NCBI RefSeq assembly: GCF_030733745.1
Contig: NZ_JASHIK010000013.1
Location: forward strand, 62,001-126,000
Source of the DNA: Stappia sp. MMSF_3263
GTDB lineage: Bacteria; Pseudomonadota; Alphaproteobacteria; Rhizobiales; Stappiaceae
DNA length: 64,000 nucleotides
Direction: 5' to 3'
Each line of letters starts with the position of its first letter. Positions within the stretch are counted from its first letter, which is position 1. Positions 1 to 64,000 of the stretch are shown piece after piece. A program made the translations under genes and the position numbers. Below the pieces are notes generated by a model, which worked only from the letters and a program-made list of their open reading frames with translations, was not told the origin of the DNA and did not search any database.

Positions 1-879
1 CCATGTCGGCAGCCGCTCGGAATGGCGCCTTGCGTTGTTCTTCCAAAGGAATTCGTAGGGGCAGTTGTGGAAGTAGAAATACTCCATGACCTTGAACTCG
101 GTACGGGCGGCCGAAAACAGCTCCTCGCAGACGCGGATGTGGTCGTCCATCGAGCCGCCGATATCGAAAAAGAGCAGCACCTTCACCGCATTGCGGCGTT
201 CCGGTCGCATATGGATGTCGAGCAGGCCGCGATGCGCGGTGGCGCGGATCGTGTGGTCCAGATCGAGTTCCTCGGCCGCGCCCTGGCGAGCAAAGCGGCG
301 CAGGCGCTTCAAGGCCACCTTGATGTTGCGGGTGCCAAGTTCCACCGTGTCGTCGAGATCGCGGAAGGTACGCTTGTCCCAGACCTTGACGGCGCGCCGG
401 TGGCGGCTTTCGTCCTGGCCGATGCGGATTCCTTCCGGATTGTAGCCATAGGCCCCAAAGGGCGAGGTGCCGGCCGTGCCGATCCATTTCGAGCCGCCCT
501 GGTGGCGGCCCTTCTGTTCCTTGAGCCGCTCGCGCAGCGTCTCCATCAGCTTGTCGAAGCCGCCGAGCGCCTCGATCTGCGCCTTTTCCTCTTCCGTGAG
601 GTGCTTTTCGGCGAGCTTTCTCAGCCAGTCCTCCGGAAGGTCCCGGGCCTCGGTGCCGGAACCGCCGAGCTCAAGCCCGTTGAAGGTCTGGCCGAACACA
701 CGGTCGAACTTGTCGAGATTGGTCTCGTTCTTGACCAGGCAGGTGCGGGCGAGAAAGTAGAAATCCTCGACCTGCTTGCCGGCAAGATCGGCCTTCAGCG
801 CCTCAAGCAGCGTCAGGTACTCGCGCAGGGAAACCGGCACGCCGGCGCTGCGCAGATTGGCGAGAAAGGTCACGAACAT
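1..879 (-). CDS. VWA domain protein, CoxE-like (C-terminus beyond window)
   Basis: The first 293 codons of a minus-strand gene that runs off the left edge. The start at 879 opens with MFVTFLANLRSAGVPVSL, typical of the CoxE-like VWA family that partners MoxR AAA ATPases, probably as chaperone-type assembly modules. A VWA core begins near residue 240 with a MIDAS-like DIGGSMDD, in which the usual second position serine is replaced by glycine. The small Cys-rich gene upstream overlaps its start by 10 bases, so the two are likely translationally coupled. The MoxR partner that is often adjacent lies about 8 kb upstream on the same strand. The family call is firm; the substrate is unknown. Confidence 0.85.
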   Translation of the reverse strand, partial: MFVTFLANLRSAGVPVSLREYLTLLEALKADLAGKQVEDFYFLARTCLVKNETNLDKFDRVFGQTFNGLELGGSGTEARDLPEDWLRKLAEKHLTEEEKAQIEALGGFDKLMETLRERLKEQKGRHQGGSKWIGTAGTSPFGAYGYNPEGIRIGQDESRHRRAVKVWDKRTFRDLDDTVELGTRNIKVALKRLRRFARQGAAEELDLDHTIRATAHRGLLDIHMRPERRNAVKVLLFFDIGGSMDDHIRVCEELFSAARTEFKVMEYFYFHNCPYEFLWKNNARRHSERLPTW

Positions 880-1241
880 GGCAGGAGATTAGGGCTGCCA
901 CCGGCGGATGTCGAGACGGCGCGGATGACTTTGCCGAAGGCGGTTCGGCCCCCCGCGCCGGCCAGATCGGTGTCCTCGAGCTTCAGCGACACGCGTCCGC
1001 CCGCGCCATGGAATGTCTTGAAATTCACGCCCAGACGGGTCTCGCCGATCACCCCGGCGAGAGAGCCGACGGACATATCGTTGATTTCGATGCTGAACTT
1101 TCCTTCGAAGGCCGAACCGTCGACCTCCCTGGCACTCGGCTCGCACCATTTGGTGCACTCGCCGGTGTCCTTGTTGTAGATCGCGGCGCAGCCGTTGCTG
1201 CAGGTGATCGAGCAGCCGTGACCGGCGTTGCAGGTTGCCAT
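870..1241 (-). CDS. Small Cys-rich protein of unknown function
   Basis: A 123-residue protein with no signal peptide or membrane segment. Six cysteines fall in the first 33 residues (C4, C10, C14, C18, C29, C33), spaced like a small metal- or disulfide-bound knuckle. The remainder is polar and probably beta-rich. The start at 1241 is preceded by a strong Shine-Dalgarno (AGGGGGA). The 3' end overlaps the CoxE-like gene by 10 bases, suggesting co-translation and a linked function. I do not recognise the family. The short length leaves some doubt, but the ribosome site and the ordered cysteines argue that it is real. Confidence 0.7.
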   Translation of the reverse strand: MATCNAGHGCSITCSNGCAAIYNKDTGECTKWCEPSAREVDGSAFEGKFSIEINDMSVGSLAGVIGETRLGVNFKTFHGAGGRVSLKLEDTDLAGAGGRTAFGKVIRAVSTSAGGSPNLLPCS

Positions 1242-1454
1242 GATATCGTTCCCCCTGAGATGTCTTCGTCAAAAACCCATTGCACAATCGCTTGCGGCGT
1301 CCCGCCACGCCGGCGGCGCATCAGAACACCTAAAAACACTCAAAACGAGTGCGTAGTTAAAATACACTATAAAGGTGCTCTTGAGAAGTGCTTCACCTAG
1401 CGTAAAGCCCGGGGAAGCTCCGTGATACGGCAGTCGCGAAAGGCACGCGTCGCG

Positions 1455-3053
1455 TCAGGCGGTGGTCTGGGCCGGCCGGGAGCACGTCGCCTGCGCGGGC
1501 AGGAAGGCCGCGAGCTCCGCAACCGGCATTGGCCGGGCGAAATGATAGCCTTGCGCGTAGCGGATCCCGATGCCGCCGAGCGAGGCGGCCTGTTCAGCCG
1601 TCTCGACGCCTTCGGCAACGCAGATGGACCCGACCTGGCGGGCGATCGCCAGAATGTTCGGTACCAGGGAGGCGCGCAGGGAGTCCTCCGACGCATCGAC
1701 CTCGCCGACAAACTGGCGGTCGATCTTGATGTAGTGCGGCGACAGCTTGCGGACGCTCGACAGGTTGGCGACGCCAGTGCCGAAATCGTCGATGGCGATC
1801 TCGAAACCCCGTGCGCGCAGATGGGCGATGGCCTGGCTCATGTCGATCCCGGTTTCGAGGCCGTTCTCCAGTATCTCGCAGATCAGCACATAGGGCTTGT
1901 CGCCCAGGACGCGTAGCGCCGCGGATGCCTCAAGGCGGTCGAGGTTGCGGGCATGCAGGTCCTGCCGGAAGAAGTTGGCTGACAGGTGGAAACCCTCCAG
2001 ACGGCCCTCCAACGAAGCAAGGTCCGTGATCGCCTTGCCCAGGACCGCCTCGGTGAAGAACCAGGTCGAGCCCGTTCGCTCGATTTCGGGAATGAAGGCG
2101 GAGGGAGGAAGGGGGCCATATTCATCGCAGAAGCGAGCGAGCACCTCGCAGCCCACCGGGTCGCCACTGCGCATGTCGATCACGGGTTGGTAAACGCAGT
2201 GAAAATCGCGAAAATTGCGGCGAATGGCGGTGCGTATCCGGCCTGTAAGCGTTGAGCGCTTCTCGAAGCGGCGCAGCCGCCACCGGTACCCGAGAAAACC
2301 GAACCCGAGATAGGCAAGGATGCCGGCTGCCGATGTCAGCGGATTCTGCATGATTTCGGCGGGCATGTCGTCGCGGGCGACGACGCAGAAGCGCCAGACG
2401 CCTTCGGTGCAGCCTTCGACATAGGTATAGGGGCTCAACGGATGCTGGATGCTTTGCCTCGACTGCTCGTAGATGCCTTCGCTGCCGAAGAGGTGCACCG
2501 CATAGTCGGTGCCGGGCGGACGGGTGAAGGCTTCCCAGTCGAATGAGGTCGTCGTGTTCGACAGGATCCGTTGATCAAGGACGATACCGACGTCATGGCT
2601 GCGCACGAAGAAGTCGACACTGGTTTCCGGCAGGCGGGGGTCGGAGAAACCCAGCCAATAGGAGCGGTCGGGATCGAACAGTGACTGGATGTCGTGCGCA
2701 GGGAAGGCGTGCGTCTCGTCGAGCAGCCCCAGAGTGGCCGAACAGATGGGGGTTGGCCCGCGATCGCGGAAGAAGAGTATCTCGTGGACATGGTTGAAGC
2801 GGAAGAGAAGGTTCCGCGCCTCCTGCTGCAGTTCCGGCGTGCAGGCGTCGAAGCGGCGGGAATCGAGCTGGGCGAAGATCTCGTCGGCCTGCGAGGTGAT
2901 CACATGGCCGCGCGCGTGCACGAGATCGATGACGGCCTTCAGCCGGCTGCGCATGTCGAGGTGATGCGCGACCTTCATGACCAAGAGGCAGGTCAGGAAA
3001 ACCGCAAATCCGAACGCGACGCTCAAGATCCTGTCACGAATAGATGCTTGCAT
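1455..3053 (-). CDS. CSS-motif EAL-domain c-di-GMP phosphodiesterase, membrane
   Basis: A 532-residue inner-membrane protein. One hydrophobic segment lies at residues 10-28 and another at about 238-256, bracketing a periplasmic sensor domain of the CSS type (ICSATLG near residue 103, further Cys at 71, 215 and 223). The cytoplasmic EAL domain follows from about 285. Catalytic signatures are present: EVL at 303-305 in place of EAL (a variant common in CSS enzymes), CEILENG, and AIDDFGTG near 430 followed by KIDRQF. It therefore probably hydrolyses c-di-GMP in response to periplasmic redox or thiol state, as known for E. coli CSS phosphodiesterases. It stands alone, with no GGDEF domain. Confidence 0.88.
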   Translation of the reverse strand: MQASIRDRILSVAFGFAVFLTCLLVMKVAHHLDMRSRLKAVIDLVHARGHVITSQADEIFAQLDSRRFDACTPELQQEARNLLFRFNHVHEILFFRDRGPTPICSATLGLLDETHAFPAHDIQSLFDPDRSYWLGFSDPRLPETSVDFFVRSHDVGIVLDQRILSNTTTSFDWEAFTRPPGTDYAVHLFGSEGIYEQSRQSIQHPLSPYTYVEGCTEGVWRFCVVARDDMPAEIMQNPLTSAAGILAYLGFGFLGYRWRLRRFEKRSTLTGRIRTAIRRNFRDFHCVYQPVIDMRSGDPVGCEVLARFCDEYGPLPPSAFIPEIERTGSTWFFTEAVLGKAITDLASLEGRLEGFHLSANFFRQDLHARNLDRLEASAALRVLGDKPYVLICEILENGLETGIDMSQAIAHLRARGFEIAIDDFGTGVANLSSVRKLSPHYIKIDRQFVGEVDASEDSLRASLVPNILAIARQVGSICVAEGVETAEQAASLGGIGIRYAQGYHFARPMPVAELAAFLPAQATCSRPAQTTA

Positions 3054-3182
3054 GGGCCGGTTTTTCAGAGAAATGCCTGAATCGATACTTCATTCATGGG
3101 CCTAGCATGATTTCGATTCGCGCAATACGCCTAACTCGAAGAAGGATGAATGAAGTTCATGCCAGCAACCGGCCCGAAGGCC

Positions 3183-4262
3183 CTATTTGCGCGGCGTTTC
3201 CGGCGCCTTGCCCGACGCAGTGTCGAGAAGCGCCTTGGTCTCTGGATCCGACTTGAACAGTTCCCCCATGACATCGGAGACGCTGGGGCCGCCACGATCA
3301 ATGAAGGGGGCCGGGCGGCAGACCTCGATCGCGGCGATACCCACGCGTGCGGTCAGAAGTCCGTTGATGACGCCTTCGCCGAGCCGGGCGGAAAGGCGGG
3401 CGGCCAGCCCATGGCCTAGCAGTTGCGAGACGAGGCTGTCACCGGCAGCCATGCCTCCCGTCATCGCCAGATGCGCCCCGACATGGCGGGCGAGACGCAG
3501 GAAGCCGATCAGGCCCGGCCTGCCGCCATAGAGCGCCGACAGGCGGCGCATGATGCGCAGGTTCTCGATCAGGACCACTGCAAGGTCGAGAGCGGCGCGC
3601 GGCGAGACGGCGGTGACGACGGAGACGCGCTTGACGCTCTCCTTGACGATGCGCACGGCGCGCGCGTCCAGCGCCTTCAGCAGGTCGCGCTCGGCAAGCA
3701 GCACCAGATCGCGCCCGTCGATCACCTCGCGCACGTGGCCGGCCAGCGCCGCGCGGCCGTGTGCTGTGTCGGGCCGCTCGCCATAGAGCGCGATCAGGTC
3801 GCGAATGCCGGCGCGTCCCGTCTCGCCATCGTCGCGGGCGGCGGCATCGGCAAGGGTCGCGCGCAGGCTCTCGATGCGCTTCAGCCGGAAGATGCCGACG
3901 ATCTCGCGCAGGACAAGACCGATGGCGGCGATCGCGGCAATGGCGGCAAGCGCCAGGCCCAGCCAGCCGAGCCAGTCGGTGCGGGCGAAGAGGTCCCGGA
4001 TCAGCGCATCCACCGACAGGCCGACGGCAAGGGAGACGAGGCCGCCAAGGCCGATGGACAGCCAGCGGCCCCAGCGCGGGCCCTTGCGCGTTTCCACGGC
4101 AGGCGGCAGCGGCGCCCCCCGGGTCTCGCGCTGCGGTACGATGCGTGCTTCGGACGTGCCGGCGGCGCCCTCGTCGTCGGGGTCCATGCGCACGCGCGCA
4201 TCGTCCAGCCGGAACGCGGCGGGCTTGCGCGGCGAGCGCGGCGTGTCGCCGGAACTGGTCAT
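3183..4262 (-). CDS. YcjF / TIGR01620 family membrane protein
   Basis: A 359-residue protein. Residues 1-60 are polar and probably disordered; two hydrophobic stretches at about 65-120 form a membrane hairpin; a long mostly helical domain follows, as in the YcjF/DUF697 family. The ATG at 4262 overlaps the stop of the upstream YcjX-like GTPase (ATGA), the usual two-gene arrangement in proteobacteria. The biochemical role of the pair is not settled; envelope or stress functions have been proposed. Nothing in the gene looks broken. Confidence 0.85.
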   Translation of the reverse strand: MTSSGDTPRSPRKPAAFRLDDARVRMDPDDEGAAGTSEARIVPQRETRGAPLPPAVETRKGPRWGRWLSIGLGGLVSLAVGLSVDALIRDLFARTDWLGWLGLALAAIAAIAAIGLVLREIVGIFRLKRIESLRATLADAAARDDGETGRAGIRDLIALYGERPDTAHGRAALAGHVREVIDGRDLVLLAERDLLKALDARAVRIVKESVKRVSVVTAVSPRAALDLAVVLIENLRIMRRLSALYGGRPGLIGFLRLARHVGAHLAMTGGMAAGDSLVSQLLGHGLAARLSARLGEGVINGLLTARVGIAAIEVCRPAPFIDRGGPSVSDVMGELFKSDPETKALLDTASGKAPETPRK

Positions 4263-5725
4263 GCGAGCCGGTCTCCGATCAGGAATTGCAGGGCGCGGTC
4301 GAGCCGGATATGCGGCAGGGAGAGCTTGACCCCCTCCGCCGTCACCTGCAACTCCGGCGGCCGGAAACGAACGAAGCGAACGCCGCCGGCTGGAGCTTTC
4401 GCATCGAAGATGGCCGCAGGGTCGTCCGGCAGATCTCCTGGAAAGAGCGCGATCTCGGTCTTGCCGTCATAGGTCTCGCCGTTGACCCTTTCACCGGAAA
4501 GAGGGGTGCCGAGGATCGCCGGCATCGTCTCTCCGCCATGCGAAAGGCTTGCCTCGCGCGTTGCGCGAATGGCGGCAAGCGCCAGCACCTCCACGTCGGC
4601 GCCGCTGTATTCGGCCCGCTCGATGGCGCGCGCGACAAGCCGGCGCAGGATCGCCTCCAGCCGGTCGTGGTCCGACCGGTTGAGGTGATCGGCCTTGGTG
4701 GCGGCAAAGAGGATGCGGTCGATCCGGCGGGTGAAGATGGAGAACAACCGCGAGACCTTGCCGGGCCGGAATGCTGCCAGGATCTCGGCCAGCGCGATTT
4801 CCAGATCGGCCAGCGCCCCGGCGCCGGCGTTGAGCGCATTGAGCGCGTCGACCAGCACGATCTGCCGGTCGAGACGGGCGAAGTGGTCGTGAAAGAAGGG
4901 GCGCACGATATGTTTCTTGTAGGCCTCGTAGCGCCGCTCCATCATCGCCCCGAGAGAGCCGGGCCGGAGCGGGCCGTCATGGCCGCCAAGGTCGAGCGGG
5001 GCGAAGGTGAGGGCGGGCGAACCTTCCAGGTCGCCCGGCATCAGGAAGCGGCCCGGCGGCAGCATGGAAAGCGCGCGTTCGTCCTCGCGGCAGGCGCGCA
5101 GGTAGGTGGTGTAGAGGCCGGCAAGCCGGCGAGCGTCCTGCTCGTCCGCCTCGGCCTGCGGCCCGGTCTCGGCGAGTGCCGCGAGATAGTCGGCGGAAAT
5201 CTCCGCGCGGCCGCTCTCGCGGGCACGGGTGAGCGCCTCGGCGGAAAAGCTGCGGAAGTCCTTGTCCAGCAAGGGCAGGTCGAGCAGCCATTCGCCCGGA
5301 TAATCGACAATGTCGAGATGCAGCTTGCCGCGTCCCAGCGTGCGCGACAGGAAATGGGCGGATTCGAACTCGATCGTGAGCCGCAATTCGGAAACCTGCC
5401 GCGTCGATTGCGGCCAGATGCGCTCCTTCAGCAGCGTGTCGACATGCGCCTCGACGTCGAAACGCGGGACATTGTCGTCGGGCTGGGGTTCCAGATAGGC
5501 GCGGGCGAGGCGACCGCCGGCGGCGGCCTCCAGCAGCGGCAGCCGGCCGCCATGGACCAGATTGTGGACGAGCGCGGTGATGAAGACTGTCTTGCCTGCC
5601 CGTGACAGGCCGGTCACGCCGATGCGCAAGGTCGGCGTGCCGAGCGACCCGGCGGTCTCCGCGAGATTGTCCAGGGAATGGCGCACCTCGTCCGTGAGGC
5701 GGGTCAGCAGGCTTCTTTGCGTCAC
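4259..5725 (-). CDS. YcjX family P-loop GTPase (DUF463)
   Basis: A 488-residue nucleotide-binding protein with a clear Walker A (GLSRAGKT) about 40 residues from the start and the conserved YcjX run of helices around the DYPGEWLLDLP motif. I chose the GTG at 5725 because GGAG lies 7 bases upstream of it. The ATG at 5746 is also in frame but is preceded only by pyrimidines. It is coupled to the ycjF-like gene downstream by a 4-base overlap. The SixA-like phosphatase gene ends 70 bases upstream. Known members behave as GTPases linked to stress; the target is unknown. Confidence 0.85.
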   Translation of the reverse strand: MTQRSLLTRLTDEVRHSLDNLAETAGSLGTPTLRIGVTGLSRAGKTVFITALVHNLVHGGRLPLLEAAAGGRLARAYLEPQPDDNVPRFDVEAHVDTLLKERIWPQSTRQVSELRLTIEFESAHFLSRTLGRGKLHLDIVDYPGEWLLDLPLLDKDFRSFSAEALTRARESGRAEISADYLAALAETGPQAEADEQDARRLAGLYTTYLRACREDERALSMLPPGRFLMPGDLEGSPALTFAPLDLGGHDGPLRPGSLGAMMERRYEAYKKHIVRPFFHDHFARLDRQIVLVDALNALNAGAGALADLEIALAEILAAFRPGKVSRLFSIFTRRIDRILFAATKADHLNRSDHDRLEAILRRLVARAIERAEYSGADVEVLALAAIRATREASLSHGGETMPAILGTPLSGERVNGETYDGKTEIALFPGDLPDDPAAIFDAKAPAGGVRFVRFRPPELQVTAEGVKLSLPHIRLDRALQFLIGDRLA

Positions 5726-5795
5726 GTCTTGTCTCCGCACGCCCATGTGGGGAGAGGAGCGGGGGCTTGCAAGCGCGGGCGTACCGGCGCGCGTC

Positions 5796-6374
5796 TCATG
5801 CCTCCGGCTTGGGGGCGCCGTCATTGGCTGCGGTGGGCACTGCCGAAAGCGAGGTCGCGCCGGCCAGCAGGCGCGGCAGGCAGAAGGCAACGACGCGGCC
5901 GGCGCCCGGCTCGATGGCCGACCAGCGCTTGGTGTCGAAGTCTATGACGGTCAGCGCGGCTGTCGGATATTTTTCGGAGATGGCTGTCTTCAGGGCGGGA
6001 TTGCCGCCGCCGATCAGGTCAAGCGCGGTCTCCTGTGTCGCCGGGTTGTGGCCGACAACGAGAAGGGTGCGGCTGCCCTCGCCGGCCGTACGGATCGTCG
6101 CCAGATAGTCGTAATCGGACTCGTCGTAGAGTTTGCGGGTCAGCCGGATGTCGATCTCGCCCTGCAGGGAGGGCAGGATCAGGGCCAGCGTCTCGCGGGT
6201 GCGCTGGGCCGTTGAGCACAGGATGCGATCGGGATTGAGCCCGTGCCGGGCCATATGCGCGCCGACCTCGGGGGCGGCCTGCCGGCCGCGGTCGTTCAGG
6301 GGGCGCTGGAAGTCCGACAGGCCGGGCTGGCCCCAGTCGGACTTGGCGTGTCTCAGCAATAGCAGGCGCAGCAT
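5796..6374 (-). CDS. SixA-like histidine phosphatase
   Basis: A 192-residue cytosolic member of the histidine phosphatase (phosphoglycerate mutase-like) superfamily. The catalytic RHAKS lies at residues 8-12, a supporting arginine pair sits in STAQRTRET, and the second catalytic histidine is in VVGHNPA. The length and the RHAKSDW form fit SixA-type phosphohistidine phosphatases, which act on phosphotransfer proteins. It may be co-transcribed with ycjX-ycjF. The substrate cannot be read from the sequence. Confidence 0.82.
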   Translation of the reverse strand: MLRLLLLRHAKSDWGQPGLSDFQRPLNDRGRQAAPEVGAHMARHGLNPDRILCSTAQRTRETLALILPSLQGEIDIRLTRKLYDESDYDYLATIRTAGEGSRTLLVVGHNPATQETALDLIGGGNPALKTAISEKYPTAALTVIDFDTKRWSAIEPGAGRVVAFCLPRLLAGATSLSAVPTAANDGAPKPEA

Positions 6375-6472
6375 GTCAGACGGGTTCCCCGAACGCGGTT
6401 GCGATGCCCGAGTTTAATCACATGCGAGCGCCCGCGTCCGGGGGAAGTTTGGTGTGCCGGGACGGATGTTCG

Positions 6473-6691
6473 TCAGGTTGTCTTGTCGGCTTCGCGAAAT
6501 TCGAGGATGTCGCCGGGCTGGCAGTCCAGCACCTCGCAGATGCGCTCCAGCGTGTCGAAGCGTACGCCCTTGACCTTGCCGGACTTCAGCAGGGAGACGT
6601 TCTGCTCGGTGATGCCGATGCGTTCGGCGAGTTCACGCGAGCGCATTTTCCGGCGCGCCAGCATGACGTCGAGATTGATCACGATCGGCAT
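6473..6691 (-). CDS. Small XRE/YozG-type HTH regulator
   Basis: A 72-residue protein that is nearly all one Cro/C1-type helix-turn-helix (SRELAERIGITEQNVSLL, then the recognition region and LERICEVLDCQPGDILEF). The start at 6691 fits the family, whose members begin with a short beta strand (MPIVINLD). It lies 10 bases downstream of a DUF2975 membrane protein gene on the same strand. This is a recurring pair in which the small HTH protein probably regulates the pair's own transcription. Confidence 0.85.
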   Translation of the reverse strand: MPIVINLDVMLARRKMRSRELAERIGITEQNVSLLKSGKVKGVRFDTLERICEVLDCQPGDILEFREADKTT

Positions 6692-6701
6692 GTTGGCGAC
6701 C

Positions 6702-7271
6702 TCACACGAACTGGCGGTTTTCATCCGCAACAATGGCGGCTTCCTCGAGAATCCAGCCAAGAACGACAAGCAGCATACCGAAAACAAGGACAGTTATGTT
6801 GTCGGTATGCAGGCCGATGGAGACTTCCCGCTCGCCGGGAGCATTGGCCCAGGACACGACGATGCTGCCGAGGGTGCCGATCACGATCGTCATTGGTGCG
6901 AATGCGGCGAGAATGATGCCGATCCACTTCAGCCTTTGTCCGCTTTCGGGAGCAAGGGCGGCGCCCCGGGCGAAACCCTGGAACAACCGGCGCAGGAAGA
7001 AGAGGGCGGCGAGCACGAGGCCGACGGGAACCAGGGCAAGCAGGATCGCCAGGACACGGGTGACGGGGGTCAAGCTTGCCTTGCCGGATGTCGACAGGCC
7101 CTCGATCAGCATCCGATCGAGGTTCGACGGGTCGAACAGGAGGAGGCCGGCGATCGCGGCCGGGCCGGCAATCATGAGGAACAGCGTCAACCATGACAGG
7201 GCGCGGCTGACCCCGGCGATCCGGGCAAGACGGGGATTGTGCCCGGTACGAAGTGCGGGGTGAAACGTCAT
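6702..7271 (-). CDS. DUF2975 membrane protein
   Basis: A 189-residue protein with four predicted membrane helices (about residues 24-46, 70-92, 118-140 and 155-173). The layout and the final VADENRQFV match DUF2975, a family almost always found beside a YozG-like HTH regulator, as here. The biochemical function is unknown. An AT-rich stretch (7272-7350), shared with the divergent lipoprotein gene, probably holds the promoter. Confidence 0.82.
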   Translation of the reverse strand: MTFHPALRTGHNPRLARIAGVSRALSWLTLFLMIAGPAAIAGLLLFDPSNLDRMLIEGLSTSGKASLTPVTRVLAILLALVPVGLVLAALFFLRRLFQGFARGAALAPESGQRLKWIGIILAAFAPMTIVIGTLGSIVVSWANAPGEREVSIGLHTDNITVLVFGMLLVVLGWILEEAAIVADENRQFV

Positions 7272-7373
7272 TCGATAATTCCTTCATAATTCAGTTTACA
7301 AATTTAATGTTACACAATAAAAAATGCACGTCAATCGGGAAAGCGATTGATCCTTTTCGGTATCGGAGTTCCC

Positions 7374-8021
7374 ATGCGCAAACATCACCTTCTTCCCCTG
7401 AACGTCCACAAGGTCGCCCTCCTGGCGATCATTCTCGTCGCCGCCTCGCTGGCGGCCTCCTGCGGGCAGGTTCCGCTTGCCAGCCTGATCGGATTGCGCA
7501 GCTTCGATCTGGAGACGACCGATCCGGCCCGTCTGCGTATCGCGGTGCGGCATCCCGACTGGATCAAGGTGCCATCCGAAGGTGCCGTCATGCACATCGA
7601 ACAGCGCAGCAAGGCGTCCGGAGCGCTCATCATGAGTGAGCAGATTGTTTTTCGGCATAGCGTGGCGGACGAGGACCTGGCATCCCTTGGGAGCGAACGT
7701 CGACGCGGCAGCGTCATTCGGGTCTTCCGGGTTGCCCCGCGCGATGTGGAACGGATGCGGGCCGTGCAGAAGGCAATCCGCGACCGTTCGCAAGACAAGA
7801 CACCGGGGGTGGAGGGGCGTCTCAGCGTGAGCGTCACAGGCTGCCGGTTGGGACCCGTGCCCGAGGGGGCGGTCAAAGTGTCGACTTATCTTGCAGCGAG
7901 CGAGCTCGACGGGTTCGTGCCGCTGACAAGGGACTTCGACCTGCGGGCGTCGATGATCGAAGCCGGTGCGCCGCAAGACGACCCGATTGCGGCCTGCCCG
8001 CAGACGCTGGGGAAAGGTTGA
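7374..8021 (+). CDS. Predicted lipoprotein of unknown function
   Basis: A 215-residue protein. The start at 7374 has GGAG five bases upstream. A lipoprotein signal peptide runs to the lipobox LAAS-C at about residue 30. The mature part looks like a soluble beta-rich periplasmic domain with no recognised motif. It is transcribed divergently from the DUF2975/HTH pair and converges on another exported protein gene. I do not recognise the family. Confidence 0.75.
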   Translation: MRKHHLLPLNVHKVALLAIILVAASLAASCGQVPLASLIGLRSFDLETTDPARLRIAVRHPDWIKVPSEGAVMHIEQRSKASGALIMSEQIVFRHSVADEDLASLGSERRRGSVIRVFRVAPRDVERMRAVQKAIRDRSQDKTPGVEGRLSVSVTGCRLGPVPEGAVKVSTYLAASELDGFVPLTRDFDLRASMIEAGAPQDDPIAACPQTLGKG

Positions 8022-8054
8022 CCGGGCTTTCCGCTCACGACAGGGCGATGGGTG

Positions 8055-8645
8055 TCAGGGTGCTTTTTCGGCGAGCAGTTCGGCAAAGGAGGTGACCAGG
8101 GGACCGATTGCCTCGGCCTGGCCGGGCAGCGTGTAGGCGATCCACAACGTGTAATCGGTGTTGCTCGTGCGAAACCGCCAGAGGCTCTCGCAGCGGCTTG
8201 CGTCCTTGCTCTCTCCGGTCAGAAAGGAGATCGCGGCAGCCGCCGCGCCGGTTGTCTCCAGAAGGGGAAAGCCGGCTGCGGCGTAGCGCTCCCGGAAGGT
8301 GCGCGCCGCGACCGCGCCATTGCCGGAGGGGTGGCTGCGCACGATGGCCGAGATGCCGGCCGGGTTCTGGTAGATGCAACCGGCGATGCGGTCGGCCGAG
8401 CCTGTGAGAACCCGGATGCGATTGAGGCTTGCCACCTGGTCAGGGCAGGTCAGGCCGGTGAAATGGCGCATGCCGCGGGTGACCACCTTCCAGCCGGATT
8501 CCGTCGATCGCTGCTGGGACAGGGCCGGTGGCACGGATGCCGTGGCGGAAAGGACAAGGGCCAGAACGGCCGCACGGGGGAACCGGACAAGCAGGTGCGA
8601 ACACGCAAGACGCCCTCTGCTTTTGTCCGCTTCCTTTGTCCGCAT
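8055..8645 (-). CDS. Exported protein of unknown function
   Basis: A 196-residue protein with a basic N-terminus, a hydrophobic segment (AVLALVLSATASV) and a likely signal-peptidase site after PALSQ. The mature domain has three cysteines (TCPDQ, GCIYQ, RCESL) that could form disulfides in the periplasm. The family is not recognised. It sits 5 bases downstream of the MoxR ATPase gene on the same strand and may share its transcript, in the place where a VWA partner would often be found. Confidence 0.7.
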   Translation of the reverse strand: MRTKEADKSRGRLACSHLLVRFPRAAVLALVLSATASVPPALSQQRSTESGWKVVTRGMRHFTGLTCPDQVASLNRIRVLTGSADRIAGCIYQNPAGISAIVRSHPSGNGAVAARTFRERYAAAGFPLLETTGAAAAAISFLTGESKDASRCESLWRFRTSNTDYTLWIAYTLPGQAEAIGPLVTSFAELLAEKAP

Positions 8646-8650
8646 CGCCG

Positions 8651-9496
8651 CTAGCGCCCCTCGCGCCGGTTGAGAAAGGCGAGGCGCTCGAACAGGTGGA
8701 CGTCCTGCTCGTTCTTCAAAAGCGCGCCGTGCAATGGCGGGATGAGCTTGCGGGCGTCGCGTTCGCGCAGGTCGGCGGGGTCGATGTCCTCGTTGAGGAG
8801 CAGCTTGATCCAGTCGAGGAGTTCCGAGGTGGAGGGCTTCTTCTTAAGTCCGGGCGTATCGCGCACATCGTAGAAGATCTTGAGCGCCTCGCGCAGCAGT
8901 TCCGCCTTCAGGCCGGGGAAGTGAACCTCGACAATGTCGGTCATCGTGTCGGCATCGGGAAAGGTGATGTAGTGGAAGAAGCAGCGGCGCAGGAAGGCGT
9001 CGGGCAGCTCCTTCTCGTTGTTGGAAGTGATGATCACCACCGGGCGCTGTCGCGCGCTCACCATCTCGCCCGTCTCGTAGACATGGAACTCCATGCGGTC
9101 GAGTTCCTGCAGGAGATCGTTGGGAAACTCGATATCCGCCTTGTCGATCTCGTCGATGAGAAGGACGGGGCGACGGTCGGCCGAGAAGGCCTCCCAGAGC
9201 TTGCCCTTGCGGATGTAGTTGGAGATGTCGTGCACCCGGTCGTCGCCGAGCTGGCTGTCGCGCAGGCGCGAGACCGCGTCGTATTCATAGAGCCCCTGCT
9301 GGGCCTTGGTCGTCGACTTGATGTGCCATTCGATCAGCTCGGCATCGAGAGCGCCGGCGATTTCCTGGGCAAGAACCGTCTTGCCCGTACCCGGTTCGCC
9401 CTTGACGAGGAGCGGGCGCTGCAAGGCGACAGCCGCGTTGACCGCGATCCGCAAATCCTCTGTGGCGACATATCCGGACGTACCCTCAAAACGCAT
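8651..9496 (-). CDS. MoxR family AAA+ ATPase
   Basis: A 281-residue ATPase. Walker A is GEPGTGKT at about residues 37-44, Walker B is VLLIDEIDKAD, sensor 1 is IITSNNEKELP, and the family arginine FLRRCFFHY follows. MoxR proteins work as chaperone-like remodellers with VWA partners, classically in maturation of metalloenzymes or complexes. The start at 9496 (MRFEGTSGYVATED) fits the family; the upstream in-frame codons are not conserved in character. Its likely CoxE-type partner is at 1-879, separated by nine genes. Confidence 0.92.
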   Translation of the reverse strand: MRFEGTSGYVATEDLRIAVNAAVALQRPLLVKGEPGTGKTVLAQEIAGALDAELIEWHIKSTTKAQQGLYEYDAVSRLRDSQLGDDRVHDISNYIRKGKLWEAFSADRRPVLLIDEIDKADIEFPNDLLQELDRMEFHVYETGEMVSARQRPVVIITSNNEKELPDAFLRRCFFHYITFPDADTMTDIVEVHFPGLKAELLREALKIFYDVRDTPGLKKKPSTSELLDWIKLLLNEDIDPADLRERDARKLIPPLHGALLKNEQDVHLFERLAFLNRREGR

Positions 9497-9581
9497 TGAA
9501 ATCCCCGCATCAAGACTTTCTTGCGCTGCACAGTATGAGGCAGGCAAGGCATGCGCAAGACCTGCCCGGCGCGGGCTCCGG

Positions 9582-9600
9582 CCCGGCATTTGTTGCCGGG
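9582..9600. promoter_or_regulatory. FlbD enhancer-like palindrome (ftr-like) for flgE
   Basis: Perfect palindrome CCCGGCA-TTTGT-TGCCGGG, about 100 bp upstream of the sigma-54 promoter of flgE. The same element with 5-base spacing recurs before flgI and, in weaker form, before flgF and flgB. Position and symmetry fit a binding site for the sigma-54 activator FlbD, as known in Caulobacter; the assignment is inference. Confidence 0.7.
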
Positions 9601-9695
9601 ACAAGGGGGACAAAGCTGCCGCCACGTCGCCGGTTGCCGGCGCGCCATCCTTTTTGGATCAAGCGATTTCAAAGACTTGGGGCGTTTCGTGAAAC

Positions 9696-9711
9696 TGGCA
9701 CGTTGCTTGCC
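9696..9711 (+). promoter_or_regulatory. Sigma-54 promoter of flgE
   Basis: TGGCACG-N4-TTGCC, a full match to the -24/-12 consensus with the invariant GG and GC correctly spaced. It lies 68 bases upstream of the flgE start codon. Together with the palindrome at 9582 it marks flgE as a late flagellar gene under RpoN control. Confidence 0.88.
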
Positions 9712-9778
9712 AACAACAACCGCGAGACCGGTGTCCGCTATGGCGCCGTCATGCCATCCGATCCGTCTGGAGGTTCAC

Positions 9779-11182
9779 ATGGGTGTTTTTGGTGCATTGA
9801 ACGCGGCCGTGTCCGGCCTTTCCGCGCAGGCCTATGCGCTGGAGAACATCTCAGGCAACATCGCCAACTCGGCGACCGTTGGCTACAAGCGGCTCGACAC
9901 GTCCTTCTCGGATCTCGTCGGTGGCGGCCGCGGTTCGCAGCCGAGCCAGCTTGCCGGCACCGTGTCGGCCAGTTCGCGGGCGACGAACGGCATCCAGGGC
10001 GACCTGCAGCAAAGCCAGGTCGATACCTACATGGCCATCAACGGCAGCGGCTACTTCGTCGTGCAGGGCCGCGCCGGCGAGGTTGACGGCCGTTCGATCT
10101 TCACCGGCAACGACCTTTACACCCGACGCGGCGATTTCGAGGTCGACAAGGAAGGTCGCCTGGTCAATGGCGCCGGCTACTACCTGATGGGCCAGCCGAT
10201 CGATCCGGTCACCAAGAACGTCGCCGGTTCGGTGCCCTCGATCATGACGATCGACAGCTCCGTCATTCCCGCCGTCGTGACCGACCGCATCCAGTATGAA
10301 GGCAACCTGCCGACGACGCCGCAGACCAGCGCCAAGCTGGCCGGTGGCACGGACCTGCTCGACGCGGCGCTGACCAAGGCTTCGACCGGTGCGGCGCCGG
10401 ACGCTGCAGCCGTCGGCCAGACCGTCGGCGCCGATGTGATCTCCTCGGATGACGAGGTGACTTTCCTCAACAGCTCGATCGCCGGCGAGGCGATCACGGT
10501 CTACAACTCGAGCGGCACGCCGGTGAACGTGCAGATGCGCTGGGCCAAGACCTTCGAGGATGACGGCTCCCAGCCCGACACGTGGTCGCTCTACTATCTC
10601 TCCGACTCCACGGCGACCGGTGCAGGCGCGAAATGGAGCAAGGTGTCCGACGCCCAGTTCGGCACCGATGGCCGCATGACGCTGCCGGCGACCGACTCCA
10701 TGGCGCTCACCGCCCTCACCGTCGACGGGCAGACGGTCGGCGACGTGACGCTCGACTTCGGCACCGACGCGCTGACCCAGTTCGCCGATGCCAACGGCAG
10801 CGCCAAGATCTCCAAGCTGACCCAGAACGGCTACCCGGCGGGCGATCTCGCCGGCATTTCGGTCTCCGAGGCCGGTCGTCTCGTTGCCTCCTACTCGAAC
10901 GGCCGTACCCGCGAGCTTTACGAGATCTCGCTGGTCTCCTTCTCGGGCGAGGCGTGGCTGGAACGTGTCAACGGCGGTGCCTTCGAGGTGACGCCTGAAT
11001 CCGGCGAGCCGATCTCCGGCGCGCAGGGCAACATCGTCGGCAAGCGGCTCGAGGCATCGAATACGGATATCGCCGACGAGTTCTCCAAGCTGATCGTGAC
11101 CCAGCAGGCCTACTCGGCCAACACGAGGATCGTCAGCTCGAGCGATGAAATGCTTCAGGAAGCGATCAACATGATCCGCTGA
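9779..11182 (+). CDS. flgE: Flagellar hook protein FlgE
   Basis: A 467-residue hook subunit, exported by the flagellar type III system to form the universal joint between rod and filament. The N-terminus (MGVFGALNAAVSGLSAQ, then ENISGNIANSATVGYKR) and the C-terminus (LIVTQQAYSANTRIVSS) are the paired D0 helices of the rod/hook family. The start at 9779 has GGAGG five bases upstream. Transcription is predicted from the sigma-54 promoter at 9696; flgK follows 77 bases downstream. Confidence 0.95.
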   Translation: MGVFGALNAAVSGLSAQAYALENISGNIANSATVGYKRLDTSFSDLVGGGRGSQPSQLAGTVSASSRATNGIQGDLQQSQVDTYMAINGSGYFVVQGRAGEVDGRSIFTGNDLYTRRGDFEVDKEGRLVNGAGYYLMGQPIDPVTKNVAGSVPSIMTIDSSVIPAVVTDRIQYEGNLPTTPQTSAKLAGGTDLLDAALTKASTGAAPDAAAVGQTVGADVISSDDEVTFLNSSIAGEAITVYNSSGTPVNVQMRWAKTFEDDGSQPDTWSLYYLSDSTATGAGAKWSKVSDAQFGTDGRMTLPATDSMALTALTVDGQTVGDVTLDFGTDALTQFADANGSAKISKLTQNGYPAGDLAGISVSEAGRLVASYSNGRTRELYEISLVSFSGEAWLERVNGGAFEVTPESGEPISGAQGNIVGKRLEASNTDIADEFSKLIVTQQAYSANTRIVSSSDEMLQEAINMIR

Positions 11183-11259
11183 TGCGGGTCGCGAACTGAC
11201 CGGCCGGCGTTTCGCCGGCCGGTCGTCCTTTCACGTCGACGCGGAAGCCGGGTAAGTCC

Positions 11260-13143
11260 ATGGGACTGGGAAGCGTTCTCAACACCGCACTGATCGGGCT
11301 CGGTTACAACCAGCGTCAGCTGGACGTGACCGCGGGCAATATCGCCAATGCGGACACCGTCGGCTACACGCGAAAATCCCTGACCGCGTCGGTCAGCTAC
11401 GACGGCAACGGCCGGGTTACCGGCCTCGATGCCGACAGCATGCGCCGCTATCTCGACCTTGCCGTGCAGACGCAGTACCGCACGTCTCTGGCGCAGAACA
11501 ATTTCGCCTCCGTCTCCCAGCAATACACAGCCCGGCTCGACACGCTGTTCGGAACGATCCAGGATTCGGGCTCGCTGCCCAACCAGGTCAATTCCTTCAT
11601 CTCGTCCATGTCGAACCTGGTGTCCGGGCCGGAGGACTACTCCAACCGGCTCGAGGCCTTGCGGACTGCCGAGGCGATGGTCGGCAAGATCAACGCCATG
11701 TCCCAGGAAATCCAGGACATGCGGCAGGAGGTCGAGTACCAGATTTCCGATCAGGTCAACCGGGTCAACGAACTTCTGACGGACCTGCAGGCGCTCGACC
11801 GCGAGGTGGTCGCCAATTCGCAGGACGGCGACATGCCTGTCGGACTGATGGATCAGCGCGACATGATCCTGGAGGAGCTGTCGGGCTATATCGACATCAC
11901 GGTGAAGCCGACGGAACAGGGTGGGGTGCGCGTCCACATGGGCGGCGGCACGCTGCTCTATGATGTCGACGTGATGAAGCTGAAGTTCGATGTGCGCGGC
12001 AACATCAACGCCAACTCTCTCTATTCGATCAATCCTGCCGACCGGGATGTCGGCACGCTCGTGCTCGAGAACTCGGAAGGCAGCCAGATCGACCTGCTGG
12101 CGACGCGCACGCTGCGCACGGGATCGCTCGCCGGCCTCGTCACCATGCGCGACCAGACGCTGACGGATGCGCAGACGCAGCTCGACGAGCTTGCCGCGTC
12201 TGTCGCGCGCGCGTTTTCCACGCATGTTCAGGACGGCACGCCTTATCCGGCCGCCGGCACCCAGACGGGCTACGAGCTCGATCTGGCGAACATGCAGCCC
12301 GGCGACAGCCTGACCTTCGACGTGAAGGACATGGCGACCGGCCGCACCAAGTCGGTCACCATCTATCGCAGCGACGGTCCCGAGCCACCGGCGCTCACGG
12401 CGACGAATGATTCCAACGACATCTTCCTTGCCGTCGATTTCTCCAGCGGCAATTACGGGACGATCGCGGCGAACATCCAGACCGCGCTCGACGGGGATCC
12501 GCGCATCGGTGCGGGCGTCTTCACGGCTGCCAATCCGGGCGGCTCGACCCTGAGGCTGGAAAGCACGGCGCCCGCCGCCACGCGTATCGAGAGCATGTCG
12601 GCGAACGAGACGATCACCGATCCGTCCACCCATGGCGATGCCTTCGCGCTGTTCGTCGATGACGATGGCAGCCCGTTCACGGGCATGGCCGACGGCCGGC
12701 CGAACACCACGGGCTTCGCTTCGCGGATACGGGTCTCCGAGGCGCTGCTCAACGATCCCTCGCTGCTGGTGGAATATGCACCGGGCATCGCCAATGGCGA
12801 TCCGACGCGGCCGCAGGCTGCCCTCGACAAGCTGACCAACACCAAGGTCGCCTTTTCTCCGGGCACCAGGATCGGCGGCCCGAACGCGGTCTACAAGGGC
12901 TCGATCAACGACTTCGTGACGGCTTCGGTCTCGCACCAGAGCGGCCGTGCCGCCCAGGCGAAAGCGACGCTGGCCGGCCAGGAGGTGGTGACGTCCAACC
13001 TGAAGACGCGTCTCGACAACGCCTCGAAGGTCGACGTGGACCAGGAGCTGGCGCAGCTCGTCACGTTGCAGAACGCCTATGCGGCCAACGCCCGGGTCAT
13101 GCAGGTGGTGCGCGAATTGTACGATATCCTGATGCGGAGCTAG
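11260..13143 (+). CDS. flgK: Hook-filament junction protein FlgK (HAP1)
   Basis: A 627-residue hook-associated protein. The N-terminal heptad region (MGLGSVLNTALIGLGYNQ, TAGNIANADTVGYTRK) and the C-terminal helix (LVTLQNAYAANARVMQVV) form the conserved D0/D1 core. The middle, about residues 330-520, is the variable surface domain. FlgK caps the hook and joins it to FlgL and the filament. The gene is followed after nine bases by flgL and probably shares the flgE transcript. Confidence 0.95.
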   Translation: MGLGSVLNTALIGLGYNQRQLDVTAGNIANADTVGYTRKSLTASVSYDGNGRVTGLDADSMRRYLDLAVQTQYRTSLAQNNFASVSQQYTARLDTLFGTIQDSGSLPNQVNSFISSMSNLVSGPEDYSNRLEALRTAEAMVGKINAMSQEIQDMRQEVEYQISDQVNRVNELLTDLQALDREVVANSQDGDMPVGLMDQRDMILEELSGYIDITVKPTEQGGVRVHMGGGTLLYDVDVMKLKFDVRGNINANSLYSINPADRDVGTLVLENSEGSQIDLLATRTLRTGSLAGLVTMRDQTLTDAQTQLDELAASVARAFSTHVQDGTPYPAAGTQTGYELDLANMQPGDSLTFDVKDMATGRTKSVTIYRSDGPEPPALTATNDSNDIFLAVDFSSGNYGTIAANIQTALDGDPRIGAGVFTAANPGGSTLRLESTAPAATRIESMSANETITDPSTHGDAFALFVDDDGSPFTGMADGRPNTTGFASRIRVSEALLNDPSLLVEYAPGIANGDPTRPQAALDKLTNTKVAFSPGTRIGGPNAVYKGSINDFVTASVSHQSGRAAQAKATLAGQEVVTSNLKTRLDNASKVDVDQELAQLVTLQNAYAANARVMQVVRELYDILMRS

Positions 13144-13152
13144 TGAGACGCG

Positions 13153-14679
13153 ATGTCCATCAATCCCTATGGCAGCCTCAACTCGCCGCGCCTGGTCAAC
13201 TACCTGACCAGCATGCGCTCGCAGATGGACGATCTTCAGCGGCAGCTGGGCACCGGCCTCAAGTCGGAGACCTATGGCGGCCTCGGCTCGTCGCGCGTCC
13301 TCGACCTGCAGCTCAAGCAGCAGCTCTCCGAGGTCGGCGTCTACAAGCAGACGATCCAGATCGCCGGCCTGCGGCTCGACACGATCGACAAGACCAGCGA
13401 GCGGCTCGAGGAAATCCGCATCGAGGCGAAGGCCACCACCGACCAGAACAATTTCGAACTGTTCAGCAATGGCCGCACCTCGTCCCAGACCGCGGCGGAG
13501 ATTTCGCTTCGCGAGTTCATGTCGCATCTCAACACGGATGTCGGCGGGCGCTATCTGTTCTCGGGAAAGACCGCCGACACGCTGCCGGTTCAAAGCCTTG
13601 ATTACATTCTCGCCGGGGACGGCAACTATGCGGGCCTGAAAACCGTCATCGGAGAATATAATCAGGCGGATCTCGGCGCGCTGGGGAACGGCCGCATGAC
13701 GACCGCTCAGGTCGGTACCCAGGTGACGCTTGCCGAGGACGGTACCCATCCGTTCGGTTTTAAGATCGACAATGCGTCGTCGGGCCTAAGCAACGTGAAC
13801 GTCACGCAGAATGCGGGGCCGCCGCCGTCGATGGATGTCGACTTCACCGGACAGCCGCAGCCTGGTGAGGCGATCCGCGTCTTCCTGACACTGCCGGACG
13901 GGTCCCAGAGCGAGATAACGCTGGGCGTCGATGGTGGGCAGGACGATCCGGAGTTCACCTTCTCGCGCGGTGCGACGCCGGCCGACACGGCCGCCTATTT
14001 CAAGACCGCTCTCGACAGCGCCCTGCAGAAGGCAGCGAACACGGAGTTGAAGGCGGCCTCGACGACGCGCGCCTCGGAAGCCTTCTTCGACACCGCGCCG
14101 AAGTCGCCGGTGCCGCCGGGCTATCTGCCGCAAGCGCGGGTGGTGCCGAATGCCGGCGACTTCACCACCGCGACCACCCTGCGCGACGGAACGCCGGACA
14201 CGGTCGCCTGGTACACCGGCGACAACTCGCCGGGCAATCCGCGCCAGGACACCAGTGCCGCGATCGACGAGAACCTGAAGATCAACTACGGCGCACGCGC
14301 GAACGAGGACGGCTACCGCCTTGTCGTCCAGTCGCTTGCCGCCTTCGCCGCCTCGGACTTCTCCAGCAACAGTCCGGACAACCAGGCATTCTATGAGCAG
14401 ATGGCGCAGCGTTCCTATGGAGGACTGACGCCGGCCGGCGCGGAAGCATCCGGCATTCGCCAGAACCACATGGAGTTCGCCGCGGCGCAGCGCACGCTCA
14501 AGGACGCGGAAACCCGGCACAGGGTGGAGGAGGGGTCGCTGAAGGCCTTTGTCGACGAGATCGAGGGCATCGACAAGGAAGAGGTCGCCGTCCGGCTTCT
14601 GACGCTGCGGACCAACCTGGAAGTGAGCTACCAGGCCACCAGCATGACGCTGCAACTGTCCCTGTCGAACTATCTGTAG
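13153..14679 (+). CDS. flgL: Hook-filament junction protein FlgL (HAP3)
   Basis: A 508-residue flagellin-like junction protein. Residues 1-150 (LVNYLTSMRSQMDDLQRQLGTG, SSRVLDL) and about 430-508 (AAAQRTLKDAETRH to TLQLSLSNYL) form the conserved helical core. The large central insertion, about residues 185-370, makes it clearly longer than the roughly 300-350 residues of many FlgL proteins and probably forms an extra surface domain. Last gene of the flgE-flgK-flgL run; a rho-independent terminator follows at 14745. Confidence 0.92.
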   Translation: MSINPYGSLNSPRLVNYLTSMRSQMDDLQRQLGTGLKSETYGGLGSSRVLDLQLKQQLSEVGVYKQTIQIAGLRLDTIDKTSERLEEIRIEAKATTDQNNFELFSNGRTSSQTAAEISLREFMSHLNTDVGGRYLFSGKTADTLPVQSLDYILAGDGNYAGLKTVIGEYNQADLGALGNGRMTTAQVGTQVTLAEDGTHPFGFKIDNASSGLSNVNVTQNAGPPPSMDVDFTGQPQPGEAIRVFLTLPDGSQSEITLGVDGGQDDPEFTFSRGATPADTAAYFKTALDSALQKAANTELKAASTTRASEAFFDTAPKSPVPPGYLPQARVVPNAGDFTTATTLRDGTPDTVAWYTGDNSPGNPRQDTSAAIDENLKINYGARANEDGYRLVVQSLAAFAASDFSSNSPDNQAFYEQMAQRSYGGLTPAGAEASGIRQNHMEFAAAQRTLKDAETRHRVEEGSLKAFVDEIEGIDKEEVAVRLLTLRTNLEVSYQATSMTLQLSLSNYL

Positions 14680-14744
14680 CCCCGACAAGCGACACCGGCG
14701 CGTGAGCGTCTTGCCCGTTTGCTCTCTCCCGCTGTCTGACAAGA

Positions 14745-14774
14745 CCCGGCCGGATCCGCTCCCGCCGGGTTTTT
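14745..14774 (+). terminator. Terminator after flgL
   Basis: Stem CCCGGC / GCCGGG with a 13-base loop followed by TTTTT, 66 bases after the flgL stop. It ends the flgE-flgK-flgL transcript. Confidence 0.75.
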
Positions 14775-14821
14775 CGTGCCTGCCTGTCAGCCGCCGCCAT
14801 TGTTTCGTGTGTCCGAAACGC

Positions 14822-14849
14822 GAAACGCCGGCGCGAGGGCCGGCGTTTC
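14822..14849 (-). terminator. Hairpin after flaF (possible terminator)
   Basis: Perfect 11-bp inverted repeat GAAACGCCGGC / GCCGGCGTTTC with a 6-base loop, lying between the converging flgL and flaF genes. The stem is strong but no long T-run follows on either strand, so termination is plausible, not certain. Confidence 0.55.
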
Positions 14850-14895
14850 AAGCGCTGTTGCGATGGGGGACAGGGCCCCGGCCCGCCTTTCGCCT

Positions 14896-15264
14896 TCAGG
14901 TGCCGCGCAGGCCCTGGGCGATGTTGCGGTTGATCTGGATCAGCGTCGTCAGACGGTCCGGGCTCGGGTTGGTCATCACATCAAGCGTGTGCTTGAGGAT
15001 GAAGGCCCCCAGCGAACCGAGGTTCTGCTTGATCTCGAGCGGAAGCGGATTGTCGTTGCTTGTCACTGACGTGGCCAGGATCGTCCACAGTCGGCGATTG
15101 TAGGACAACGCCTCGTCCAGTGTCACCGGGCTGTCTCCGCCCCAGTCATCCTTGACCGCCTGAAGCCGCGCCGCCGCCTTGAGCAGCAAGGTCGCCTCCA
15201 GCTCCCTCGGGTTCACGGTCGATTGCGTCGTCTGCTGATATGCTGCGTTGGCCAGATTGTGCAT
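14896..15264 (-). CDS. flaF: Flagellin synthesis regulator FlaF
   Basis: A 122-residue cytosolic helical protein with the FlaF pattern: an N-terminal YQQTTQSTVNPRELEA segment, NRRLWTILATSV in the middle and LIQINRNIAQGL near the end. In alphaproteobacteria FlaF promotes flagellin synthesis or export while FlbT restrains it post-transcriptionally. The start at 15264 has GGGAA upstream. Its first 119 bases lie inside the end of flbT, an unusually long overlap. Confidence 0.9.
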   Translation of the reverse strand: MHNLANAAYQQTTQSTVNPRELEATLLLKAAARLQAVKDDWGGDSPVTLDEALSYNRRLWTILATSVTSNDNPLPLEIKQNLGSLGAFILKHTLDVMTNPSPDRLTTLIQINRNIAQGLRGT

Positions 15265-15640
15265 GTTCGATCAGTTCCCGTTCATACTCGACCAGTTCCC
15301 TCGCCCGTCTCAAGGCAGCGTAGAGAGAACCGGTTAAGATCTCATTGTTGACGGCGTCCACACGGCCGATGGTGCTGGGCGCAGCCTGAATGAAGTCATT
15401 GACAAGCTCGAAGTAGATCTTCCGGTGACGCTCTATGTCCTGATTGAGGTACATGAGCTGGACTGCCAGATAAATCCGCTTCGCGGGTGTGTTTGCCGTT
15501 TCCGCTGTGTAGATGTCTTTTTCGCGAAGGATCGGTTCACTGCCCTCAATGAAGATATGCGTGCGGTGGTCACCGTTTGTTATTACGGTGGATCCGACGA
15601 TAAATCGTTCCTTCGGGCGCAGTTCGATCTTCAGTGCCAT
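15146..15640 (-). CDS. flbT: Flagellin synthesis repressor FlbT
   Basis: A 164-residue protein whose first about 125 residues match FlbT (MALKIELRPKERFIVGSTVI, ILREKDI, KRIYLAVQLMYL). FlbT acts on flagellin mRNA leaders in Caulobacter and Brucella. The C-terminal 40 residues are low-complexity (Gly/Ala/Gln-rich) and are read from DNA that also encodes the start of FlaF in another frame, so this tail is probably unstructured. It precedes flaF and follows the flagellin genes, whose leaders carry candidate target hairpins. Confidence 0.9.
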   Translation of the reverse strand: MALKIELRPKERFIVGSTVITNGDHRTHIFIEGSEPILREKDIYTAETANTPAKRIYLAVQLMYLNQDIERHRKIYFELVNDFIQAAPSTIGRVDAVNNEILTGSLYAALRRARELVEYERELIEHAQSGQRSISADDAIDREPEGAGGDLAAQGGGAASGGQG

Positions 15641-15697
15641 GGTTGAATACTCTCATAGGCTTATGATTCAAGCAACAAGTAAGTGCTCTCGAAATAG

Positions 15698-15724
15698 AAA
15701 GGGCGACGAGTTTTCTCGTCGCCC
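15698..15724 (-). terminator. Terminator of first flagellin gene
   Basis: Stem GGGCGACGAG / CTCGTCGCCC with a 4-base loop, followed on the minus strand by TTTCTATTT. It lies 25 bases past the stop codon at 15749. Confidence 0.85.
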
Positions 15725-15748
15725 GGAAATATTTGCCTAGTATTTCCA

Positions 15749-17137
15749 CTAGAACAGACGCAGCACCGCCTGGTCGGCCTGCGAGGACAGCGACAGGGCC
15801 GTCGTCGACAGCTGCTGGCGGGTCTGCAGGGCGAGAAGGTTGGCGCCTTCCTCGTTGGTGTCGGCGAGCACCAGGTTGTCGGCGCCCGTCTGCAGGGTGT
15901 TGATCGCCGCCTTGGTGTAGTCCTTGCGGATCTGCACGGTCGAGAGGCTCGAACCGAACTTGGAGCCGGCCTCGCGCAGGGTGATCAGCGCCTCGGAGAG
16001 CTCATCGAGCGAGGTGTTGGCCTCGGTGTCGCTGAGGCTCGAGACCTGGCTGATGTTGAGGCCCGAGGAGGTCAGGTCCTCGCCACCGATCTTCAGCTCC
16101 GACTTCGTTGCCGCATCGCGCTTCTCGTTGAAGGCGACGGTGAGCTTGGAGGAGGAGGAGTTGATCAGGTTGATGCCGTTGAACGAGGCATCGGCGGCGA
16201 GCTTGTCGATCTGGCCCAGGATGTCGTTGAACTGCGACACCAGCTTCTGGCGGGTGGAGGAGTTCGCTGCCGGATTGGCCTGTGCGGCGATGACCAGCGA
16301 GTCCATGTCGCCGGCGGTGGCGCCGTCGGTGAAGGAGACCGACGTCTCGCCGGCGTCGACATAGTCGCCGTCGGCCGGATCGGACAGGTCAACGTTGGAG
16401 TTGGTGCCGAAGCCGAGCGAAGCGGCCAGCGAAGTCGCCTGGGTCGTCGCGGTGGAGGCGTCGCCGCCCGTGTCGAAGATGTTCAGGTAGATGCTTTCGG
16501 AATCCGAAGCGGTGATCTTCAGCTTGCCGGCATCGGTGACCTCGGCGGTGGCAACGCCCGAGGCGTTGATCACGTCGAGGACGTCCTGGACGGTCGCGAC
16601 CGGGCCGGTGCCGTCGGTCTTCTGCGTCGTGCCGATGGTGATCCCAATGCCGGAGAGCGCGCCGGTTGCGGTGTCGTGCGCTGACAGTTCGATCAGATCA
16701 CCGTTCTGGAAGCCGAGGTTGGCGAGGGTCTGGCGCTTGGCCTGGTCCTGGATGGATTCGCCCGAGATCGGGGTCAGGCCGTTGGTGGAGATCGACGAGG
16801 AGCTCTCGACGATGGTGCCGGAGCCGGCCGAGCCGTCCTGCAGCGCCTGACGGGCGGTCGACTGGGCACTTTCCACCAGCTTGGTGATGGCGGTGATGCC
16901 GTTGTCGGCGGCCTCGATCGTCTTGATCGCGTTGCCGATGCCGTCGAGCAGGTTGTTCAGGTCGTTGGCGCGGGCGCCGAGCGACTGCGAGGTGAAGAAG
17001 TTGGTCGGGTTGTCGAGGGCCGAGTTGACCTTCTTGCCGGTGGCAAGACGGTTCTGGGTGGTGGCCATCATGTCTGCGGTGCCCTGCAGGGTCAGGAGGT
17101 TCTGACGCACACCGGCGGAGAGAGTGATATCGGACAT
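15749..17137 (-). CDS. fliC: Flagellin (paralogue 1 of 4)
   Basis: A 462-residue filament subunit. The N-terminal D0/D1 helices (MSDITLSAGVRQNLLTLQ, NRLATGKKVNSALDNP) and C-terminal helices (RQQLSTTALSLSSQADQAVLRLF) are flagellin hallmarks. Residues about 150-290 form the variable exposed domain. The protein is nearly identical to paralogue 3 outside that domain, including the NISQVSSLSDTEANTSLDE stretch. Its own hairpin leader and terminator indicate a monocistronic transcript. The RBS is AAAGGA. It is a likely acceptor for the sugar made by the neighbouring neu-like locus (inference). Confidence 0.95.
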   Translation of the reverse strand: MSDITLSAGVRQNLLTLQGTADMMATTQNRLATGKKVNSALDNPTNFFTSQSLGARANDLNNLLDGIGNAIKTIEAADNGITAITKLVESAQSTARQALQDGSAGSGTIVESSSSISTNGLTPISGESIQDQAKRQTLANLGFQNGDLIELSAHDTATGALSGIGITIGTTQKTDGTGPVATVQDVLDVINASGVATAEVTDAGKLKITASDSESIYLNIFDTGGDASTATTQATSLAASLGFGTNSNVDLSDPADGDYVDAGETSVSFTDGATAGDMDSLVIAAQANPAANSSTRQKLVSQFNDILGQIDKLAADASFNGINLINSSSSKLTVAFNEKRDAATKSELKIGGEDLTSSGLNISQVSSLSDTEANTSLDELSEALITLREAGSKFGSSLSTVQIRKDYTKAAINTLQTGADNLVLADTNEEGANLLALQTRQQLSTTALSLSSQADQAVLRLF

Positions 17138-17173
17138 TGCAAAATCCTTTTGCCTGATCCCGCCGGGCGGGTC

Positions 17174-17190
17174 AGCCTCATCCTGAGGCT
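17174..17190 (-). promoter_or_regulatory. Flagellin 1 leader hairpin
   Basis: Perfect 7-bp inverted repeat AGCCTCA-TCC-TGAGGCT, 37 bases upstream of the start codon. In the mRNA the stem presents GGA in the loop (context CAGGAUG). The same sequence recurs at almost the same distance before paralogue 3. Candidate binding site for FlbT or a CsrA-like protein. Confidence 0.6.
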
Positions 17191-17215
17191 TCTCGGCAAT
17201 GTGCCTTATTTATCC

Positions 17216-17230
17216 CTGATGAATGGTTAA
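17216..17230. promoter_or_regulatory. Weak CtrA-like box, flagellin 1
   Basis: CTGA-N7-TTAA, 79 bases upstream of the start codon, at the same place as the better CTAA-N7-TTAA boxes of paralogues 2 and 3. One mismatch makes it weak on its own; the conserved position is the main support. Confidence 0.4.
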
Positions 17231-17296
17231 AGCGCAGGCTTGCGACTTCGAAATGGTGTGTCTTTTCAGAGAGAAAGCCTCTCACCCGGCTTGAGT

Positions 17297-17326
17297 GAAA
17301 AAGGGCGGCGAGTGTTCTCGCCGCCC
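17297..17326 (-). terminator. Terminator of second flagellin gene
   Basis: Stem GGGCGGCGAG / CTCGCCGCCC with a 4-base loop, followed on the minus strand by TTTTT. It starts 34 bases past the stop codon at 17360. Confidence 0.88.
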
Positions 17327-17359
17327 TCATATGAACGTGAAAGGCGTTTGCGTGTGTCC

Positions 17360-18748
17360 TTAGAACAGACGCAGCACCGCCTGGTCGGCCTGCGAGGACA
17401 GCGACAGGGCCGTCGTCGACAGCTGCTGGCGGGTCTGCAGGGCGAGAAGGTTGGCGCCTTCCTCGTTGGTGTCGGCGAGCACCAGGTTGTCGGCACCCGT
17501 CTGCAGGGTGTTGATCGACGCCTTGGTGAAGTCCTTGCGGATCTGCACGGTCGAGAGGCTCGAACCGAACTTGGAACCGGCCTCGCGCAGGGTGATCAGC
17601 GCCTCGGAGAGCTCGTCCAGGGCGGTGTTGGCCTCGGTGTCGCTGAGGCTGGTCACACTGGTGATGCTGAGGCCCGAGGAGGTCAGGTCCTCGCCACCGA
17701 TCTTCAGCTCCGACTTCGTGGCCGCATCGCGCTTCTCGTTGAAGGCGACGGTGAGCTTGGAGGAGGAGGAGTTGATCAGGTTGATGCCGTTGAAGGAGGC
17801 ATCGGCAGCGAGCTTGTCGATCTGGCCCAGGATGTCGTTGAACTGCGACACCAGCTTCTGGCGGGTGGAGGAGTTCGCGGCCGGATTGGCCTGTGCGACG
17901 ATCGACAGGGTGTCGGCCGCACCGGCGGTGGCGCCGTCGGTGAAGGTAACCGCCGTCTCGCCGGCGTCGACATAGTCGCCGTCGGCCGGGTCGGACAGGT
18001 CGATATTGGAATTGGTGCCGAAGCCGAGCGAAGCGGCCAGCGAGGTCGCCTGGGTCGTCGCGGTGGAGGCGTCGCCGCCCGTGTCGACGATCGAGAGGTC
18101 AACCGTCTCGGCGTCCGATCCGGTGATCTTCAGCTTGCCGGCATCGGTGACCTCGGCGGTGGCAATGCCCGAGGCATTGATCACGTCGAGCACGTCCTGG
18201 ACGGTCGCGACCGGGCCGGTGCCGTCGGTCTTCTGCGTCGTGCCGATGTTGATTGCGATGCTCGATACCGAGCCCGTACCCGTGTTGGTCGTCTGCAGGG
18301 TGATCGTGTCGCCATTGGCGAAGCCGAGGTTCGACAGGGTCTGGCGCTTGGCCTGGTCCTGGATGGATTCGCCCGAGATCGGGGTCAGACCGTTGGTGGA
18401 GATCGACGAGGAGCTCTCGACGATGGTGCCGGAGCCGGCCGAGCCGTCCTGCAGCGCCTGACGGGCGGTCGACTGGGCACTTTCCACCAGCTTGGTGATG
18501 GCGGTGATGCCGTTGTCGGCGGCCTCGATCGTCTTGATCGCGTTGCCGATACCGTCAAGCAGTGCGCCGAGATCGTTGGCGCGGGCGCCGAGCGACTGCG
18601 AGGTGAAGAAGTTGGTCGGGTTGTCGAGGGCCGAGTTGACCTTCTTGCCGGTGGCAAGACGGTTCTGGGTGGTGGCCATCATGTCTGCGGTGTTCTGCAG
18701 GGTCAGGAGGTTCTGACGGACACCAGCGGAAAGAGTGATATCGGACAT
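17360..18748 (-). CDS. fliC: Flagellin (paralogue 2 of 4)
   Basis: A 462-residue flagellin with the same N- and C-terminal cores as paralogue 1. I set the start at 18748 (MSDITLSAG), which aligns with the other copies and has AAAGGA upstream; an in-frame codon at 18790 is not used by the paralogues. It differs from copies 1 and 3 near the C-terminal D1 region (SITSVTSLSDTEANTALDE; KDFTKASINTL) yet shares its middle (TITLQTT) with copy 3, so the set looks mosaic. Confidence 0.95.
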   Translation of the reverse strand: MSDITLSAGVRQNLLTLQNTADMMATTQNRLATGKKVNSALDNPTNFFTSQSLGARANDLGALLDGIGNAIKTIEAADNGITAITKLVESAQSTARQALQDGSAGSGTIVESSSSISTNGLTPISGESIQDQAKRQTLSNLGFANGDTITLQTTNTGTGSVSSIAINIGTTQKTDGTGPVATVQDVLDVINASGIATAEVTDAGKLKITGSDAETVDLSIVDTGGDASTATTQATSLAASLGFGTNSNIDLSDPADGDYVDAGETAVTFTDGATAGAADTLSIVAQANPAANSSTRQKLVSQFNDILGQIDKLAADASFNGINLINSSSSKLTVAFNEKRDAATKSELKIGGEDLTSSGLSITSVTSLSDTEANTALDELSEALITLREAGSKFGSSLSTVQIRKDFTKASINTLQTGADNLVLADTNEEGANLLALQTRQQLSTTALSLSSQADQAVLRLF

Positions 18749-18784
18749 TGCAAAATCCTTTCGCGTCGCCCCGTCGCGGGCGAG

Positions 18785-18797
18785 TCTCATTCTGAGA
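18785..18797 (-). promoter_or_regulatory. Flagellin 2 leader hairpin
   Basis: Inverted repeat TCTCA-TTC-TGAGA, 37 bases before the start codon, the same distance as in paralogue 1. The mRNA loop is GAA where the other copies have GGA or AGGA, so this copy may bind a regulator less well. Confidence 0.5.
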
Positions 18798-18823
18798 TCG
18801 CGTTAAGGATTGCGACAAAAACA

Positions 18824-18840
18824 CTAACGAGCGGTTAACC
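18824..18840. promoter_or_regulatory. CtrA-type box, flagellin 2
   Basis: CTAA-N7-TTAACC, 76 bases upstream of the start codon. It differs by one base from the TTAA-N7-TTAAC consensus known for CtrA. The same arrangement is seen before flagellin 3. Confidence 0.6.
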
Positions 18841-18894
18841 ATAATTGCAATTGGCGGGCAAAGATTAAGAAAAATAACGTTTCGGCGGCGCGTG

Positions 18895-18922
18895 AAAAAA
18901 AACGGCGGGGAGGGCCCCGCCG
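18895..18922 (-). terminator. Terminator of third flagellin gene
   Basis: Stem CGGCGGGG / CCCCGCCG with a 4-base loop; on the minus strand it is followed by eight T. It lies 33 bases past the stop at 18956. Confidence 0.9.
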
Positions 18923-18955
18923 TTTTCTGTTCTTCGCGTGTCCAATCCGGTTGGA

Positions 18956-20344
18956 TCAGAACAGACGCAGCACCGCCTGGTCGGCCTGCGAGGACAGCGA
19001 CAGGGCCGTCGTCGACAGCTGCTGGCGGGTCTGCAGGGCGAGGAGGTTGGCGCCTTCCTCGTTGGTGTCGGCGAGCACCAGGTTGTCGGCGCCCGTCTGC
19101 AGGGTGTTGATCGCCGCCTTGGTGTAGTCCTTGCGGATCTGCACGGTCGAGAGGCTCGAACCGAACTTGGAGCCGGCCTCGCGCAGGGTGATCAGCGCCT
19201 CGGAGAGCTCATCGAGCGAGGTGTTGGCCTCGGTGTCGCTGAGGCTCGAGACCTGGCTGATGTTGAGGCCCGAGGAGGTCAGGTCCTCGCCGCCGATCTT
19301 CAGCTCCGACTTCGTTGCCGCATCGCGCTTCTCGTTGAAGGCGACGGTGAGCTTGGAGGAGGAGGAGTTGATCAGGTTGATGCCGTTGAAGGAGGCATCG
19401 GCGGCGAGTTTGTCGATCTGGCCCAGGATGTCGTTGAACTGCGACACCAGCTTCTGGCGGGTGGAGGAGTTCGCGGCCGGATTGGCCTGGGTGGTGATCG
19501 ACAGGGTGTCGGCCGCACCGGCGGTGGCGCCGTCGGTGAAGGTGACCGCCGTCTCGCCGGCGTCGACATAGTCGCCATCGGCCGGATCGGACAGGTCAAC
19601 GTTGGAGTTGGTGCCGAAGCCGAGCGAAGCGGCCAGCGAGGTCGCCTGGGTCGTCGCGGTGGAGGCGTCGCCGCCCGTGTCGACGATCGACAGGTTGATG
19701 GTCTCGGAATCCGATCCGGTGACCTTCAGCTTGCCGGCATCGGTGACCTCGGCGGTGGCAACGCCCGAGGCATTGATCACGTCGAGGACGTCCTGGACGG
19801 TCGCGACCGGGCCGGTGCCGTCGGTCTTCTGCGTCGTGCCGACATCAATCGAGATGCTGGAGACCGAACCGGTGGCGGTGTCGGTCGTCTGCAGGGTGAT
19901 CGTGTCGCCATTGGCGAAGCCGAGGTTCGACAGGGTCTGGCGCTTGGCCTGGTCCTGGATGGATTCGCCCGAGATCGGGGTCAGGCCGTTGGTCGAGATG
20001 GAGGAGGACGACTCGACGATGGTGCCGGAGCCGGCCGAGCCGTCCTGCAGGGCCTGACGGGCGGTCGACTGGGCGCTCTCCACCAGCTTGGTGATGGCGG
20101 TGATGCCGTTGTCGGCGGCTTCGATCGTCTTGATCGCGTTGCCGATGCCGTCGAGCAGGTTGTTCAGGTCGTTGGCGCGGGCGCCGAGCGACTGCGAGGT
20201 GAAGAAGTTGGTCGGGTTGTCGAGGGCCGAGTTGACCTTCTTGCCGGTGGCAAGACGGTTCTGGGTGGTGGCCATCATGTCTGCGGTGCTCTGCAGGGTC
20301 AGGAGGTTCTGACGCACACCGGCGGAGAGAGTGATATCGGACAT
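18956..20344 (-). CDS. fliC: Flagellin (paralogue 3 of 4)
   Basis: A 462-residue flagellin, with the same cores as the others. It is almost identical to copy 1 over the first 150 and last 150 residues, and to copy 2 around TITLQTTDT and the GAADTLSI stretch. The start at 20344 has AAAGGA upstream. It has its own terminator and leader hairpin, so it is expressed independently. The near-identity over hundreds of bases suggests recent duplication or gene conversion. Confidence 0.95.
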   Translation of the reverse strand: MSDITLSAGVRQNLLTLQSTADMMATTQNRLATGKKVNSALDNPTNFFTSQSLGARANDLNNLLDGIGNAIKTIEAADNGITAITKLVESAQSTARQALQDGSAGSGTIVESSSSISTNGLTPISGESIQDQAKRQTLSNLGFANGDTITLQTTDTATGSVSSISIDVGTTQKTDGTGPVATVQDVLDVINASGVATAEVTDAGKLKVTGSDSETINLSIVDTGGDASTATTQATSLAASLGFGTNSNVDLSDPADGDYVDAGETAVTFTDGATAGAADTLSITTQANPAANSSTRQKLVSQFNDILGQIDKLAADASFNGINLINSSSSKLTVAFNEKRDAATKSELKIGGEDLTSSGLNISQVSSLSDTEANTSLDELSEALITLREAGSKFGSSLSTVQIRKDYTKAAINTLQTGADNLVLADTNEEGANLLALQTRQQLSTTALSLSSQADQAVLRLF

Positions 20345-20381
20345 TCGGAAATCCTTTCTGGCTGCCCAAGTTACGCATTGG

Positions 20382-20396
20382 GCCTCGTCCTGAGGC
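20382..20396 (-). promoter_or_regulatory. Flagellin 3 leader hairpin
   Basis: Inverted repeat GCCTC-GTCCT-GAGGC, 38 bases before the start codon. The mRNA loop reads AGGAC. The sequence is nearly the same as the flagellin 1 hairpin, although the bases around it differ. Confidence 0.6.
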
Positions 20397-20422
20397 TCGC
20401 AGTCACAGTAGGGGCCGAAAGG

Positions 20423-20437
20423 CTAAATTAAGGTTAA
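20423..20437. promoter_or_regulatory. CtrA-type box, flagellin 3
   Basis: CTAA-N7-TTAA, 79 bases upstream of the start codon, matching the box before flagellin 2 in form and place. Confidence 0.55.
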
Positions 20438-20509
20438 TCGGGTCTTGCACGAATTCCGATTTTGCGTGCGTTGCCAATGGGTTTGTTAACCATATCGCAA
20501 GGGATGCAG

Positions 20510-20537
20510 AAAAGGCGGCGAGTCGAAACCCGCCGCC
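20510..20537 (-). terminator. Terminator of fourth flagellin gene
   Basis: Stem GGCGGCG / CGCCGCC with a 10-base loop and TTTT on the minus strand, 40 bases past the stop at 20577. Confidence 0.82.
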
Positions 20538-20576
20538 TTTTCCGTAACGCTTTCGCGTCGTTTGCGTTTTGCGTCC

Positions 20577-21962
20577 TTAGAGGAGACGCAGCACCGCCTG
20601 GTCGGCCTGCGAGGACAGCGACAGGGCCGTGGTCGACAGCGACTGACGGGTCTGCAGGGCGAGAAGGTTGGCGCCTTCCTCGTTGGTGTCGGCGAGCACC
20701 AGGTTGTCGGCGCCCGTCTGCAGGGTGTTGATCAGGTCCTTGGTGAAGTCCTTGCGGATCGTGACCGTGTTGAGGTTCGAACCGAAGGTCGAGGACGTCT
20801 CGCGCAGGGTGCCGAGAGCGGCGCTGAGCGAGTCGAGCGTCGCATTCGCCTCGGCATCGCTGAGGCTCGACACGTTGGTGAGGCTCAGGCCCGACGAGGT
20901 CAGGTCCTTGCCGCTGATCGACAGCTCCGACTTGGAGCCCGCATCGCGCTTCTCGTTGAAGGCGACGGTGAGCTTGGAGGAGGAGGAGTTGATCAGGTTG
21001 GTGCCGTTGAACGAGGCATCGGCGGCGAGCTTGTCGATCTGGCCCAGAATCTCGTTGAACTGCGACACCAGCTTCTGGCGCGAGGACGAGTTTGCGGCCG
21101 GATTGGCCTGGGTGGTGATCGACAGGCTGTCGGCAGCACCGGCGGTAGCGCCGTCGGTGAAGGTGACCGCCGTCTCGCCGGCGTCGACATAGTCGCCATC
21201 GGCCGGATCGGACAGGTCAACGTTGGAGTTGGTGCCGAAGCCGAGCGAAGCGGCCAGCGAGGTCGCCTGGGTCGTCGCGGTGGAGGCGTCGCCGCCCGTG
21301 TCCGTAACGGTCAGGTTCAGCGTGTCCGTGTCGGAGCCGGAGAGCTTCAGCTTGCCGGCGTCAGACACTTCAGCCGTGGCAACGCCCGAGGCGTTGATCA
21401 CGTCCACCGCATCCTGGACGGTGGCAACCGCGCCGGTGCCGTCAACCTTCTGCGTCGTGCCGACGGTGATCGAGATCGTGGAAACCGAACCGGTTGCGGT
21501 GTCGGTTGCCTGCAGCTCGATGGTGTCGCCATTGGCGAAGCCGAGGTTCGACAGGGTCTGGCGCTTGGCCTGGTCCTGGATGGACTCGCCTGCTTCCGGG
21601 GTCAGGCCGTTGGTCGAGATCGAAGAAGACGACTCGATCACGGTACCGGCGCCGGCGCCGCCATCCTGCAGGGCCTGACGGGCGGTCGACTGGGCACTTT
21701 CCACCAGCTTGGTGATTGCCTTGATACCGTTGTCGGCGGCCTCGAGGGTCTTGGTCGCGTTGGAGATGCCGTCCAGAAGGCTCGACAGCTCGTTGGCGCG
21801 GGAATTCAGGCTCTTCGAGGTGAAGAAGTTCGTCGGATTGTCCAGAGCCGAGGTGACCTTCTTGCCGGTGGCAAGACGGTTCTGGGTCTGGGACATCATG
21901 TCGGCAGTCTGCTGCAGCGACAGGAGGTTCTGGCGAACGCCAGCGGAGAGAGTAACGCTCAT
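20577..21962 (-). CDS. fliC: Flagellin (paralogue 4 of 4, most divergent)
   Basis: A 461-residue flagellin. It differs from the other three at the start (MSVTLSAGVRQNLLSLQQ, MSQTQNRLATGKKVTS), in KSLNSRANELSSLLDGISNATKTLE, and in the C-terminal D1 region (TLGTLRETSSTFGSNLN), and it ends LRLL, not LRLF. The start at 21962 has AGAAAGG upstream. It is first in the array and divergent from the neuB-like gene. Its distinct core suggests a special place in the filament, such as the hook-proximal part; that is inference from multi-flagellin bacteria. Confidence 0.95.
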   Translation of the reverse strand: MSVTLSAGVRQNLLSLQQTADMMSQTQNRLATGKKVTSALDNPTNFFTSKSLNSRANELSSLLDGISNATKTLEAADNGIKAITKLVESAQSTARQALQDGGAGAGTVIESSSSISTNGLTPEAGESIQDQAKRQTLSNLGFANGDTIELQATDTATGSVSTISITVGTTQKVDGTGAVATVQDAVDVINASGVATAEVSDAGKLKLSGSDTDTLNLTVTDTGGDASTATTQATSLAASLGFGTNSNVDLSDPADGDYVDAGETAVTFTDGATAGAADSLSITTQANPAANSSSRQKLVSQFNEILGQIDKLAADASFNGTNLINSSSSKLTVAFNEKRDAGSKSELSISGKDLTSSGLSLTNVSSLSDAEANATLDSLSAALGTLRETSSTFGSNLNTVTIRKDFTKDLINTLQTGADNLVLADTNEEGANLLALQTRQSLSTTALSLSSQADQAVLRLL

Positions 21963-22316
21963 GGTGGTGTACCTTTCTGGTAACAAGTAACGCAACGCAT
22001 CCTCGTTGCCGGGCCAAGGTACGGTCGCAAATCCGAATCAGTCGTAAAAACAAAGGGTTAACGAGGGTTAGGGTTAACGGGGTGTTACTGGCCCCGGATG
22101 GCTTGCGCAGCGACGGCCACGAAGCGAAAAAGCCTCGCCGAATCACATGGAAACGGGGATACTGGTGCATGCTCGAAACACCGCCTGCCGGAGAACGGAC
22201 GCCGACAGCCGTCCCGTGGCGGCGTTAATGTCGTGCGAAATGAGCAGCGAAACCCGCGAACGCGCCGCACCGACCTTTCGGAGCCTGCGTCCGCCGCGAG
22301 CCGAAAAGATCGCGAG
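21963..22316. other. Divergent intergenic region, flagellin 4 / neuB-like
   Basis: About 350 bases between two divergent genes. It contains the flagellin 4 leader hairpin, then a stretch with repeated GTTAAC/GGGTTA (22055-22079) whose half-sites are spaced 12 bases apart, not the 11-base register of a CtrA box. No clear sigma-54 site or palindrome of the CCCGGCA type is present. The part nearest the neuB-like gene shows no recognisable promoter. Confidence 0.6.
21992..22009 (-). promoter_or_regulatory. Flagellin 4 leader hairpin
   Basis: Perfect inverted repeat GCAACG-CATCCT-CGTTGC, 30 bases before the start codon. The mRNA loop is AGGAUG. The stem sequence is unrelated to that of flagellins 1 and 3, but the AGGA loop is kept, so stem pairing and loop identity seem to be what is selected. 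Confidence 0.6.
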
Positions 22317-23186
22317 ATGAGCCTCTTCACCTTTGACAAGTGCACGGTCGTTGCCGAAATCGGCATCAACCACAATGGCAGCATCGATCTGGCGCTGGAG
22401 ATGATCCAGGCGGCGCATCGTGCCGGCTGCGATGCGGTCAAGTTCCAGAAACGGACCGTAGATGTGGTCTATTCGGCCGAGGAGCTGGAGCGGCCGCGCA
22501 AGTCGCCGTTTGGCGAGACCAACGGCGATCTCAAGCGCGGGCTGGAGTTCGGGCGCAGGGACTATGAGCGGATCGCCGCGCTGTGCGCGGAAATCGGCAT
22601 CACCTGGTACGCCTCGCCCTGGGACGAGGCGTCGGTGGACTTCCTCGTTGCGCTCGACGTCCCCTATCTGAAGATGGCCTCGGCCTCGGTCACCGATCGC
22701 GACCTCATTGTCCATGCGGCGCGCAGCGGCGTGCCGCTGCTGGTGTCGACGGGCATGTGCGACCTGAAGATGGTGCGCGCGGTGGTGGAGACGATCGAGG
22801 ATGCAGGCGGTGAGATCGCCTGCCTCTACCATTGCACCTCGACCTATCCCGCGCTGCCGGAGGAGATCAACCTTGCCGGCATCTCGACGCTGCGCGAGCG
22901 GTTCCCGCAGCTGAAGATCGGCTATTCCGGGCACGAGGAAGGCATCCTGCCGAGCATCCTGTCGATCGCCTTCGGGGCTGTATCGGTGGAGCGGCATTTC
23001 ACCCTCGACCGCAACATGTGGGGATCGGACCAGGCATCGTCCGTCGACGTGGCGCAGACCAAGGAAATGATCGCAGGGATTCGCCTTGCCGAAAAAACCC
23101 GTGGCAACGGCGTCATCGAGATCTACAATCGCGAGCGTCCGGTCATGGAAAAGCTGCGCCGGAAGGATACGCTGGCGTCGCTGTGA
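22317..23186 (+). CDS. neuB: NeuB-like nonulosonate (sialic-acid type) synthase, SAF-less
   Basis: A 289-residue TIM-barrel enzyme of the NeuB/LegI/PseI family, which condenses phosphoenolpyruvate with a hexosamine to give a nine-carbon sugar acid. Visible motifs: AEIGINHNGS (13-22), KFQKR, STGM, HCTSTYP and GYSGHEEG. The protein ends just after the barrel and has no C-terminal SAF (antifreeze-like) domain, present in typical enzymes of about 350 residues. The start at 22317 aligns with the family. The downstream CMP-sugar synthetase and the flagellin genes suggest flagellin glycosylation. Which nonulosonate is made cannot be told. Confidence 0.85.
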   Translation: MSLFTFDKCTVVAEIGINHNGSIDLALEMIQAAHRAGCDAVKFQKRTVDVVYSAEELERPRKSPFGETNGDLKRGLEFGRRDYERIAALCAEIGITWYASPWDEASVDFLVALDVPYLKMASASVTDRDLIVHAARSGVPLLVSTGMCDLKMVRAVVETIEDAGGEIACLYHCTSTYPALPEEINLAGISTLRERFPQLKIGYSGHEEGILPSILSIAFGAVSVERHFTLDRNMWGSDQASSVDVAQTKEMIAGIRLAEKTRGNGVIEIYNRERPVMEKLRRKDTLASL

Positions 23187-23281
23187 GGGCGGTTGTCGCA
23201 TGTGGAGCAGATGGACGCTGACGTGACGCGCTTCCCGAGAACCTCGCCACCGCCTCGCATTCCCTACGTGCCGGCGTTCAC

Positions 23282-24451
23282 ATGCGCCCCTTGAAGGTTC
23301 TGCATCTCGCATCCTTTGTCGGCAATCTCGGCGACAACGCCATGCATGACGGCGAATACCGGACGCGTGCGGCCGATCTGCCGCTCGCCCTGGACCACAC
23401 GCCCTGCGAGGTGCGGGAGTTCATCCACTGGCAGCGACGGGCCTTCGACGAGCGTTTTGTCGCCGAGGCCAATGCCGCGGATCTCGTTGTCATTGGCGGT
23501 TTCAGCCTGTTCCAGCTCTGGCGCGAGACGACCTCCTCGGGAACCTATCTTGAGGCCGGGCCGGAGCTTTTCGCCGCGATCCGTCGGCCCGTGCTTTTCC
23601 ACGGGCTCGGGGTCGACGCGACGCGCGGTGTCAGCCAGTTGGCGGTTGCGCGCAGCCGTGCCTTTCTCGACGCGCTGCTCGCCTTCGATCACTGCCGTTT
23701 CTCCTTGCGCAATGACGGCTCGGACGGACTGATCCGCGACCACCTGGGGCCGGCCTATGCCGATGCCATGACGGTGGTTCCCGATGGCGGCCTCTTTGCC
23801 GAGCCGGACGGTTTCGACCATCCGGGCGTGCCGGAGGGCGCGCGCTTCATTGCCGTCAACCTTGCCGGCGACATGCCCGACAAACGCTATGCGGGCGCGG
23901 ACGGGGCCGACCTGACACGCCGGTTCGCTGCCGATGTCGCGGCAGGCCTGGGCAAGCTCCTTGGCGAGGACCCATCGCTTCTGTGTGTGTTCGTGCCGCA
24001 TATCTATAGCGATTTCGGACCGATCGGCTCGGTTCTGGACGCCCTGGATGACCGGATCCGGCGCGAGCGGGTGGTGGTGGCCGGTCTGGCGCAGGGCGCT
24101 GGGGGGTGGGCGCCGTCCTTCGATCTCTACCGCCGCGCGGCGGCGGTGATCGCCATGCGCTACCATGCCTGTCTGGCGTCCATCGGTTTCGGCACGCCGG
24201 TCTTCGGCATCTCCACCCATCACAAGATCGAGGGCCAGTTCGCCGCTCTCGATCTTGCCGGGCGGTGCCATGCATGGACGGCGGAGACGGACCTTGCGCC
24301 ACTTTTCGGTGCGCTTTCGCGCGATCTTGCCGATCCGGCTCCCACGATTGCTCGCCTGCGCGAGATTCGTGCAGGCGAGCGTGATGTCCTGAAATGCCAT
24401 CATGACGACCTTGCCGGCTGGCTGTCGCCTCGGCTGGAGGGGGTGTCGTGA
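23282..24451 (+). CDS. Polysaccharide pyruvyl transferase-family protein
   Basis: A 389-residue protein with the PF04230 pattern: an early glycine turn (SFVGNLGDNAMHDGEY), VVIGGFSLFQL, FHGLGVD, VFVPHIYSD and the late MRYHACLASIGFGTPVF signature. Family members add pyruvyl ketals or act as glycosyltransferases on surface sugars. It lies 95 bases after the neuB-like gene and overlaps the methyltransferase gene by four bases, placing it in the sugar-modification operon. The exact reaction is unknown. Confidence 0.8.
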   Translation: MRPLKVLHLASFVGNLGDNAMHDGEYRTRAADLPLALDHTPCEVREFIHWQRRAFDERFVAEANAADLVVIGGFSLFQLWRETTSSGTYLEAGPELFAAIRRPVLFHGLGVDATRGVSQLAVARSRAFLDALLAFDHCRFSLRNDGSDGLIRDHLGPAYADAMTVVPDGGLFAEPDGFDHPGVPEGARFIAVNLAGDMPDKRYAGADGADLTRRFAADVAAGLGKLLGEDPSLLCVFVPHIYSDFGPIGSVLDALDDRIRRERVVVAGLAQGAGGWAPSFDLYRRAAAVIAMRYHACLASIGFGTPVFGISTHHKIEGQFAALDLAGRCHAWTAETDLAPLFGALSRDLADPAPTIARLREIRAGERDVLKCHHDDLAGWLSPRLEGVS

Positions 24452-25200
24452 CATCGATCATCGAGCAATGCCTGGCGCTCTACGGTTCGGGCGAGTACTT
24501 CGTGCACTATCCGGCCCGCGTCGCGCCTGATGAATACTGGGACGACAAGCGTGACCCGGACGGTCGCGTTCGCGATCTTTCGACCGAGCACGACCTGCGC
24601 AAGGCCGATCTTGCCTATATCGCCGAGGCGGTGAACGCCCGCCCGCCGGGACGGGTGGTCGATGTCGGCTGCGGGCTCGGCGAGTTGCTGGAGCAGATCG
24701 ATGCCGCGCACGAGCGTATCGGCATCGATCCGTCCGAAAAGGCGGTGGAGATTGCTGCCGCACGCAGCGGCGCGAACACGATACGCGGCGTGCTGACGCG
24801 CGAAAGCTTCGCCGAAGGTTCCTGCGACGCGATCATCGCCCATCACGTCATCGAGCATATCGACGAGCCCGTTGATTTTGTCCGGACGGTGGCGCAAGCG
24901 CTGAGGCCAGGCGGTCTTTTTGTTGTCGGCACGCCGAATTTCGCAAGCGCAGCGGCGCGGCTTTTCGGGGAGCGCTTCCGCTTGCTCCACGACCCGACGC
25001 ATGTCAGCCTGTTCACCGATGACTCGTTGATGCGCCTGTTGCGCGCTTCCGGTTTCCGGATCGTGTCGGTGGACTATCCGTTCTTCGGCACGCGGTTCGC
25101 AACGACCGAGGCCTGGGAGCGGATGCTGCGCCCGCAAGAGGGCGTGTCGCCGGCCTTCTGGGGATCCTTCGTGACGGTGTTTGCGGAAAAAGAACAATGA
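24448..25200 (+). CDS. Class I SAM-dependent methyltransferase
   Basis: A 250-residue enzyme. The SAM-binding motif I is VVDVGCGLGEL, followed by the acidic residue in GIDPSEKA and motif IV around IIAHHVIEHI. The GTG start at 24448 overlaps the previous stop (GTGA) and has GGAGG upstream. It also overlaps the next gene by four bases (ATGA), so it is tightly coupled with the CMP-sugar synthetase. It probably methylates a sugar intermediate; the position of methylation is unknown. Confidence 0.85.
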   Translation: MTSIIEQCLALYGSGEYFVHYPARVAPDEYWDDKRDPDGRVRDLSTEHDLRKADLAYIAEAVNARPPGRVVDVGCGLGELLEQIDAAHERIGIDPSEKAVEIAAARSGANTIRGVLTRESFAEGSCDAIIAHHVIEHIDEPVDFVRTVAQALRPGGLFVVGTPNFASAAARLFGERFRLLHDPTHVSLFTDDSLMRLLRASGFRIVSVDYPFFGTRFATTEAWERMLRPQEGVSPAFWGSFVTVFAEKEQ

Positions 25201-25904
25201 TTTGCGACGCGATCGTGCTTGCCCGCGGCGGCTCCAAGGGAATACCGCGCAAGAACCTCGTTTCCGTCTTCGGCAAGCCGCTGATCGCCTGGACCATCGA
25301 GGCGGCACAGAATGCAGGCTTCGTCCGCGACGTGATCGTCTCCACCGACAGCGAGGAAATCGCCGAGACCGCGCGCGCGCTCGGTGCCCGCGTGCCGGTG
25401 CTGCGGCCTGACGAGTTCGCCACCGATACGTCGCCGGCAGAGGCCTCGCTCCACCATGCGCTTGACCGGATGTGCCGGAGCGAGATGCCGGATGCGGTGC
25501 TCTTTCCGCAGGTGACGTCGCCCGTCCGCCGCCGTGACACGCTGGCCGGCGCCTGGGCGCATTTCGTGGAGGGCGGATATGATTCGCTCTTTTCGGCGCG
25601 GCTGATCCGAAACTACATCTGGCGCAACCTGCCGGAGCCGCAGCCGCTCTACGATCCGCACAACCGCCTTATGCGCCAGCAGATTCCGGCCGAGGATCGC
25701 TACTACCGGGAAACCGGCAACTTCTATCTGTTCCGCACGGAAAGCTTCCGGATGACCGGCTGCCGGCTGACCGGCCGCACGGGCTTCTACGAGACCAGCG
25801 ACGAAGAGGTCGTGGAGATCGACGAGCCACAGGACATTGCCGTTGCAGAACTGATGCTGGAACGGCTGGAGCGCAATCTCGATATCCATCCGATCCAGAT
25901 GTGA
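25197..25904 (+). CDS. neuA: CMP-nonulosonate (acylneuraminate) cytidylyltransferase
   Basis: A 235-residue nucleotidyltransferase that activates a nonulosonate with CTP. The family signature LARGGSKGIPRKN lies at residues 8-20, followed by STDSEEIAE, QVTSPVR and the GNFYLFR and EIDEPQDIAVAE motifs. It could be NeuA, LegF or PseF by substrate. It is the last gene of the neu-like operon and converges with the FlmG-like glycosyltransferase 19 bases away. Confidence 0.88.
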   Translation: MICDAIVLARGGSKGIPRKNLVSVFGKPLIAWTIEAAQNAGFVRDVIVSTDSEEIAETARALGARVPVLRPDEFATDTSPAEASLHHALDRMCRSEMPDAVLFPQVTSPVRRRDTLAGAWAHFVEGGYDSLFSARLIRNYIWRNLPEPQPLYDPHNRLMRQQIPAEDRYYRETGNFYLFRTESFRMTGCRLTGRTGFYETSDEEVVEIDEPQDIAVAELMLERLERNLDIHPIQM

Positions 25905-25923
25905 GTCCCTGGGCGGGAACCCG

Positions 25924-27744
25924 TCAGCGCCCTGTGTCGAGCCATTGACGCAGATCGCCCGCGAGGCGCGGGACGATCTCCCGGGCCGGTTTTTCCGGTT
26001 CGAGGCGCAGATACCGTGTTGCCGGCGACCATGGCGGGTTCTCCTCGCCAAGCAGGATCGTGCCGGTCACCGGTCCGAACCGCCAGGTCGGCACGCCGAG
26101 CGCGCCTGCCATGTCGGCGACGGACGTGTTGGCCGAAATCACCAGATCCATGCATGACGCAAGTGCCGCGACGGTTTCGAGATCATCGAACAGGTCGAGA
26201 TCGTCCCAGCTGTGCAGGGTGAAGTTCGCCGTTTCCCGCAGTTCGGCGATCTCGGCACTGCGGTCCGTGTAGTCGAGCAGGACGAAATCGACCTCGTCGA
26301 TGGCCAGCAGCGGCAACAGGTCGGCAAGCGTCAGGTAAGAGCCGGCGCGCAACCCCGTGCGGTTGCCGCTGGTCCATGACAGGCCGACCTTCGGCCGGTC
26401 GCTGCCGAGCGGCGGCCGCATGCGGAGTTCCGCGACGCGGACCGGGTCGGGCGAGAGGAAGGCCCGTTGCCGTGGGAATGAGGCGATGTCGGGCCGCAGA
26501 TGCATCGGCAGCGTGCCGAAGGAGCACTGATAGTCGAACGCTTCCGCCGCGAAGAGCGTGACGGCCGCTTCGTGCTGGCGCGGGCGAACCTCAATCTGCG
26601 GAAAGTTGCGCGCCAGCAGCGGAATGAGCTTGGGGTGACACTCGACGATCAGTTGCCCGGCCCGCTCGGCCAGTTCACGGAACATGGAGGCGGAGCGCAG
26701 CACGTCGCCAATGCCCTGGTCGTCCCAGATCATCAGCGTCTTGCCGTCAAGCGGTTCGCCCTGCCATTTGGGGCGGGAGAACTTGCGGGTGATCAACCCC
26801 TTCGTGCCAGCTTCCATGCGGCGCTCGGCCAATGCCCAGCCACGGGCAAGATCGCCATTGGCAAGACAGGCGAAGCCGAGTGTCATCGCCGCCTCGTGGC
26901 GTTCGGGATCGAGCGCCAGCACCTTTTCCAGCGCCTCGATCGCCTCTGCGAAGCGGCCCAGATGGTAGAGCGCCTTGCCGCGCACCAGATGGCTGTCCGG
27001 GCCGGCAAGGTCGAGTGCCAGGGCACGGTCCGCACCGGCCAGGGCCAGGCTGTGCTCGCCGCTGCCCCAATGGGAATTGGCAAGGCTCAGGTGATATTCG
27101 GCGTCGCGGTCGACCTCGAAGGCGGCCGAGCCGGCAAGGAGCAGGTCGCGTGCCTCCTGGCTGCGATACATCTGGTTCAGCGCGTCGGCGCGGCTGAGAA
27201 GCGCCAGGCGATGACCGGGGTCGGCGGCAAGCACGAAGTCGAGGACACGCAGTGCCTCCTCATGTTTGCCGGCAAGGATGAGCGTCTGCCCGAACTCGAC
27301 GAGAAGCGTGGCGTCCTCGGGATTGGCGCGCACGGCCGCGTCATAGGCGGCAAGCGCCTCGGAAAAGCGGCCGGCCTGGCGCAACAGGACGGCGCGGCGA
27401 TGCAGAAGGGCAGGAGAGGGCGTTGTCATCCCGGCCAGCCCGGCTTCCGTGATGGCGAGCGGATCCATGTCGTCGCCGAACCGGGCCTGGCAGTCGATCA
27501 GGTTGATGCGGTAGCGCTCCTCGCCGGGCACGAGCCGCACGGCGCGTTCGAACAAGGGCAGGGCCCGCTTGGGGAAATCCTGTTCGAGGAAGCACATGCC
27601 GAGCAGATTTGCGGCCTCGGCATTGTCGGGCTCGCTCTTCAGGATTTTCTCGTAGATGGCGCGGGCGCGGGCAATCTTGCCGTCGCGCTGCAGGTGCAGT
27701 GCCTTGCGCAGCTTTTCGAGATTTGCAGGATCGGGAGCGGGCAT
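25924..27744 (-). CDS. TPR-glycosyltransferase, FlmG-like (flagellin glycosylation)
   Basis: A 606-residue two-part protein. Residues 1-300 are about eight tetratricopeptide repeats (for example DNAEAANLLGMCFLEQDFPKR and HLVRGKALYHLGRFAEAIEA). Residues about 325-606 resemble a GT-B glycosyltransferase half, with MIWDDQGIGDVLRSASMF and the late DLVISANTSVADMAGALG donor-site region. This is the layout of Caulobacter FlmG, whose TPRs bind flagellin and whose C-terminal part transfers pseudaminic acid. It converges with the CMP-sugar synthetase gene and lies 4 kb from the flagellins. Assignment as FlmG rests on layout and context. Confidence 0.75.
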   Translation of the reverse strand: MPAPDPANLEKLRKALHLQRDGKIARARAIYEKILKSEPDNAEAANLLGMCFLEQDFPKRALPLFERAVRLVPGEERYRINLIDCQARFGDDMDPLAITEAGLAGMTTPSPALLHRRAVLLRQAGRFSEALAAYDAAVRANPEDATLLVEFGQTLILAGKHEEALRVLDFVLAADPGHRLALLSRADALNQMYRSQEARDLLLAGSAAFEVDRDAEYHLSLANSHWGSGEHSLALAGADRALALDLAGPDSHLVRGKALYHLGRFAEAIEALEKVLALDPERHEAAMTLGFACLANGDLARGWALAERRMEAGTKGLITRKFSRPKWQGEPLDGKTLMIWDDQGIGDVLRSASMFRELAERAGQLIVECHPKLIPLLARNFPQIEVRPRQHEAAVTLFAAEAFDYQCSFGTLPMHLRPDIASFPRQRAFLSPDPVRVAELRMRPPLGSDRPKVGLSWTSGNRTGLRAGSYLTLADLLPLLAIDEVDFVLLDYTDRSAEIAELRETANFTLHSWDDLDLFDDLETVAALASCMDLVISANTSVADMAGALGVPTWRFGPVTGTILLGEENPPWSPATRYLRLEPEKPAREIVPRLAGDLRQWLDTGR

Positions 27745-27850
27745 GCGCCATCCGTGTCGGTGTGGAACGGATCGCGACTATAGCCGATTCGAAATGGTGG
27801 GCTGGAGTGCCGGACGCTCTGGAGACCGGCCATCGGCCGGTCCCGCTGGG

Positions 27851-28216
27851 TTACAGGCTGCGGCTGAAACCGAGGCCGGTCATGTCCTTGTGGGTCGTTT
27901 CCGCGAACGCACGGCGCAGGCGCAACAGCGATTCCTCGGGGATCTGCCGGACGACCTCTCCGGTGTTGATGTCGACAGCGCGAAACACCAGTGAATCCGT
28001 CACCTTGTCGCGATATTCCTCGCGCTTGATGTTGGCTTCGGCGCTGTTGAAACCGTTGTCGGCCGGACGGCGAGTGGCCGCGCTCTCGGTGGCCGGCTGG
28101 ACGGCCTTTTCGGGCGGCACGTCGGTGGGAACCGGAGCCGGGTCGGTCGGTTCGGAGGGCCTGACCGTCGCCGGCGGCGACGCATAGGCCGGTGTCCTGA
28201 TTGCAGTTGCTTCCAT
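27851..28216 (-). CDS. flaG: FlaG family flagellar protein
   Basis: A 121-residue protein with a Pro/Ala-rich first half and a C-terminal FlaG domain (DSLVFRAVDINTGEVVRQIP, then EESLLRLR). FlaG proteins influence filament length or assembly. I chose the start at 28216 because GGAGGGG stands seven bases upstream. It has its own upstream region with TTAA half-sites, separate from the flgI group. Confidence 0.78.
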   Translation of the reverse strand: MEATAIRTPAYASPPATVRPSEPTDPAPVPTDVPPEKAVQPATESAATRRPADNGFNSAEANIKREEYRDKVTDSLVFRAVDINTGEVVRQIPEESLLRLRRAFAETTHKDMTGLGFSRSL

Positions 28217-28580
28217 CTCATACCCCTCCACCGGAAAGACCCCTGAAGGCCACGCATCCGGGATCAAGCGCCTTGGTTAAATCTTCCGCCTTTCATCCGT
28301 TAACCTTGTATCGGCTCTTCTTGATAGAAGTTTGTTCAGGCATGAACGACGCTAGACATGCAGTTCACACTGCAGATACTGACATAAATCTGTAAATCCG
28401 GCGTTAATGAATTCGTTAGGATTTTCGACTGATGCGATGTGATCCTGATTCGTTCCCGGGAGCCCACGAAAAGACCCGCAAGACCGGGGAACCGGATCCT
28501 GCCTGGCAAGATCTGCGGAACCTGGTCTGCGGGTCGGGCAAATAAACCGAAGTCGTTGCGAGCGGCGCCCCGGGAGGGGG
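28217..28580. other. Intergenic region upstream of flaG
   Basis: About 360 bases between the flgN-like gene and flaG. It holds TTAAC half-sites at about 28275 and 28300 (spacing too long for a CtrA box), an AT-rich stretch that may be the flaG promoter, and an inverted repeat at 28473-28535 that may end the upstream transcript. No gene is supported here. Confidence 0.5.
28473..28535 (-). repeat. Inverted repeat downstream of flgN-like gene
   Basis: GACCCGCAAGACC (28473-28485) and GGTCTGCGGGTC (28524-28535) pair with one bulge across a 38-base loop. There is no T-run, so termination is only possible. Confidence 0.4.
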
Positions 28581-29078
28581 TCAGAGTGCCCGGTTGACGG
28601 CGATGCCGTCCGCGAGCGAGGCCTTGCGCGGAGCCGTGCCGCCGGGGCCGTATGTCGTGGGCGCCCGGCTGGTTCCGGCGCCTTCGGCGACCTTGCGCAG
28701 CAGGTTGTCGGCGACCTCGCGCGCGGTGGCCAGAACGGCCAGATTGATGCGCAGGACCGGCTGGAACTCGGCATGGCGGCGTTTCAGCCGGTCGACGGCC
28801 TGGGGCGCCAGATTGCCGAGCGCGACGGTCTGGTCGCGCACGAAGGTCATGCCCCGCATGTAGAGGCTGACCAGCTTGGCCTTGTCGGGCTGCAGTTCGC
28901 CGGCCGCGTCGAGTTTGCCGCGCCGGACCAGCTCGGTCTCCTGCTCGATCACCGACAGCAGGTCGCCCATGGCGGATTCCAGCCGGGCGCAGGTTGCCTC
29001 GGCGGCCTCCCGGTCGACGATCGTGCCGGAAAAGAACTCGGGTGCAAGCTCTGCGAGCTGTTTGGTTTCGAGGTTCAT
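28581..29078 (-). CDS. flgN: FlgN-like flagellar export chaperone
   Basis: A 165-residue, mostly helical cytosolic protein. Size, helix pattern (ETELVRRGKLDAAGELQPDK, AEFQPVLRINLAVLATAREV) and position after flgI and the FlgJ-like gene fit the FlgN-type proteins of alphaproteobacteria, chaperones for hook-associated proteins. Residues 135-165 are low-complexity. It overlaps the flgJ-like gene by four bases. Direct sequence resemblance to enterobacterial FlgN is weak. Confidence 0.65.
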   Translation of the reverse strand: MNLETKQLAELAPEFFSGTIVDREAAEATCARLESAMGDLLSVIEQETELVRRGKLDAAGELQPDKAKLVSLYMRGMTFVRDQTVALGNLAPQAVDRLKRRHAEFQPVLRINLAVLATAREVADNLLRKVAEGAGTSRAPTTYGPGGTAPRKASLADGIAVNRAL

Positions 29079-29407
29079 TGTCCCTGCGTCTCCTGAAGGG
29101 AAAGCAACTGGCGCTGGACGGCGTCGGCAATGCCGATGCCGCCAGCCTTGGCGATAGTGTCGGCGTATTGCTCCACAAGCATGCCGCTCCAGGCATCCGA
29201 GCCCTCGCCGCCGCCCCAGGTTCCGCCGTCTTCCAGGCCGGCGAACATCTGCTGGAACATGGTGTTGAGGAAGATGGCTTCGAATTCCTCGGCGTTCTGG
29301 CGCGAGACGCCCGCCGCGGCGCCGGCGGCCGTCAGAGCTGAACCGGGGCCGGCGGTGTAGCGCCCCTGGGCCGAGCCCAGAACGGTGTCGATGGCGAGGC
29401 CGGTCAT
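29075..29407 (-). CDS. flgJ: FlgJ-like rod-binding protein (CheL type)
   Basis: A 110-residue protein equal to the N-terminal rod-binding half of FlgJ, with AEEFEAIFLNTMFQQMFAGL and WSGMLVEQYADTIAKAGGIGIAD. As usual in alphaproteobacteria the muramidase half is absent, so another enzyme must open the peptidoglycan. The ATG at 29407 shares one base with the flgI stop (TGATG), indicating coupled translation. Confidence 0.85.
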   Translation of the reverse strand: MTGLAIDTVLGSAQGRYTAGPGSALTAAGAAAGVSRQNAEEFEAIFLNTMFQQMFAGLEDGGTWGGGEGSDAWSGMLVEQYADTIAKAGGIGIADAVQRQLLSLQETQGQ

Positions 29408-30552
29408 CACATCACCTCGATTTCGGCCTGCAAGGCGCCGGATGCCTTGATGGCCTGGAGAATGGAGATCATGTCGCGCGGACCGATGCCGAGCGCGTTC
29501 AGCCCGTCGACCAGTTGCTGCAGGGTGACGGACTGCTGCACCAGCGCCAGCTTGTTGTCGCTTTCGTCGTCGACGAGAAGGTCGGTGCGCGGCTCGACGG
29601 CTGTCTGTCCGTTGGCGAAAGGCAGCGGCTGCACGATCTCGGGTGTCTCGGCGACGGTGACCGTCAGGTTTCCCTGCGCGATGGCGACGGTGGAAACCTT
29701 GACGTTCTGGCCCATGACGATGATGCCGGAGTTCTCGTCGATGACGATGCGCGCCGGCAGGTCGGGCTCGACGATCAGCTGCTCGATGTCGGTCAAAAGG
29801 TCGACAATGTTGCCATTGAACTGGCGCGGCAGGTCGATCCGCACGGTCGCCGGGTCGAGCGGCTCTGCCGTCGGCAGGCCGATCAGCTCGTTGACGGCAA
29901 GCGCCATGCGCCGCGCGGTGGTCAGGTCCGGGTTGCGCAGTGCCAGGCGCAGGCTGGTCATCGAGGCGAGCTTGAAGTCGATCTCGCGTTCAACCAGCGC
30001 TCCGTTGGCGATGCGGGCGGAGGTGGGCACACCGCGCACGACCGAGGCGGCATCGCCCTGCGCGGCGAAGCCGCCGATCGCCAGCGGACCCTGCGCAATG
30101 GCATAGACTTCGCCATCGGCACCGAGCAGGGGGGTGACCAGCAGGGTGCCGCCCTGCAGGCTTTCGGAATCGCCGAGCGCGCTGACGGAGACGTCGATGC
30201 GGGTGCCCTGGGTCGAGAAGGCCGGCAGGTTGGCGGTGACCATCACTGCAGCGACGTTCTGGGTGTTCAGGTTGAATCCGCGGGTGTTGACGCCGAGGCG
30301 CTCAAGCATGGCCTCGAGGCTCTGCCGGGTGAAGGGCGCGTTGCGCAGGCTGTCGCCCGTGCCGCGCAGGCCGACGACAAGGCCGTAGCCGATCAGCTGG
30401 TTGTCGCGGATGCCCTCGAAGTCGGCAATGTCCTTGATGCGTGATGCCGCGCTGGCAGCCTGCGCCATGACCAGCAGCAGGGCGAGGATCATCACGAGGC
30501 GGACGAGCCTGCTTGCGGGCGTTGCGGAGAGGAAAAAGCCGGTCAGGGTCAT
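29407..30552 (-). CDS. flgI: Flagellar P-ring protein FlgI
   Basis: A 381-residue periplasmic ring subunit. The signal peptide ends near AQAASA (about residue 35). The mature N-terminus SRIKDIADFEGIRDNQLIGYGLVVGL is diagnostic, as are GRDSL-type turns and IVIDENSGIIVMG in the C-terminal half. It starts the operon flgI-flgJ-flgN. Transcription is predicted from the sigma-54 promoter at 30612 with a palindromic enhancer at 30733. Confidence 0.95.
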   Translation of the reverse strand: MTLTGFFLSATPASRLVRLVMILALLLVMAQAASAASRIKDIADFEGIRDNQLIGYGLVVGLRGTGDSLRNAPFTRQSLEAMLERLGVNTRGFNLNTQNVAAVMVTANLPAFSTQGTRIDVSVSALGDSESLQGGTLLVTPLLGADGEVYAIAQGPLAIGGFAAQGDAASVVRGVPTSARIANGALVEREIDFKLASMTSLRLALRNPDLTTARRMALAVNELIGLPTAEPLDPATVRIDLPRQFNGNIVDLLTDIEQLIVEPDLPARIVIDENSGIIVMGQNVKVSTVAIAQGNLTVTVAETPEIVQPLPFANGQTAVEPRTDLLVDDESDNKLALVQQSVTLQQLVDGLNALGIGPRDMISILQAIKASGALQAEIEVM

Positions 30553-30611
30553 GCTGGCAGGACTCGATGCATCGGGTTGCGGTCAGGATCTCGCGATCCC
30601 GCGTCGATATA

Positions 30612-30627
30612 TGCGAGGCGCGTGCCA
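30612..30627 (-). promoter_or_regulatory. Sigma-54 promoter of flgI
   Basis: On the minus strand TGGCACG-N4-TCGCA, with the invariant GG and GC in register and one mismatch to the consensus. It lies 60 bases upstream of the flgI start codon. Confidence 0.8.
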
Positions 30628-30732
30628 ACTTGCCGCCAGCCGTTCATGTTTTCACATGCGTTTGAAAGATATGGAGTTTCTGAAATTCTGCCGGACTTCT
30701 CCGGGGTGGGTACACCGTTCCGGGACCGTTGG

Positions 30733-30751
30733 CCCGGCAAGAAATGCCGGG
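30733..30751. promoter_or_regulatory. FlbD enhancer-like palindrome (ftr-like), flgI/fliX
   Basis: Perfect palindrome CCCGGCA-AGAAA-TGCCGGG, about 105 bp upstream of the flgI sigma-54 promoter and next to the CtrA-type box of fliX. It is identical in arms and spacing to the site before flgE. Confidence 0.7.
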
Positions 30752-30754
30752 TTG

Positions 30755-30771
30755 TTAACGGTTCGTTTACC
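30755..30771 (+). promoter_or_regulatory. CtrA-type box of fliX
   Basis: TTAA-N7-TTTACC, one base from the TTAA-N7-TTAAC consensus, 57 bases upstream of the fliX start codon. It would put fliX among the early (class II) flagellar genes, as in Caulobacter. Confidence 0.62.
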
Positions 30772-30827
30772 AACTCGGAAAATTGTGTAGTGTGTAAATG
30801 GCCTCGAGCAGGACCGGTTTTCCGACA

Positions 30828-31247
30828 ATGAGAATCTCAGGCTACGCCCCCCTCAACGGGGTTGCGGGACGCAATCAGAAGAAGCGCAGCGATGGCAGCG
30901 GCGGCACGTTCGAGCTTGGCTCGGGCGGGTCGGCAAACGCTTCCGGCGGAGCCTCGGCCGGCAGCGGCATCGGCGGCATCCAGGCGCTGCTTGCCCTTCA
31001 GGAGGTTGACGATCCGTTGACCGGCCGCCGCAAGGCGGTGGCCCGTGGCCACGATCTTCTCGACACGCTGGAAAACGTAAAGACGGACCTGCTCGCTGGG
31101 CGCGTTTCGCCGGAACGGCTCGGCAGACTGACGCAGATGCTGGAACGGCGGCAAGCCACAGGCGACGCGCAGCTGGAGCAGGTGATCGACGAGATCGAAT
31201 TGCGCGCAAGGGTGGAACTGGCAAAGCTCGGACACTTCGGGGATTAA
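30828..31247 (+). CDS. fliX: Flagellar assembly regulator FliX
   Basis: A 139-residue cytosolic protein. The start MRISGYAPLNG is characteristic. The Ser/Gly-rich stretch at 20-45 is a linker, and residues 50-139 are helical (GHDLLDTLENVKTDLLAG, LEQVIDEIELRARVELAKLG). In Caulobacter FliX couples class II assembly to the activity of FlbD, the sigma-54 activator of late genes. It is divergent from flgI, as in Caulobacter. This supports reading the CCCGGCA palindromes here as FlbD sites. Confidence 0.9.
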   Translation: MRISGYAPLNGVAGRNQKKRSDGSGGTFELGSGGSANASGGASAGSGIGGIQALLALQEVDDPLTGRRKAVARGHDLLDTLENVKTDLLAGRVSPERLGRLTQMLERRQATGDAQLEQVIDEIELRARVELAKLGHFGD

Positions 31248-31360
31248 GCCCGCCGAAATGCCCGGATTGCGGGCCACACTCTTGCCGAGTTCCTTCGCAA
31301 CCGCGTTAAGTGACTGAGATTCATCACGTAAAATTGGCATTATTTTTGGCGTGGTCGACA

Positions 31361-31389
31361 TTGTCGATTGGCCGCTCTCCCGCTATATT
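31361..31389 (+). promoter_or_regulatory. Housekeeping promoter of dksA
   Basis: TTGTCG, a 17-base spacer, then TATATT, 31 bases before the dksA start codon. It fits a sigma-70 type promoter. Confidence 0.6.
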
Positions 31390-31420
31390 CCGCGCGGCCT
31401 AACGGGAGCCGGAGTAGGAT

Positions 31421-31837
31421 ATGACGGTTGAGCTGGATGCCGAGTATCGTCCGAGCGAGGACGAGACTTTCATGAACGAGCGTCAGCGCGAGTATTTCCG
31501 GAACAAGCTTTTGCGGTGGAAGGAAGAGCTTCTCAAGGAGAGCCGCGAAACGCTCGCCAATCTTCAGGAGGAAAGTCAGAATCACCCCGACATCGCCGAT
31601 CGCGCGTCATCGGAGACAGATCGCTCGATCGAGTTGCGTGCCCGGGACCGCCAGCGCAAGCTGATCGCCAAGATCGACGCGGCGCTTGAGCGGATCGCCG
31701 ATGGCTCGTACGGCTATTGCGTGGAGACCGGCGAGCCGATCTCGATCAAGCGCCTCGAGGCGCGTCCGATCGCGACGCTGTCGCTCGAGGCCCAGGAAGC
31801 GCACGAGCGCCGCGAGAAGGTCTATCGCGACGACTGA
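31421..31837 (+). CDS. dksA: RNA polymerase-binding regulator DksA
   Basis: A 138-residue DksA/TraR family protein that, with ppGpp, modulates transcription through the polymerase secondary channel. The long coiled coil at 30-90 carries the tip DIADRAS (57-63). The zinc knuckle is degraded: only C100 of four cysteines remains, the others being T103, S121 and A124. Similar low-Cys forms are known in alphaproteobacteria and appear to work without zinc. A housekeeping promoter and a strong terminator make it a single-gene unit. Confidence 0.93.
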   Translation: MTVELDAEYRPSEDETFMNERQREYFRNKLLRWKEELLKESRETLANLQEESQNHPDIADRASSETDRSIELRARDRQRKLIAKIDAALERIADGSYGYCVETGEPISIKRLEARPIATLSLEAQEAHERREKVYRDD

Positions 31838-31896
31838 ACACGATGTCGTTCCCGGCGATCAAACGTCCGGGCATTGATGACAGGATTTCCCACTTT

Positions 31897-31922
31897 GGCC
31901 CGGACGAGTCCGGGCCTTTTTT
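31897..31922 (+). terminator. Terminator after dksA
   Basis: GC-rich stem GGCCCGGA / TCCGGGCC with a 4-base loop followed by six T, 60 bases past the dksA stop. Confidence 0.9.
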
Positions 31923-32067
31923 GTTTTCAGGCCCCTGAGCTGGCGGCTGGAAAGGTCTTGTTAAAGTTTTCTGTCCGATCGGATTAACGGTTCTCAAATC
32001 GGCTGCCGGCTATTTTGTGACGTAGAGGAAATCGGCCTTCACGGGCTGTGCGAACGGGTTGGCCGGC

Positions 32068-33234
32068 ATGAGCGACATCATCATCATCACGGATTGGGGC
32101 AGCGATCCTCCAGCGTTTGCCGGAGCGCTTGCGATGGCTTTCACCGTGGTCCCCGCCTCGGTGGCAACCGTCACGGCGGAGGCGGTCGCCTCTGCCCGTG
32201 TCGTCGTTGTCTACAGCAAGCTGCGACAGGCGGATGACGTGGCGCGTTTGGGCGAGGTAATCGGAGAAGACCGGCGCCGAACCGACACGATCTACGTCGC
32301 ATCGAGCAGCGACCGGGCCGGCCTTGTCCAGGCCGAGGCGCTCAAGATCGGGCTGATCCTGCCGAGCTTCCGTTCGTCGCGGGACATTCGGGCCGCTGTC
32401 CAGAAGATCCTCAACAGGGGGCTGGAGGCAGGGCTGCAGCGACGCTCGCGCCTGGTGGCCAACGCGATCGAAACCGGCGATGCGCTCTACCAGGAACTCG
32501 GTGCGGCGATGCGGGCGGACAAGCCGCTGCCGCCGGAAGTTCTCGTCGCCACCGCGCGGGCGATCGGTGAAGCCACCCGGCGGGAAGGGCTCGCCGAATG
32601 GCTGGACGCGGTTCAGCTGCATCACAGCGGCACCTGCCGGCACATGCTGACCGTTGCCGGTCACGCCAGTTCCTTCGGCCAGTATCTGTCCTTGCATGAA
32701 AGCGATGTCGCGATGCTCGCGGAAGCCGCTCTCCTGCACGATGTCGGCAAGCTCTTCATTCCGATTTCGGTCCTGGAGAAGACAGGAGAGCTTACCGAGA
32801 TGGAGCGGCGGGCGATCAACACGCACAGCATGCGCGGCGCGTCCGCGCTGGTGCGGGGAGGGCGCACGGCGAAGGAGGTCATCGCCGCGGTGCGCGACCA
32901 CCACGAATATCTCGACGGCAGCGGCTACCCACGGGGCGTGGGGGCGGACGGTCTTGGCCCGCTGACCCGGATGATCACCATCGCCGACATCTACAGCGCG
33001 CTGACCGAAGAACGCCCCTACAAGGAGGCGATGACACCGCGCCAGTCGATCACGATCATGGCAGGCCTCAAGGGCAAGCTGGACAATCGTCTGTTCGCCG
33101 CCTTCCGGTCCATGGTTCTCGATCCCGTCTTTGCAAAGAAGCAGGCGTCGGTGCTGCCAGGCAGCGGTGGACGTCCCGCCTGTCTGCAAGCCGGAATACA
33201 TCCTTTCGATGCGTCTCAGGAAACCGCGGCCTAA
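32068..33234 (+). CDS. HD-GYP-type response protein
   Basis: A 388-residue cytosolic protein. Residues 1-120 look like a receiver-type alpha/beta fold without a clear phosphorylation site. From about 195 an HD-GYP domain follows: ALLHDVGKLFIP holds the HD pair, HHEYLDGSGYPRG holds the GYP signature, and IADIYSALTEERPYK follows. It probably hydrolyses c-di-GMP. The ATG at 32068 is the first true start; upstream GGGTT is a poor ribosome site. Its place among flagellar genes suggests a part in motility control. Confidence 0.85.
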   Translation: MSDIIIITDWGSDPPAFAGALAMAFTVVPASVATVTAEAVASARVVVVYSKLRQADDVARLGEVIGEDRRRTDTIYVASSSDRAGLVQAEALKIGLILPSFRSSRDIRAAVQKILNRGLEAGLQRRSRLVANAIETGDALYQELGAAMRADKPLPPEVLVATARAIGEATRREGLAEWLDAVQLHHSGTCRHMLTVAGHASSFGQYLSLHESDVAMLAEAALLHDVGKLFIPISVLEKTGELTEMERRAINTHSMRGASALVRGGRTAKEVIAAVRDHHEYLDGSGYPRGVGADGLGPLTRMITIADIYSALTEERPYKEAMTPRQSITIMAGLKGKLDNRLFAAFRSMVLDPVFAKKQASVLPGSGGRPACLQAGIHPFDASQETAA

Positions 33235-33270
33235 AGACCTCCTGATCCTCCTGCCGCGAGAAGAAATGCG

Positions 33271-33313
33271 ACGGGCACGGGGCCGCTGGGGAGCGGGGGG
33301 ATCCCGTGCCCGT
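33271..33313. repeat. Inverted repeat after the HD-GYP gene
   Basis: Perfect 11-bp arms ACGGGCACGGG and CCCGTGCCCGT, 21-base loop, 36 bases past the HD-GYP stop. The region to 33408 also holds several TGGGGAGC copies (33286, 33330, 33379) and an imperfect hairpin at 33362-33402. Probably a transcript end between converging genes. Confidence 0.5.
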
Positions 33314-33408
33314 CAACCGTCCTGGTGCCTGGGGAGCGTGGAACGGCTTGGGGAGATGTGTCCGTTCCGCCACCTCTTTTGGGGAGCGTGGCGGCGGAAC
33401 GGGAAGGC

Positions 33409-34161
33409 TCAGAAGGGCAGCACGATGTCGAGTACCTGGGCGCCGTAGCGCGGTTGCTGCACGTCGGTGATCTGGCCGCGTCCGCCGTAGCCGATACGGG
33501 CCTCAGCGATCTTCTCGCTCTCGATCGTGTTGTTGGCGGCGATGTCCTCGGGGCGAACGACACCGGCGACGATCAGTTCGCGGACCTCGAAATTGACCCG
33601 GACTTCCTGACGCCCCTCGATCACCATGTTGCCGTTCGGCAGGATCTGGGTGACGACGGCCGCGACCTTGGTCTGCAGTTTCTCCTCGCGATCGACCTTG
33701 CCGCTGCCCTTGAAGGTGGACGCGCCGTTCGCGGAGGCGAGGTTGTCGGAGCTGGTGCCTCCCGGCAGGAACAGGGTGTTGATTGCCGCGCCGACGGCAC
33801 CGCCGGTACCGCTCGATTCCGAGCCGCTGCGGTTCCGCTCGGTCTCGTTGTCGAACTCGGCCTTGTCGGAGATCGTCACCATCACGGTCAGGATGTCGCC
33901 GACACGGGCCGCGCGCTGGTCCTTGAAGAAGGCGCGCGCGCCCGACCGCCACAGCGAGTTGGAATTGTAGTGGACCGACTGAGGGGTCGGCATCGGCATC
34001 TGCACCGGGCGGTAGCCGGCGGTCGTCGTCGGGTCCTGGATCGCCGATAGGGCCGGAGCCTTGCCCACCTGGGACAGGCGGTCGGCGCTGCCGCAGGCAG
34101 CAGTGGCGAGAGCGAGTGACACGGCGAGCGCGGGCCGGACGAGGGACGTGAGCGGAGCCAT
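33409..34161 (-). CDS. flgH: Flagellar L-ring lipoprotein FlgH
   Basis: A 250-residue outer-membrane ring subunit. A lipoprotein signal ends at the lipobox LATAAC (Cys about 23). The FlgH core is visible: NSLWRSGARAFFKDQRAARVGDIL, VTQILPNGNMVIEGRQEV and VRPEDIAANNTI near the end. The start codon shares a base with the flgA stop (TGATG). It is the last gene of flgF-flgG-flgA-flgH. Confidence 0.95.
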   Translation of the reverse strand: MAPLTSLVRPALAVSLALATAACGSADRLSQVGKAPALSAIQDPTTTAGYRPVQMPMPTPQSVHYNSNSLWRSGARAFFKDQRAARVGDILTVMVTISDKAEFDNETERNRSGSESSGTGGAVGAAINTLFLPGGTSSDNLASANGASTFKGSGKVDREEKLQTKVAAVVTQILPNGNMVIEGRQEVRVNFEVRELIVAGVVRPEDIAANNTIESEKIAEARIGYGGRGQITDVQQPRYGAQVLDIVLPF

Positions 34162-35123
34162 CAGTTCGTCTCCTGGAGCTGGGCGATGCGGGTCCGGGTG
34201 GTGCCGACCACGATCTGGTCATGGGCACGCACGATGCCGGTGACCGTACGGCGGGATTGCAGGTTGAGGATGTCGATGACGTCGCCCTTCGCGCCGTTCG
34301 ACATGGCCTGACCGATCGTGGTCAGCGTCATGCCGGCGGTCTGGTAGACGAGCGTCACCTTGGCGCCCCGCTTGACCAGCACCGGCTGCTCGAAGTCGAT
34401 GGCGCGCAGCGGTCGTCCGGCCTGGATGGAGCGGCGCGCGGCAAGGCCGACGATGTTGCCGAGATCCGCGACCTGACGAAGGGTCAGGCGATTGCGCGGC
34501 ATGCGCACGGGAGCGAGGTCGGCTTCGGCGACGATGGTGCCGCGCTCGATCGGGCGAATGGCGGTGTAGACCTCGATCATCTCCTGGGCGAGCCCGGTCA
34601 GCTTGACCGACTGGGTGCGGCTGGCGGCGCGAACGCGCAGGGTGGCCGAGACACGGCCGGAGGCGCGATCCCAGTCGAGGGTCTCGACGGAAACCGGATT
34701 GCCCTGGCCGGCATCGGCGATGATGGGACCGCGAAACCCGGACAGCGAGACCTGCAGCGCGTCGGCATCGAGGCCGGTCTCGCGGAGCAGCAGCGCGTCG
34801 CGAACCGCGGCCTCGACCTCGGCTTCGCCGATGGTGAGGGCAAGACGCTCGACCATAACCTGACGCAGTCCGTCGGTGCCGGCCTCGGCAAAGCCTGCCG
34901 CCTGGGCGCGTTCGGCGATGACATGGGCGGAAACCGCACCGCGGGTTCCAAGGTCCGGGGCCCGGAACAGCGGCGTTGCCGCGTGCCGGCCGGCCTCCGG
35001 GTAGAAGTCGCCGATCGTCACGACGGCGCCGGTGACCGCAACCTCGGAACGCAGCGTGGCCGCGGCAAGCGGCGCTGCCGACAGCGCAAGGAGGGCGGCG
35101 GCGAGGAGTGAGTTGCGAAGCAT
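34161..35123 (-). CDS. flgA: P-ring assembly chaperone FlgA
   Basis: A 320-residue periplasmic protein with a signal peptide to about residue 24 (ALSAAPLAAA) and a C-terminal SAF-like FlgA domain (RGTIVAEADLAPVRMPRN, RRSIQAGRPLRA, VKRGAKVTLVYQTAGMTLTT). FlgA helps FlgI polymerise. I prefer the ATG at 35123 to that at 35132, because GGAAGG abuts the latter and is nine bases from the former. The long N-terminal half is typical of alphaproteobacterial FlgA. Confidence 0.92.
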   Translation of the reverse strand: MLRNSLLAAALLALSAAPLAAATLRSEVAVTGAVVTIGDFYPEAGRHAATPLFRAPDLGTRGAVSAHVIAERAQAAGFAEAGTDGLRQVMVERLALTIGEAEVEAAVRDALLLRETGLDADALQVSLSGFRGPIIADAGQGNPVSVETLDWDRASGRVSATLRVRAASRTQSVKLTGLAQEMIEVYTAIRPIERGTIVAEADLAPVRMPRNRLTLRQVADLGNIVGLAARRSIQAGRPLRAIDFEQPVLVKRGAKVTLVYQTAGMTLTTIGQAMSNGAKGDVIDILNLQSRRTVTGIVRAHDQIVVGTTRTRIAQLQETN

Positions 35124-35152
35124 GGCCTGCATCCTTCCGTTCAGCCGGCGCG

Positions 35153-35935
35153 TCAGCGCAGGTTCGAGGTGGTGGCCGACATCTCGTCGGCAGCCTTGAT
35201 GATGCGCGAGTTCATCTCGTAGGCGCGCTGGGCGGCGATCAGGTCGGAGATCTCTCCGACGGCCTCGACATTCGCCATTTCCAGATGCTTCTGCATCAGG
35301 TCGCCGAAGCCGGCCTCGCCGGGCGTGCCGACAATGGCGGCGCCGCTCGATTCCGTCGGCAGGAACAGGTTGTCGCCGATGGCTTCAAGGCCGGACTTGT
35401 TGATGAAGCGGGCGGTCTGGATCTGGCCGAGCTGCTGTACCGCGTTGTTGGCGTCGAGCACCTGGACCTGACCATCGGTGGAGATGGTGATGTCGCGGGC
35501 ATCTTCCGGAATGACGATGCCCGGGAGGATCGCATAGCCGTCGATGGTCACCAGCTGGCCGTTGGGGTCGCGCTCGAAGGAGCCGTCGCGGGTGTAGGCC
35601 GTGCCGCCGTCCGGCATCTGGATCTGGAAGAACCCTTCGCCGCGAACCGCAACGTCCAGTTCCTTGCCGGTCTGGGTCAGGTTGCCCTGGCTCATGATGC
35701 GGGCGGTCGAGGCGGTCTTGACACCTGAACCGATCTGCACGCCGGTCGGGACGACGGTTCCGTTGGCCGAGGAGTTGGTGCCCATGCGGCGCAGGTTCTG
35801 GTAGAGCAGGTCCTGAAAATCCGCGCGCTGGCGCTTGTAGCCAGTGGTGCGCATGTTGGCGACGTTGTTCGAGATGACCTCGACGTTGAGTTCCTGGGCG
35901 CGCATGCCGGTGGCGGCGATGTGAAGTGCCTTCAT
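35153..35935 (-). CDS. flgG: Distal rod protein FlgG
   Basis: A 260-residue rod subunit, the usual length. N-terminal ISNNVANMRTTGYKRQRADF and C-terminal DLIAAQRAYEMNSRIIKAADEM are FlgG signatures. The start at 35935 (MKALHIAATGM) aligns with the family and has AAGGGA upstream. It sits between flgF and flgA in the operon driven from 36766. Confidence 0.95.
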   Translation of the reverse strand: MKALHIAATGMRAQELNVEVISNNVANMRTTGYKRQRADFQDLLYQNLRRMGTNSSANGTVVPTGVQIGSGVKTASTARIMSQGNLTQTGKELDVAVRGEGFFQIQMPDGGTAYTRDGSFERDPNGQLVTIDGYAILPGIVIPEDARDITISTDGQVQVLDANNAVQQLGQIQTARFINKSGLEAIGDNLFLPTESSGAAIVGTPGEAGFGDLMQKHLEMANVEAVGEISDLIAAQRAYEMNSRIIKAADEMSATTSNLR

Positions 35936-35960
35936 GACGAATATCCCTTTTCCGCTTCGC

Positions 35961-36698
35961 TCAGGCCGTGACCGATCCGAGACGCTCGATTGCCTTGCGC
36001 AGCAATTCATCGCCTTCGTTGATCATCTTCGAGACGGCCGTGTAGTGGCGGGTGATCTCGATCATCCGGGTCACTTCGATGACGCCGGAGACGTTGGATT
36101 TCTCGACCGCGCCCTGCAGCACGCGAATGCGTTCGGCCGGTTGCGGATTCTCGCCGGCGAACAGGTTGTCGCCGATCCGGGTGAGCATCTGGGGATTTTC
36201 GAATTCGACCATGCGCAGGCGCCCCTTGACGCCAAGCGCCGTGGAGACCGTGCCGTCCTCGGCGATGGTCACGTCGGTATCCTCGGCGGTGAAGACGAGC
36301 GGGCCGCCTTCGCCGAGTACCGGCCGACCATCCGCGGTCACCATCTGACCTGTCGAGTCCAGGTGGAATGCACCGTTGCGGGTGAAGCGCTCACCTTCCG
36401 GCGTGTCGATCACGAAGAAGCCTTCGCCCTCGACGGCGACGTCGAAAGCGTTTTCGGTCAGCGAGATCGAACCGGCCTCGAAGTTCGAGGACGCGCCGTA
36501 GTCGACCACATACGAGAAGTCCTGGTCGCCATCAACGAAGCTGGAAGCCTCGGCGACGGGCATCAGGTACTCCTCGAACAGCAACCGCTGGGCCTTGAAA
36601 CCCGTGGTGTTCATGTTGGCCAGATTGTTGGCCACCACGCTCAACTGGTTGCGAAGGGCCGTCTGACGCGACAGCCCGATCAGCAGGGAATTCTCCAT
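35961..36698 (-). CDS. flgF: Proximal rod protein FlgF
   Basis: A 245-residue rod subunit. N-terminus MENSLLIGLSRQTALRNQL and NNLANMNTTGFKAQR, C-terminus VTRMIEITRHYTAVSKMI. It is the first gene of flgF-flgG-flgA-flgH; a sigma-54 promoter lies 68 bases upstream of its start. The divergent gene is fliL. Confidence 0.94.
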   Translation of the reverse strand: MENSLLIGLSRQTALRNQLSVVANNLANMNTTGFKAQRLLFEEYLMPVAEASSFVDGDQDFSYVVDYGASSNFEAGSISLTENAFDVAVEGEGFFVIDTPEGERFTRNGAFHLDSTGQMVTADGRPVLGEGGPLVFTAEDTDVTIAEDGTVSTALGVKGRLRMVEFENPQMLTRIGDNLFAGENPQPAERIRVLQGAVEKSNVSGVIEVTRMIEITRHYTAVSKMINEGDELLRKAIERLGSVTA

Positions 36699-36765
36699 GA
36701 CGTGTCGTTCCTATGCTCCCCAGCGAGCACCCGTTCTCCCCAGATCGGATGCCCGTTAACCCTGA

Positions 36766-36781
36766 AGCAGGCTTCGTGCCA
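36766..36781 (-). promoter_or_regulatory. Sigma-54 promoter of flgF operon
   Basis: Minus strand TGGCACG-N4-CTGCT, with the invariant GG and GC in register and one mismatch in the -12 box. Confidence 0.8.
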
Positions 36782-36832
36782 AGTCGCGGTTCATTGATTT
36801 AATTGAGATATTTGGAGTGCCCGGGGAGGCAG

Positions 36833-36850
36833 CCCGGCAGCTTTGCCGCC
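36833..36850. promoter_or_regulatory. Degenerate enhancer-like palindrome, flgF/fliL
   Basis: CCCGGCA-N4-TGCCGCC: right arms but a 4-base spacer and two mismatches. It stands 15 bases from the better site at 36865, so the two may form a pair. Confidence 0.4.
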
Positions 36851-36864
36851 CCATTCCTTACCGA

Positions 36865-36880
36865 CCGGCAAAAATTGCCG
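36865..36880. promoter_or_regulatory. FlbD enhancer-like palindrome (ftr-like), flgF/fliL
   Basis: CCGGCA-AAAAT-TGCCG, 5-base spacer, about 85 bp upstream of the flgF sigma-54 promoter and close to the CtrA boxes of fliL. Confidence 0.62.
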
Positions 36881-36894
36881 CGTAATGCAAGTCG

Positions 36895-36922
36895 TTAACG
36901 ATCCGGTAACCAGTCGTTAACC
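36895..36922 (+). promoter_or_regulatory. Tandem CtrA-type boxes of fliL
   Basis: Three half-sites in perfect 11-base register: TTAA-N7-GTAA-N7-TTAACC, 61-88 bases upstream of the fliL start codon. This is the arrangement expected for CtrA control of an early flagellar operon. Confidence 0.7.
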
Positions 36923-36982
36923 ATTGTGGCTTTAGAAATTAATCATACGCGCGGGAGGGTAGCGCAGCGAGAGTGAGCCACG

Positions 36983-37486
36983 ATGACGGCGGATGCGGAT
37001 GCAGTCGACGCCGGCGCCCCGGAAGAGGCGACCGGCAGGTCGAAGAAGAAGCTGGTGATTTTCGGAGTTGCCGGTCTGGCGCTTCTGCTGGTTGGCGGCG
37101 GTGCCGGCGCCTATTTCCTGGGGGTCTTCGATGCTTCGGCGCCGTCCCAGCAGGTTGAGGGCGAGCCGGCTCCGGCCCAGAAGCCGGTGGTGTTCTACGA
37201 CCTTCCCGAGATGACGGTGAACCTGTCGACGGACGGTCGGGCGACCTACCTCAAGGTCCGCATCGCGCTGGAAGTCGCCGACAAGGCGGCCGTGCAACAA
37301 ATCGAGCCGTTCCTGCCGCGCATCCTGGACGCATTCCAGGTTTATCTGCGCGAACTCAGGCCGGCGGACCTCGAAGGGTCTTCCGGATTGTTCCGACTCA
37401 AGGAAGAGTTGCTGCGACGCATCAACACCGCAGTCTACCCGGCGCGGATCGAGGGCGTGCTCTTCAAGGAAATTCTGGTCCAGTAG
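36983..37486 (+). CDS. fliL: Flagellar basal body protein FliL
   Basis: A 167-residue inner-membrane protein. A cytosolic tail of about 23 residues is followed by one membrane helix (LVIFGVAGLALLLVGGGAG) and a periplasmic domain with FYDLPEMTVNLS and LRRINTAVYP. FliL surrounds the stator and supports torque. It heads the operon fliL-fliM-DUF6468-motE-TPR, with CtrA-type boxes upstream. Confidence 0.93.
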   Translation: MTADADAVDAGAPEEATGRSKKKLVIFGVAGLALLLVGGGAGAYFLGVFDASAPSQQVEGEPAPAQKPVVFYDLPEMTVNLSTDGRATYLKVRIALEVADKAAVQQIEPFLPRILDAFQVYLRELRPADLEGSSGLFRLKEELLRRINTAVYPARIEGVLFKEILVQ

Positions 37487-37499
37487 GGTCGCAAATCCA

Positions 37500-38723
37500 A
37501 TGGCCGACGACGACGAACTTGGCAACATCGACGAGGCGTGGGGCGAGGCTCTGGCGGAGCAGCTCGACGGCGAGGACGAAGACGAGGACCTGGCTGCCGC
37601 CTGGGGTGCCGCGCTTGAGGAGCAGGGCGTCGCCGGTGGCGACGACATGGCCGCCCAATGGGCGGCGATGATCGACGATAGCGAGCCGGAACTCGAGAAC
37701 GCCACGCGCGGCGCCGACCGCATCCTCAACCAGGAGGAAATCGACAACCTCCTGGGTTTCAATATCGAGGATACGATCGCCGCCGACCAGAGCGGTATCC
37801 GGGCGCTGATCAATTCGGCGATGGTCTCCTACGAGCGTCTGCCGATGCTCGAGATCGTCTTCGATCGTCTCGTGCGCCTGACGACGACCTCGCTTCGCAA
37901 TTTCACCTCCGACAATGTCGAGGTGTCGCTCGACAGTATCTCCTCGGTGCGGTTCGGCGACTATCTCAACTCGATTCCGCTGCCCGCGATCCTTGGTGTC
38001 TTCAAGGCCGAGGAGTGGGACGGCTTCGGTCTTTGCACGGTGGAATCGAGCCTCATCTACTCGATCATCGACGTGCTGCTCGGCGGCGGGCGGGGCATGT
38101 CGGCCGTGCGCGTGGAGGGCCGACCCTACACGACCATCGAGAGCAACCTCGTGCGGCGGATGATCGAGATCATCATGCACGACATGGAGCAGGCGTTCTC
38201 GCCGCTCTCGCCGGTGCACTACAATCTGGAGCGGCTGGAAACCAATCCGCGTTTCGCCGCGATTTCGCGCCCTGCCAACGCAGCCATCCTCGTCGAGCTT
38301 CGCATCGACATGGAAGACCGCGGCGGCAAGATCGAAATCATGATGCCCTATGCAACGCTCGAGCCGATCCGCGATCTGCTCCTGCAGATGTTCATGGGCG
38401 AGAAGTTCGGCCGCGATCCGATCTGGGAAGGGCATCTGGCGACCGAGATCTATGCCGCGGAAGTCGATGTCGACGCGGTTCTCTACGAGACGCACATGCC
38501 TCTCGGCCGGGTTCTGGACCTTCAGGTCGGAGAAACGCTGCTGTTCGACATATCCCCGAACGATCCGGTTTCGATCAAGTGCGGCGGCATTCCGCTGACG
38601 CAAGGAACGATGGGCAAGGACGAGGACGCGATCGCGATCCGCGTCGAGCGCGTCTTGCAGAAGCCCAAGATGACCCTGGCCGCGTTCGAACGCGCCATGC
38701 AGAAGGAAATGGACCCGACATGA
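37500..38723 (+). CDS. fliM: Flagellar motor switch protein FliM
   Basis: A 407-residue C-ring subunit. The CheY-binding motif ILNQEEIDNLL is at residues 75-85, not at the N-terminus. The FliM middle domain follows (RFGDYLNSIPLPAI, LCTVESSLIYSIIDVLLGG) and then the SpoA domain (LGRVLDLQVGETLLFD). The 74-residue acidic extension contains three Trp-centred repeats (W14, W35, W54). fliM ends in an ATGA overlap with the next gene. Confidence 0.95.
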   Translation: MADDDELGNIDEAWGEALAEQLDGEDEDEDLAAAWGAALEEQGVAGGDDMAAQWAAMIDDSEPELENATRGADRILNQEEIDNLLGFNIEDTIAADQSGIRALINSAMVSYERLPMLEIVFDRLVRLTTTSLRNFTSDNVEVSLDSISSVRFGDYLNSIPLPAILGVFKAEEWDGFGLCTVESSLIYSIIDVLLGGGRGMSAVRVEGRPYTTIESNLVRRMIEIIMHDMEQAFSPLSPVHYNLERLETNPRFAAISRPANAAILVELRIDMEDRGGKIEIMMPYATLEPIRDLLLQMFMGEKFGRDPIWEGHLATEIYAAEVDVDAVLYETHMPLGRVLDLQVGETLLFDISPNDPVSIKCGGIPLTQGTMGKDEDAIAIRVERVLQKPKMTLAAFERAMQKEMDPT

Positions 38724-39211
38724 GCACGCTCCCCGTTGGACTGATGATCGAGAGCCTGGTTGCCGTGCTGTTGCTGGTGACGATTGCCTATTGCGTCGTT
38801 CTCAACAAGCGCCTGAAGCGCCTGCGCGCCGACGAGGAAGCCCTGCGGGCGACGATCTCGGAGCTCATCACCGCCTCGGAAATTGCCGAGCGCGCCATTC
38901 TCGGGCTCAAGGCGACGGCCGGCGAGGCCGACCGCACGCTGGGCCAGCGTCTTGTCGATGCCGAGCGTCTGTCGCAGGAACTCGCCGCCCAGATCGGGAC
39001 GGGCAATACCGTGCTTGAGCGGATCACGCAGATCGCCGAGGCTGCCTCGTCACGTCCGGCGCCGGAGGCGCCTGTCGCCCGGGTTCAGCCCGAGATGGCC
39101 GAACCGGCCCGTCCGGCGACGATGCGGGCGAGCGATATCCGTTCCGCCGCAATGGAAGCCACCGCGCGCCTGGAGCATTTCCGTCGCCGTGCAGCGGAGC
39201 AGGCCGCGTGA
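38720..39211 (+). CDS. DUF6468 membrane protein of flagellar operon
   Basis: A 163-residue protein with one N-terminal membrane helix (IESLVAVLLLVTIAYCVVL), a coiled-coil stretch (about 32-110) and a Pro/Ala-rich part. It matches my memory of DUF6468, a family found between fliM and motE in alphaproteobacteria. It overlaps fliM and motE by four bases each, so it is strictly co-expressed. The role is unknown; a part in stator or switch assembly is a guess. Confidence 0.72.
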   Translation: MSTLPVGLMIESLVAVLLLVTIAYCVVLNKRLKRLRADEEALRATISELITASEIAERAILGLKATAGEADRTLGQRLVDAERLSQELAAQIGTGNTVLERITQIAEAASSRPAPEAPVARVQPEMAEPARPATMRASDIRSAAMEATARLEHFRRRAAEQAA

Positions 39212-39978
39212 CAAACCTGCGCCTGATCCCCGCCCTTGTGCTGGCAGCCAGCGCGTTGTTCGCGCTGAAGCTGCTCGGCTTCGCGCTGGATGGCGGCAGC
39301 CATGTCACCAGCGTCGGCATGGGCGTGGCGATGGCGCAGCAGGCGGACGGCACAAAGGGGCAGGAGGGCGACGCTGCGCCCGCGCCCGACGCCGAGGCGG
39401 CCGCATCCGGACAGGGGAGCGAGGATGTCGCGACCGGGGATGCGCCGGGCGAATCTCCGCTGCCGGCCGGTATCGGGGGCGCGACGGAACCGCCGCCCTT
39501 GCCGGGCGGACTGGAACTCGGGAGCTCCATTGCCGAACGCAAGGTGCTTGAGTCGCTGAGCGACCGGCGCCGCGAACTCGACAATCGCGAAAAGCAGTTC
39601 GACCTTCGTCAGCAGTTGCTGAAGTCGACGGAGGAACGACTGCAGAAGAAGGTCGACGAGATGGCAGCGCTCGAGGCCAGCATCAAGTCGCTGCGCGATG
39701 CGCAGGTGCAGCGCGAGGAGGCCGAGCTGAAGGATCTCGTGATCATGTACGAGTCCATGAAGGCGAAGGACGCGGCGCGAATCTTCGACCGGCTGGATCT
39801 CGACATCATGATCCGGGTGGCGAAAGCGATGAAGCCCCGCAAGATGGCCGACATCATGGCCCGCATGTCGCCCGAGGCGAGCGAGCGGTTGACCGTGGCG
39901 CTCGTGACCGGCCGCAAGCCGGCCGCGATACAGGCCGATGCCGGCCCGCCCGAGTTGCCGAAGATCATGGGTAACTGA
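39208..39978 (+). CDS. motE: MotE-like periplasmic chaperone
   Basis: A 256-residue exported protein. A hydrophobic N-terminus (LIPALVLAASALFALKLLGFAL) is followed by a Pro/Ala-rich region, a coiled coil (about 110-175) and an MgtE-N-like helical domain (YESMKAKDAARIFDRLDLD, MKPRKMADIMARMSPE). This is the layout of MotE, the chaperone of MotC in Sinorhizobium. The GTG start at 39208 overlaps the previous stop. MotC itself is not in the window. Confidence 0.8.
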   Translation: MTNLRLIPALVLAASALFALKLLGFALDGGSHVTSVGMGVAMAQQADGTKGQEGDAAPAPDAEAAASGQGSEDVATGDAPGESPLPAGIGGATEPPPLPGGLELGSSIAERKVLESLSDRRRELDNREKQFDLRQQLLKSTEERLQKKVDEMAALEASIKSLRDAQVQREEAELKDLVIMYESMKAKDAARIFDRLDLDIMIRVAKAMKPRKMADIMARMSPEASERLTVALVTGRKPAAIQADAGPPELPKIMGN

Positions 39979-40070
39979 CGGAAACATGCGGTTTCTGCCG
40001 TTCGGTTAAACATCACGTTAAGCCGGATTGGCTAGACTTGCAGTTCGATCCAACGGTTCAGGGGAGCCCC

Positions 40071-43000
40071 GTGAGGCAGCCAGGTCCGCAGAAGCAGAAG
40101 ACGCAAGACGTCGCCACGAAACGCGTGGCGGCGATTTTTGCGTTTGCGCGCCTCTGCTTGGCTGTCCTGCTGTTGCTGCCGGTGCTTGGCCAACTCGCCG
40201 GCGCGCAGACGCTGAAGGCGACCCTGCGGGCCTCCCAGCAGGATGGGTACGGACGGCTCGTGCTGACCTTCGAGGATCTTTCGCTGTTGCCGGAATACGA
40301 CGCGCTTGCCTCCAACGGCGTGTTGCGCATCCGTTTTCGCGACGAGGTTTCGACCAGCGTCGAGAGCGTGCCCATCGACATGCCCGACTTCATCTCGATC
40401 GCCCGTCGCGATCCCGACGGGTCGGCCCTGCGTTTCGCGTTGATGCGCGACTTTCGCGTCAACACAATGGAGGCGGGCGAAAAGCTCTTCATCGATCTCC
40501 TGCCGCCGAACTGGCAGGGCTTGCCGCCGGGCCTTCCCGACGATGTGGTCCGCGAGCTTGCACGCCGCGCGGAAGAAGCGATCCGCCGCGCCCGCGCGCT
40601 CGAGCAGGCGCGCCTCAAGGGACAGATCGAGCCGCAGGTGGACCTGAGCGTCGGCAATCATCCGACCTTCACGCGATTGTCTTTCGACTGGAACCTGAAC
40701 TTCGATTCCGCCTTCGTACGCGAGGGCGACATGGTCAAGCTCACCTTCAACCACGACGTTCCGCTGGATCTCAGCCAGTTGCGGGCCCATTTGCCGCCGG
40801 GCGTGGCCGATGCCACCGCCTTTGTCGATGAAGGCAGGCTCAAGTTCCTGTTGCGCGTCAACCCGGACGTCGACATTCGCGCCTTCCGGGAGGGCATGTC
40901 CTATGTGGTCGACATCACGCCGCGGGCCATGCCGGACGATCCGGTCAACGCGGCGATCGATGAGGCGCTGAAGGAAACGACGGCAGTCCCGCAGGGGGCG
41001 AGCGAGATGGTGACCGCGGCCGGCGACAGCGGCCCGGCGCAAACGCCGACGGATGTCGACGTACCCGATTCGTCGGTGGCGGCGGGGCCGGAGCGCTCGC
41101 TTGCGGAAGCGGATGCCGCCCCGCGGCCCGTGTCCAAGCCCGGCGCCGAAGAAACCATGCAGGCGTCCGCCGGACCCGATGCCACCGCCGACGAGATGTT
41201 GGCGGCGCTTGCGGCCGGAGATGGCGGCACGATGGCTGCCGCCGCGATGACGCAGGTGGCGGAAGCCGAAGAACCTGCGGTGGAGCCCGCTGCGGCACCG
41301 CAGACCCGGGAACCCGAACAGACGGCCGAAGGACAGGCGCAGGCCGCACAGGTGCCCGAAAAGCCGACCGAGGACGACCTGCCGGGAGAGATCGACCTTC
41401 GCAAGATTGCCCGGCCGGCGGAGGTTCCCGCCGACGCGCCCGAGCCTGCTACCGCGACGCCCGAGACGCCGCCGCTTGGCTATGACGACGAGGCACGCCG
41501 CTTCGTCGTCGCCGAAGCCCGGCGTATCGGCGACACTGTCCGGATCGCGTTTCCGTTTTCCGATCCCGTTTCCTCGGCGGTGTTCAGGCGCTACCAGAGT
41601 ATCTATCTGGTCTTCGATACGGCCGATCCGATCGATATTCGCGGCATGCGTTCGGTTCTCGCCGATCGTATCGAGGCGGTCGAGTCGACGGCGTCGGGCG
41701 ACTGGCAGACCATTCGCATCGATCTCGACCGGGACGCGCTTGCGACAATCGGGGTCGACGGAAGCTCGTGGATCATGACCATCGGCGACACGATCCTGGA
41801 ACCGTCCCGGCCGCTGACGCTCGAGCGCGCGGTTCGCGGGGATGGCGGCGCGACGATTGCCATTCCCTTCAAGGCGCCGGCGCAGGTGCGCAGCGTGCCT
41901 GATCCTTTTGTCGGCGATCGGGTGTCCGTCGTCACGGGCTTCGGTCCGGCGCGCGGCGTGCTCAAGCCGCAGAGCTTCACGGAGTTCGACGCATTGATGT
42001 CGGCCCATGGTGTCGCGGTCCTTCCCAAGGCCGATGACCTCGAGGTCAAGATCGAGGGCGACGCCATCATTCTGGAGCGGCCGCGCGGACTTGCTGTGTC
42101 GCAGGGCAACCTGTCGCAAGGTTCCAAGGTGCTGCAGCCGGTTGTCGATCCGTCCACGCCGGGCCATGTCGATCTCGGCAACCTGATGAGCAGCGATACC
42201 GAGGACTTCCTCCAGAAGATCAAGGAAATGGAGTACCGCACCGCGAACACGCCGGAAGAGAACCGCCGGGTGCCGCGGATGGAGCTGTCGCGCTTCTACC
42301 TTGCTCACGGATTTGCCCACGAGGCGCTCGGACTGATGCGACTGGCCGAAGGGGACGATCCGGCACTGACGCGCGATCCGAGCTTCAATCTGCTCATGGG
42401 CGCCGCACAGGCGCTCGCCGTGCGTCCGAAGGAGGCGATGGGCTATCTCAACCAGGGCGAACTGGTGGATAACGCGGACGCGGCGGTGTGGCGGACAGTC
42501 ACCTCGGCACAGCTGCGCGACTGGACGGCGGCGCGCCACAACATGTCGCGCGGGCGGGCGGTGGTTGGAAACTATCCCGAGATCATCCAGATCGAGTTCA
42601 ACCTCGCGGCCGCGGAAACGATGGTCGAGGTGCACGACTACGGACAGGCTGCGGCCGTGCTCTCCGAGATCGATCCGAGCCTTGCCACCCCCCGCCAGGC
42701 GGCGCGCTACGACATCATTCGGGGCGAGCTTGCTGATGCTTCCGGGCGCTCGCGGGAGGCCCTGACCGCCTTCGATCTCGTGCAGCGCTCGACCGAGCGG
42801 CCGCTCGCCGCGAAGGCAGCCTATCTGGGGCTGCGCATCCGCCATCGCGACGGCGAGATTTCGACGGACGAGGCGATCGAGGAACTGGCGGGACTGGCCG
42901 CATCCTGGCGCGGCGACGAGATCGAGCTGCAGACGCTGCGCTTTCTTGCTCAGCTCTATGTGCAGTCGGGCCAGTACCGCAATGCCTTCGAGGCGATGCA

Positions 43001-43940
43001 GTCCGCGATCCAGGCCGATGCAGGTGCCGAGACGACCCGGGTGTTGCAGGACGAGATGGGCGCGGTTTTCGCCAGCCTCTTCCTCAATGGCGAAGCCGAC
43101 GGCATGGAGCCGGTCCGCGCGCTCGCGCTCTTCTACGACTTTCGCGAGATGACGCCGGTGGGGCGTCGCGGCGACGAGATGGTGAGGCGGCTGGCCAACC
43201 GGCTGGTCGACATGGACCTGCTCGACCAGGCTGCCGAACTCCTGCGCCACCAGGTCGATCATCGCCTCAAGGGCGCGGCGCGCGCCCAGATCGCGGCCGA
43301 TCTCGGCGTGGTCTACCTCATGGACCGCAAGCCGGAGGAAGCGCTTCGGGTGTTGACGCGAACGAGGCAGGCGAAGCTGCCACGCGAGTTGGAGCGCCAG
43401 CGCAATATCGTCGAGGCGCGGGCGTTGACGGAGAGCGGCCGGCCGGATCTGGCGCTGGAGATCGTTCGCAACATGCGGGGCGAGGACGTGGAGCGGCTCA
43501 GGGCCGACACGCTCTGGGCCGCACAGAGCTGGCGCGAGGCGGGCGAACAGCTGGAAGGCATTGTCGGCGGACGCTGGTCGGATGCCGTGGCGCTCGCCGA
43601 TCAGGAGCGCAATGATATCCTGCGTGCCGCGATCGGATACTCGCTTGCCGATGACGGGTTCAGCCTGAGCCGCCTGAAGGCCAAGTTCATCGAGAAGATG
43701 AGCGACAGCCCGGAAGCGTCGGCCTTCGAGGTGGTTACCCGTCCGCTTGAGCAGCGCGGCGTCGAGTTCATGTCCGTGCTGGATTCGCTGCAGCGGGTGG
43801 ATTCACTGGATATTTTCCTGACCGAATACCAGCGCAAATACCTGCAACCGTCGCAGCATGTCGAGAAGCCCGCCAGGGAGCGCACGGCGCAGCGACAGGC
43901 CGAGCCGGACCAGACCGTCGTCGCGGGCGATGCAGGCTAG
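40071..43940 (+). CDS. Large exported AMIN-like/TPR protein of flagellar operon
   Basis: A 1289-residue protein of unknown function. The GTG at 40071 has GGGGAG upstream. A signal peptide ends near residue 46 (LGQLAGA). Three beta-rich segments that resemble AMIN domains follow at about 48-135, 200-275 and 480-590, with a Pro/Ala-rich spacer at about 285-460. From about 730 to 1180 the protein is a run of TPR-like helices. It lies 92 bases after motE in the fliL operon direction, with TTAA half-sites before it. A periplasmic role at the motor or cell wall is inferred from context. Confidence 0.75.
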   Translation: MRQPGPQKQKTQDVATKRVAAIFAFARLCLAVLLLLPVLGQLAGAQTLKATLRASQQDGYGRLVLTFEDLSLLPEYDALASNGVLRIRFRDEVSTSVESVPIDMPDFISIARRDPDGSALRFALMRDFRVNTMEAGEKLFIDLLPPNWQGLPPGLPDDVVRELARRAEEAIRRARALEQARLKGQIEPQVDLSVGNHPTFTRLSFDWNLNFDSAFVREGDMVKLTFNHDVPLDLSQLRAHLPPGVADATAFVDEGRLKFLLRVNPDVDIRAFREGMSYVVDITPRAMPDDPVNAAIDEALKETTAVPQGASEMVTAAGDSGPAQTPTDVDVPDSSVAAGPERSLAEADAAPRPVSKPGAEETMQASAGPDATADEMLAALAAGDGGTMAAAAMTQVAEAEEPAVEPAAAPQTREPEQTAEGQAQAAQVPEKPTEDDLPGEIDLRKIARPAEVPADAPEPATATPETPPLGYDDEARRFVVAEARRIGDTVRIAFPFSDPVSSAVFRRYQSIYLVFDTADPIDIRGMRSVLADRIEAVESTASGDWQTIRIDLDRDALATIGVDGSSWIMTIGDTILEPSRPLTLERAVRGDGGATIAIPFKAPAQVRSVPDPFVGDRVSVVTGFGPARGVLKPQSFTEFDALMSAHGVAVLPKADDLEVKIEGDAIILERPRGLAVSQGNLSQGSKVLQPVVDPSTPGHVDLGNLMSSDTEDFLQKIKEMEYRTANTPEENRRVPRMELSRFYLAHGFAHEALGLMRLAEGDDPALTRDPSFNLLMGAAQALAVRPKEAMGYLNQGELVDNADAAVWRTVTSAQLRDWTAARHNMSRGRAVVGNYPEIIQIEFNLAAAETMVEVHDYGQAAAVLSEIDPSLATPRQAARYDIIRGELADASGRSREALTAFDLVQRSTERPLAAKAAYLGLRIRHRDGEISTDEAIEELAGLAASWRGDEIELQTLRFLAQLYVQSGQYRNAFEAMQSAIQADAGAETTRVLQDEMGAVFASLFLNGEADGMEPVRALALFYDFREMTPVGRRGDEMVRRLANRLVDMDLLDQAAELLRHQVDHRLKGAARAQIAADLGVVYLMDRKPEEALRVLTRTRQAKLPRELERQRNIVEARALTESGRPDLALEIVRNMRGEDVERLRADTLWAAQSWREAGEQLEGIVGGRWSDAVALADQERNDILRAAIGYSLADDGFSLSRLKAKFIEKMSDSPEASAFEVVTRPLEQRGVEFMSVLDSLQRVDSLDIFLTEYQRKYLQPSQHVEKPARERTAQRQAEPDQTVVAGDAG

Positions 43941-44023
43941 CCGGGCGACCGTGCGCGCCGACAGCATTCTATCCTTGTTGCCAATTCCTGAAGGAAGTGG
44001 GCCGTACAACGCGAGACCTGGCG

Positions 44024-45103
44024 CTACCTGCCGTGCCTCTTCCTGACAGCGGGTGCGACGAAATCCATGATGACCTTTACCGGAATCTTCCAGGCATCGG
44101 GCTTGTTGTAGTTGCCGGCGTAGACAACGACGACGAGGCCGATGCTCTCCTGGACCGTGAGGCGCTGACCACCGTTTCCGAAGCCCGCGACCCAATCGGG
44201 AGGCGTGCCGCCGGCCGAAAGCCACCACTGGTAGCCATAGCGTAGCTCATCGAGGCTGGTGCGGGGCGTGAAGGCCTCGGAAAGCCATTCGGCCGGCACG
44301 ATCTGCCTTCCGTCATGCCGTCCGCCGTCCAGCACCAACTGGCCGATCCGGGCAAGGTCGCCGGCGTTCAGCCGTAGGCCCGATGCGGCGGATGGTTCGC
44401 CGTCGGCGCCCCGGATCCATTCGAACGTGTCGATGCCAAGCGGGGCGAAGAGTTTTTCTTTCGCGTAGGCATCGACCGACATGCCGGTGCCCTTCGCGAT
44501 CAGCCGGGCGACGATGGCGGTGGCGCCGCCATTGTAGGTCCAGCTCCTGCCCGGTTCGGCGACCATGGGCCGGTCGAGAACGAAGCGGTACCGGTCCTTC
44601 GCCATTTCCATGGCAACCTCGCTGTTGCGCGGATCGCTATACGGCAGGTCCTCGCTCCACTCGGTCCCCATGGTCATCGACAGGGCGTGACCGACGGTGA
44701 TCCCGTCGCGCAGGGGATCGCTGCGCAGGTCACGATAGTCGGGAAACTGTGCCAGCAGGGGCGCATCGACGGACGGCACCTTGCCCTCGCCGAGCGCGAT
44801 ACCGTAGAGCAGGCCGACGACCGACTTGGTCACCGAGCGCAGGTCATGCAGCGTGTCCGCCCCGTGCTCCCTGAGGCCGAGCGGTCGGCCCCAACGCTCG
44901 TCTGCGCCGGGAAAGGCGATCTCCGCCAGCGTCTCGCCCTTGAGGGTGACGAGCACATTGTGCAGCCCATCCAGCTCTCCCGCGTCGAAAGCCTCCTGCA
45001 GCGCACCGTTCATGGGGAGTTGTTCCTCTGGCAGGGCGCTGGTGGCCGGGAGTGTTGCCAGAAGCGCGAGGTATGCGGCGGCCAGTCTGGACGCAATCGT
45101 CAT
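44024..45103 (-). CDS. Serine hydrolase, beta-lactamase class C family
   Basis: A 359-residue exported enzyme with a signal peptide (LALLATLPATSA). The catalytic SxxK is SVTK (in DLRSVTKSVVGLLYGIA), the YxN motif is YNGG, and the third motif is probably FGNGGQRL. The family includes beta-lactamases, esterases and 6-aminohexanoate-dimer hydrolases; the IPxxKSV-like context favours an esterase or amidase. It sits between flagellar operons with no obvious link. Confidence 0.82.
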   Translation of the reverse strand: MTIASRLAAAYLALLATLPATSALPEEQLPMNGALQEAFDAGELDGLHNVLVTLKGETLAEIAFPGADERWGRPLGLREHGADTLHDLRSVTKSVVGLLYGIALGEGKVPSVDAPLLAQFPDYRDLRSDPLRDGITVGHALSMTMGTEWSEDLPYSDPRNSEVAMEMAKDRYRFVLDRPMVAEPGRSWTYNGGATAIVARLIAKGTGMSVDAYAKEKLFAPLGIDTFEWIRGADGEPSAASGLRLNAGDLARIGQLVLDGGRHDGRQIVPAEWLSEAFTPRTSLDELRYGYQWWLSAGGTPPDWVAGFGNGGQRLTVQESIGLVVVVYAGNYNKPDAWKIPVKVIMDFVAPAVRKRHGR

Positions 45104-45134
45104 GTCTCGGGTCGATCCTTCGGTTCCGTATGGG

Positions 45135-45902
45135 TCAGCTGCTTACGAAACTTTGCACGAGGCTGCCCGCGATCAGGTTCCAGCCGTCGACCAGAACGAA
45201 GAAGATCAGCTTGAACGGCAGCGAGATCACCACCGGCGGCAGCATCATCATGCCCATCGACATCAGCACCGAGGCGATGACCAGGTCGATGATCAGGAAC
45301 GGCAGGTAGAGCAGGAAGCCGATCTCGAAGGCGCGACGCAGCTCGCTGATCATGAAGGCGGGCACCAGGATGCGCATGCTCAGGTCTTCCGGCAGTTCGG
45401 GAGCCTCCTGGCCGGACAGTTCGGTAAACAGGGCCACATCCTTCTCGCGTACGTTGGCCCGCATGAAGGCATGGAAAGGGCGCGAGCCGCGCTCATAGGC
45501 CTCGGTAAGCTCGATGTTTCCCTCGACCAGCGGCTGGATCGCCTCGTTGTAGGCCGCCTCGAACGTGGGGGCCATGATGAAGGCGGTCAGGAACAGGGCG
45601 AGCGATGTCATCACCGCGTTGGGCGGTGCCGTCTGCAGGCCGATGGCCGAGCGCAGCAACGACAGCACGACAACGATCCGGGTGAAGCTCGTCACCATGA
45701 TCAGGATCGATGGCGCCAGGCTGAGGATGGTCAGCAGCGCGACGAGCTGAACGGCACGCTCGGTGAGGCCGGTGCCCTCGCCAAAGCCGATCGAGATGTC
45801 CTGGGCCAATGCCGGGTTGGCAAGGCCCAGAAGCATCAGGCATGCGAGTCCTGCGCCGGTGATCCTGCCGGACAACAGGACACCGCGGCGCAGGTGGTTC
45901 AT
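45135..45902 (-). CDS. fliP: Flagellar export protein FliP
   Basis: A 255-residue membrane protein of the export gate. A cleavable signal (ANPALAQ), then the FliP signatures PSILIMVTSFTRIVVVLSLLRSAIG and FLIIDLVIASVLMSMGMMMLP. FliP forms the gate with FliQ and FliR. It overlaps fliO by four bases. Confidence 0.95.
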   Translation of the reverse strand: MNHLRRGVLLSGRITGAGLACLMLLGLANPALAQDISIGFGEGTGLTERAVQLVALLTILSLAPSILIMVTSFTRIVVVLSLLRSAIGLQTAPPNAVMTSLALFLTAFIMAPTFEAAYNEAIQPLVEGNIELTEAYERGSRPFHAFMRANVREKDVALFTELSGQEAPELPEDLSMRILVPAFMISELRRAFEIGFLLYLPFLIIDLVIASVLMSMGMMMLPPVVISLPFKLIFFVLVDGWNLIAGSLVQSFVSS

Positions 45903-47443
45903 TTGCGTGTTCCGCTGATCTCGCTCAGAAGGCGTGCCATTTCTTCCTCGATGGCATCCATGGTCACGGGGCTGCCATCGGCCGCCTTCCCGGGCGCGGA
46001 GGCATCGTCTTCCGCCTTCTCGGGTTGATCCGGGTGAGGGGCCTGCGTCTCGGCCGGTGCGGCTTCGGCGGAGGTCTCGTTGTCGGCCGGCGTCTCCTCG
46101 ACCGGTGTCGCCGGCGCATCGGCTTTCACCGGCTCCGGCGTCCCGGCCCCGTCTTCGCCGGGTTCCGGTGTGTTCCCGGCAACCGGCTCGGCGCGCGGCG
46201 GTTCGACCGACGGGGCGGCCTGCGGAGCAGGCGCCGGCGCGGATGGCGGTGTCGGGCGGGCGCCGAAATCGGCACGCGGTTCGCTCCGTGGCGCGGGAGC
46301 TCCACCGCGCGACTGGTCGAGTTCGGCCAGCAACGCATCTTCCAGAGAGCCTGGCTCCGGCGCACGTTTCTCAGCCGCCGGCGGGGCGGACGAGGGGGAC
46401 GCCGGGGACGACGATGACGGCGTTGCCGCCGGGCTTGTCGCCAAGGGAGCCACGGGCGTTGGCGCGGAGGCAGGCGAGGAGACGCCGCTGGCGGCGCCTG
46501 CTCCCGTGCCTGCTGCGGCGCTCACGCCGGACAGGTCTCCGCGCGATGTCTTGTCGCCGTTCTCGCCGAACTGCGGAAAGGCGGTGCGGGCATTGGCGGC
46601 CGGTCCGGAAGAGGGGGGTGTCACGTTGCGCCGGATCGGCGGCGGCGGGTCGCGTCGCGGCGGAGGTGCCGAAACGGCGCCGGTGGAGGAAAAGGCGGAA
46701 CTCGCAGAAGGTGTCGGCGCACGCGGTGCAGGTGCCGATGCGTCGGTACGTTCCGCGGCCGCAGCGGTCGAGCTCCCGCGCGCCAGGCCGGCGACGGCGG
46801 CTCCTGCCGCCGCGACGGACGCCCCGGCCCGTTTCAACGGTGACGCACCATTGTCGGGATTGTCGGCGGGGCGCGGCTGGGACGGTGCAAAGCTTCTTTG
46901 CGGAGCCGGTGCCCGTGGAGCCGGCGGGGCTGCGTTCGCCTGGGGCGCGGGTGCCGGCTGGGGTGCGGGCCGCCGCGCGGCGGGCGCCTGCTGGGGTGCG
47001 GGTCGCGGAGGTGCCGCCTCGCGCATGGCGGGCTGCGCCGGCGCCACGGGAACCGGCTGCGGCTCGGTGTCGAGCGGCGCCATTGTGACCGTGGTTTCCG
47101 AGGCTGCTGCCGGCTGGCGCGGATAGGCTTGCGACACCGGCACGCCGCGAACGATGTTGCGCTCGACGACGACGTCGCTCGGTCCGCCGACCAAGAGGAG
47201 GTGCTCCACATTGTCGCGGCGGATCAGGATCAGCCGTCGGCGGGTGTCGAGGGCGGCGGCATCCATGACGGCCACGCGCGGCTGGCGCGAGCGGCCTCCG
47301 AGGGCGCGCGTTCCGGCGATCCGCCGCAAGACCCAGACGAAGATCGATATCAGCGCCAGGACAATTACGACGGCAATGAAGAAGCCGATACCGCGCGCCC
47401 AGCCGGGCTCCATCTGGAAGGTGTCAACCAGCCAACTTGTCAT
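45899..47443 (-). CDS. fliO: FliO-like protein with a long disordered tail
   Basis: A 514-residue protein. One membrane helix (GIGFFIAVVIVLALISIFVWV, about 17-37) is followed by the short FliO domain (RVAVMDAAALDTRRRLILIR, EHLLLVGGPSDVVVE). The remaining about 400 residues are Pro/Ala/Ser/Glu-rich and probably unstructured. FliO helps assemble the FliP ring. The start at 47443 has AAGGG upstream. The tail is much longer than in most FliO proteins and may tether the gate to other parts. Confidence 0.82.
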   Translation of the reverse strand: MTSWLVDTFQMEPGWARGIGFFIAVVIVLALISIFVWVLRRIAGTRALGGRSRQPRVAVMDAAALDTRRRLILIRRDNVEHLLLVGGPSDVVVERNIVRGVPVSQAYPRQPAAASETTVTMAPLDTEPQPVPVAPAQPAMREAAPPRPAPQQAPAARRPAPQPAPAPQANAAPPAPRAPAPQRSFAPSQPRPADNPDNGASPLKRAGASVAAAGAAVAGLARGSSTAAAAERTDASAPAPRAPTPSASSAFSSTGAVSAPPPRRDPPPPIRRNVTPPSSGPAANARTAFPQFGENGDKTSRGDLSGVSAAAGTGAGAASGVSSPASAPTPVAPLATSPAATPSSSSPASPSSAPPAAEKRAPEPGSLEDALLAELDQSRGGAPAPRSEPRADFGARPTPPSAPAPAPQAAPSVEPPRAEPVAGNTPEPGEDGAGTPEPVKADAPATPVEETPADNETSAEAAPAETQAPHPDQPEKAEDDASAPGKAADGSPVTMDAIEEEMARLLSEISGTRK

Positions 47444-47678
47444 GCCCTTCGGCCTTTTCCTTTTCGAGCGTGGTCTGGAAGGACCGCATCCACGCGGCCC
47501 GTTGCCTGTCCATCCCCGCCTCGTTTCCGGGGCGCGCACCATGCGGCCGTCCCGGAATCCCCTGATCTGTGGCCTCGCGCGGCCCGCCCTGTTCCAGGAT
47601 GTGCGCGCGAATCCAAGCTTGCTTCAACCTGTTTAGCCGTTTTGCGCGATTCTCTCAAAGAGGGAGGTTAACGCGGAT

Positions 47679-47693
47679 CGGCAAAAAATGCCG
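47679..47693. promoter_or_regulatory. FlbD enhancer-like palindrome (ftr-like), flgB/fliO
   Basis: CGGCA-AAAAA-TGCCG with the 5-base spacer, about 160 bp before flgB. No sigma-54 promoter is near it, so here FlbD may repress, as known for an early operon in Caulobacter. Confidence 0.5.
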
Positions 47694-47781
47694 AATTGGA
47701 GCCGCAAACTGCAAGGCGTTGATGCGCGAGGGCCGGAAAGGCGCGCGAATGCGGGCCCGAAACTTACCGATCCGTTAATCG

Positions 47782-47798
47782 TTAACCGCCCGTTAACC
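47782..47798 (+). promoter_or_regulatory. CtrA-type box of flgB
   Basis: TTAA-CCGCCCG-TTAACC, a perfect match to TTAA-N7-TTAAC, 58 bases upstream of the flgB start codon. Confidence 0.75.
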
Positions 47799-47855
47799 AT
47801 CTGCCCGGCAGTATCTGCCTAGCATTACTCAAGAGTCGCGAAGGCAAGGACGGCT

Positions 47856-48263
47856 ATGTCGATCTCGGACCTGCAACTGTTCCAGGCGCTGAAATCCAAG
47901 ATGCAGTGGCATCAGAGCCGGCAGGGCGTCCTGGCGGAGAACGTCGCCAATGCCGACACGCCCGGTTACGCCGGCAAGGACCTGAAGGCCTTCTCCTTCC
48001 AGGACGTCATGGCGCAGCGCTCCGTCGGCCTGCAGACGTCGCGCACCAGCACCAGTCATCTGGTCGGATCGATGATGCGCGAGACCGGCAATGTCGAGCG
48101 CGACGAGACGACAGGGTTCGAGATCACGCCGGACGGCAACTCGGTCGTGCTCGAGGAGCAGATGATGAAGGTGACCGAGAACCAGATGGACTACCAGACG
48201 GTCGCCTCGCTCTACCAGAAGGGCCTCGGCCTGATCCGAACCGCGCTCTCGCGCAACGGCTGA
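47856..48263 (+). CDS. flgB: Proximal rod protein FlgB
   Basis: A 135-residue rod subunit, with the family start ENVANADTPGYAGKDLKAF and the C-terminal DYQTVASLYQKGLGLIRTAL. It is the first gene of flgB-flgC-fliE-fliQ-fliR-flhB. A perfect CtrA-type box precedes it. Confidence 0.94.
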   Translation: MSISDLQLFQALKSKMQWHQSRQGVLAENVANADTPGYAGKDLKAFSFQDVMAQRSVGLQTSRTSTSHLVGSMMRETGNVERDETTGFEITPDGNSVVLEEQMMKVTENQMDYQTVASLYQKGLGLIRTALSRNG

Positions 48264-48344
48264 GGCTTGGTAGGTCGTCCCTAGCCAGCGGCAGGCGCGT
48301 CCGGGTGCGGGCGTGTCCCTTTTCTCCGATCCGGGAGTTTCACC

Positions 48345-48755
48345 GTGGATTTCGTCAAGTCGATCTTCATCGCCGCCACGGGCCTCAAGGCCCAGAACGG
48401 GCGCATGCGGATCATCGCGGAAAACATCGCCAACGCAGACTCGACCGGCCGCACGCCGGACGAGGATCCCTACCGGCGCAAGATCCCGACCTTCAGCGCG
48501 ACGCTTGATCGCGAACTCAAGGCCGAGGTCGTCGAGCTTGGCCGCGTGGAGTTCGACAAGTCGGACTTCAAGACACGCTACGAGCCCGGCCATCCGGCCG
48601 CCGACCAGAACGGCAATGTGCGCATGCCCAATGTCGATACGCTGGTCGAAATGGTCGACATGCGAGAGGCGCAGCGTTCCTACGAGGCCAACCTCAACCT
48701 GATTTCGGCGACACGGCGCATGCTGCAGAAGACCATCGACATCCTGCGGGCCTGA
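48345..48755 (+). CDS. flgC: Proximal rod protein FlgC
   Basis: A 136-residue rod subunit. ENIANADSTGRTPDEDPYRRK near the start and EAQRSYEANLNLISATRRM near the end are FlgC signatures. It follows flgB by 81 bases. Confidence 0.94.
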   Translation: MDFVKSIFIAATGLKAQNGRMRIIAENIANADSTGRTPDEDPYRRKIPTFSATLDRELKAEVVELGRVEFDKSDFKTRYEPGHPAADQNGNVRMPNVDTLVEMVDMREAQRSYEANLNLISATRRMLQKTIDILRA

Positions 48756-48814
48756 CGGCGGCGCTGTCAGCCTTGCAATCCTGACCTGTTTTTCATTCCG
48801 GGAGCCCCCGACAC

Positions 48815-49129
48815 ATGTCCACGCCATCGATCGCAGCCGGCGCCTATCGCATGACATCCGCGCTTGCGGGCGCGAATCAGGATAAACAGGTTAAAACTTC
48901 GTCGACGGCGACGCCGGACTTCGCCAACATGGTCAAGTCGGCCGTCGAGACGGTCGTCGAACAGGGTGCGAAGTCCGACCAGCAGGCGCTGGCCCTGACG
49001 CAGGGCAAGGCAAATGTGGTCGATGTCGTTACGGCGGTCGCCGAGACCGAGGTGGCGATGGAAACGCTCGTTTCGGTGCGCGACAGGGTGATTTCCGCCT
49101 ATCAGGAGATCATGCGCATGCCGATCTGA
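48815..49129 (+). CDS. fliE: Basal body protein FliE
   Basis: A 104-residue protein that joins the MS ring to the rod. DFANMVKSAVETVVEQG and the C-terminal LVSVRDRVISAYQEIMRMPI are typical. It lies between flgC and fliQ. Confidence 0.93.
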   Translation: MSTPSIAAGAYRMTSALAGANQDKQVKTSSTATPDFANMVKSAVETVVEQGAKSDQQALALTQGKANVVDVVTAVAETEVAMETLVSVRDRVISAYQEIMRMPI

Positions 49130-49190
49130 GCATGAGCGGCGGCGGCGGTTTGTCGCCCCAAGTCCGCAGCGCGGGGATCGGAAGACGGGA

Positions 49191-49460
49191 ATGACCGGGC
49201 CGGAAGTACTCGATCTTGCCCGCCAGGGCATCTGGACCCTCATCATCGTGTCCGCGCCGCCGATGGTCGTCGGCCTGCTCGTCGGCGTCGTCATCGCCCT
49301 GTTCCAGGCACTCACCCAGATCCAGGAAATGACGCTTGTCTTCGTGCCGAAGATCCTGGCGATCTTCGTGACGCTGCTGATTTCCCTGCCTTTCATGGGG
49401 CAGGCGCTGGAAGCCTATACGGCACGGATCGCCGACATGATCATTGCCAGCGGCGGCTGA
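49191..49460 (+). CDS. fliQ: Flagellar export protein FliQ
   Basis: An 89-residue protein with two membrane helices (LIIVSAPPMVVGLLVGVVIA and ILAIFVTLLISLPF) and the conserved ALTQIQEMTL loop. Part of the export gate with FliP and FliR. It is two bases from fliR. Confidence 0.95.
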   Translation: MTGPEVLDLARQGIWTLIIVSAPPMVVGLLVGVVIALFQALTQIQEMTLVFVPKILAIFVTLLISLPFMGQALEAYTARIADMIIASGG

Positions 49461-49462
49461 CC

Positions 49463-50236
49463 ATGACCTTCAACGTCACCATCCTGCCGCAGGTCGCGCT
49501 GCTCTTCATGCTGCTCTTCGCCCGGATCGGCACGATGCTGATGCTGATGCCGGCGCTCGGGGAAGGCTCGATCTCGCCGCAGGTCCGTCTCGGCGTGGCC
49601 CTGCTGCTGACGCTGGCCTTCTACCCGCTGGTGACGCCGCTTTATTCGGTGGATGCCACCTCGCCGCTGCCGCGTATCGGCTACCTGCTGGCGATGGAAT
49701 TCGCCATCGGCTTCTTCATCGGCCTGAGCTCGCGCATCATCACCTATGCGCTTTCCATCGCCGGGATGATCATCGCCAACCAGTCGGGCCTTGCCTTCGC
49801 GATGGCGACCGATCCGACGATGGACGGCCAGCAGGGCGCGGTGATCGGCTCGTTCCTGAGCCTGCTTGGCATCACCCTGATCTTCGCCTTCGACCTGCAC
49901 TATCTGGTTATTGCCGCGATGCATGACAGCTTCCGCCTGTTTCCTCCCGGCGGGGGGCTTCCGGTCGGCGACATGGCGGAGATGGTGACGATGATGACGG
50001 CGGAGGTCTTCGCCATCGCCATCCGGATCTCGGCCCCGTTTCTGGTGGTCGGGCTGGTTTTCTATTTCGGCCTCGGGCTGCTCAACAAGCTGATGCCGCA
50101 GATGCAGATCTTCTTCATCGCCATGCCGCTCAACATCGCTGTCGGAGGGCTGATGCTGTTCGCCCTGCTGACCACCATGATGATGTGGTACCTGGCGCAT
50201 TTCCAGACGGCGCTCGGCCGGTTCATCGCGGGGTAG
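49463..50236 (+). CDS. fliR: Flagellar export protein FliR
   Basis: A 257-residue gate protein with about six membrane helices. FARIGTMLMLMPALGE near the start and GLGLLNKLMPQMQIFFIAMPL near the end are FliR signatures. It is coupled to fliQ and flhB with spacings of 2 and 4 bases. Confidence 0.95.
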   Translation: MTFNVTILPQVALLFMLLFARIGTMLMLMPALGEGSISPQVRLGVALLLTLAFYPLVTPLYSVDATSPLPRIGYLLAMEFAIGFFIGLSSRIITYALSIAGMIIANQSGLAFAMATDPTMDGQQGAVIGSFLSLLGITLIFAFDLHYLVIAAMHDSFRLFPPGGGLPVGDMAEMVTMMTAEVFAIAIRISAPFLVVGLVFYFGLGLLNKLMPQMQIFFIAMPLNIAVGGLMLFALLTTMMMWYLAHFQTALGRFIAG

Positions 50237-50240
50237 GGCG

Positions 50241-51317
50241 ATGGCCGAACAGAACGACGACGCCGAAAAAACAGAAGACCCCACCCAAAAGAAGCTCGAG
50301 GACGCCCTTAAAAAAGGCGATGTCGCCAAGAGCCAGGAAGTCTCCACCTGGTTCGCGATGCTGGGCACCGGGCTCGTGGTGGCGATCATGGCGCCGAGTG
50401 CCGCCGGCGCCCTGCAGGACGCACTGGCGGGCTATCTCGCCAATTCGCACCAGATCCCGGTCGACAGCGGCGGGTTGCGCCAGCTTTGGCAGGGCACGGG
50501 TCTGCGCATCGGCGCCATCCTCGCCCTGCCGCTGCTCATCCTGCTGGCGCTGGCTCTTGCCGGCAACATGGTCCAGCACCAGCTCATCTGGTCTGCCGAG
50601 CGGATGAAGCCGAAGCTGTCGAAGATCTCGCCGCTGGCCGGGTTCAAGCGGTTGTTCTCCTCCGAGAGCCTGGTCAACTTCGCCAAGGGGCTGGTGAAGA
50701 TCTGCGTGGTCAGCGGCCTGATGGTCGCGGTTCTGTGGCCGCATCGCGACGAGATCGACACGATGATCCTGCGCGAGACGGGCTCGATCCTGGTCATCAC
50801 GCGCGAGCTGATCCTGCAGCTTATCGCCGCGATCCTGGCGGTGATGACGGTGGTGGCGGCGGCGGACTTCCTCTACCAGCGCCACCGCTGGCTCGAGAAG
50901 CAGAAGATGAGCCAGCGGGAGATCAAGGAAGAATACAAGCAGACCGAAGGCGACCCGCTGGTCAAGGGCAAGATCCGGCAATTGCGCATGGAGCGGTCGC
51001 GCCGGCGCATGATGGCCTCGGTGCCTGAGGCGACGGTGGTGATCACCAACCCGACCCACTACGCGGTGGCGCTCAAATACGAGCAGGGCATGCAGGCGCC
51101 GCTCTGCCTTGCCAAGGGCACGGACCAGGTTGCGCTGAAGATTCGGGAGGTGGCGCGCGACAACGATGTGCCGATCATCGAGAATCCTCCGCTCGCCCGT
51201 GCATTGTATGCTTTGATCGACATCGACCAGGAAGTTCCCGAGGAGCAGTATCGGGCGGTGGCAGAAGTGATCGGTTTCGTTTATCGAATGCGGGAGCGTG
51301 GCTCCTGGCGCGGATAG
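50241..51317 (+). CDS. flhB: Export substrate-specificity protein FlhB
   Basis: A 358-residue gate protein: four membrane helices, then the cytosolic domain with the self-cleavage site NPTH at about 270 (VVITNPTHYAVALKY). Cleavage switches export from rod/hook to filament substrates. It is the last flagellar gene of the operon; cckA follows 114 bases later on the same strand. Confidence 0.95.
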   Translation: MAEQNDDAEKTEDPTQKKLEDALKKGDVAKSQEVSTWFAMLGTGLVVAIMAPSAAGALQDALAGYLANSHQIPVDSGGLRQLWQGTGLRIGAILALPLLILLALALAGNMVQHQLIWSAERMKPKLSKISPLAGFKRLFSSESLVNFAKGLVKICVVSGLMVAVLWPHRDEIDTMILRETGSILVITRELILQLIAAILAVMTVVAAADFLYQRHRWLEKQKMSQREIKEEYKQTEGDPLVKGKIRQLRMERSRRRMMASVPEATVVITNPTHYAVALKYEQGMQAPLCLAKGTDQVALKIREVARDNDVPIIENPPLARALYALIDIDQEVPEEQYRAVAEVIGFVYRMRERGSWRG

Positions 51318-51431
51318 GGCATGCCGGCTGTTGCCGTCTTGGGCCCGCCGACGCGCCGGGGCGACACGCGGGAATGGTTGTCGGACGAGAAGCGGGAGGC
51401 GGGCGCGCGTGGCGCGCCGCGGGGTGGTTGA

Positions 51432-53975
51432 ATGAGCAGAACTGAACCTGGTCCGTCCTCGCCTGCTGTCGAACGCGCCGAACGGTCCGGCAATATCGGC
51501 CTGCTGATCGCGCTGGCGATCGGGCTCATCGCCGCGGCGGTCACCTTCTCGATGATGGGCAAGGACGAGGCCGAGCCTTATGTGCTGGCGCTGCTCGGGG
51601 TGCTCGCCGTCATCGGTGTCTTCTCGCTTTTCGCAGGCGCCATCGGCCTGCTGCGCTTTTCCGCGCGCGCGCCGGCCAGCCCGGTTCCTTCCGCCTTTCT
51701 CAACACGCTGGACGAAGGTGTCCTGATTGCCGAGCGCGACGGGCGCATCGTCTATGCCAACGACGCCTATGCGCGGATGGTCGACGCCCAGAGCACCGCC
51801 GACGTGCGGGGCGTGGAAAGGGTGTTTTCCTCCGATCCGTCCGCGACCGAGGCGATTTTCCACCTGACCCGCGCGGCCGAAGCCGAGCGCAGCGCGGAGG
51901 AGGAAATCCGCCTGCCGCATCCGCTTGGCCGCAATGACGGGGATCCGTGCTGGTACCGGGTTCGCGTGCGGCCGCTGGCGCTTACCGGGCAGGGCGGCCA
52001 GGAGCGTGCCTGCACTGTCTGGCAGATCGCCGACATCAGCGGCGACCGCACCGAGCAGGAGACCTCCTTCCAGGAGCTGCAGCGGGTGATCAACTTCCTC
52101 GATCATGCGCCCGCCGGCTTCTTCTCGTGCGATGCTGCCGGACGCGTCGTCTATCTGAACGCCACGCTCGCCGACTGGCTGGGATACGATCTCGTCAGTT
52201 TCGTTGCCGGATCGCTCGGCCTCGACGAGTTCATCCGCGGCGATGGCGCGGAACTGCTCCTTTCGATGCAGGGCAAGGCCGGCGAGGTGAAGAGCGAGAG
52301 CTTCGATCTCGACCTGACGACCCGTGGCGGCCGTTCGGTTCCGGTGCGCATCCTGCACCGGGTTCCCTTCGGCGCCGGCGGACTGCCCGGCGAAAGCCGC
52401 ACCCTGGTCCTGAACCGCTCGCGGGGCGAGGATTCGGCCGAGGCGCTGCGGTCGTCCGAGGTGCGTTTCGCCCGCTTCTTCAACAATACGCCGATCGCCA
52501 TCGCCTCGATCGACCGGGACGGCGGCGTCAGCAAGACCAATGCCCCCTTCGTGCGCCTGTTCGGCACGCCGGAGGCCGCCGACGGGGCATTGAAGCTTGT
52601 CGATTACGTCCAGCCGGTCTCGCGCCCGGCGTTGATGGAGGCGCTGACGGCGGCGACGGAGGGGCGCAGCGAGATCCCGCCGGTCGACGTGCGCCTCGAC
52701 GAGCGTGACGACGGGCGTTCGGCGACCGTCTATGTGTCGGCGGTGCGCGATGGCGAGGACGACGGCGACGCCGCGATCGTCTATGTGCTGGAGACGACAG
52801 CGCAGCGCGTGCTGGAAGCCCAGTTCGCGCAGGGGCAGAAGATGCAGGCCATCGGCCAGCTTGCCGGCGGCGTGGCGCATGACTTCAACAACGTCCTGAC
52901 GGCGATCATCGGCTTTTCCGACCTGCTGCTCGCCAGTCACAGGCCGAGCGATCCGTCCTTCCAGGACATCATGAACATCAAGCAGAACGCCAACCGGGCA
53001 GCCGGCCTGGTGCGCCAGCTTCTGGCTTTTTCGAGGCGGCAGACGCTGCGGCCGAAGGAACTGGCCCTCAACGACGTCCTGGCCGACCTTTCGATCCTGC
53101 TGGACAGGCTGCTTGGCGAGAAGGTCGAGCTCCACGTCGTCCATGGCCGCGACCTGTGGCCGGTGATGGCCGATCTCAACCAGCTCGAGCAGGTGATCGT
53201 CAACCTGGCGGTGAACGCGCGCGATGCGATGCCCGATGGCGGGCGGGTGACAGTGCGCACGCTCAACGTCACCGAGGAGCAGTCGAGGGAGTTCGACAAC
53301 ACGCGCGGCATGCCGGCGGCCGAATACGTGCTGGCCGAGGTGAGCGACACCGGCACCGGGATGACGCCCGAGATCATGGAAAAGATCTTCGAGCCGTTCT
53401 TCTCCACCAAGGACGTGGGCAAGGGCACGGGTCTCGGGCTTTCGACCGTCTATGGCATCGTCAAGCAGACAGGCGGCTTCATCTTCTGCACCAGCGAGGT
53501 CGGCAAGGGCACGGTGTTCCGCATCTTCCTGCCCCGTCACATCCGCAACGAGGCGGAGCAGGTGGAGGTCAAGCAGGTCGAGCAGCAGCCCCTGACCGAC
53601 CTCACCGGTTCGGCGACCATCCTGCTCGTCGAGGACGAGGAGGCGGTGCGCGCCTTCGCCGCCCGCGCCCTGACGTCGCGCGGCTACACGGTTCACGAGG
53701 CGGCAAGCGGCGCCGAGGCGCTGGAGATCATGGAGGAGACCGACGGCGAGATCGACCTGGTCGTCTCCGACGTGGTCATGCCGGAAATGGACGGACCTTC
53801 GCTCCTGCGCGAGCTGCGCAAAACTCAGCCGGACCTGAAGATCATCTTCGTCTCGGGCTATGCCGAGGACGCGTTCGAGAAGAACCTGCCGGAAAACGAG
53901 AAGTTCTCGTTCCTGCCCAAGCCCTTCACGCTGAAGCAGCTGGCAACCGTCGTGAAGGATGTGCTGGCGAGCTGA
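51432..53975 (+). CDS. cckA: Hybrid histidine kinase CckA
   Basis: An 847-residue membrane sensor kinase. Two N-terminal membrane helices (about 18-40 and 48-70), PAS-like domains to about 455, the phosphoacceptor H in [18 protein letters not shown] (about 481), an ATPase domain with [15 protein letters not shown] and [18 protein letters not shown], and a C-terminal receiver with [12 protein letters not shown] (Asp about 780). This is CckA, which drives CtrA through ChpT. The GGVAHDFNN box and the receiver are diagnostic. Its neighbourhood next to flhB and CtrA-type boxes fits control of motility by this relay. Confidence 0.93.
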
Positions 53976-54014
53976 TGGTTATTTCAAGCTGAAATCTTCA
54001 GTCAGAGACGCCGG

Positions 54015-54158
54015 TCAGATTTTTTCTGTAAGGTATTTCGAACGCTCATGCTCTGCGTTCGCCTTTGCAAGTGACAGGAAATTTCTCGTTGCCTTGAGAC
54101 TTTCATCGCACTTTATCTTCTCCAGTACGAACTCTATACGAGATATTATGTAATCCAT
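54015..54158 (-). CDS. Possible small protein downstream of the LuxR gene
   Basis: A 47-residue open frame in AT-rich DNA, reading MDYIISRIEFVLEKIKCD and then a helical, charged stretch. The frame has natural amino-acid usage for an AT-rich gene and lies on the strand of the LuxR-type gene, 164 bases past its stop. GAAG next to the start is too close to be a good ribosome site. I cannot assign a family. It may be a small cognate partner or a remnant. Confidence 0.35.
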   Translation of the reverse strand: MDYIISRIEFVLEKIKCDESLKATRNFLSLAKANAEHERSKYLTEKI

Positions 54159-54322
54159 CACTTCGGCTCTATTTTTGTGCAATACTCTCTCCCGTGGATT
54201 CCGACTGCTATGCCGTGCTGGGGCGTGCCGCCCCAATCAGTACTTCTCCTCGCGAGTTGCATGAAGGCAGGGTCGCAAATGGCGGTCGCGTTGAGGAGGG
54301 GGCATTTGTGACGGTTGACAGC

Positions 54323-55045
54323 CTAGATCAAAGGGATTTCGCCGCTCCGGATGGCGCGAACGACTGTTGAAGTGCGGTTGCAGGTATTGAGCTTTTTTGC
54401 CGCACTTTGAATATGGCCGTGGACAGTCCTGCTTGATATTCCCAGTATGACGCCTATCTCCCAGTTCGTCTTTCCACCAGAAGCCCATTTTAGAACTTCC
54501 TTTTCGCGTTCCGACAGAATGCAGTTTTCTTCGTCTTTTTTATTATTGATTTCCTCAACTATCTGATGGACGAACGTCGAGATAACTTGCACTGACTGAC
54601 GAAATTCCTCATTTATTTCGGTGAATTCACCTGACATGGTAATGCATGAGCTCTGGGACTTTGGCTTGTAGAACGGTATGCAGTATCCGTCTTTCATTCT
54701 AAAATCCTTGGAGAGGCTCATTATATTTGAAGCTCTGACATCGTCTTTCGAGACATGAACATCTGACCACCTGAAAGGGAGTATTGATGTTCTGGTGTGA
54801 GCCGCTATTGGGTCGTTTTTGTAGAATTCGTTCTCTATGTATAATTTGTACCACTCTTCAGACCATCCATTTATGCTTATATATCTCTCGAAATCTTCCT
54901 CTTGGTCAGGCATTCCTGTGAGTATGAAATTCTCAAATCCATGCTGTGAAATGAAGCCGCGAAATTCTCGATAGACAAATTCTTTTGATTTTGAGTTGTT
55001 TATTCTATCAATTGTTTCATATGTTCTTATTTCGGCGGCGTTCAT
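54323..55045 (-). CDS. LuxR-type acyl-homoserine-lactone regulator (solo)
   Basis: A 240-residue regulator. The N-terminal autoinducer-binding domain keeps W65, Y69, D78, P79 and W93 at the same spacing as W57, Y61, D70, P71 and W85 of TraR. The C-terminal LuxR HTH runs from about 175 (LSEREKEVLKWASGGKT, ISSRTVHGHIQSAAKKL). No luxI-type synthase lies in the window, so it is a solo or pairs at a distance. The gene is far more AT-rich than its neighbours, which suggests transfer from another genome. Confidence 0.9.
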   Translation of the reverse strand: MNAAEIRTYETIDRINNSKSKEFVYREFRGFISQHGFENFILTGMPDQEEDFERYISINGWSEEWYKLYIENEFYKNDPIAAHTRTSILPFRWSDVHVSKDDVRASNIMSLSKDFRMKDGYCIPFYKPKSQSSCITMSGEFTEINEEFRQSVQVISTFVHQIVEEINNKKDEENCILSEREKEVLKWASGGKTNWEIGVILGISSRTVHGHIQSAAKKLNTCNRTSTVVRAIRSGEIPLI

Positions 55046-55129
55046 TTTCTACCTCATTGGTTTCATATTTTTTGAATTTATTCTTTGCGCGCGAAACGGT
55101 TTCCGGGCGGAGGTGTGGAAGAAAGACTG

Positions 55130-55690
55130 TCACCATCCCATGACGGCGAAATAGCCCGCATAGAAGACCAACCAGAAGCCGGCGAGCAGGAGTTGCCGCG
55201 TGCGCAAGGCAAGAGCGCCCAGGAGCCGTGCGAAGACCAGCCAGCTGGCGAGCGCCGCCAGGGCGAAGCGCAGCAGCCGGGCTGGCAGGCTCGCCATGAG
55301 GAAGGTGGAGAGCGGCACGCCGGTCATTGCCGCTTCGGCGACGAAGAGCTTGTAGGGCGCGCCGCTAAGCGCCCCGGCCGTGAGGCCGGCGAAGAGGTCG
55401 CCGCCCAGCAGCACCGCCACGCGGGAGGCGAGCTCCGGCGAGATGCCAGGGACGGCGAGCAGCACCGACCTTGCCGTTTCGGGGGCTGCCAGAACGAAGG
55501 CATAAAGTGCCGCCCCGCCGGCCAGTGCACCGCAGCTGGCGGCGAGGCTGGCAATGAGGGCCCGGCGGAGCCCGGTCTGTGCGAGGAATGTCAGCAGAAC
55601 ATCGGGAACGATGAAGAAGAGCGTTGCTTCGGCGAAGCCCCACAAGGCGGCGCCCGCCGCGACCAGCCTGTTCCTATTCCCAGGGGGCAA
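55130..55690 (-). CDS. YqaA/DedA-like membrane protein
   Basis: A 186-residue protein with four or five hydrophobic helices. GFAEATLFFIVPDVLLTFLA and GALSGAPYKLFVAEAAMTGV resemble the YqaA/VTT family, thought to move lipids or small molecules across the membrane. It overlaps the plsC-like gene by 17 bases and ends the phospholipid operon. A lipid transport role would fit but is inference. Confidence 0.68.
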   Translation of the reverse strand: MPPGNRNRLVAAGAALWGFAEATLFFIVPDVLLTFLAQTGLRRALIASLAASCGALAGGAALYAFVLAAPETARSVLLAVPGISPELASRVAVLLGGDLFAGLTAGALSGAPYKLFVAEAAMTGVPLSTFLMASLPARLLRFALAALASWLVFARLLGALALRTRQLLLAGFWLVFYAGYFAVMGW

Positions 55691-56312
55691 AGGTCTTCTC
55701 CGCCGACAGGCTGGCGAAGCGGGCGGCGAGGATGTTCATGAAGGTTGGCCTGTCGCCCGGCCAGACAATCGGCTCGCCGACGAAGATGTCGCAGAAGAAG
55801 GGAACCAGCAGGAACGAGCCCTTGGGCAGCGCCTTGCCGAGGCCGTGGGTGAACACCGGGACGACGGGCGCATCCGGGTTCTTTTCGGCAAGATGCGCAA
55901 TCCCCTTCTTCAGCGCGGTCATTTCCTCGGGCTCGCCCCGGCTGCCCTCGGGGAACAGGATCAGGATCTCGCCGCGCGCCAGCGCCTCGTGGCACTCGGC
56001 CAGCGGATCGCCGCCGGCCGTGCCCTTTTGCCGGTCTATCGGGATGATGCGCAGGATGTTGAGCGAGAACCAGGCCATCGCCCTGTTGGCGAGGAAGTAG
56101 TCGGCGGCGGCGACCGGGCGCAGCTTCGCGATCCTGGCGAGCGGCGTCAGGCTCATCATCACCAGCGTGTCGAGATGGCTGTTGTGGTTGGCGACAAGGA
56201 TCGCCGGCCCGTCCTCCGGCAGCCATTCGCGGCGGCGCACATTGAGGCCGAGGACGAAAAGAACGACCACCCTGACCATGAGGAAGAACACCAGTTGCAG
56301 CACCCGTGTCAT
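55674..56312 (-). CDS. plsC: PlsC-like 1-acylglycerol-3-phosphate acyltransferase
   Basis: A 212-residue membrane-anchored enzyme that makes phosphatidic acid. One N-terminal membrane segment, then the HX4D motif NHNSHLD, and FPEGSRGEPEE as the substrate-binding block. It is third in the operon after the CDP-alcohol transferase and CdsA-like genes. Confidence 0.87.
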   Translation of the reverse strand: MTRVLQLVFFLMVRVVVLFVLGLNVRRREWLPEDGPAILVANHNSHLDTLVMMSLTPLARIAKLRPVAAADYFLANRAMAWFSLNILRIIPIDRQKGTAGGDPLAECHEALARGEILILFPEGSRGEPEEMTALKKGIAHLAEKNPDAPVVPVFTHGLGKALPKGSFLLVPFFCDIFVGEPIVWPGDRPTFMNILAARFASLSAEKTFAPWE

Positions 56313-56325
56313 AGGTCCCGCCCTT

Positions 56326-57273
56326 TCAGGTGTAGAGATAACGGGTGAAGTGGAAAAACAGCGGCGCGGTGAAGGTCAGGCTGTCGATCCGGTCCATGAT
56401 CCCGCCATGGCCGGGGATCAGCGCGCCGGTGTCCTTGACGCCCAGATCCCGCTTGACCGCCGACACGGTAACGTCGCCGATGAAGCCGGCCCCGGCGATC
56501 ATCGCCCCGGCAAGGCCGGCATGGAGCGCGGAAAAGGGCGTCACCAGCGGCGCCACCAGGACGGCAAGCACCGTCGTTGTCAACATCCCGCCGAGAAACC
56601 CTTCCCAGGTTTTCTTCGGACTGACCTGGGGGACGATCTTGCGACGACCGAAGAGCTTGCCCCAGGTGTATTGGGCGACATCGTTGAACTGCGTCAGGAA
56701 GACGAGGAAGAGCAGCAACCCGGCTCCGGACGCCGCCGTGCCGCCAATCGATCCGGGTCCTTCGACCGGCAACACCAGCAGGAAGGCGGCATGGCTCAGC
56801 GAGAACACGCAGAGCATCAGGCCCCAGTTGAGTGTGCCGACCGCCTTGAGGAAACCTTCCGTCTGCTGCGACAGGAGCATCGCGAAAGGCAGGAACAGGA
56901 ACATGTAGACCGGGATGAAGACGGCGAACATGCCGTACCATTCATCGGCGACCCAGTAATATTGCACGGGGATTGCCAGATAGGCCCAGAACAGCACCCG
57001 CCTGTCGGCGCGGCGTGTCGGGATCATTGACAGGTATTCCTTCAGGGCAAGGAAACTCACCAGCGCGAAGACGGTGATGGAGAGCGTCCGGCTGAGCAGG
57101 AAGGCGGCGGTGAAGACGGCGATCATCGCCCACCAGCTTGTCGTGCGCTGAACCAGTTCCGAATGGTCGCGTTCCGGCTGCGCCTTCGTCAGGGTGAAAA
57201 CGATCAGGCTGGCGACGATCAGCAGCGCCCAGATGCCGCCAAGCGCGATGTGGATCGGCAGCAGGTTCGTCAT
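56326..57273 (-). CDS. cdsA: CdsA-like phosphatidate cytidylyltransferase
   Basis: A 315-residue membrane enzyme with about eight helices that makes CDP-diacylglycerol. The C-terminal CdsA signature SAVKRDLGVKDTGALIPGHGGIMDRIDS is complete in character, with SPKKTWEGFLGG before it. It overlaps the CDP-alcohol transferase gene by four bases. The gene order resembles E. coli ynbA-ynbB, so this may be a second, YnbB-like CdsA and not the housekeeping one. Confidence 0.88.
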   Translation of the reverse strand: MTNLLPIHIALGGIWALLIVASLIVFTLTKAQPERDHSELVQRTTSWWAMIAVFTAAFLLSRTLSITVFALVSFLALKEYLSMIPTRRADRRVLFWAYLAIPVQYYWVADEWYGMFAVFIPVYMFLFLPFAMLLSQQTEGFLKAVGTLNWGLMLCVFSLSHAAFLLVLPVEGPGSIGGTAASGAGLLLFLVFLTQFNDVAQYTWGKLFGRRKIVPQVSPKKTWEGFLGGMLTTTVLAVLVAPLVTPFSALHAGLAGAMIAGAGFIGDVTVSAVKRDLGVKDTGALIPGHGGIMDRIDSLTFTAPLFFHFTRYLYT

Positions 57274-57881
57274 GCGGGTCCGCCTTCGGCAAGCGCCTTG
57301 CGGGCGCGGTTGAGAATCGTGAGCAGGACCAGCAGCGCGGCAAGACCGACCACCCAGCCGGCCGTGGCGGGTCCTACGAGGCCAAGCCCGATCAGCACGG
57401 CAAGGGTACCCATGAGGGCGGCGCGGTCGCTCTTTCCCATCGGCCCGTCATAGCGGCGCGAGGCACCGATCTGGATGGCGACGACCCCGGTCATTTCGCT
57501 GATCACGGCAAGCAGGCAGAAGAGGACGACGGCGGCCGGCGAAATGCCGGGCAGCAGCGCGAAGGGCAGGTAGATGGCGGTGTCGGAGACGACGTCGCCG
57601 AGCTCGTTGAGGACTGCACCGAGGCGCGATTTCTGGTCGTGTTCGCGCGCCAGCATGCCGTCGACGGCATTGAGCGCCATGCGGATGAACAGAACAACCG
57701 GCAGCAGGATCAGCGGCAACGGATGGCCCGGCCATATCGCGATTGCCGCGCCGGCGGCCAGCGACAACAGGATCGCGGCGAGCGTCACCTGGTTGGCGGT
57801 GATGCCGGCAGCCGCCATCCGGCGCACAAGAGGGCGCAGCAGGTCCTGAAAGCGGGATTTCAGCTCGTAGACGGAGGCCAT
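57270..57881 (-). CDS. CDP-alcohol phosphatidyltransferase
   Basis: A 203-residue membrane enzyme. The catalytic signature D-G-x2-A-R-x8-G-x3-D-x3-D is complete in DGMLAREHDQKSRLGAVLNE and the following LGDVVSD. It transfers a phosphatidyl group from CDP-diacylglycerol to an alcohol not identifiable here. The start at 57881 (MASVYELKSRF) is chosen by length. First gene of the operon with cdsA, plsC and the YqaA-like gene. Confidence 0.87.
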   Translation of the reverse strand: MASVYELKSRFQDLLRPLVRRMAAAGITANQVTLAAILLSLAAGAAIAIWPGHPLPLILLPVVLFIRMALNAVDGMLAREHDQKSRLGAVLNELGDVVSDTAIYLPFALLPGISPAAVVLFCLLAVISEMTGVVAIQIGASRRYDGPMGKSDRAALMGTLAVLIGLGLVGPATAGWVVGLAALLVLLTILNRARKALAEGGPA

Positions 57882-57998
57882 GGCGGTATCGGTTGCGCGG
57901 GATGTGACGGGACTGCAAGAGGCGGGCGATTCAACCCGACCGCGAGACAAGCGCGTTTTCGCCTTTTGCGCAATGGGGGTATCGGTCGGCCTTTTGCC

Positions 57999-58032
57999 GT
58001 CATGCCCTCCGCTGCCCGGTCATGCCCTCCGC
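57999..58032. repeat. Short direct repeat
   Basis: GTCATGCCCTCCGC occurs twice with a 20-base period, between the CDP-alcohol transferase gene and a lipoprotein gene. No function is evident. Confidence 0.6.
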
Positions 58033-58067
58033 ATTTCGATGACGAGGATGATGCGCGCCACGCCGCC

Positions 58068-58559
58068 TCAGGCGCAGCGGGCGCCGGCTTCCGCCTTGCC
58101 CTTCATGCCGATGAGGCTGTCGCGCGGGTTGTATTGCGGTTGGGTGAGGGTGAAGACCTGCTCCAGCGCCGTGCCGGCATTGTTGACCACCGCCACGTCC
58201 TGAACGACCAGCGTGTCGCAGCCGGTGCCCTGGAAGCGGATGCGGATGCGGAACTTGCGCGGGCCGTTGTCGGAAGGGCCGAACTCGCTGTCGAGGGCCG
58301 GATTGGCTTCCGTCACTGTGCGTTCCAGCACGACCATGTTGGGCTGGTTCTGGGCGATCGGCGTGCCGCGCTCGGTCGCGTTGGCGACAATGGTCTGGCG
58401 GATCGTCTCGGCGTCGGCACGCACGGAGATCGACTGGGCGCCGACCGGCACGGTCAGCACTTCCTGCTGCGGCTGAAGCGAGACATTGCTGCGCCGGCCC
58501 GACTGACAGGCGGTGAGCAGCAGCGCGGCGGCGAGCACGAGGGTCAGACGGAGCAGCAT
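58068..58559 (-). CDS. Small predicted lipoprotein
   Basis: A 163-residue protein. The start at 58559 has GGGGA upstream. A short lipoprotein signal ends at LLLTAC (Cys about 18). The mature domain has a pair of cysteines (GTGCDTL and the final ARCA) and no recognised motif. It lies between the phospholipid operon and the coiled-coil cluster, on the same strand but with spacers on both sides. Confidence 0.72.
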   Translation of the reverse strand: MLLRLTLVLAAALLLTACQSGRRSNVSLQPQQEVLTVPVGAQSISVRADAETIRQTIVANATERGTPIAQNQPNMVVLERTVTEANPALDSEFGPSDNGPRKFRIRIRFQGTGCDTLVVQDVAVVNNAGTALEQVFTLTQPQYNPRDSLIGMKGKAEAGARCA

Positions 58560-58757
58560 TACGGCATTCCCCAAGGAGAAGGACGGCCTGGAACAGGACG
58601 AACCATTTTGGCGACGGGCGGGACGCCAGTCACCGGCTTTCGGTCGCAAATCAGCATGCGTGACCAAGGTTAACAAAGACTGGGTAGGGCGACATCCCGG
58701 CGATATTGCCAATCAGCTCCGCGCGAAGGGCATGGGCGAGGCCCGGTGCAAAGTGGA

Positions 58758-60191
58758 TCAGAACGTGTCGCCGGTGGTGAAGCCGCCGCCGCCGAAGGAG
58801 CCGCCGCTGTCGAAGCCTCCACCTCCGAACCCGCCGCCGCCGTGGCCGGAACCGCCCATCGACCCAGGCAGGCCGACGCCGCCGGGAAAGCCGACGCCGC
58901 CGCCCTGGCGCTTGCGCTTGCGGCGGGATTTCTCCGCCTTGGCCCAATAATCGGCGCCTGACAGCGCACCCTTGGCGAGTTCTCCGAGCAGGACGCCGGT
59001 CAGACTGTCATTGTCAAAGGTCGAATCCCACGTGTCATAGCGCTTCTGGCGGAACTGGCGGGTGACCTTGACCAGTTCGTCGCGGCGCCGTCCCATGTCG
59101 CGCAGATCCTGCTGATCGGCCTCGATCGTGCCGGTGCTGCGGGTGATGCGGGCATCAAGATCCTGCAGGCGGCGGACGATGCGTTCGTCGTCGGGCGAGG
59201 GGGTGGCGAGCGCCTCCTGCCACAACGTGCCCAGTTCCTCCGATTGCAGCGAGCGCAGCAAGGCTTCTTCCGCCGTGCGATAATCGGCATCCTCGCCGGA
59301 GAGGTAAGGCTGCTCGCGGCGGGCGACATCCTCCAGTTCCGCCTCGAGCTTTTCCAGTGTCGCCGTCGCATCGGCGATCCCGGCCTCCGCCGTCTCGATG
59401 GTCGCGGCAAGGTCCTCGCCGGCAATATCCGCGGCCGCGGCGCGCGAAAGCTGGCCAAGTCTTGCCTTCTCGGCCTCGGCTTCCGCCTCCCGGTCGAGCG
59501 CGTAGGTCTCGAGCCTTTCGGGGATCTGCACCAACATTGCGTAGTTGGGCCGGGCATCGTCATAGCGGACGATCCGCGCCACCCAGCGGTCGAGTATGCG
59601 GATGATGCCCTTCGATACATAGGCGGATGTTCCGAAACCACGCTGCCAGAGATAAAGGAACAGCGCGTCGCTCTCGTAGGCGACACCCTTCGTCTGGCGG
59701 TCGGCCAGGGCCTGTTTGGCCTTGGAGCGGGCCGCTGCCGCGGTCTGCTCCGCCGCTTCTGCTGCCGCCCGCTGGGCCGTATAGGCCTCGTCGCCTGCAA
59801 GCTTTTCGTCGACGGCGCCCAGGATGCCGTCGAGCCGGTCGCTGGCGCCGTCACGTTCGCGGGTCAGTCGGCGTCGTTGCTCGGTCAGCTCGGCGATGTC
59901 GCTTTCCAGCTGGTCGTGCTGGGCACGAAGCGCGGAAAGGGCGAGTTCGCGTTGCTCCAGCCGTCGCTTGGCCTCGGCCTCGTCGCGGTCGATCCGCTGG
60001 CCGAAGATCCGGTCGCCCCCTTCGCGCATGCGAAAGCGGGCAAGCTCGCGATAGGCATCGAGTTCGGCCGAACGCAGATCGTTGATCTCGCGCATCGCCC
60101 CTTCAACGCGCCGCTTGAGCTGGTCTTCCTCATGCCGCAAATCGTTCAGGGCACGTTCGATGGACCCGAGCGTCTGCCGTCCACTCACCAT
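58758..60191 (-). CDS. Coiled-coil protein with glycine-rich tail
   Basis: A 477-residue cytosolic protein. Residues 1-150 and 235-400 are long coiled coils rich in Glu, Arg and Ala. Between them lies a compact segment (SDALFLYLWQRGFGTSAYVS to PNYAMLVQIPERLETY) that may be a small folded domain. The last 55 residues are almost wholly Gly/Ser/Phe. The family is not recognised. It follows the DUF6384 gene by 46 bases and probably forms a three-gene unit with it and the gene at 61298. Confidence 0.75.
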   Translation of the reverse strand: MVSGRQTLGSIERALNDLRHEEDQLKRRVEGAMREINDLRSAELDAYRELARFRMREGGDRIFGQRIDRDEAEAKRRLEQRELALSALRAQHDQLESDIAELTEQRRRLTRERDGASDRLDGILGAVDEKLAGDEAYTAQRAAAEAAEQTAAAARSKAKQALADRQTKGVAYESDALFLYLWQRGFGTSAYVSKGIIRILDRWVARIVRYDDARPNYAMLVQIPERLETYALDREAEAEAEKARLGQLSRAAAADIAGEDLAATIETAEAGIADATATLEKLEAELEDVARREQPYLSGEDADYRTAEEALLRSLQSEELGTLWQEALATPSPDDERIVRRLQDLDARITRSTGTIEADQQDLRDMGRRRDELVKVTRQFRQKRYDTWDSTFDNDSLTGVLLGELAKGALSGADYWAKAEKSRRKRKRQGGGVGFPGGVGLPGSMGGSGHGGGGFGGGGFDSGGSFGGGGFTTGDTF

Positions 60192-60237
60192 GCCAGCTGC
60201 CCTCGCGCAGGTTCGCGTTGCTGTCGTTCAGTCCTGG

Positions 60238-61176
60238 CTACCATTGCGTGATCGCACCTTCGTCAACCCTCACGCGCCAATCCGGCTCCAGCCGGCCACG
60301 TGCCTTGCTGCCGAGCACCGCATCGCGAACGATGCCGTCATCTTCCTTGTCGCGGCGCACGGCGTCGAAAGTGGCGCGCGGCACGCGCTGGGCCCAGATA
60401 TCGACGGACGAAACCGCGCCGTTTTCCTCGGAGGTGATCTCCTGGGAGACCACGTTTCCGTCCGGTGCCACCGCCTCGACCAAGAGATAGTAGTTGCGGG
60501 TCGCGGTGTTCGCTTCCGGGATACGGGTCACACCGGTCGGCGTGCCGGGGCGCGAAACGATACGAACCTCAAAGACCTGGAGCAGGCGGGCCTCCAGCTT
60601 GCGCATGTCGGCAAGCGCCTTTCGCGCCGCCGCCACATCGCCCGAGGCAGCGGCCGAGCGTCCGCTGGCGGCCAGCGTTTCCGCCCGCTGGACCGCCGCA
60701 TCGACCTCGGCCACGTCGCGGATGCGGGTGAGGGCATCGCCGAACTCCGCCGGCAGCGTCTGGGTCAGTTCGATGCGCAGGGCCTCGGCGGCGCGTTCGC
60801 GCGGGGCCACCACAAGAAACCGCCAGGCGAGGAAGGCGGCCACCGCCAGCAGCACCAGCACCAGCAGGACCTTCGCCCATCGCATGCGCGTCACGTAGAT
60901 CAGGGCCAGCGTGCGCTGGAAGCCGGCGGCAGGCGGGGCGTAGACGAACCGGTTCTGCTTCAGGTTCTCGACGCCCTCAAGCAGGATCCGGTCAGGAACC
61001 TCGATCCCCTGGCTGCGGTAGATGTCCCGCAGCCGCTCGATCATCTGCGCGTCGCGCTGTTCGGTGCCAAGTTCCTTGAGCGCGATTCGTTCGTCGTGGC
61101 GCAGCGTGTCGACCACGTCCATCGCCATCATCACTTCGTCGAGCGGCGCCCTGGTCGAGGCGGTGTCGGAGACCAT
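60238..61176 (-). CDS. DUF6384-like membrane protein
   Basis: A 312-residue protein. The start at 61176 has GGGGAG seven bases upstream. An N-terminal helical part (LDEVMMAMDVVDTLRHDERI) is followed by a single membrane helix (VLLVLVLLAVAAFLAWRFLVV, about 105-125), a coiled coil and a C-terminal beta-rich domain outside the cytosol (NYYLLVEAVAPDGNVVSQEI). I match it from memory to DUF6384. Function unknown. It sits centrally in the three-gene cluster. Confidence 0.7.
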   Translation of the reverse strand: MVSDTASTRAPLDEVMMAMDVVDTLRHDERIALKELGTEQRDAQMIERLRDIYRSQGIEVPDRILLEGVENLKQNRFVYAPPAAGFQRTLALIYVTRMRWAKVLLVLVLLAVAAFLAWRFLVVAPRERAAEALRIELTQTLPAEFGDALTRIRDVAEVDAAVQRAETLAASGRSAAASGDVAAARKALADMRKLEARLLQVFEVRIVSRPGTPTGVTRIPEANTATRNYYLLVEAVAPDGNVVSQEITSEENGAVSSVDIWAQRVPRATFDAVRRDKEDDGIVRDAVLGSKARGRLEPDWRVRVDEGAITQW

Positions 61177-61297
61177 CCAATCGCTCCCCTGCGGTCCCTG
61201 GTCAGGGTGGCCGGTTCCGGCAAGCGGAACCGGATCGTCCGGTGTCAAGAAACGACCGGCGCCAACCGGGCGCCGATCATGGTGTCCCCGGGGCCGG

Positions 61298-62479
61298 TCA
61301 GGCCCCGATCATGTTGCCTTGCGCGGCGAGCTTTGCAAGGCGGCGCTTGCCGTCCTCGACCGCGTCGCGGATCTCCTCGGAGTTCTTCGTCGACATGGCG
61401 CGCATTTCGTTGATGATCTCGCGCGAGTTGACCTGGAAGTTGACGACGGAATCGACCAGCTTCTTCACGGCCGCCGCCTGCACGGTGGGGCCGTAGCCGG
61501 CCTTCAGTGCCGCTTCCTGCACCGCATCGCCGATCTCCGCCAGTGTTTCCAGGGACTTCGACACGCCGTCCTTCATCGCGTTGAGCGTCTCGGTGGATTC
61601 GTGCAGGCCCTGCAGGCCGGTGAAGGAGGCATTAAGCGCCGTCAGCACGGAATCATTGGTCGAGAAGAAGCTGACCGCCTGGGCGTAGACGCGCTCCTTG
61701 GCGTTGGTCGTCTGCATCAGACGCGCCATGATCACTTCCGAGGTGTTGTAGCCGATGGTCAGGTTGTCGGAGAGGTCCTTGGCGATCTGGTAGCGCTTCT
61801 CCTCGTCCTGCATCGTGCGCATCTTCTCGTCGCGGCCAAGCTCGAGCCGGGCCCGGCCGGCCGGATCGGTGCCCTGGTAGGCCTCGACCTCCTTGTTGGC
61901 GACTTCCAGGTCGGTCTTGGCGTCGTCGAGCTTTGCCGTCGCGGTTGACAGGACTTCGAGGGCCAGCACTTCCGCCTGCTTCAGCGCCCCGCGGAAATCG
62001 CGATAGGCCTCCAGGATGCGCTGCTCGCGCTCGATCTGGTCCTTGGTGTCGCGGGCGACGTCAATGTAGATGTCGCGGATCTTGCCGAAACGGTCGGAAA
62101 CCGTACCGCGTGTCATGTCGCGCCATTTGTTCGAGATGTTCTCGAAGAAGGAGATCTTGCCGTCGGACAGCTGGTCGACCATGCCCTTGGCATCGTCGCG
62201 GATCGAATTGAACGCCTCGGTGATCGCCTCGTAGCGTTCACCGATCGACATTCCCTGGATCTCGTTGCGGACCACCTCGTTGAAGGTCTGCGACTGGCCA
62301 AGCGTGCGTGTGATGACCGCGATCTTGTCCGGCGAGAGGTCGGAGATCTTCTCGAGCAGCGCGTTGATCGGCGCTTCGGCCGTGCCATCGGGCATCAGGC
62401 CCATGTCGCGCAGGGCGGTCATCGCCTTGTCGAGATATTGCATCGGGGAAAGTCCGGTCTGCGCCACTGTTTCCGCCAT
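61298..62479 (-). CDS. Long helical protein, possibly TelA-like (unknown function)
   Basis: A 393-residue soluble, almost entirely helical protein. The start at 62479 has AGAGGAC upstream. Residues 1-90 look like a folded cap (SPMQYLDKAMTALRDMG, LSPDKIAVITRTLG); 130-260 and 290-390 are long helices (VVNFQVNSREIINEMRAM at the end). The build resembles TelA-type toxic-anion resistance proteins, but I see no decisive motif. First gene of the cluster with DUF6384 and the coiled-coil gene; a hairpin overlaps its stop. Confidence 0.68.
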   Translation of the reverse strand: MAETVAQTGLSPMQYLDKAMTALRDMGLMPDGTAEAPINALLEKISDLSPDKIAVITRTLGQSQTFNEVVRNEIQGMSIGERYEAITEAFNSIRDDAKGMVDQLSDGKISFFENISNKWRDMTRGTVSDRFGKIRDIYIDVARDTKDQIEREQRILEAYRDFRGALKQAEVLALEVLSTATAKLDDAKTDLEVANKEVEAYQGTDPAGRARLELGRDEKMRTMQDEEKRYQIAKDLSDNLTIGYNTSEVIMARLMQTTNAKERVYAQAVSFFSTNDSVLTALNASFTGLQGLHESTETLNAMKDGVSKSLETLAEIGDAVQEAALKAGYGPTVQAAAVKKLVDSVVNFQVNSREIINEMRAMSTKNSEEIRDAVEDGKRRLAKLAAQGNMIGA

Positions 62480-62675
62480 CGTCCGTCCTCTGTCTTGACT
62501 GTGCCGCCTGTCACGCGTCGTCGTTCGCATGCGGGCGCTTTGATGTTATGCCCGACCTTGTCCGAGGGAAAAGCGACCGGAACAAGGCCGCCTCCCGTCC
62601 CGGGGCAGGGCAAGTTAAGCACATAAAATGCGACAGTTACACGTCCCCTGCGCGGAACCCGACAGCCTCGCGAAT

Positions 62676-63629
62676 TCAACGGATGCCGGTTGCCACACGT
62701 TCCGCAAGGGCGACGGCTATCTCCGCTGCCAGACGCGCATTGTTGCGCACCAGCGCGATGTTGGTTTCCAGGCTGCGCCCGCCGGTGATCTCGAATATTC
62801 GCGACAGGATGAAAGGCGTGACCTCCTTGCCGGCGATCCCTTCCCGCGCGGCCTGGCCGACCGCTGCATCAATCGCGTCCGCGATCTCCGCGGGAGGAAT
62901 TTCCGCCTCCGCCGGCACCGGGTTGGCCACCAGCACGCCGCCATGGCCGCCGAAGCGCTCGCGCATGTCCAGCAGGTCGGCGATGTCCCGCGCGGTGTCC
63001 ATCCTGTAGGGCGCGGCAAGGCCGCTGTCGCGCGACCAGAAGGCCGGGAAGGCGTCCTGCCCGTAGGCGATCACCGGCACGCCGTGCGTTTCCAGCACTT
63101 CCAGCGTTTTGGGCAGGTCGAGCAGCGCCTTGGCGCCGGCCGCCACCACGCAGACGGGCGTGCGTGCGAGTTCGTCGAGATCGGCGGACATGTCAAAGCT
63201 TGTCTCCGCGCCGCGATGCACGCCGCCGATGCCGCCCGTGGCGAAGACGCGAATGCCGGCCGCGTGTGCCGCCATCATCGTCGCGGCAACCGTGGTCGAT
63301 CCGGGCCGTCCGGAGGCGAGCGCGATGGCAAGGTCCGCACGCGAGCATTTCATCACGCCCTCGGCCTGTGCCAGCCGTTCCAGTGTGCCGTCGGCAAGGC
63401 CGACATGCAGCTTGCCGTCCAGGGCGGCGATCGTGGCCGGAACGGCGCCGGCGGCGCGGATATCGGCCTCGACCAGCCGGGCGGTCTCGACATTCCTCGG
63501 CCAGGGCATGCCATGGGTGATGATGGTCGATTCCAGCGCCACGAGCGGCCGGCCCGCTGCCACCGCGGCTTCGACCTCCTCACCGAGAACGACGGGCATT
63601 CCGGTCTGTGGCGCGATGGTGTGCTGCAT
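62676..63629 (-). CDS. psuG: Pseudouridine-5'-phosphate glycosidase PsuG
   Basis: A 317-residue cytosolic enzyme that splits pseudouridine monophosphate to uracil and ribose 5-phosphate. Family motifs: ALESTIITHGMPWPRNVETA, KCSRADLA, FATGGIGGVHRGAE, SFDMSADLDEL, CVVAAGAKALLDLPKTLE and NPVPAEAEI. The start at 63629 (MQHTIAPQTG) fits the family length. The PfkB kinase gene just upstream supplies its substrate in the usual psuK-psuG order. Confidence 0.93.
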   Translation of the reverse strand: MQHTIAPQTGMPVVLGEEVEAAVAAGRPLVALESTIITHGMPWPRNVETARLVEADIRAAGAVPATIAALDGKLHVGLADGTLERLAQAEGVMKCSRADLAIALASGRPGSTTVAATMMAAHAAGIRVFATGGIGGVHRGAETSFDMSADLDELARTPVCVVAAGAKALLDLPKTLEVLETHGVPVIAYGQDAFPAFWSRDSGLAAPYRMDTARDIADLLDMRERFGGHGGVLVANPVPAEAEIPPAEIADAIDAAVGQAAREGIAGKEVTPFILSRIFEITGGRSLETNIALVRNNARLAAEIAVALAERVATGIR

Positions 63630-63822
63630 GCTGCTGGTCCGTTCTTCGGCGATCTGCGGCTTGGGGGAGGCGCCCTGTCGGGGCCTTCGGCGTGGCGCGA
63701 CCGATATTGCAGGGCCGCACCCTGTCCGCAGGGCCGGCCGGAACCCGTTTCCTATAGGCCGTGCCCGCCCGTTCTGTCGAGCACGGGGTGTCTCTGGAGA
63801 GAGCGAACTTGTGCGGGCAGCT

Positions 63823-64000
63823 TTATTCCCGAGGGGGTGCGACCGCCGGCCAGGAGAGCGTCTCGGCAACCGCGCCGGCCTGTGCCAGCGTCAGGGCCGC
63901 CGCATTCAGTCCTGCCTGGACGGCTTCGGCAACAGACAGGACGAATTCCAAGCCGGCGAGCGTTCCCGCAATCAGCGCATCGCCCGCCCCAGTCACGTCG
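63823..64000 (-). CDS. psuK: PfkB family kinase, C-terminal end (probably PsuK)
   Basis: The last 59 codons of a gene that enters from the right edge. DVTGAGDALIAGTL is the PfkB signature with the catalytic Asp in GAGD. It ends 193 bases before psuG on the same strand. The position suggests pseudouridine kinase, but other sugar kinases cannot be excluded from this fragment. Confidence 0.8.
   Translation of the reverse strand, partial: DVTGAGDALIAGTLAGLEFVLSVAEAVQAGLNAAALTLAQAGAVAETLSWPAVAPPRE

Follow-up and report, generated by a model that had tools for sequence, protein, structure and literature searches.

Flagellar palindromes in Stappia sp. MMSF_3263 and other Alphaproteobacteria suggest a regulatory switch whose parts lie whole helical turns apart

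Flagellar operons and promoter elements

The window, a 64-kb stretch of the Stappia sp. MMSF_3263 genome, carries late flagellar operons headed by flgE, flgI and flgF, early operons that begin with fliX, fliL and flgB, and the kinase gene cckA (Table 1). An earlier note, made from the sequence alone, had placed a palindrome and a sigma-54 promoter before each of flgE, flgI and flgF; all three pairs were confirmed (palindromes at 9582, 30733 and 36864), as was the statement that two of the palindromes are perfect in both arms. The distance from 19-mer to promoter is 95 bp at flgE, 105 bp at flgI and 82 bp at flgF; the note had given 85-105 bp. That reading overlooked that the palindromes at 30733 and 36864 also face the early genes fliX and fliL, with their CtrA-like boxes, and that further sites lie before flgB, fliF and, in a degenerate form, fliK.

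Boxes of the form TTAA-N7-TTAAC precede the early operons, exact at flgB and with one mismatch each at fliX, fliL and fliF. TTAAC starts 6 bp after the palindrome core in the fliX region; at fliF of this genome the CtrA-like box comes first and the palindrome lies just downstream. No sigma-54-like match within 2 mismatches was found in the flgB region. All IHF-like sites here are poor (1-2 mismatches); the 3' edges of the two at flgE lie 26 and 16 bp ahead of the -24 box, and flgF has a second 2-mismatch match ending 10 bp ahead of it. Upstream of the four flagellin genes the exact palindrome core was not found, nor was a good sigma-54 site, the one 2-mismatch match (18847-18861) lacking the GG.

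Table 1. Flagellar genes and putative regulatory elements in the window
Feature	Position	Strand	Remark
ftr-type palindrome, presumed FlbD enhancer of flgE-flgK-flgL	9582..9600	.	exact CCCGGCA-N5-TGCCGGG
two overlapping IHF-like sites, flgE palindrome-promoter interval	9657..9679	+	2 and 1 mismatches
sigma-54 promoter of flgE-flgK-flgL, TGGCACGTTGCTTGC	9696..9710	+	
flgE, flgK and flgL-like genes, late operon	9779..14679	+	
flgI (late), followed by rod-binding FlgJ-like gene	29407..30552 (flgI)	-	
sigma-54 promoter of flgI, TGGCACGCGCCTCGC	30613..30627	-	
weak IHF-like site, flgI	30655..30667	-	2 mismatches; 27 bp before -24 box
ftr-type palindrome, divergent flgI/fliX region	30733..30751	.	exact 19-mer
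CtrA-like box of fliX	30754..30771	+	one mismatch
fliX	30828..31247	+	start placed at the ATG matching the beginning of the Pfam model; alternative in-frame ATG at 30798
flgF, late operon with flgG, flgA and flgH	35961..36698 (flgF)	-	
sigma-54 promoter of flgF, TGGCACGAAGCCTGC	36767..36781	-	
weak IHF-like site, flgF	36787..36799	-	2 mismatches; 5 bp before -24 box
ftr-type palindrome, divergent flgF/fliL region	36864..36882	.	19-mer with 2 mismatches, core exact
two overlapping CtrA-like boxes of fliL	36894..36924	+	one mismatch each
fliL and fliM, early	36983..38723	+	
putative ftr core GGCAAAAAATGCC, divergent fliO/flgB region	47680..47692	.	
CtrA-like box of flgB	47780..47800	+	TTAA-N7-TTAAC exact
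putative ftr core GGCAGTATCTGCC, directly downstream of the flgB CtrA-like box	47807..47819	.	
early operon: flgB, rod protein gene (flgC by position), fliE and fliQ (by position), fliR, flhB	47856..51317	+	
cckA, kinase heading the CtrA phosphorelay	51432..53975	+	NF046020, 1245.9 bits, cut-off 1000

Regulator genes and specificity of the palindrome

FliX is encoded in the window, as the earlier note had said (PF10768, 137.5 bits; cut-off 25), with scores below the strict cut-offs of the NCBIfam equivalogs (best 122.5 of 153). The two other regulators that the note had suggested looking for are also present in the genome: FlbD (NF050807, 820.5 bits; curated NCBIfam cut-off 750) and RpoN (one PF04552 match, 236.6 bits). 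The flbD gene lies behind fliF and ahead of flhA, which we take to be an arrangement common to Caulobacter and this genome.

Allowing up to 3 mismatches, the 19-mer has 23 matches in the window (shuffle mean 11.25; 1 of 100 shuffles reached as many) while for TGGCAC-N5-TTGC, with 2 mismatches allowed, the count is 75 against 65.4; loose matches thus carry little meaning. For the exact core GGCA-N5-TGCC the window has 9 occurrences against 2.1 expected (maximum in 100 shuffles, 7). Five of these cores lie between genes, ahead of flagellar operons, and four fall within ORFs, including the one at 55499 (ORF 55130-55690).

Across the 5.02-Mb genome the core-promoter pattern, defined as GGCA-N5-TGCC lying 80-110 bp ahead of a sigma-54 box, occurs five times and its reversed control not at all. 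Three of the five places are those before flgE, flgI and flgF; the remaining two lie inside coding frames, for RF3-like and DMT-permease-like proteins as judged from their translations. Outside coding frames, then, the palindrome/sigma-54 pairing is found in this genome at flagellar promoters only. The palindrome by itself is not the good regulon marker that the note had thought possible, with CGGCA-N5-TGCCG at 58 genomic places and its reversed control at 41. A scan with the 19-mer at up to 2 mismatches does show an excess (166 places against 71 reversed), but most of the places listed are non-flagellar. The exact 19-mer occurs three times in the genome, twice in the window and once as an extended hairpin between convergent genes.

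Distribution among the Alphaproteobacteria

In a class-wide sample of 289 genomes (FlbD counted at 436 bits or above), the pattern was matched 298 times in the 155 FliX-positive genomes, against 94 for the control, and 72 times in the 134 genomes without FliX, against 59. FlbD and FliX occur together in 132 genomes, neither is found in 124 (63 pattern matches, 57 control) and 33 have one only. In a named set, FliX was not detected for 12 loci, and 6 of these carry the palindrome as well.

Of 85 divergent flgI/fliX regions, 56 contain the exact core, with 68 copies in all (shuffles, 1.2; altered spacers, 0-2), and the other 29 are without an exact palindrome; the N5 spacer is conserved and the N3, N4, N6 and N7 forms are not. 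For flgF/fliL there are 59 cores in 50 of 79 regions, with 1-2 in controls that include N4 and N6. Sigma-54 sites are found on the late strand in 72/85 flgI/fliX regions and, by a relaxed pattern, in 77/79 flgF/fliL regions, and on the early strand in 0/85 and 1/79, respectively. CtrA-like boxes occur on the early strand in 31/85 and 33/79 regions (shuffles, about 3) and are closer to the early gene than the palindrome is in 46 of 47 pairings. The late strand yields such boxes too (22/85 and 12/79), since the motif is nearly palindromic, and at fliL an N8 spacer control is common as well (21/79). Upstream of fliF, palindrome cores are present in 23 of 30 regions and a sigma-54-like match in 2 of 30. 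Of 33 cases at fliF, 25 showed the unit palindrome-5 bp-TTAAC, as did 12 of 85 elsewhere. Many other genomes carry this unit at fliF and it is absent there in Stappia sp. MMSF_3263, where the box precedes the palindrome, so that a putative repressor position for the palindrome is not generalizable.

Helical spacing of palindrome, IHF-like site and promoter

The palindrome-promoter distances at flgI (n = 61) fit best to a period of 10.8 bp (R = 0.54; 0 of 2000 in a jitter null). A separate, named flgI set (n = 47) gave a V-test p of 1.9e-11, and p = 4.5e-11 for the 46 gaps left after removal of shared loci; in this set the distinct distance values alone retain the period. Among disjoint nearest pairs, 22 of 39 differ by at least 4 bp, a cut-off of our own choosing, and the differences amount to whole turns (V-test p = 0.0009; jitter p = 0.0005). 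The flgF distances alone are better fitted by 11.9 than by 10.8; the case for helical spacing, firm at flgI, is therefore weaker at flgF. The five palindrome-promoter distances of this genome lie within 2 bp of the class phase.

Class-wide, IHF-like sites are enriched within the spacers (27 against 3.9, and 20 against 2.0) and stand before the promoter at discrete steps, most subsets sharing the palindrome-promoter step; the plus-strand count at flgF is 13 against 11 for a scrambled consensus, with a phase that is not significant. These data suggest that whole helical turns separate the parts of the switch.

A putative Caulobacter-type switch and its alternatives

FlbD, FliX, RpoN and the palindrome-promoter arrangement together point to the known FlbD/ftr/sigma-54 circuit, and the 19-mer presumably resembles the Caulobacter ftr consensus. 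Judging from sequence patterns, it is highly probable that the palindromes are ftr elements bound by FlbD, in a Caulobacter-type hierarchy with helix-phased looping. The earlier note's interpretation is partly supported: its three regulators and its flagellar-specific palindrome/sigma-54 pairs are borne out, and its use of the palindrome alone as a marker is not. CtrA, under CckA, would turn on the early operons (fliX, fliL-M, flgB and those following it, and fliF through flbD-flhA). By analogy with Caulobacter, FliX would restrain FlbD until the early structure is complete, after which FlbD would bind the palindromes and activate sigma-54 polymerase at flgE, flgI and flgF through looping of IHF-bent DNA; fliK-flgD is probably activated likewise. 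A loop this short would hold palindrome, IHF site and promoter on fixed helix faces, in steps of about 10.8 bp. Where early and late genes diverge, a single palindrome would serve the late gene while sitting just upstream of the early gene's CtrA box, whereas at flgB and fliF of this genome FlbD, bound downstream of the CtrA box, could shut off the early promoter.

That the palindromes are chance or hairpin features (terminators or mRNA structures) of a GC-rich genome, with no regulatory role, has a negligible probability: the 58 against 41 genomic places, the hairpin formed by the third exact 19-mer and loose window matches at about twice the shuffles speak for it, but it does not account for placement 80-110 bp before sigma-54 boxes at flagellar promoters outside coding frames, for a conserved N5 spacer when other spacers are not, or for co-occurrence with FliX and FlbD. 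It is very improbable that the sites belong to a different sigma-54 activator, such as an NtrC/NtrX-type paralogue, with FlbD working without them. The genome does have 14 Sigma54_activat matches (11 of them strong), and Caulobacter NtrC mutants affect FlbD-class flagellar promoters (PMC12421884, in excerpt); against this, the pattern excess tracks FliX/FlbD and almost disappears in the 124 genomes that have neither protein, and excerpts of PMC3930126 report binding of Caulobacter FlbD to ftr sites at these promoter classes.

The periodicity might reflect shared ancestry, given that many sampled genomes are related (e.g., a 95-98 cluster in Bradyrhizobium-like genomes) and that flgF alone prefers 11.9. 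We consider this improbable as an alternative to constraint, as the period survives among distinct distance values, differences within disjoint nearest pairs come in whole turns, and most IHF-like subsets show the identical step. Somewhat unlikely, though a more serious contender, is the reading in which the palindromes are enhancers of late genes only, their adjacency to CtrA boxes at fliX and fliL being a by-product of divergence that leaves the early genes uncontrolled. The palindrome is upstream of the CtrA-like box at both genes and need not block the early promoter; arguing for early control are the cores before fliF, where sigma-54-like matches are rare, those before flgB here with no such match, the fixed 5-bp spacer to TTAAC at fliF, and repression of the class II fliF promoter by Caulobacter FlbD (excerpts of PMC3096577). 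Beyond the FlbD/ftr hierarchy preferred here, a single strict grammar might apply across the class, in which palindrome, IHF site and sigma-54 box are phase-locked and evolve by whole turns, and an enhancer-CtrA box unit (fliX, fliL, fliF) lets one FlbD complex switch early genes off and late genes on; we hold this proposal tentatively, leaning slightly against it.

Comparison with known systems

Caulobacter flagellin genes are class IV and under sigma-54/ftr control, unlike those of Stappia sp. MMSF_3263, which have neither an exact core nor a good sigma-54 site. With class III promoters of Caulobacter crescentus, this genome shares FlbD, FliX and RpoN, as well as a palindrome about 100 bp before a TGGCAC-N5-TTGC-type promoter, with candidate, poorly matching IHF-like sites between. 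The available text of PMC3096577 describes FlbD as repressing class II and activating class III genes, with IHF required, reports that dozens of alphaproteobacteria have FlbD and FliX homologues, and includes an alignment of the FliX proteins from Rhodospirillum, Bradyrhizobium, Magnetospirillum and Rhodopseudomonas; an excerpt of PMC13390405 cites a 2021 study of FlbD-FliX from Bradyrhizobium diazoefficiens. In view of this prior work, an FlbD scheme outside Caulobacter is not new.

Negative control of Caulobacter fliF through ftr4 (PMC3930126, in part) has a parallel in the ftr-type palindrome that adjoins a CtrA-like box upstream of fliF, both in this genome and in many others of the class. 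Unlike in Caulobacter, the fliF palindrome here follows the CtrA-like box, the palindrome-5 bp-TTAAC spacing seen class-wide is missing, and repression is proposed by analogy. Divergent flagellar units with CtrA boxes are shared with Rhodobacter sphaeroides fla2 and Caulobacter flgB/fliO, and flgB is divergent from fliO here as it is in Caulobacter (PMC6180460, in part). The portion of PMC6180460 consulted suggests that the CtrA site and both promoters need one helix face, and describes CtrA activation, including that of flgE2, without mention of an FlbD/ftr element at those promoters; its phasing links the CtrA site to promoters, whereas that found here links palindrome, IHF-like site and sigma-54 box. 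IHF function is tied mainly to RpoN promoters in the abstract of PMC7962754. The geometry of enhancer, bend and promoter is common to other sigma-54 promoters with intervening IHF, from which the present ones would differ in that the enhancer is a putative FlbD palindrome and that divergent units share it with a CtrA-type promoter.

The comparison shows sequence elements like those of the Caulobacter assembly checkpoint in many alphaproteobacterial families, and yields a searchable grammar of palindrome, IHF step, sigma-54 box and CtrA box from which the regulon may be predicted when no earlier data exist. The phasing amounts to a physical claim, namely that FlbD would reach sigma-54 polymerase via a short, bent and torsionally constrained loop.

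Palindromes and promoters of late flagellar operons

The earlier note had placed palindromes of the form CCCGGCA-N5-TGCCGGG (the 19-mer) before the sigma-54 promoters of flgE, flgI and flgF, and a motif search bore out the positions of all three palindromes and all three promoters. Both arms are exact in two of the palindromes, and the operons concerned are flgE-flgK-flgL, flgI with a rod-binding FlgJ-like gene, and flgF-flgG-flgA-flgH. The combination of a core palindrome (GGCA-N5-TGCC) and, 80-110 bp further along, a sigma-54 box is present five times in the 5.02 Mb genome, three times in the window and twice within coding frames, while the reversed control has no match; this is strong evidence of a pairing beyond chance. 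The same pattern with a 55-85 bp gap, which proved to be the wrong gap, had no match in the genome, and the 80-110 bp gap was then used. By itself the palindrome is weak evidence, since CGGCA-N5-TGCCG is present at 58 places genome-wide vs. 41 for the reversed pattern; its suggested use as a stand-alone genome marker was thus not upheld, with the 19-mer at up to 2 mismatches faring better (166 places vs. 71 reversed).

Nine exact cores are present in the window; five are intergenic, and all five lie upstream of flagellar operons. Elsewhere in the genome a third exact 19-mer, lying between convergent genes, forms an extended perfect hairpin that lacks a T run. Palindrome neighborhoods on two other contigs (C11 and C17) were rejected as flagellar: their translations indicate urease, AMP-ligase and transporter-like genes, and no flagellar gene was recognized.

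The flgI and flgF palindromes lie within divergent regions, an arrangement the earlier note missed, in which flgI is opposed to fliX and flgF to fliL-fliM; CtrA-like boxes come after each palindrome on the early-gene side. A third divergent region, fliO/flgB, has an exact TTAA-N7-TTAAC box between two exact cores. On a separate contig (C1), CtrA-like boxes and then an exact core are found at fliF, and at fliK-flgD a sigma-54-like site is accompanied by two degenerate palindromes, their cores 95 and 76 bp upstream of it (flgD was assigned by model, fliK by position only, with no family match).

Positions of features in the window and, where a locus is named, elsewhere in the genome of Stappia sp. 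MMSF_3263
Feature	Position	Strand	Remarks
Four tandem flagellin genes	15749-21995	minus	two by Pfam, others by similar starts
Genes between flagellin and flgI genes	22098-25904		NeuB-family, pyruvyltransferase-like, methyltransferase, cytidylyltransferase
Palindrome, flgI/fliX region	30733		
CtrA-like box, flgI/fliX region	30754-30771		fliX side
Palindrome, flgF/fliL region	36864		two mismatches, in outer bases; core exact
CtrA-like boxes, flgF/fliL region	36894-36924		fliL side
FliO gene	45899-47542		long extension, 547 aa; weak codon bias
Exact cores, fliO/flgB region	47680, 47807		
LuxR-type regulator gene	54323-55045		autoinducer-binding and GerE domains; low GC (window 65% GC)
flbD, contig C1	L030:14570-15943	minus	
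Third exact 19-mer	L028:9093-9111		

FlbD and other regulators

The objection, named beforehand, that the genome might have no FlbD fails because the protein is encoded on C1 (curated FlbD model, 820.5 bits; cut-off 750). Models place fliF upstream and flhA downstream of flbD, with fliG, fliH and fliN between these two (by place and reading of translations), and the FlbD sequence contains the GAFTGA loop. In the window, fliX adjoins flgI and cckA comes after flhB; RpoN has one match in the genome. That a FlbD-type switch here belongs to an already known kind is well supported.

Conservation across the Alphaproteobacteria

We surveyed an even draw of 289 genomes from about 159 families. Palindrome plus sigma-54 matches numbered 298 (control, 94) across the 155 FliX-positive genomes and 72 (control, 59) across the 134 FliX-negative ones. 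At least one match was found in 108 of 155 FliX-positive vs. 39 of 134 FliX-negative genomes (Fisher, p = 4.6e-12); the control pattern differs slightly too (59/155 vs. 34/134, p = 0.02). FlbD (≥436 bits, a threshold placed where the ranked scores break) and FliX are both present in 132 genomes and both absent from 124, with 23 having only FliX and 10 only FlbD. Pattern counts per genome, the FliX and FlbD lists, the fliF and core-TTAAC places and the named-set distances were entered by hand, and a recount gave the same tally of 147 genomes.

For the divergent regions, 90 of at least 155 fliX places and 90 of at least 168 fliL places were sampled: 30 supplied loci and a further 60 from each list, chosen in list order with some passed over on no set criterion, with sequences unseen at selection but per-genome pattern counts already known. 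Five fliX places (flgI undetectable) and 11 fliL places (no divergent flgF) were dropped, leaving 85 and 79 regions. In the flgI/fliX set, 56 of 85 regions have an exact core, for a total of 68; Markov shuffles average 1.2 and never exceed 4, and control counts are 0-2 with altered spacers, 1 for the reversed pattern and 0-3 for other permuted palindromes. In the flgF/fliL set, 50 of 79 regions have 59 cores between them, vs. 1-2 for controls. Sigma-54 sites are on the flgI strand in 72 of 85 regions and never on the fliX strand. With a strict sigma-54 pattern, most flgF promoters went undetected (31/79 found on the flgF strand, 2 on the other), and a relaxed pattern took its place (77/79 and 1). 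The -12 element is T-CGC in most flgI promoters and N-TGC in many flgF promoters of this set, and several flgF regions have two palindromes 14 bp apart.

CtrA-like boxes occur on the early strand in 31 of 85 flgI/fliX and 33 of 79 flgF/fliL regions (shuffles, about 3; spacer controls, 2-10 and 3-21, respectively, the N8 form being common at fliL, 21/79); late-strand counts are 22/85 and 12/79, for a motif that is nearly palindromic. The box is closer than the palindrome to the early gene in 46 of 47 pairings.

A separate named set consists of the best 80 loci listed around FlgI relatives, and includes Roseibium, Devosia, Bradyrhizobium, Rhodopseudomonas, Azospirillum, Thalassospira and Maricaulis; the closest named relative among these 80 is Roseibium sediminicola FlgI (80% identical). 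FliX was detected by tblastn in 68 of 80 loci, an exact core in 58 and a sigma-54 site in 62, and the core is present in 6 of the 12 loci without detected FliX.

Helical spacing of palindrome and promoter

In the flgI set (n = 61), the distances separating core and -24 box group around 53, 64, 75, 85, 96, 107, 118 and 129 bp, and a period of 10.8 fits best (R = 0.54, a value reached in none of 2000 jittered sets). The phase predicted for flgF was taken from this set and fixed before the flgF data were examined. V-tests at that phase gave p = 0.005 with the strict sigma-54 pattern (n = 23), p = 0.0002 with the relaxed pattern (n = 54) and p = 0.011 for single-palindrome regions (n = 36). Fitted alone, flgF gave best periods of 12.1, 13.3 and 11.9 in successive analyses, which count against a clean 10.8-bp rule at flgF; because its own best period is 11.9 with the relaxed pattern, the flgI phase rule is only partly confirmed there.

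The flgI rule is confirmed in the named set, where 41 of 47 distances deviate from the predicted phase by no more than 2 bp (V-test, p = 1.9e-11). The result holds when the two of 80 loci that also belong to the first set, one of which has a distance, are left out (46 gaps, p = 4.5e-11), and when Devosia and the Bradyrhizobium group are collapsed (p = 6e-7). Shared ancestry could also be a source of such spacing. Among 39 disjoint nearest pairs on the FlgI tree, 17 differ in distance by ≤3 bp and 22 by ≥4 bp; for 15 of these 22 the difference is no more than 2 bp away from a whole number of turns (V-test, p = 0.0009; jitter test, p = 0.0005), which speaks against shared ancestry. The Stappia sp. 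MMSF_3263 distances of 98, 108, 85, 95 and 76 bp are 1.9, 1.1, -0.3, -1.1 and 1.5 bp off the class phase.

IHF-like sites

Caulobacter class III/IV promoters require IHF, according to PMC3096577. Sites matching WATCAANNNNTTR with up to one mismatch lie between palindrome and promoter 27 times in 49 flgI spacers (vs. 3.9) and 20 times in 45 flgF spacers (vs. 2.0); with an altered consensus spacer, N3 is not enriched and N5 at most two-fold. The usual position of their edges is 13-18 bp before the -24 box, or 15-20 bp for flgF; positions of 1-6, 24-29 and 36-39 bp are rarer, and the steps are again of about one turn. Within 120 bp of the promoter, plus/minus-strand counts are 28/13 for flgI (scrambled consensus, 2/5), 13/26 for flgF (11/4) and 22/12 for the named set (4/5). 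The flgF plus-strand sites are neither enriched over the scrambled consensus nor phased (p = 0.19); phasing is seen in each of the remaining five subsets (p ≤ 0.008). Matches in Stappia sp. MMSF_3263 are poor.

The fliF palindrome

Of 30 regions upstream of fliF, 23 have an exact core, vs. 0.6 in shuffles; one of 30 loci was dropped from this set for a short upstream region, and Stappia sp. MMSF_3263 was added to bring the number back to 30. The unit core-N3..7-TTAAC is not common as such, since the 289 genomes have it at 118 places vs. about 98, as summed by hand, for the reversed pattern. Of the 118, 33 are ≤450 bp upstream of one of the 150 listed fliF places; 25 of these 33 have a spacer of exactly 5, vs. 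12 of the 85 elsewhere (Fisher, 3e-10). Stappia sp. MMSF_3263 has no such unit upstream of fliF, where CtrA-like boxes precede the core; its fliX has one with spacer 6.

Other genes in the window

FlbT and FlaF genes lie downstream of the flagellin genes. Flagellin upstream regions in the window have TTAACC-type motifs but no exact ftr core (the presumed FlbD enhancer) and no good sigma-54 site, and flagellin control may differ from that in Caulobacter. The genes between the flagellin and flgI genes suggest nonulosonic-acid modification of flagellin. The LuxR-type regulator gene was possibly acquired.

Proposed switch

The sequences show where the elements lie and that they are conserved; from this and from Caulobacter work we infer the steps of binding, bending, activation and repression as follows. 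CtrA would turn on the early operons, and once the early structure is complete FliX would release FlbD. Bound to the palindromes, FlbD would reach the sigma-54 polymerase of the late promoters through a DNA loop with an IHF bend, and it would shut any early promoter that a palindrome adjoins or overlaps. This outline is that of Caulobacter, as described in PMC3096577 and PMC3930126; a Caulobacter FlbD ChIP-seq data set also exists, cited in PMC12421884. We found no report of helical phasing or class-wide conservation of ftr sites, which, with the FlbD literature incompletely covered, is weak evidence of absence. What appears to be new, judged from the sequences, is a class-wide grammar of these regions, above all its helical spacing.
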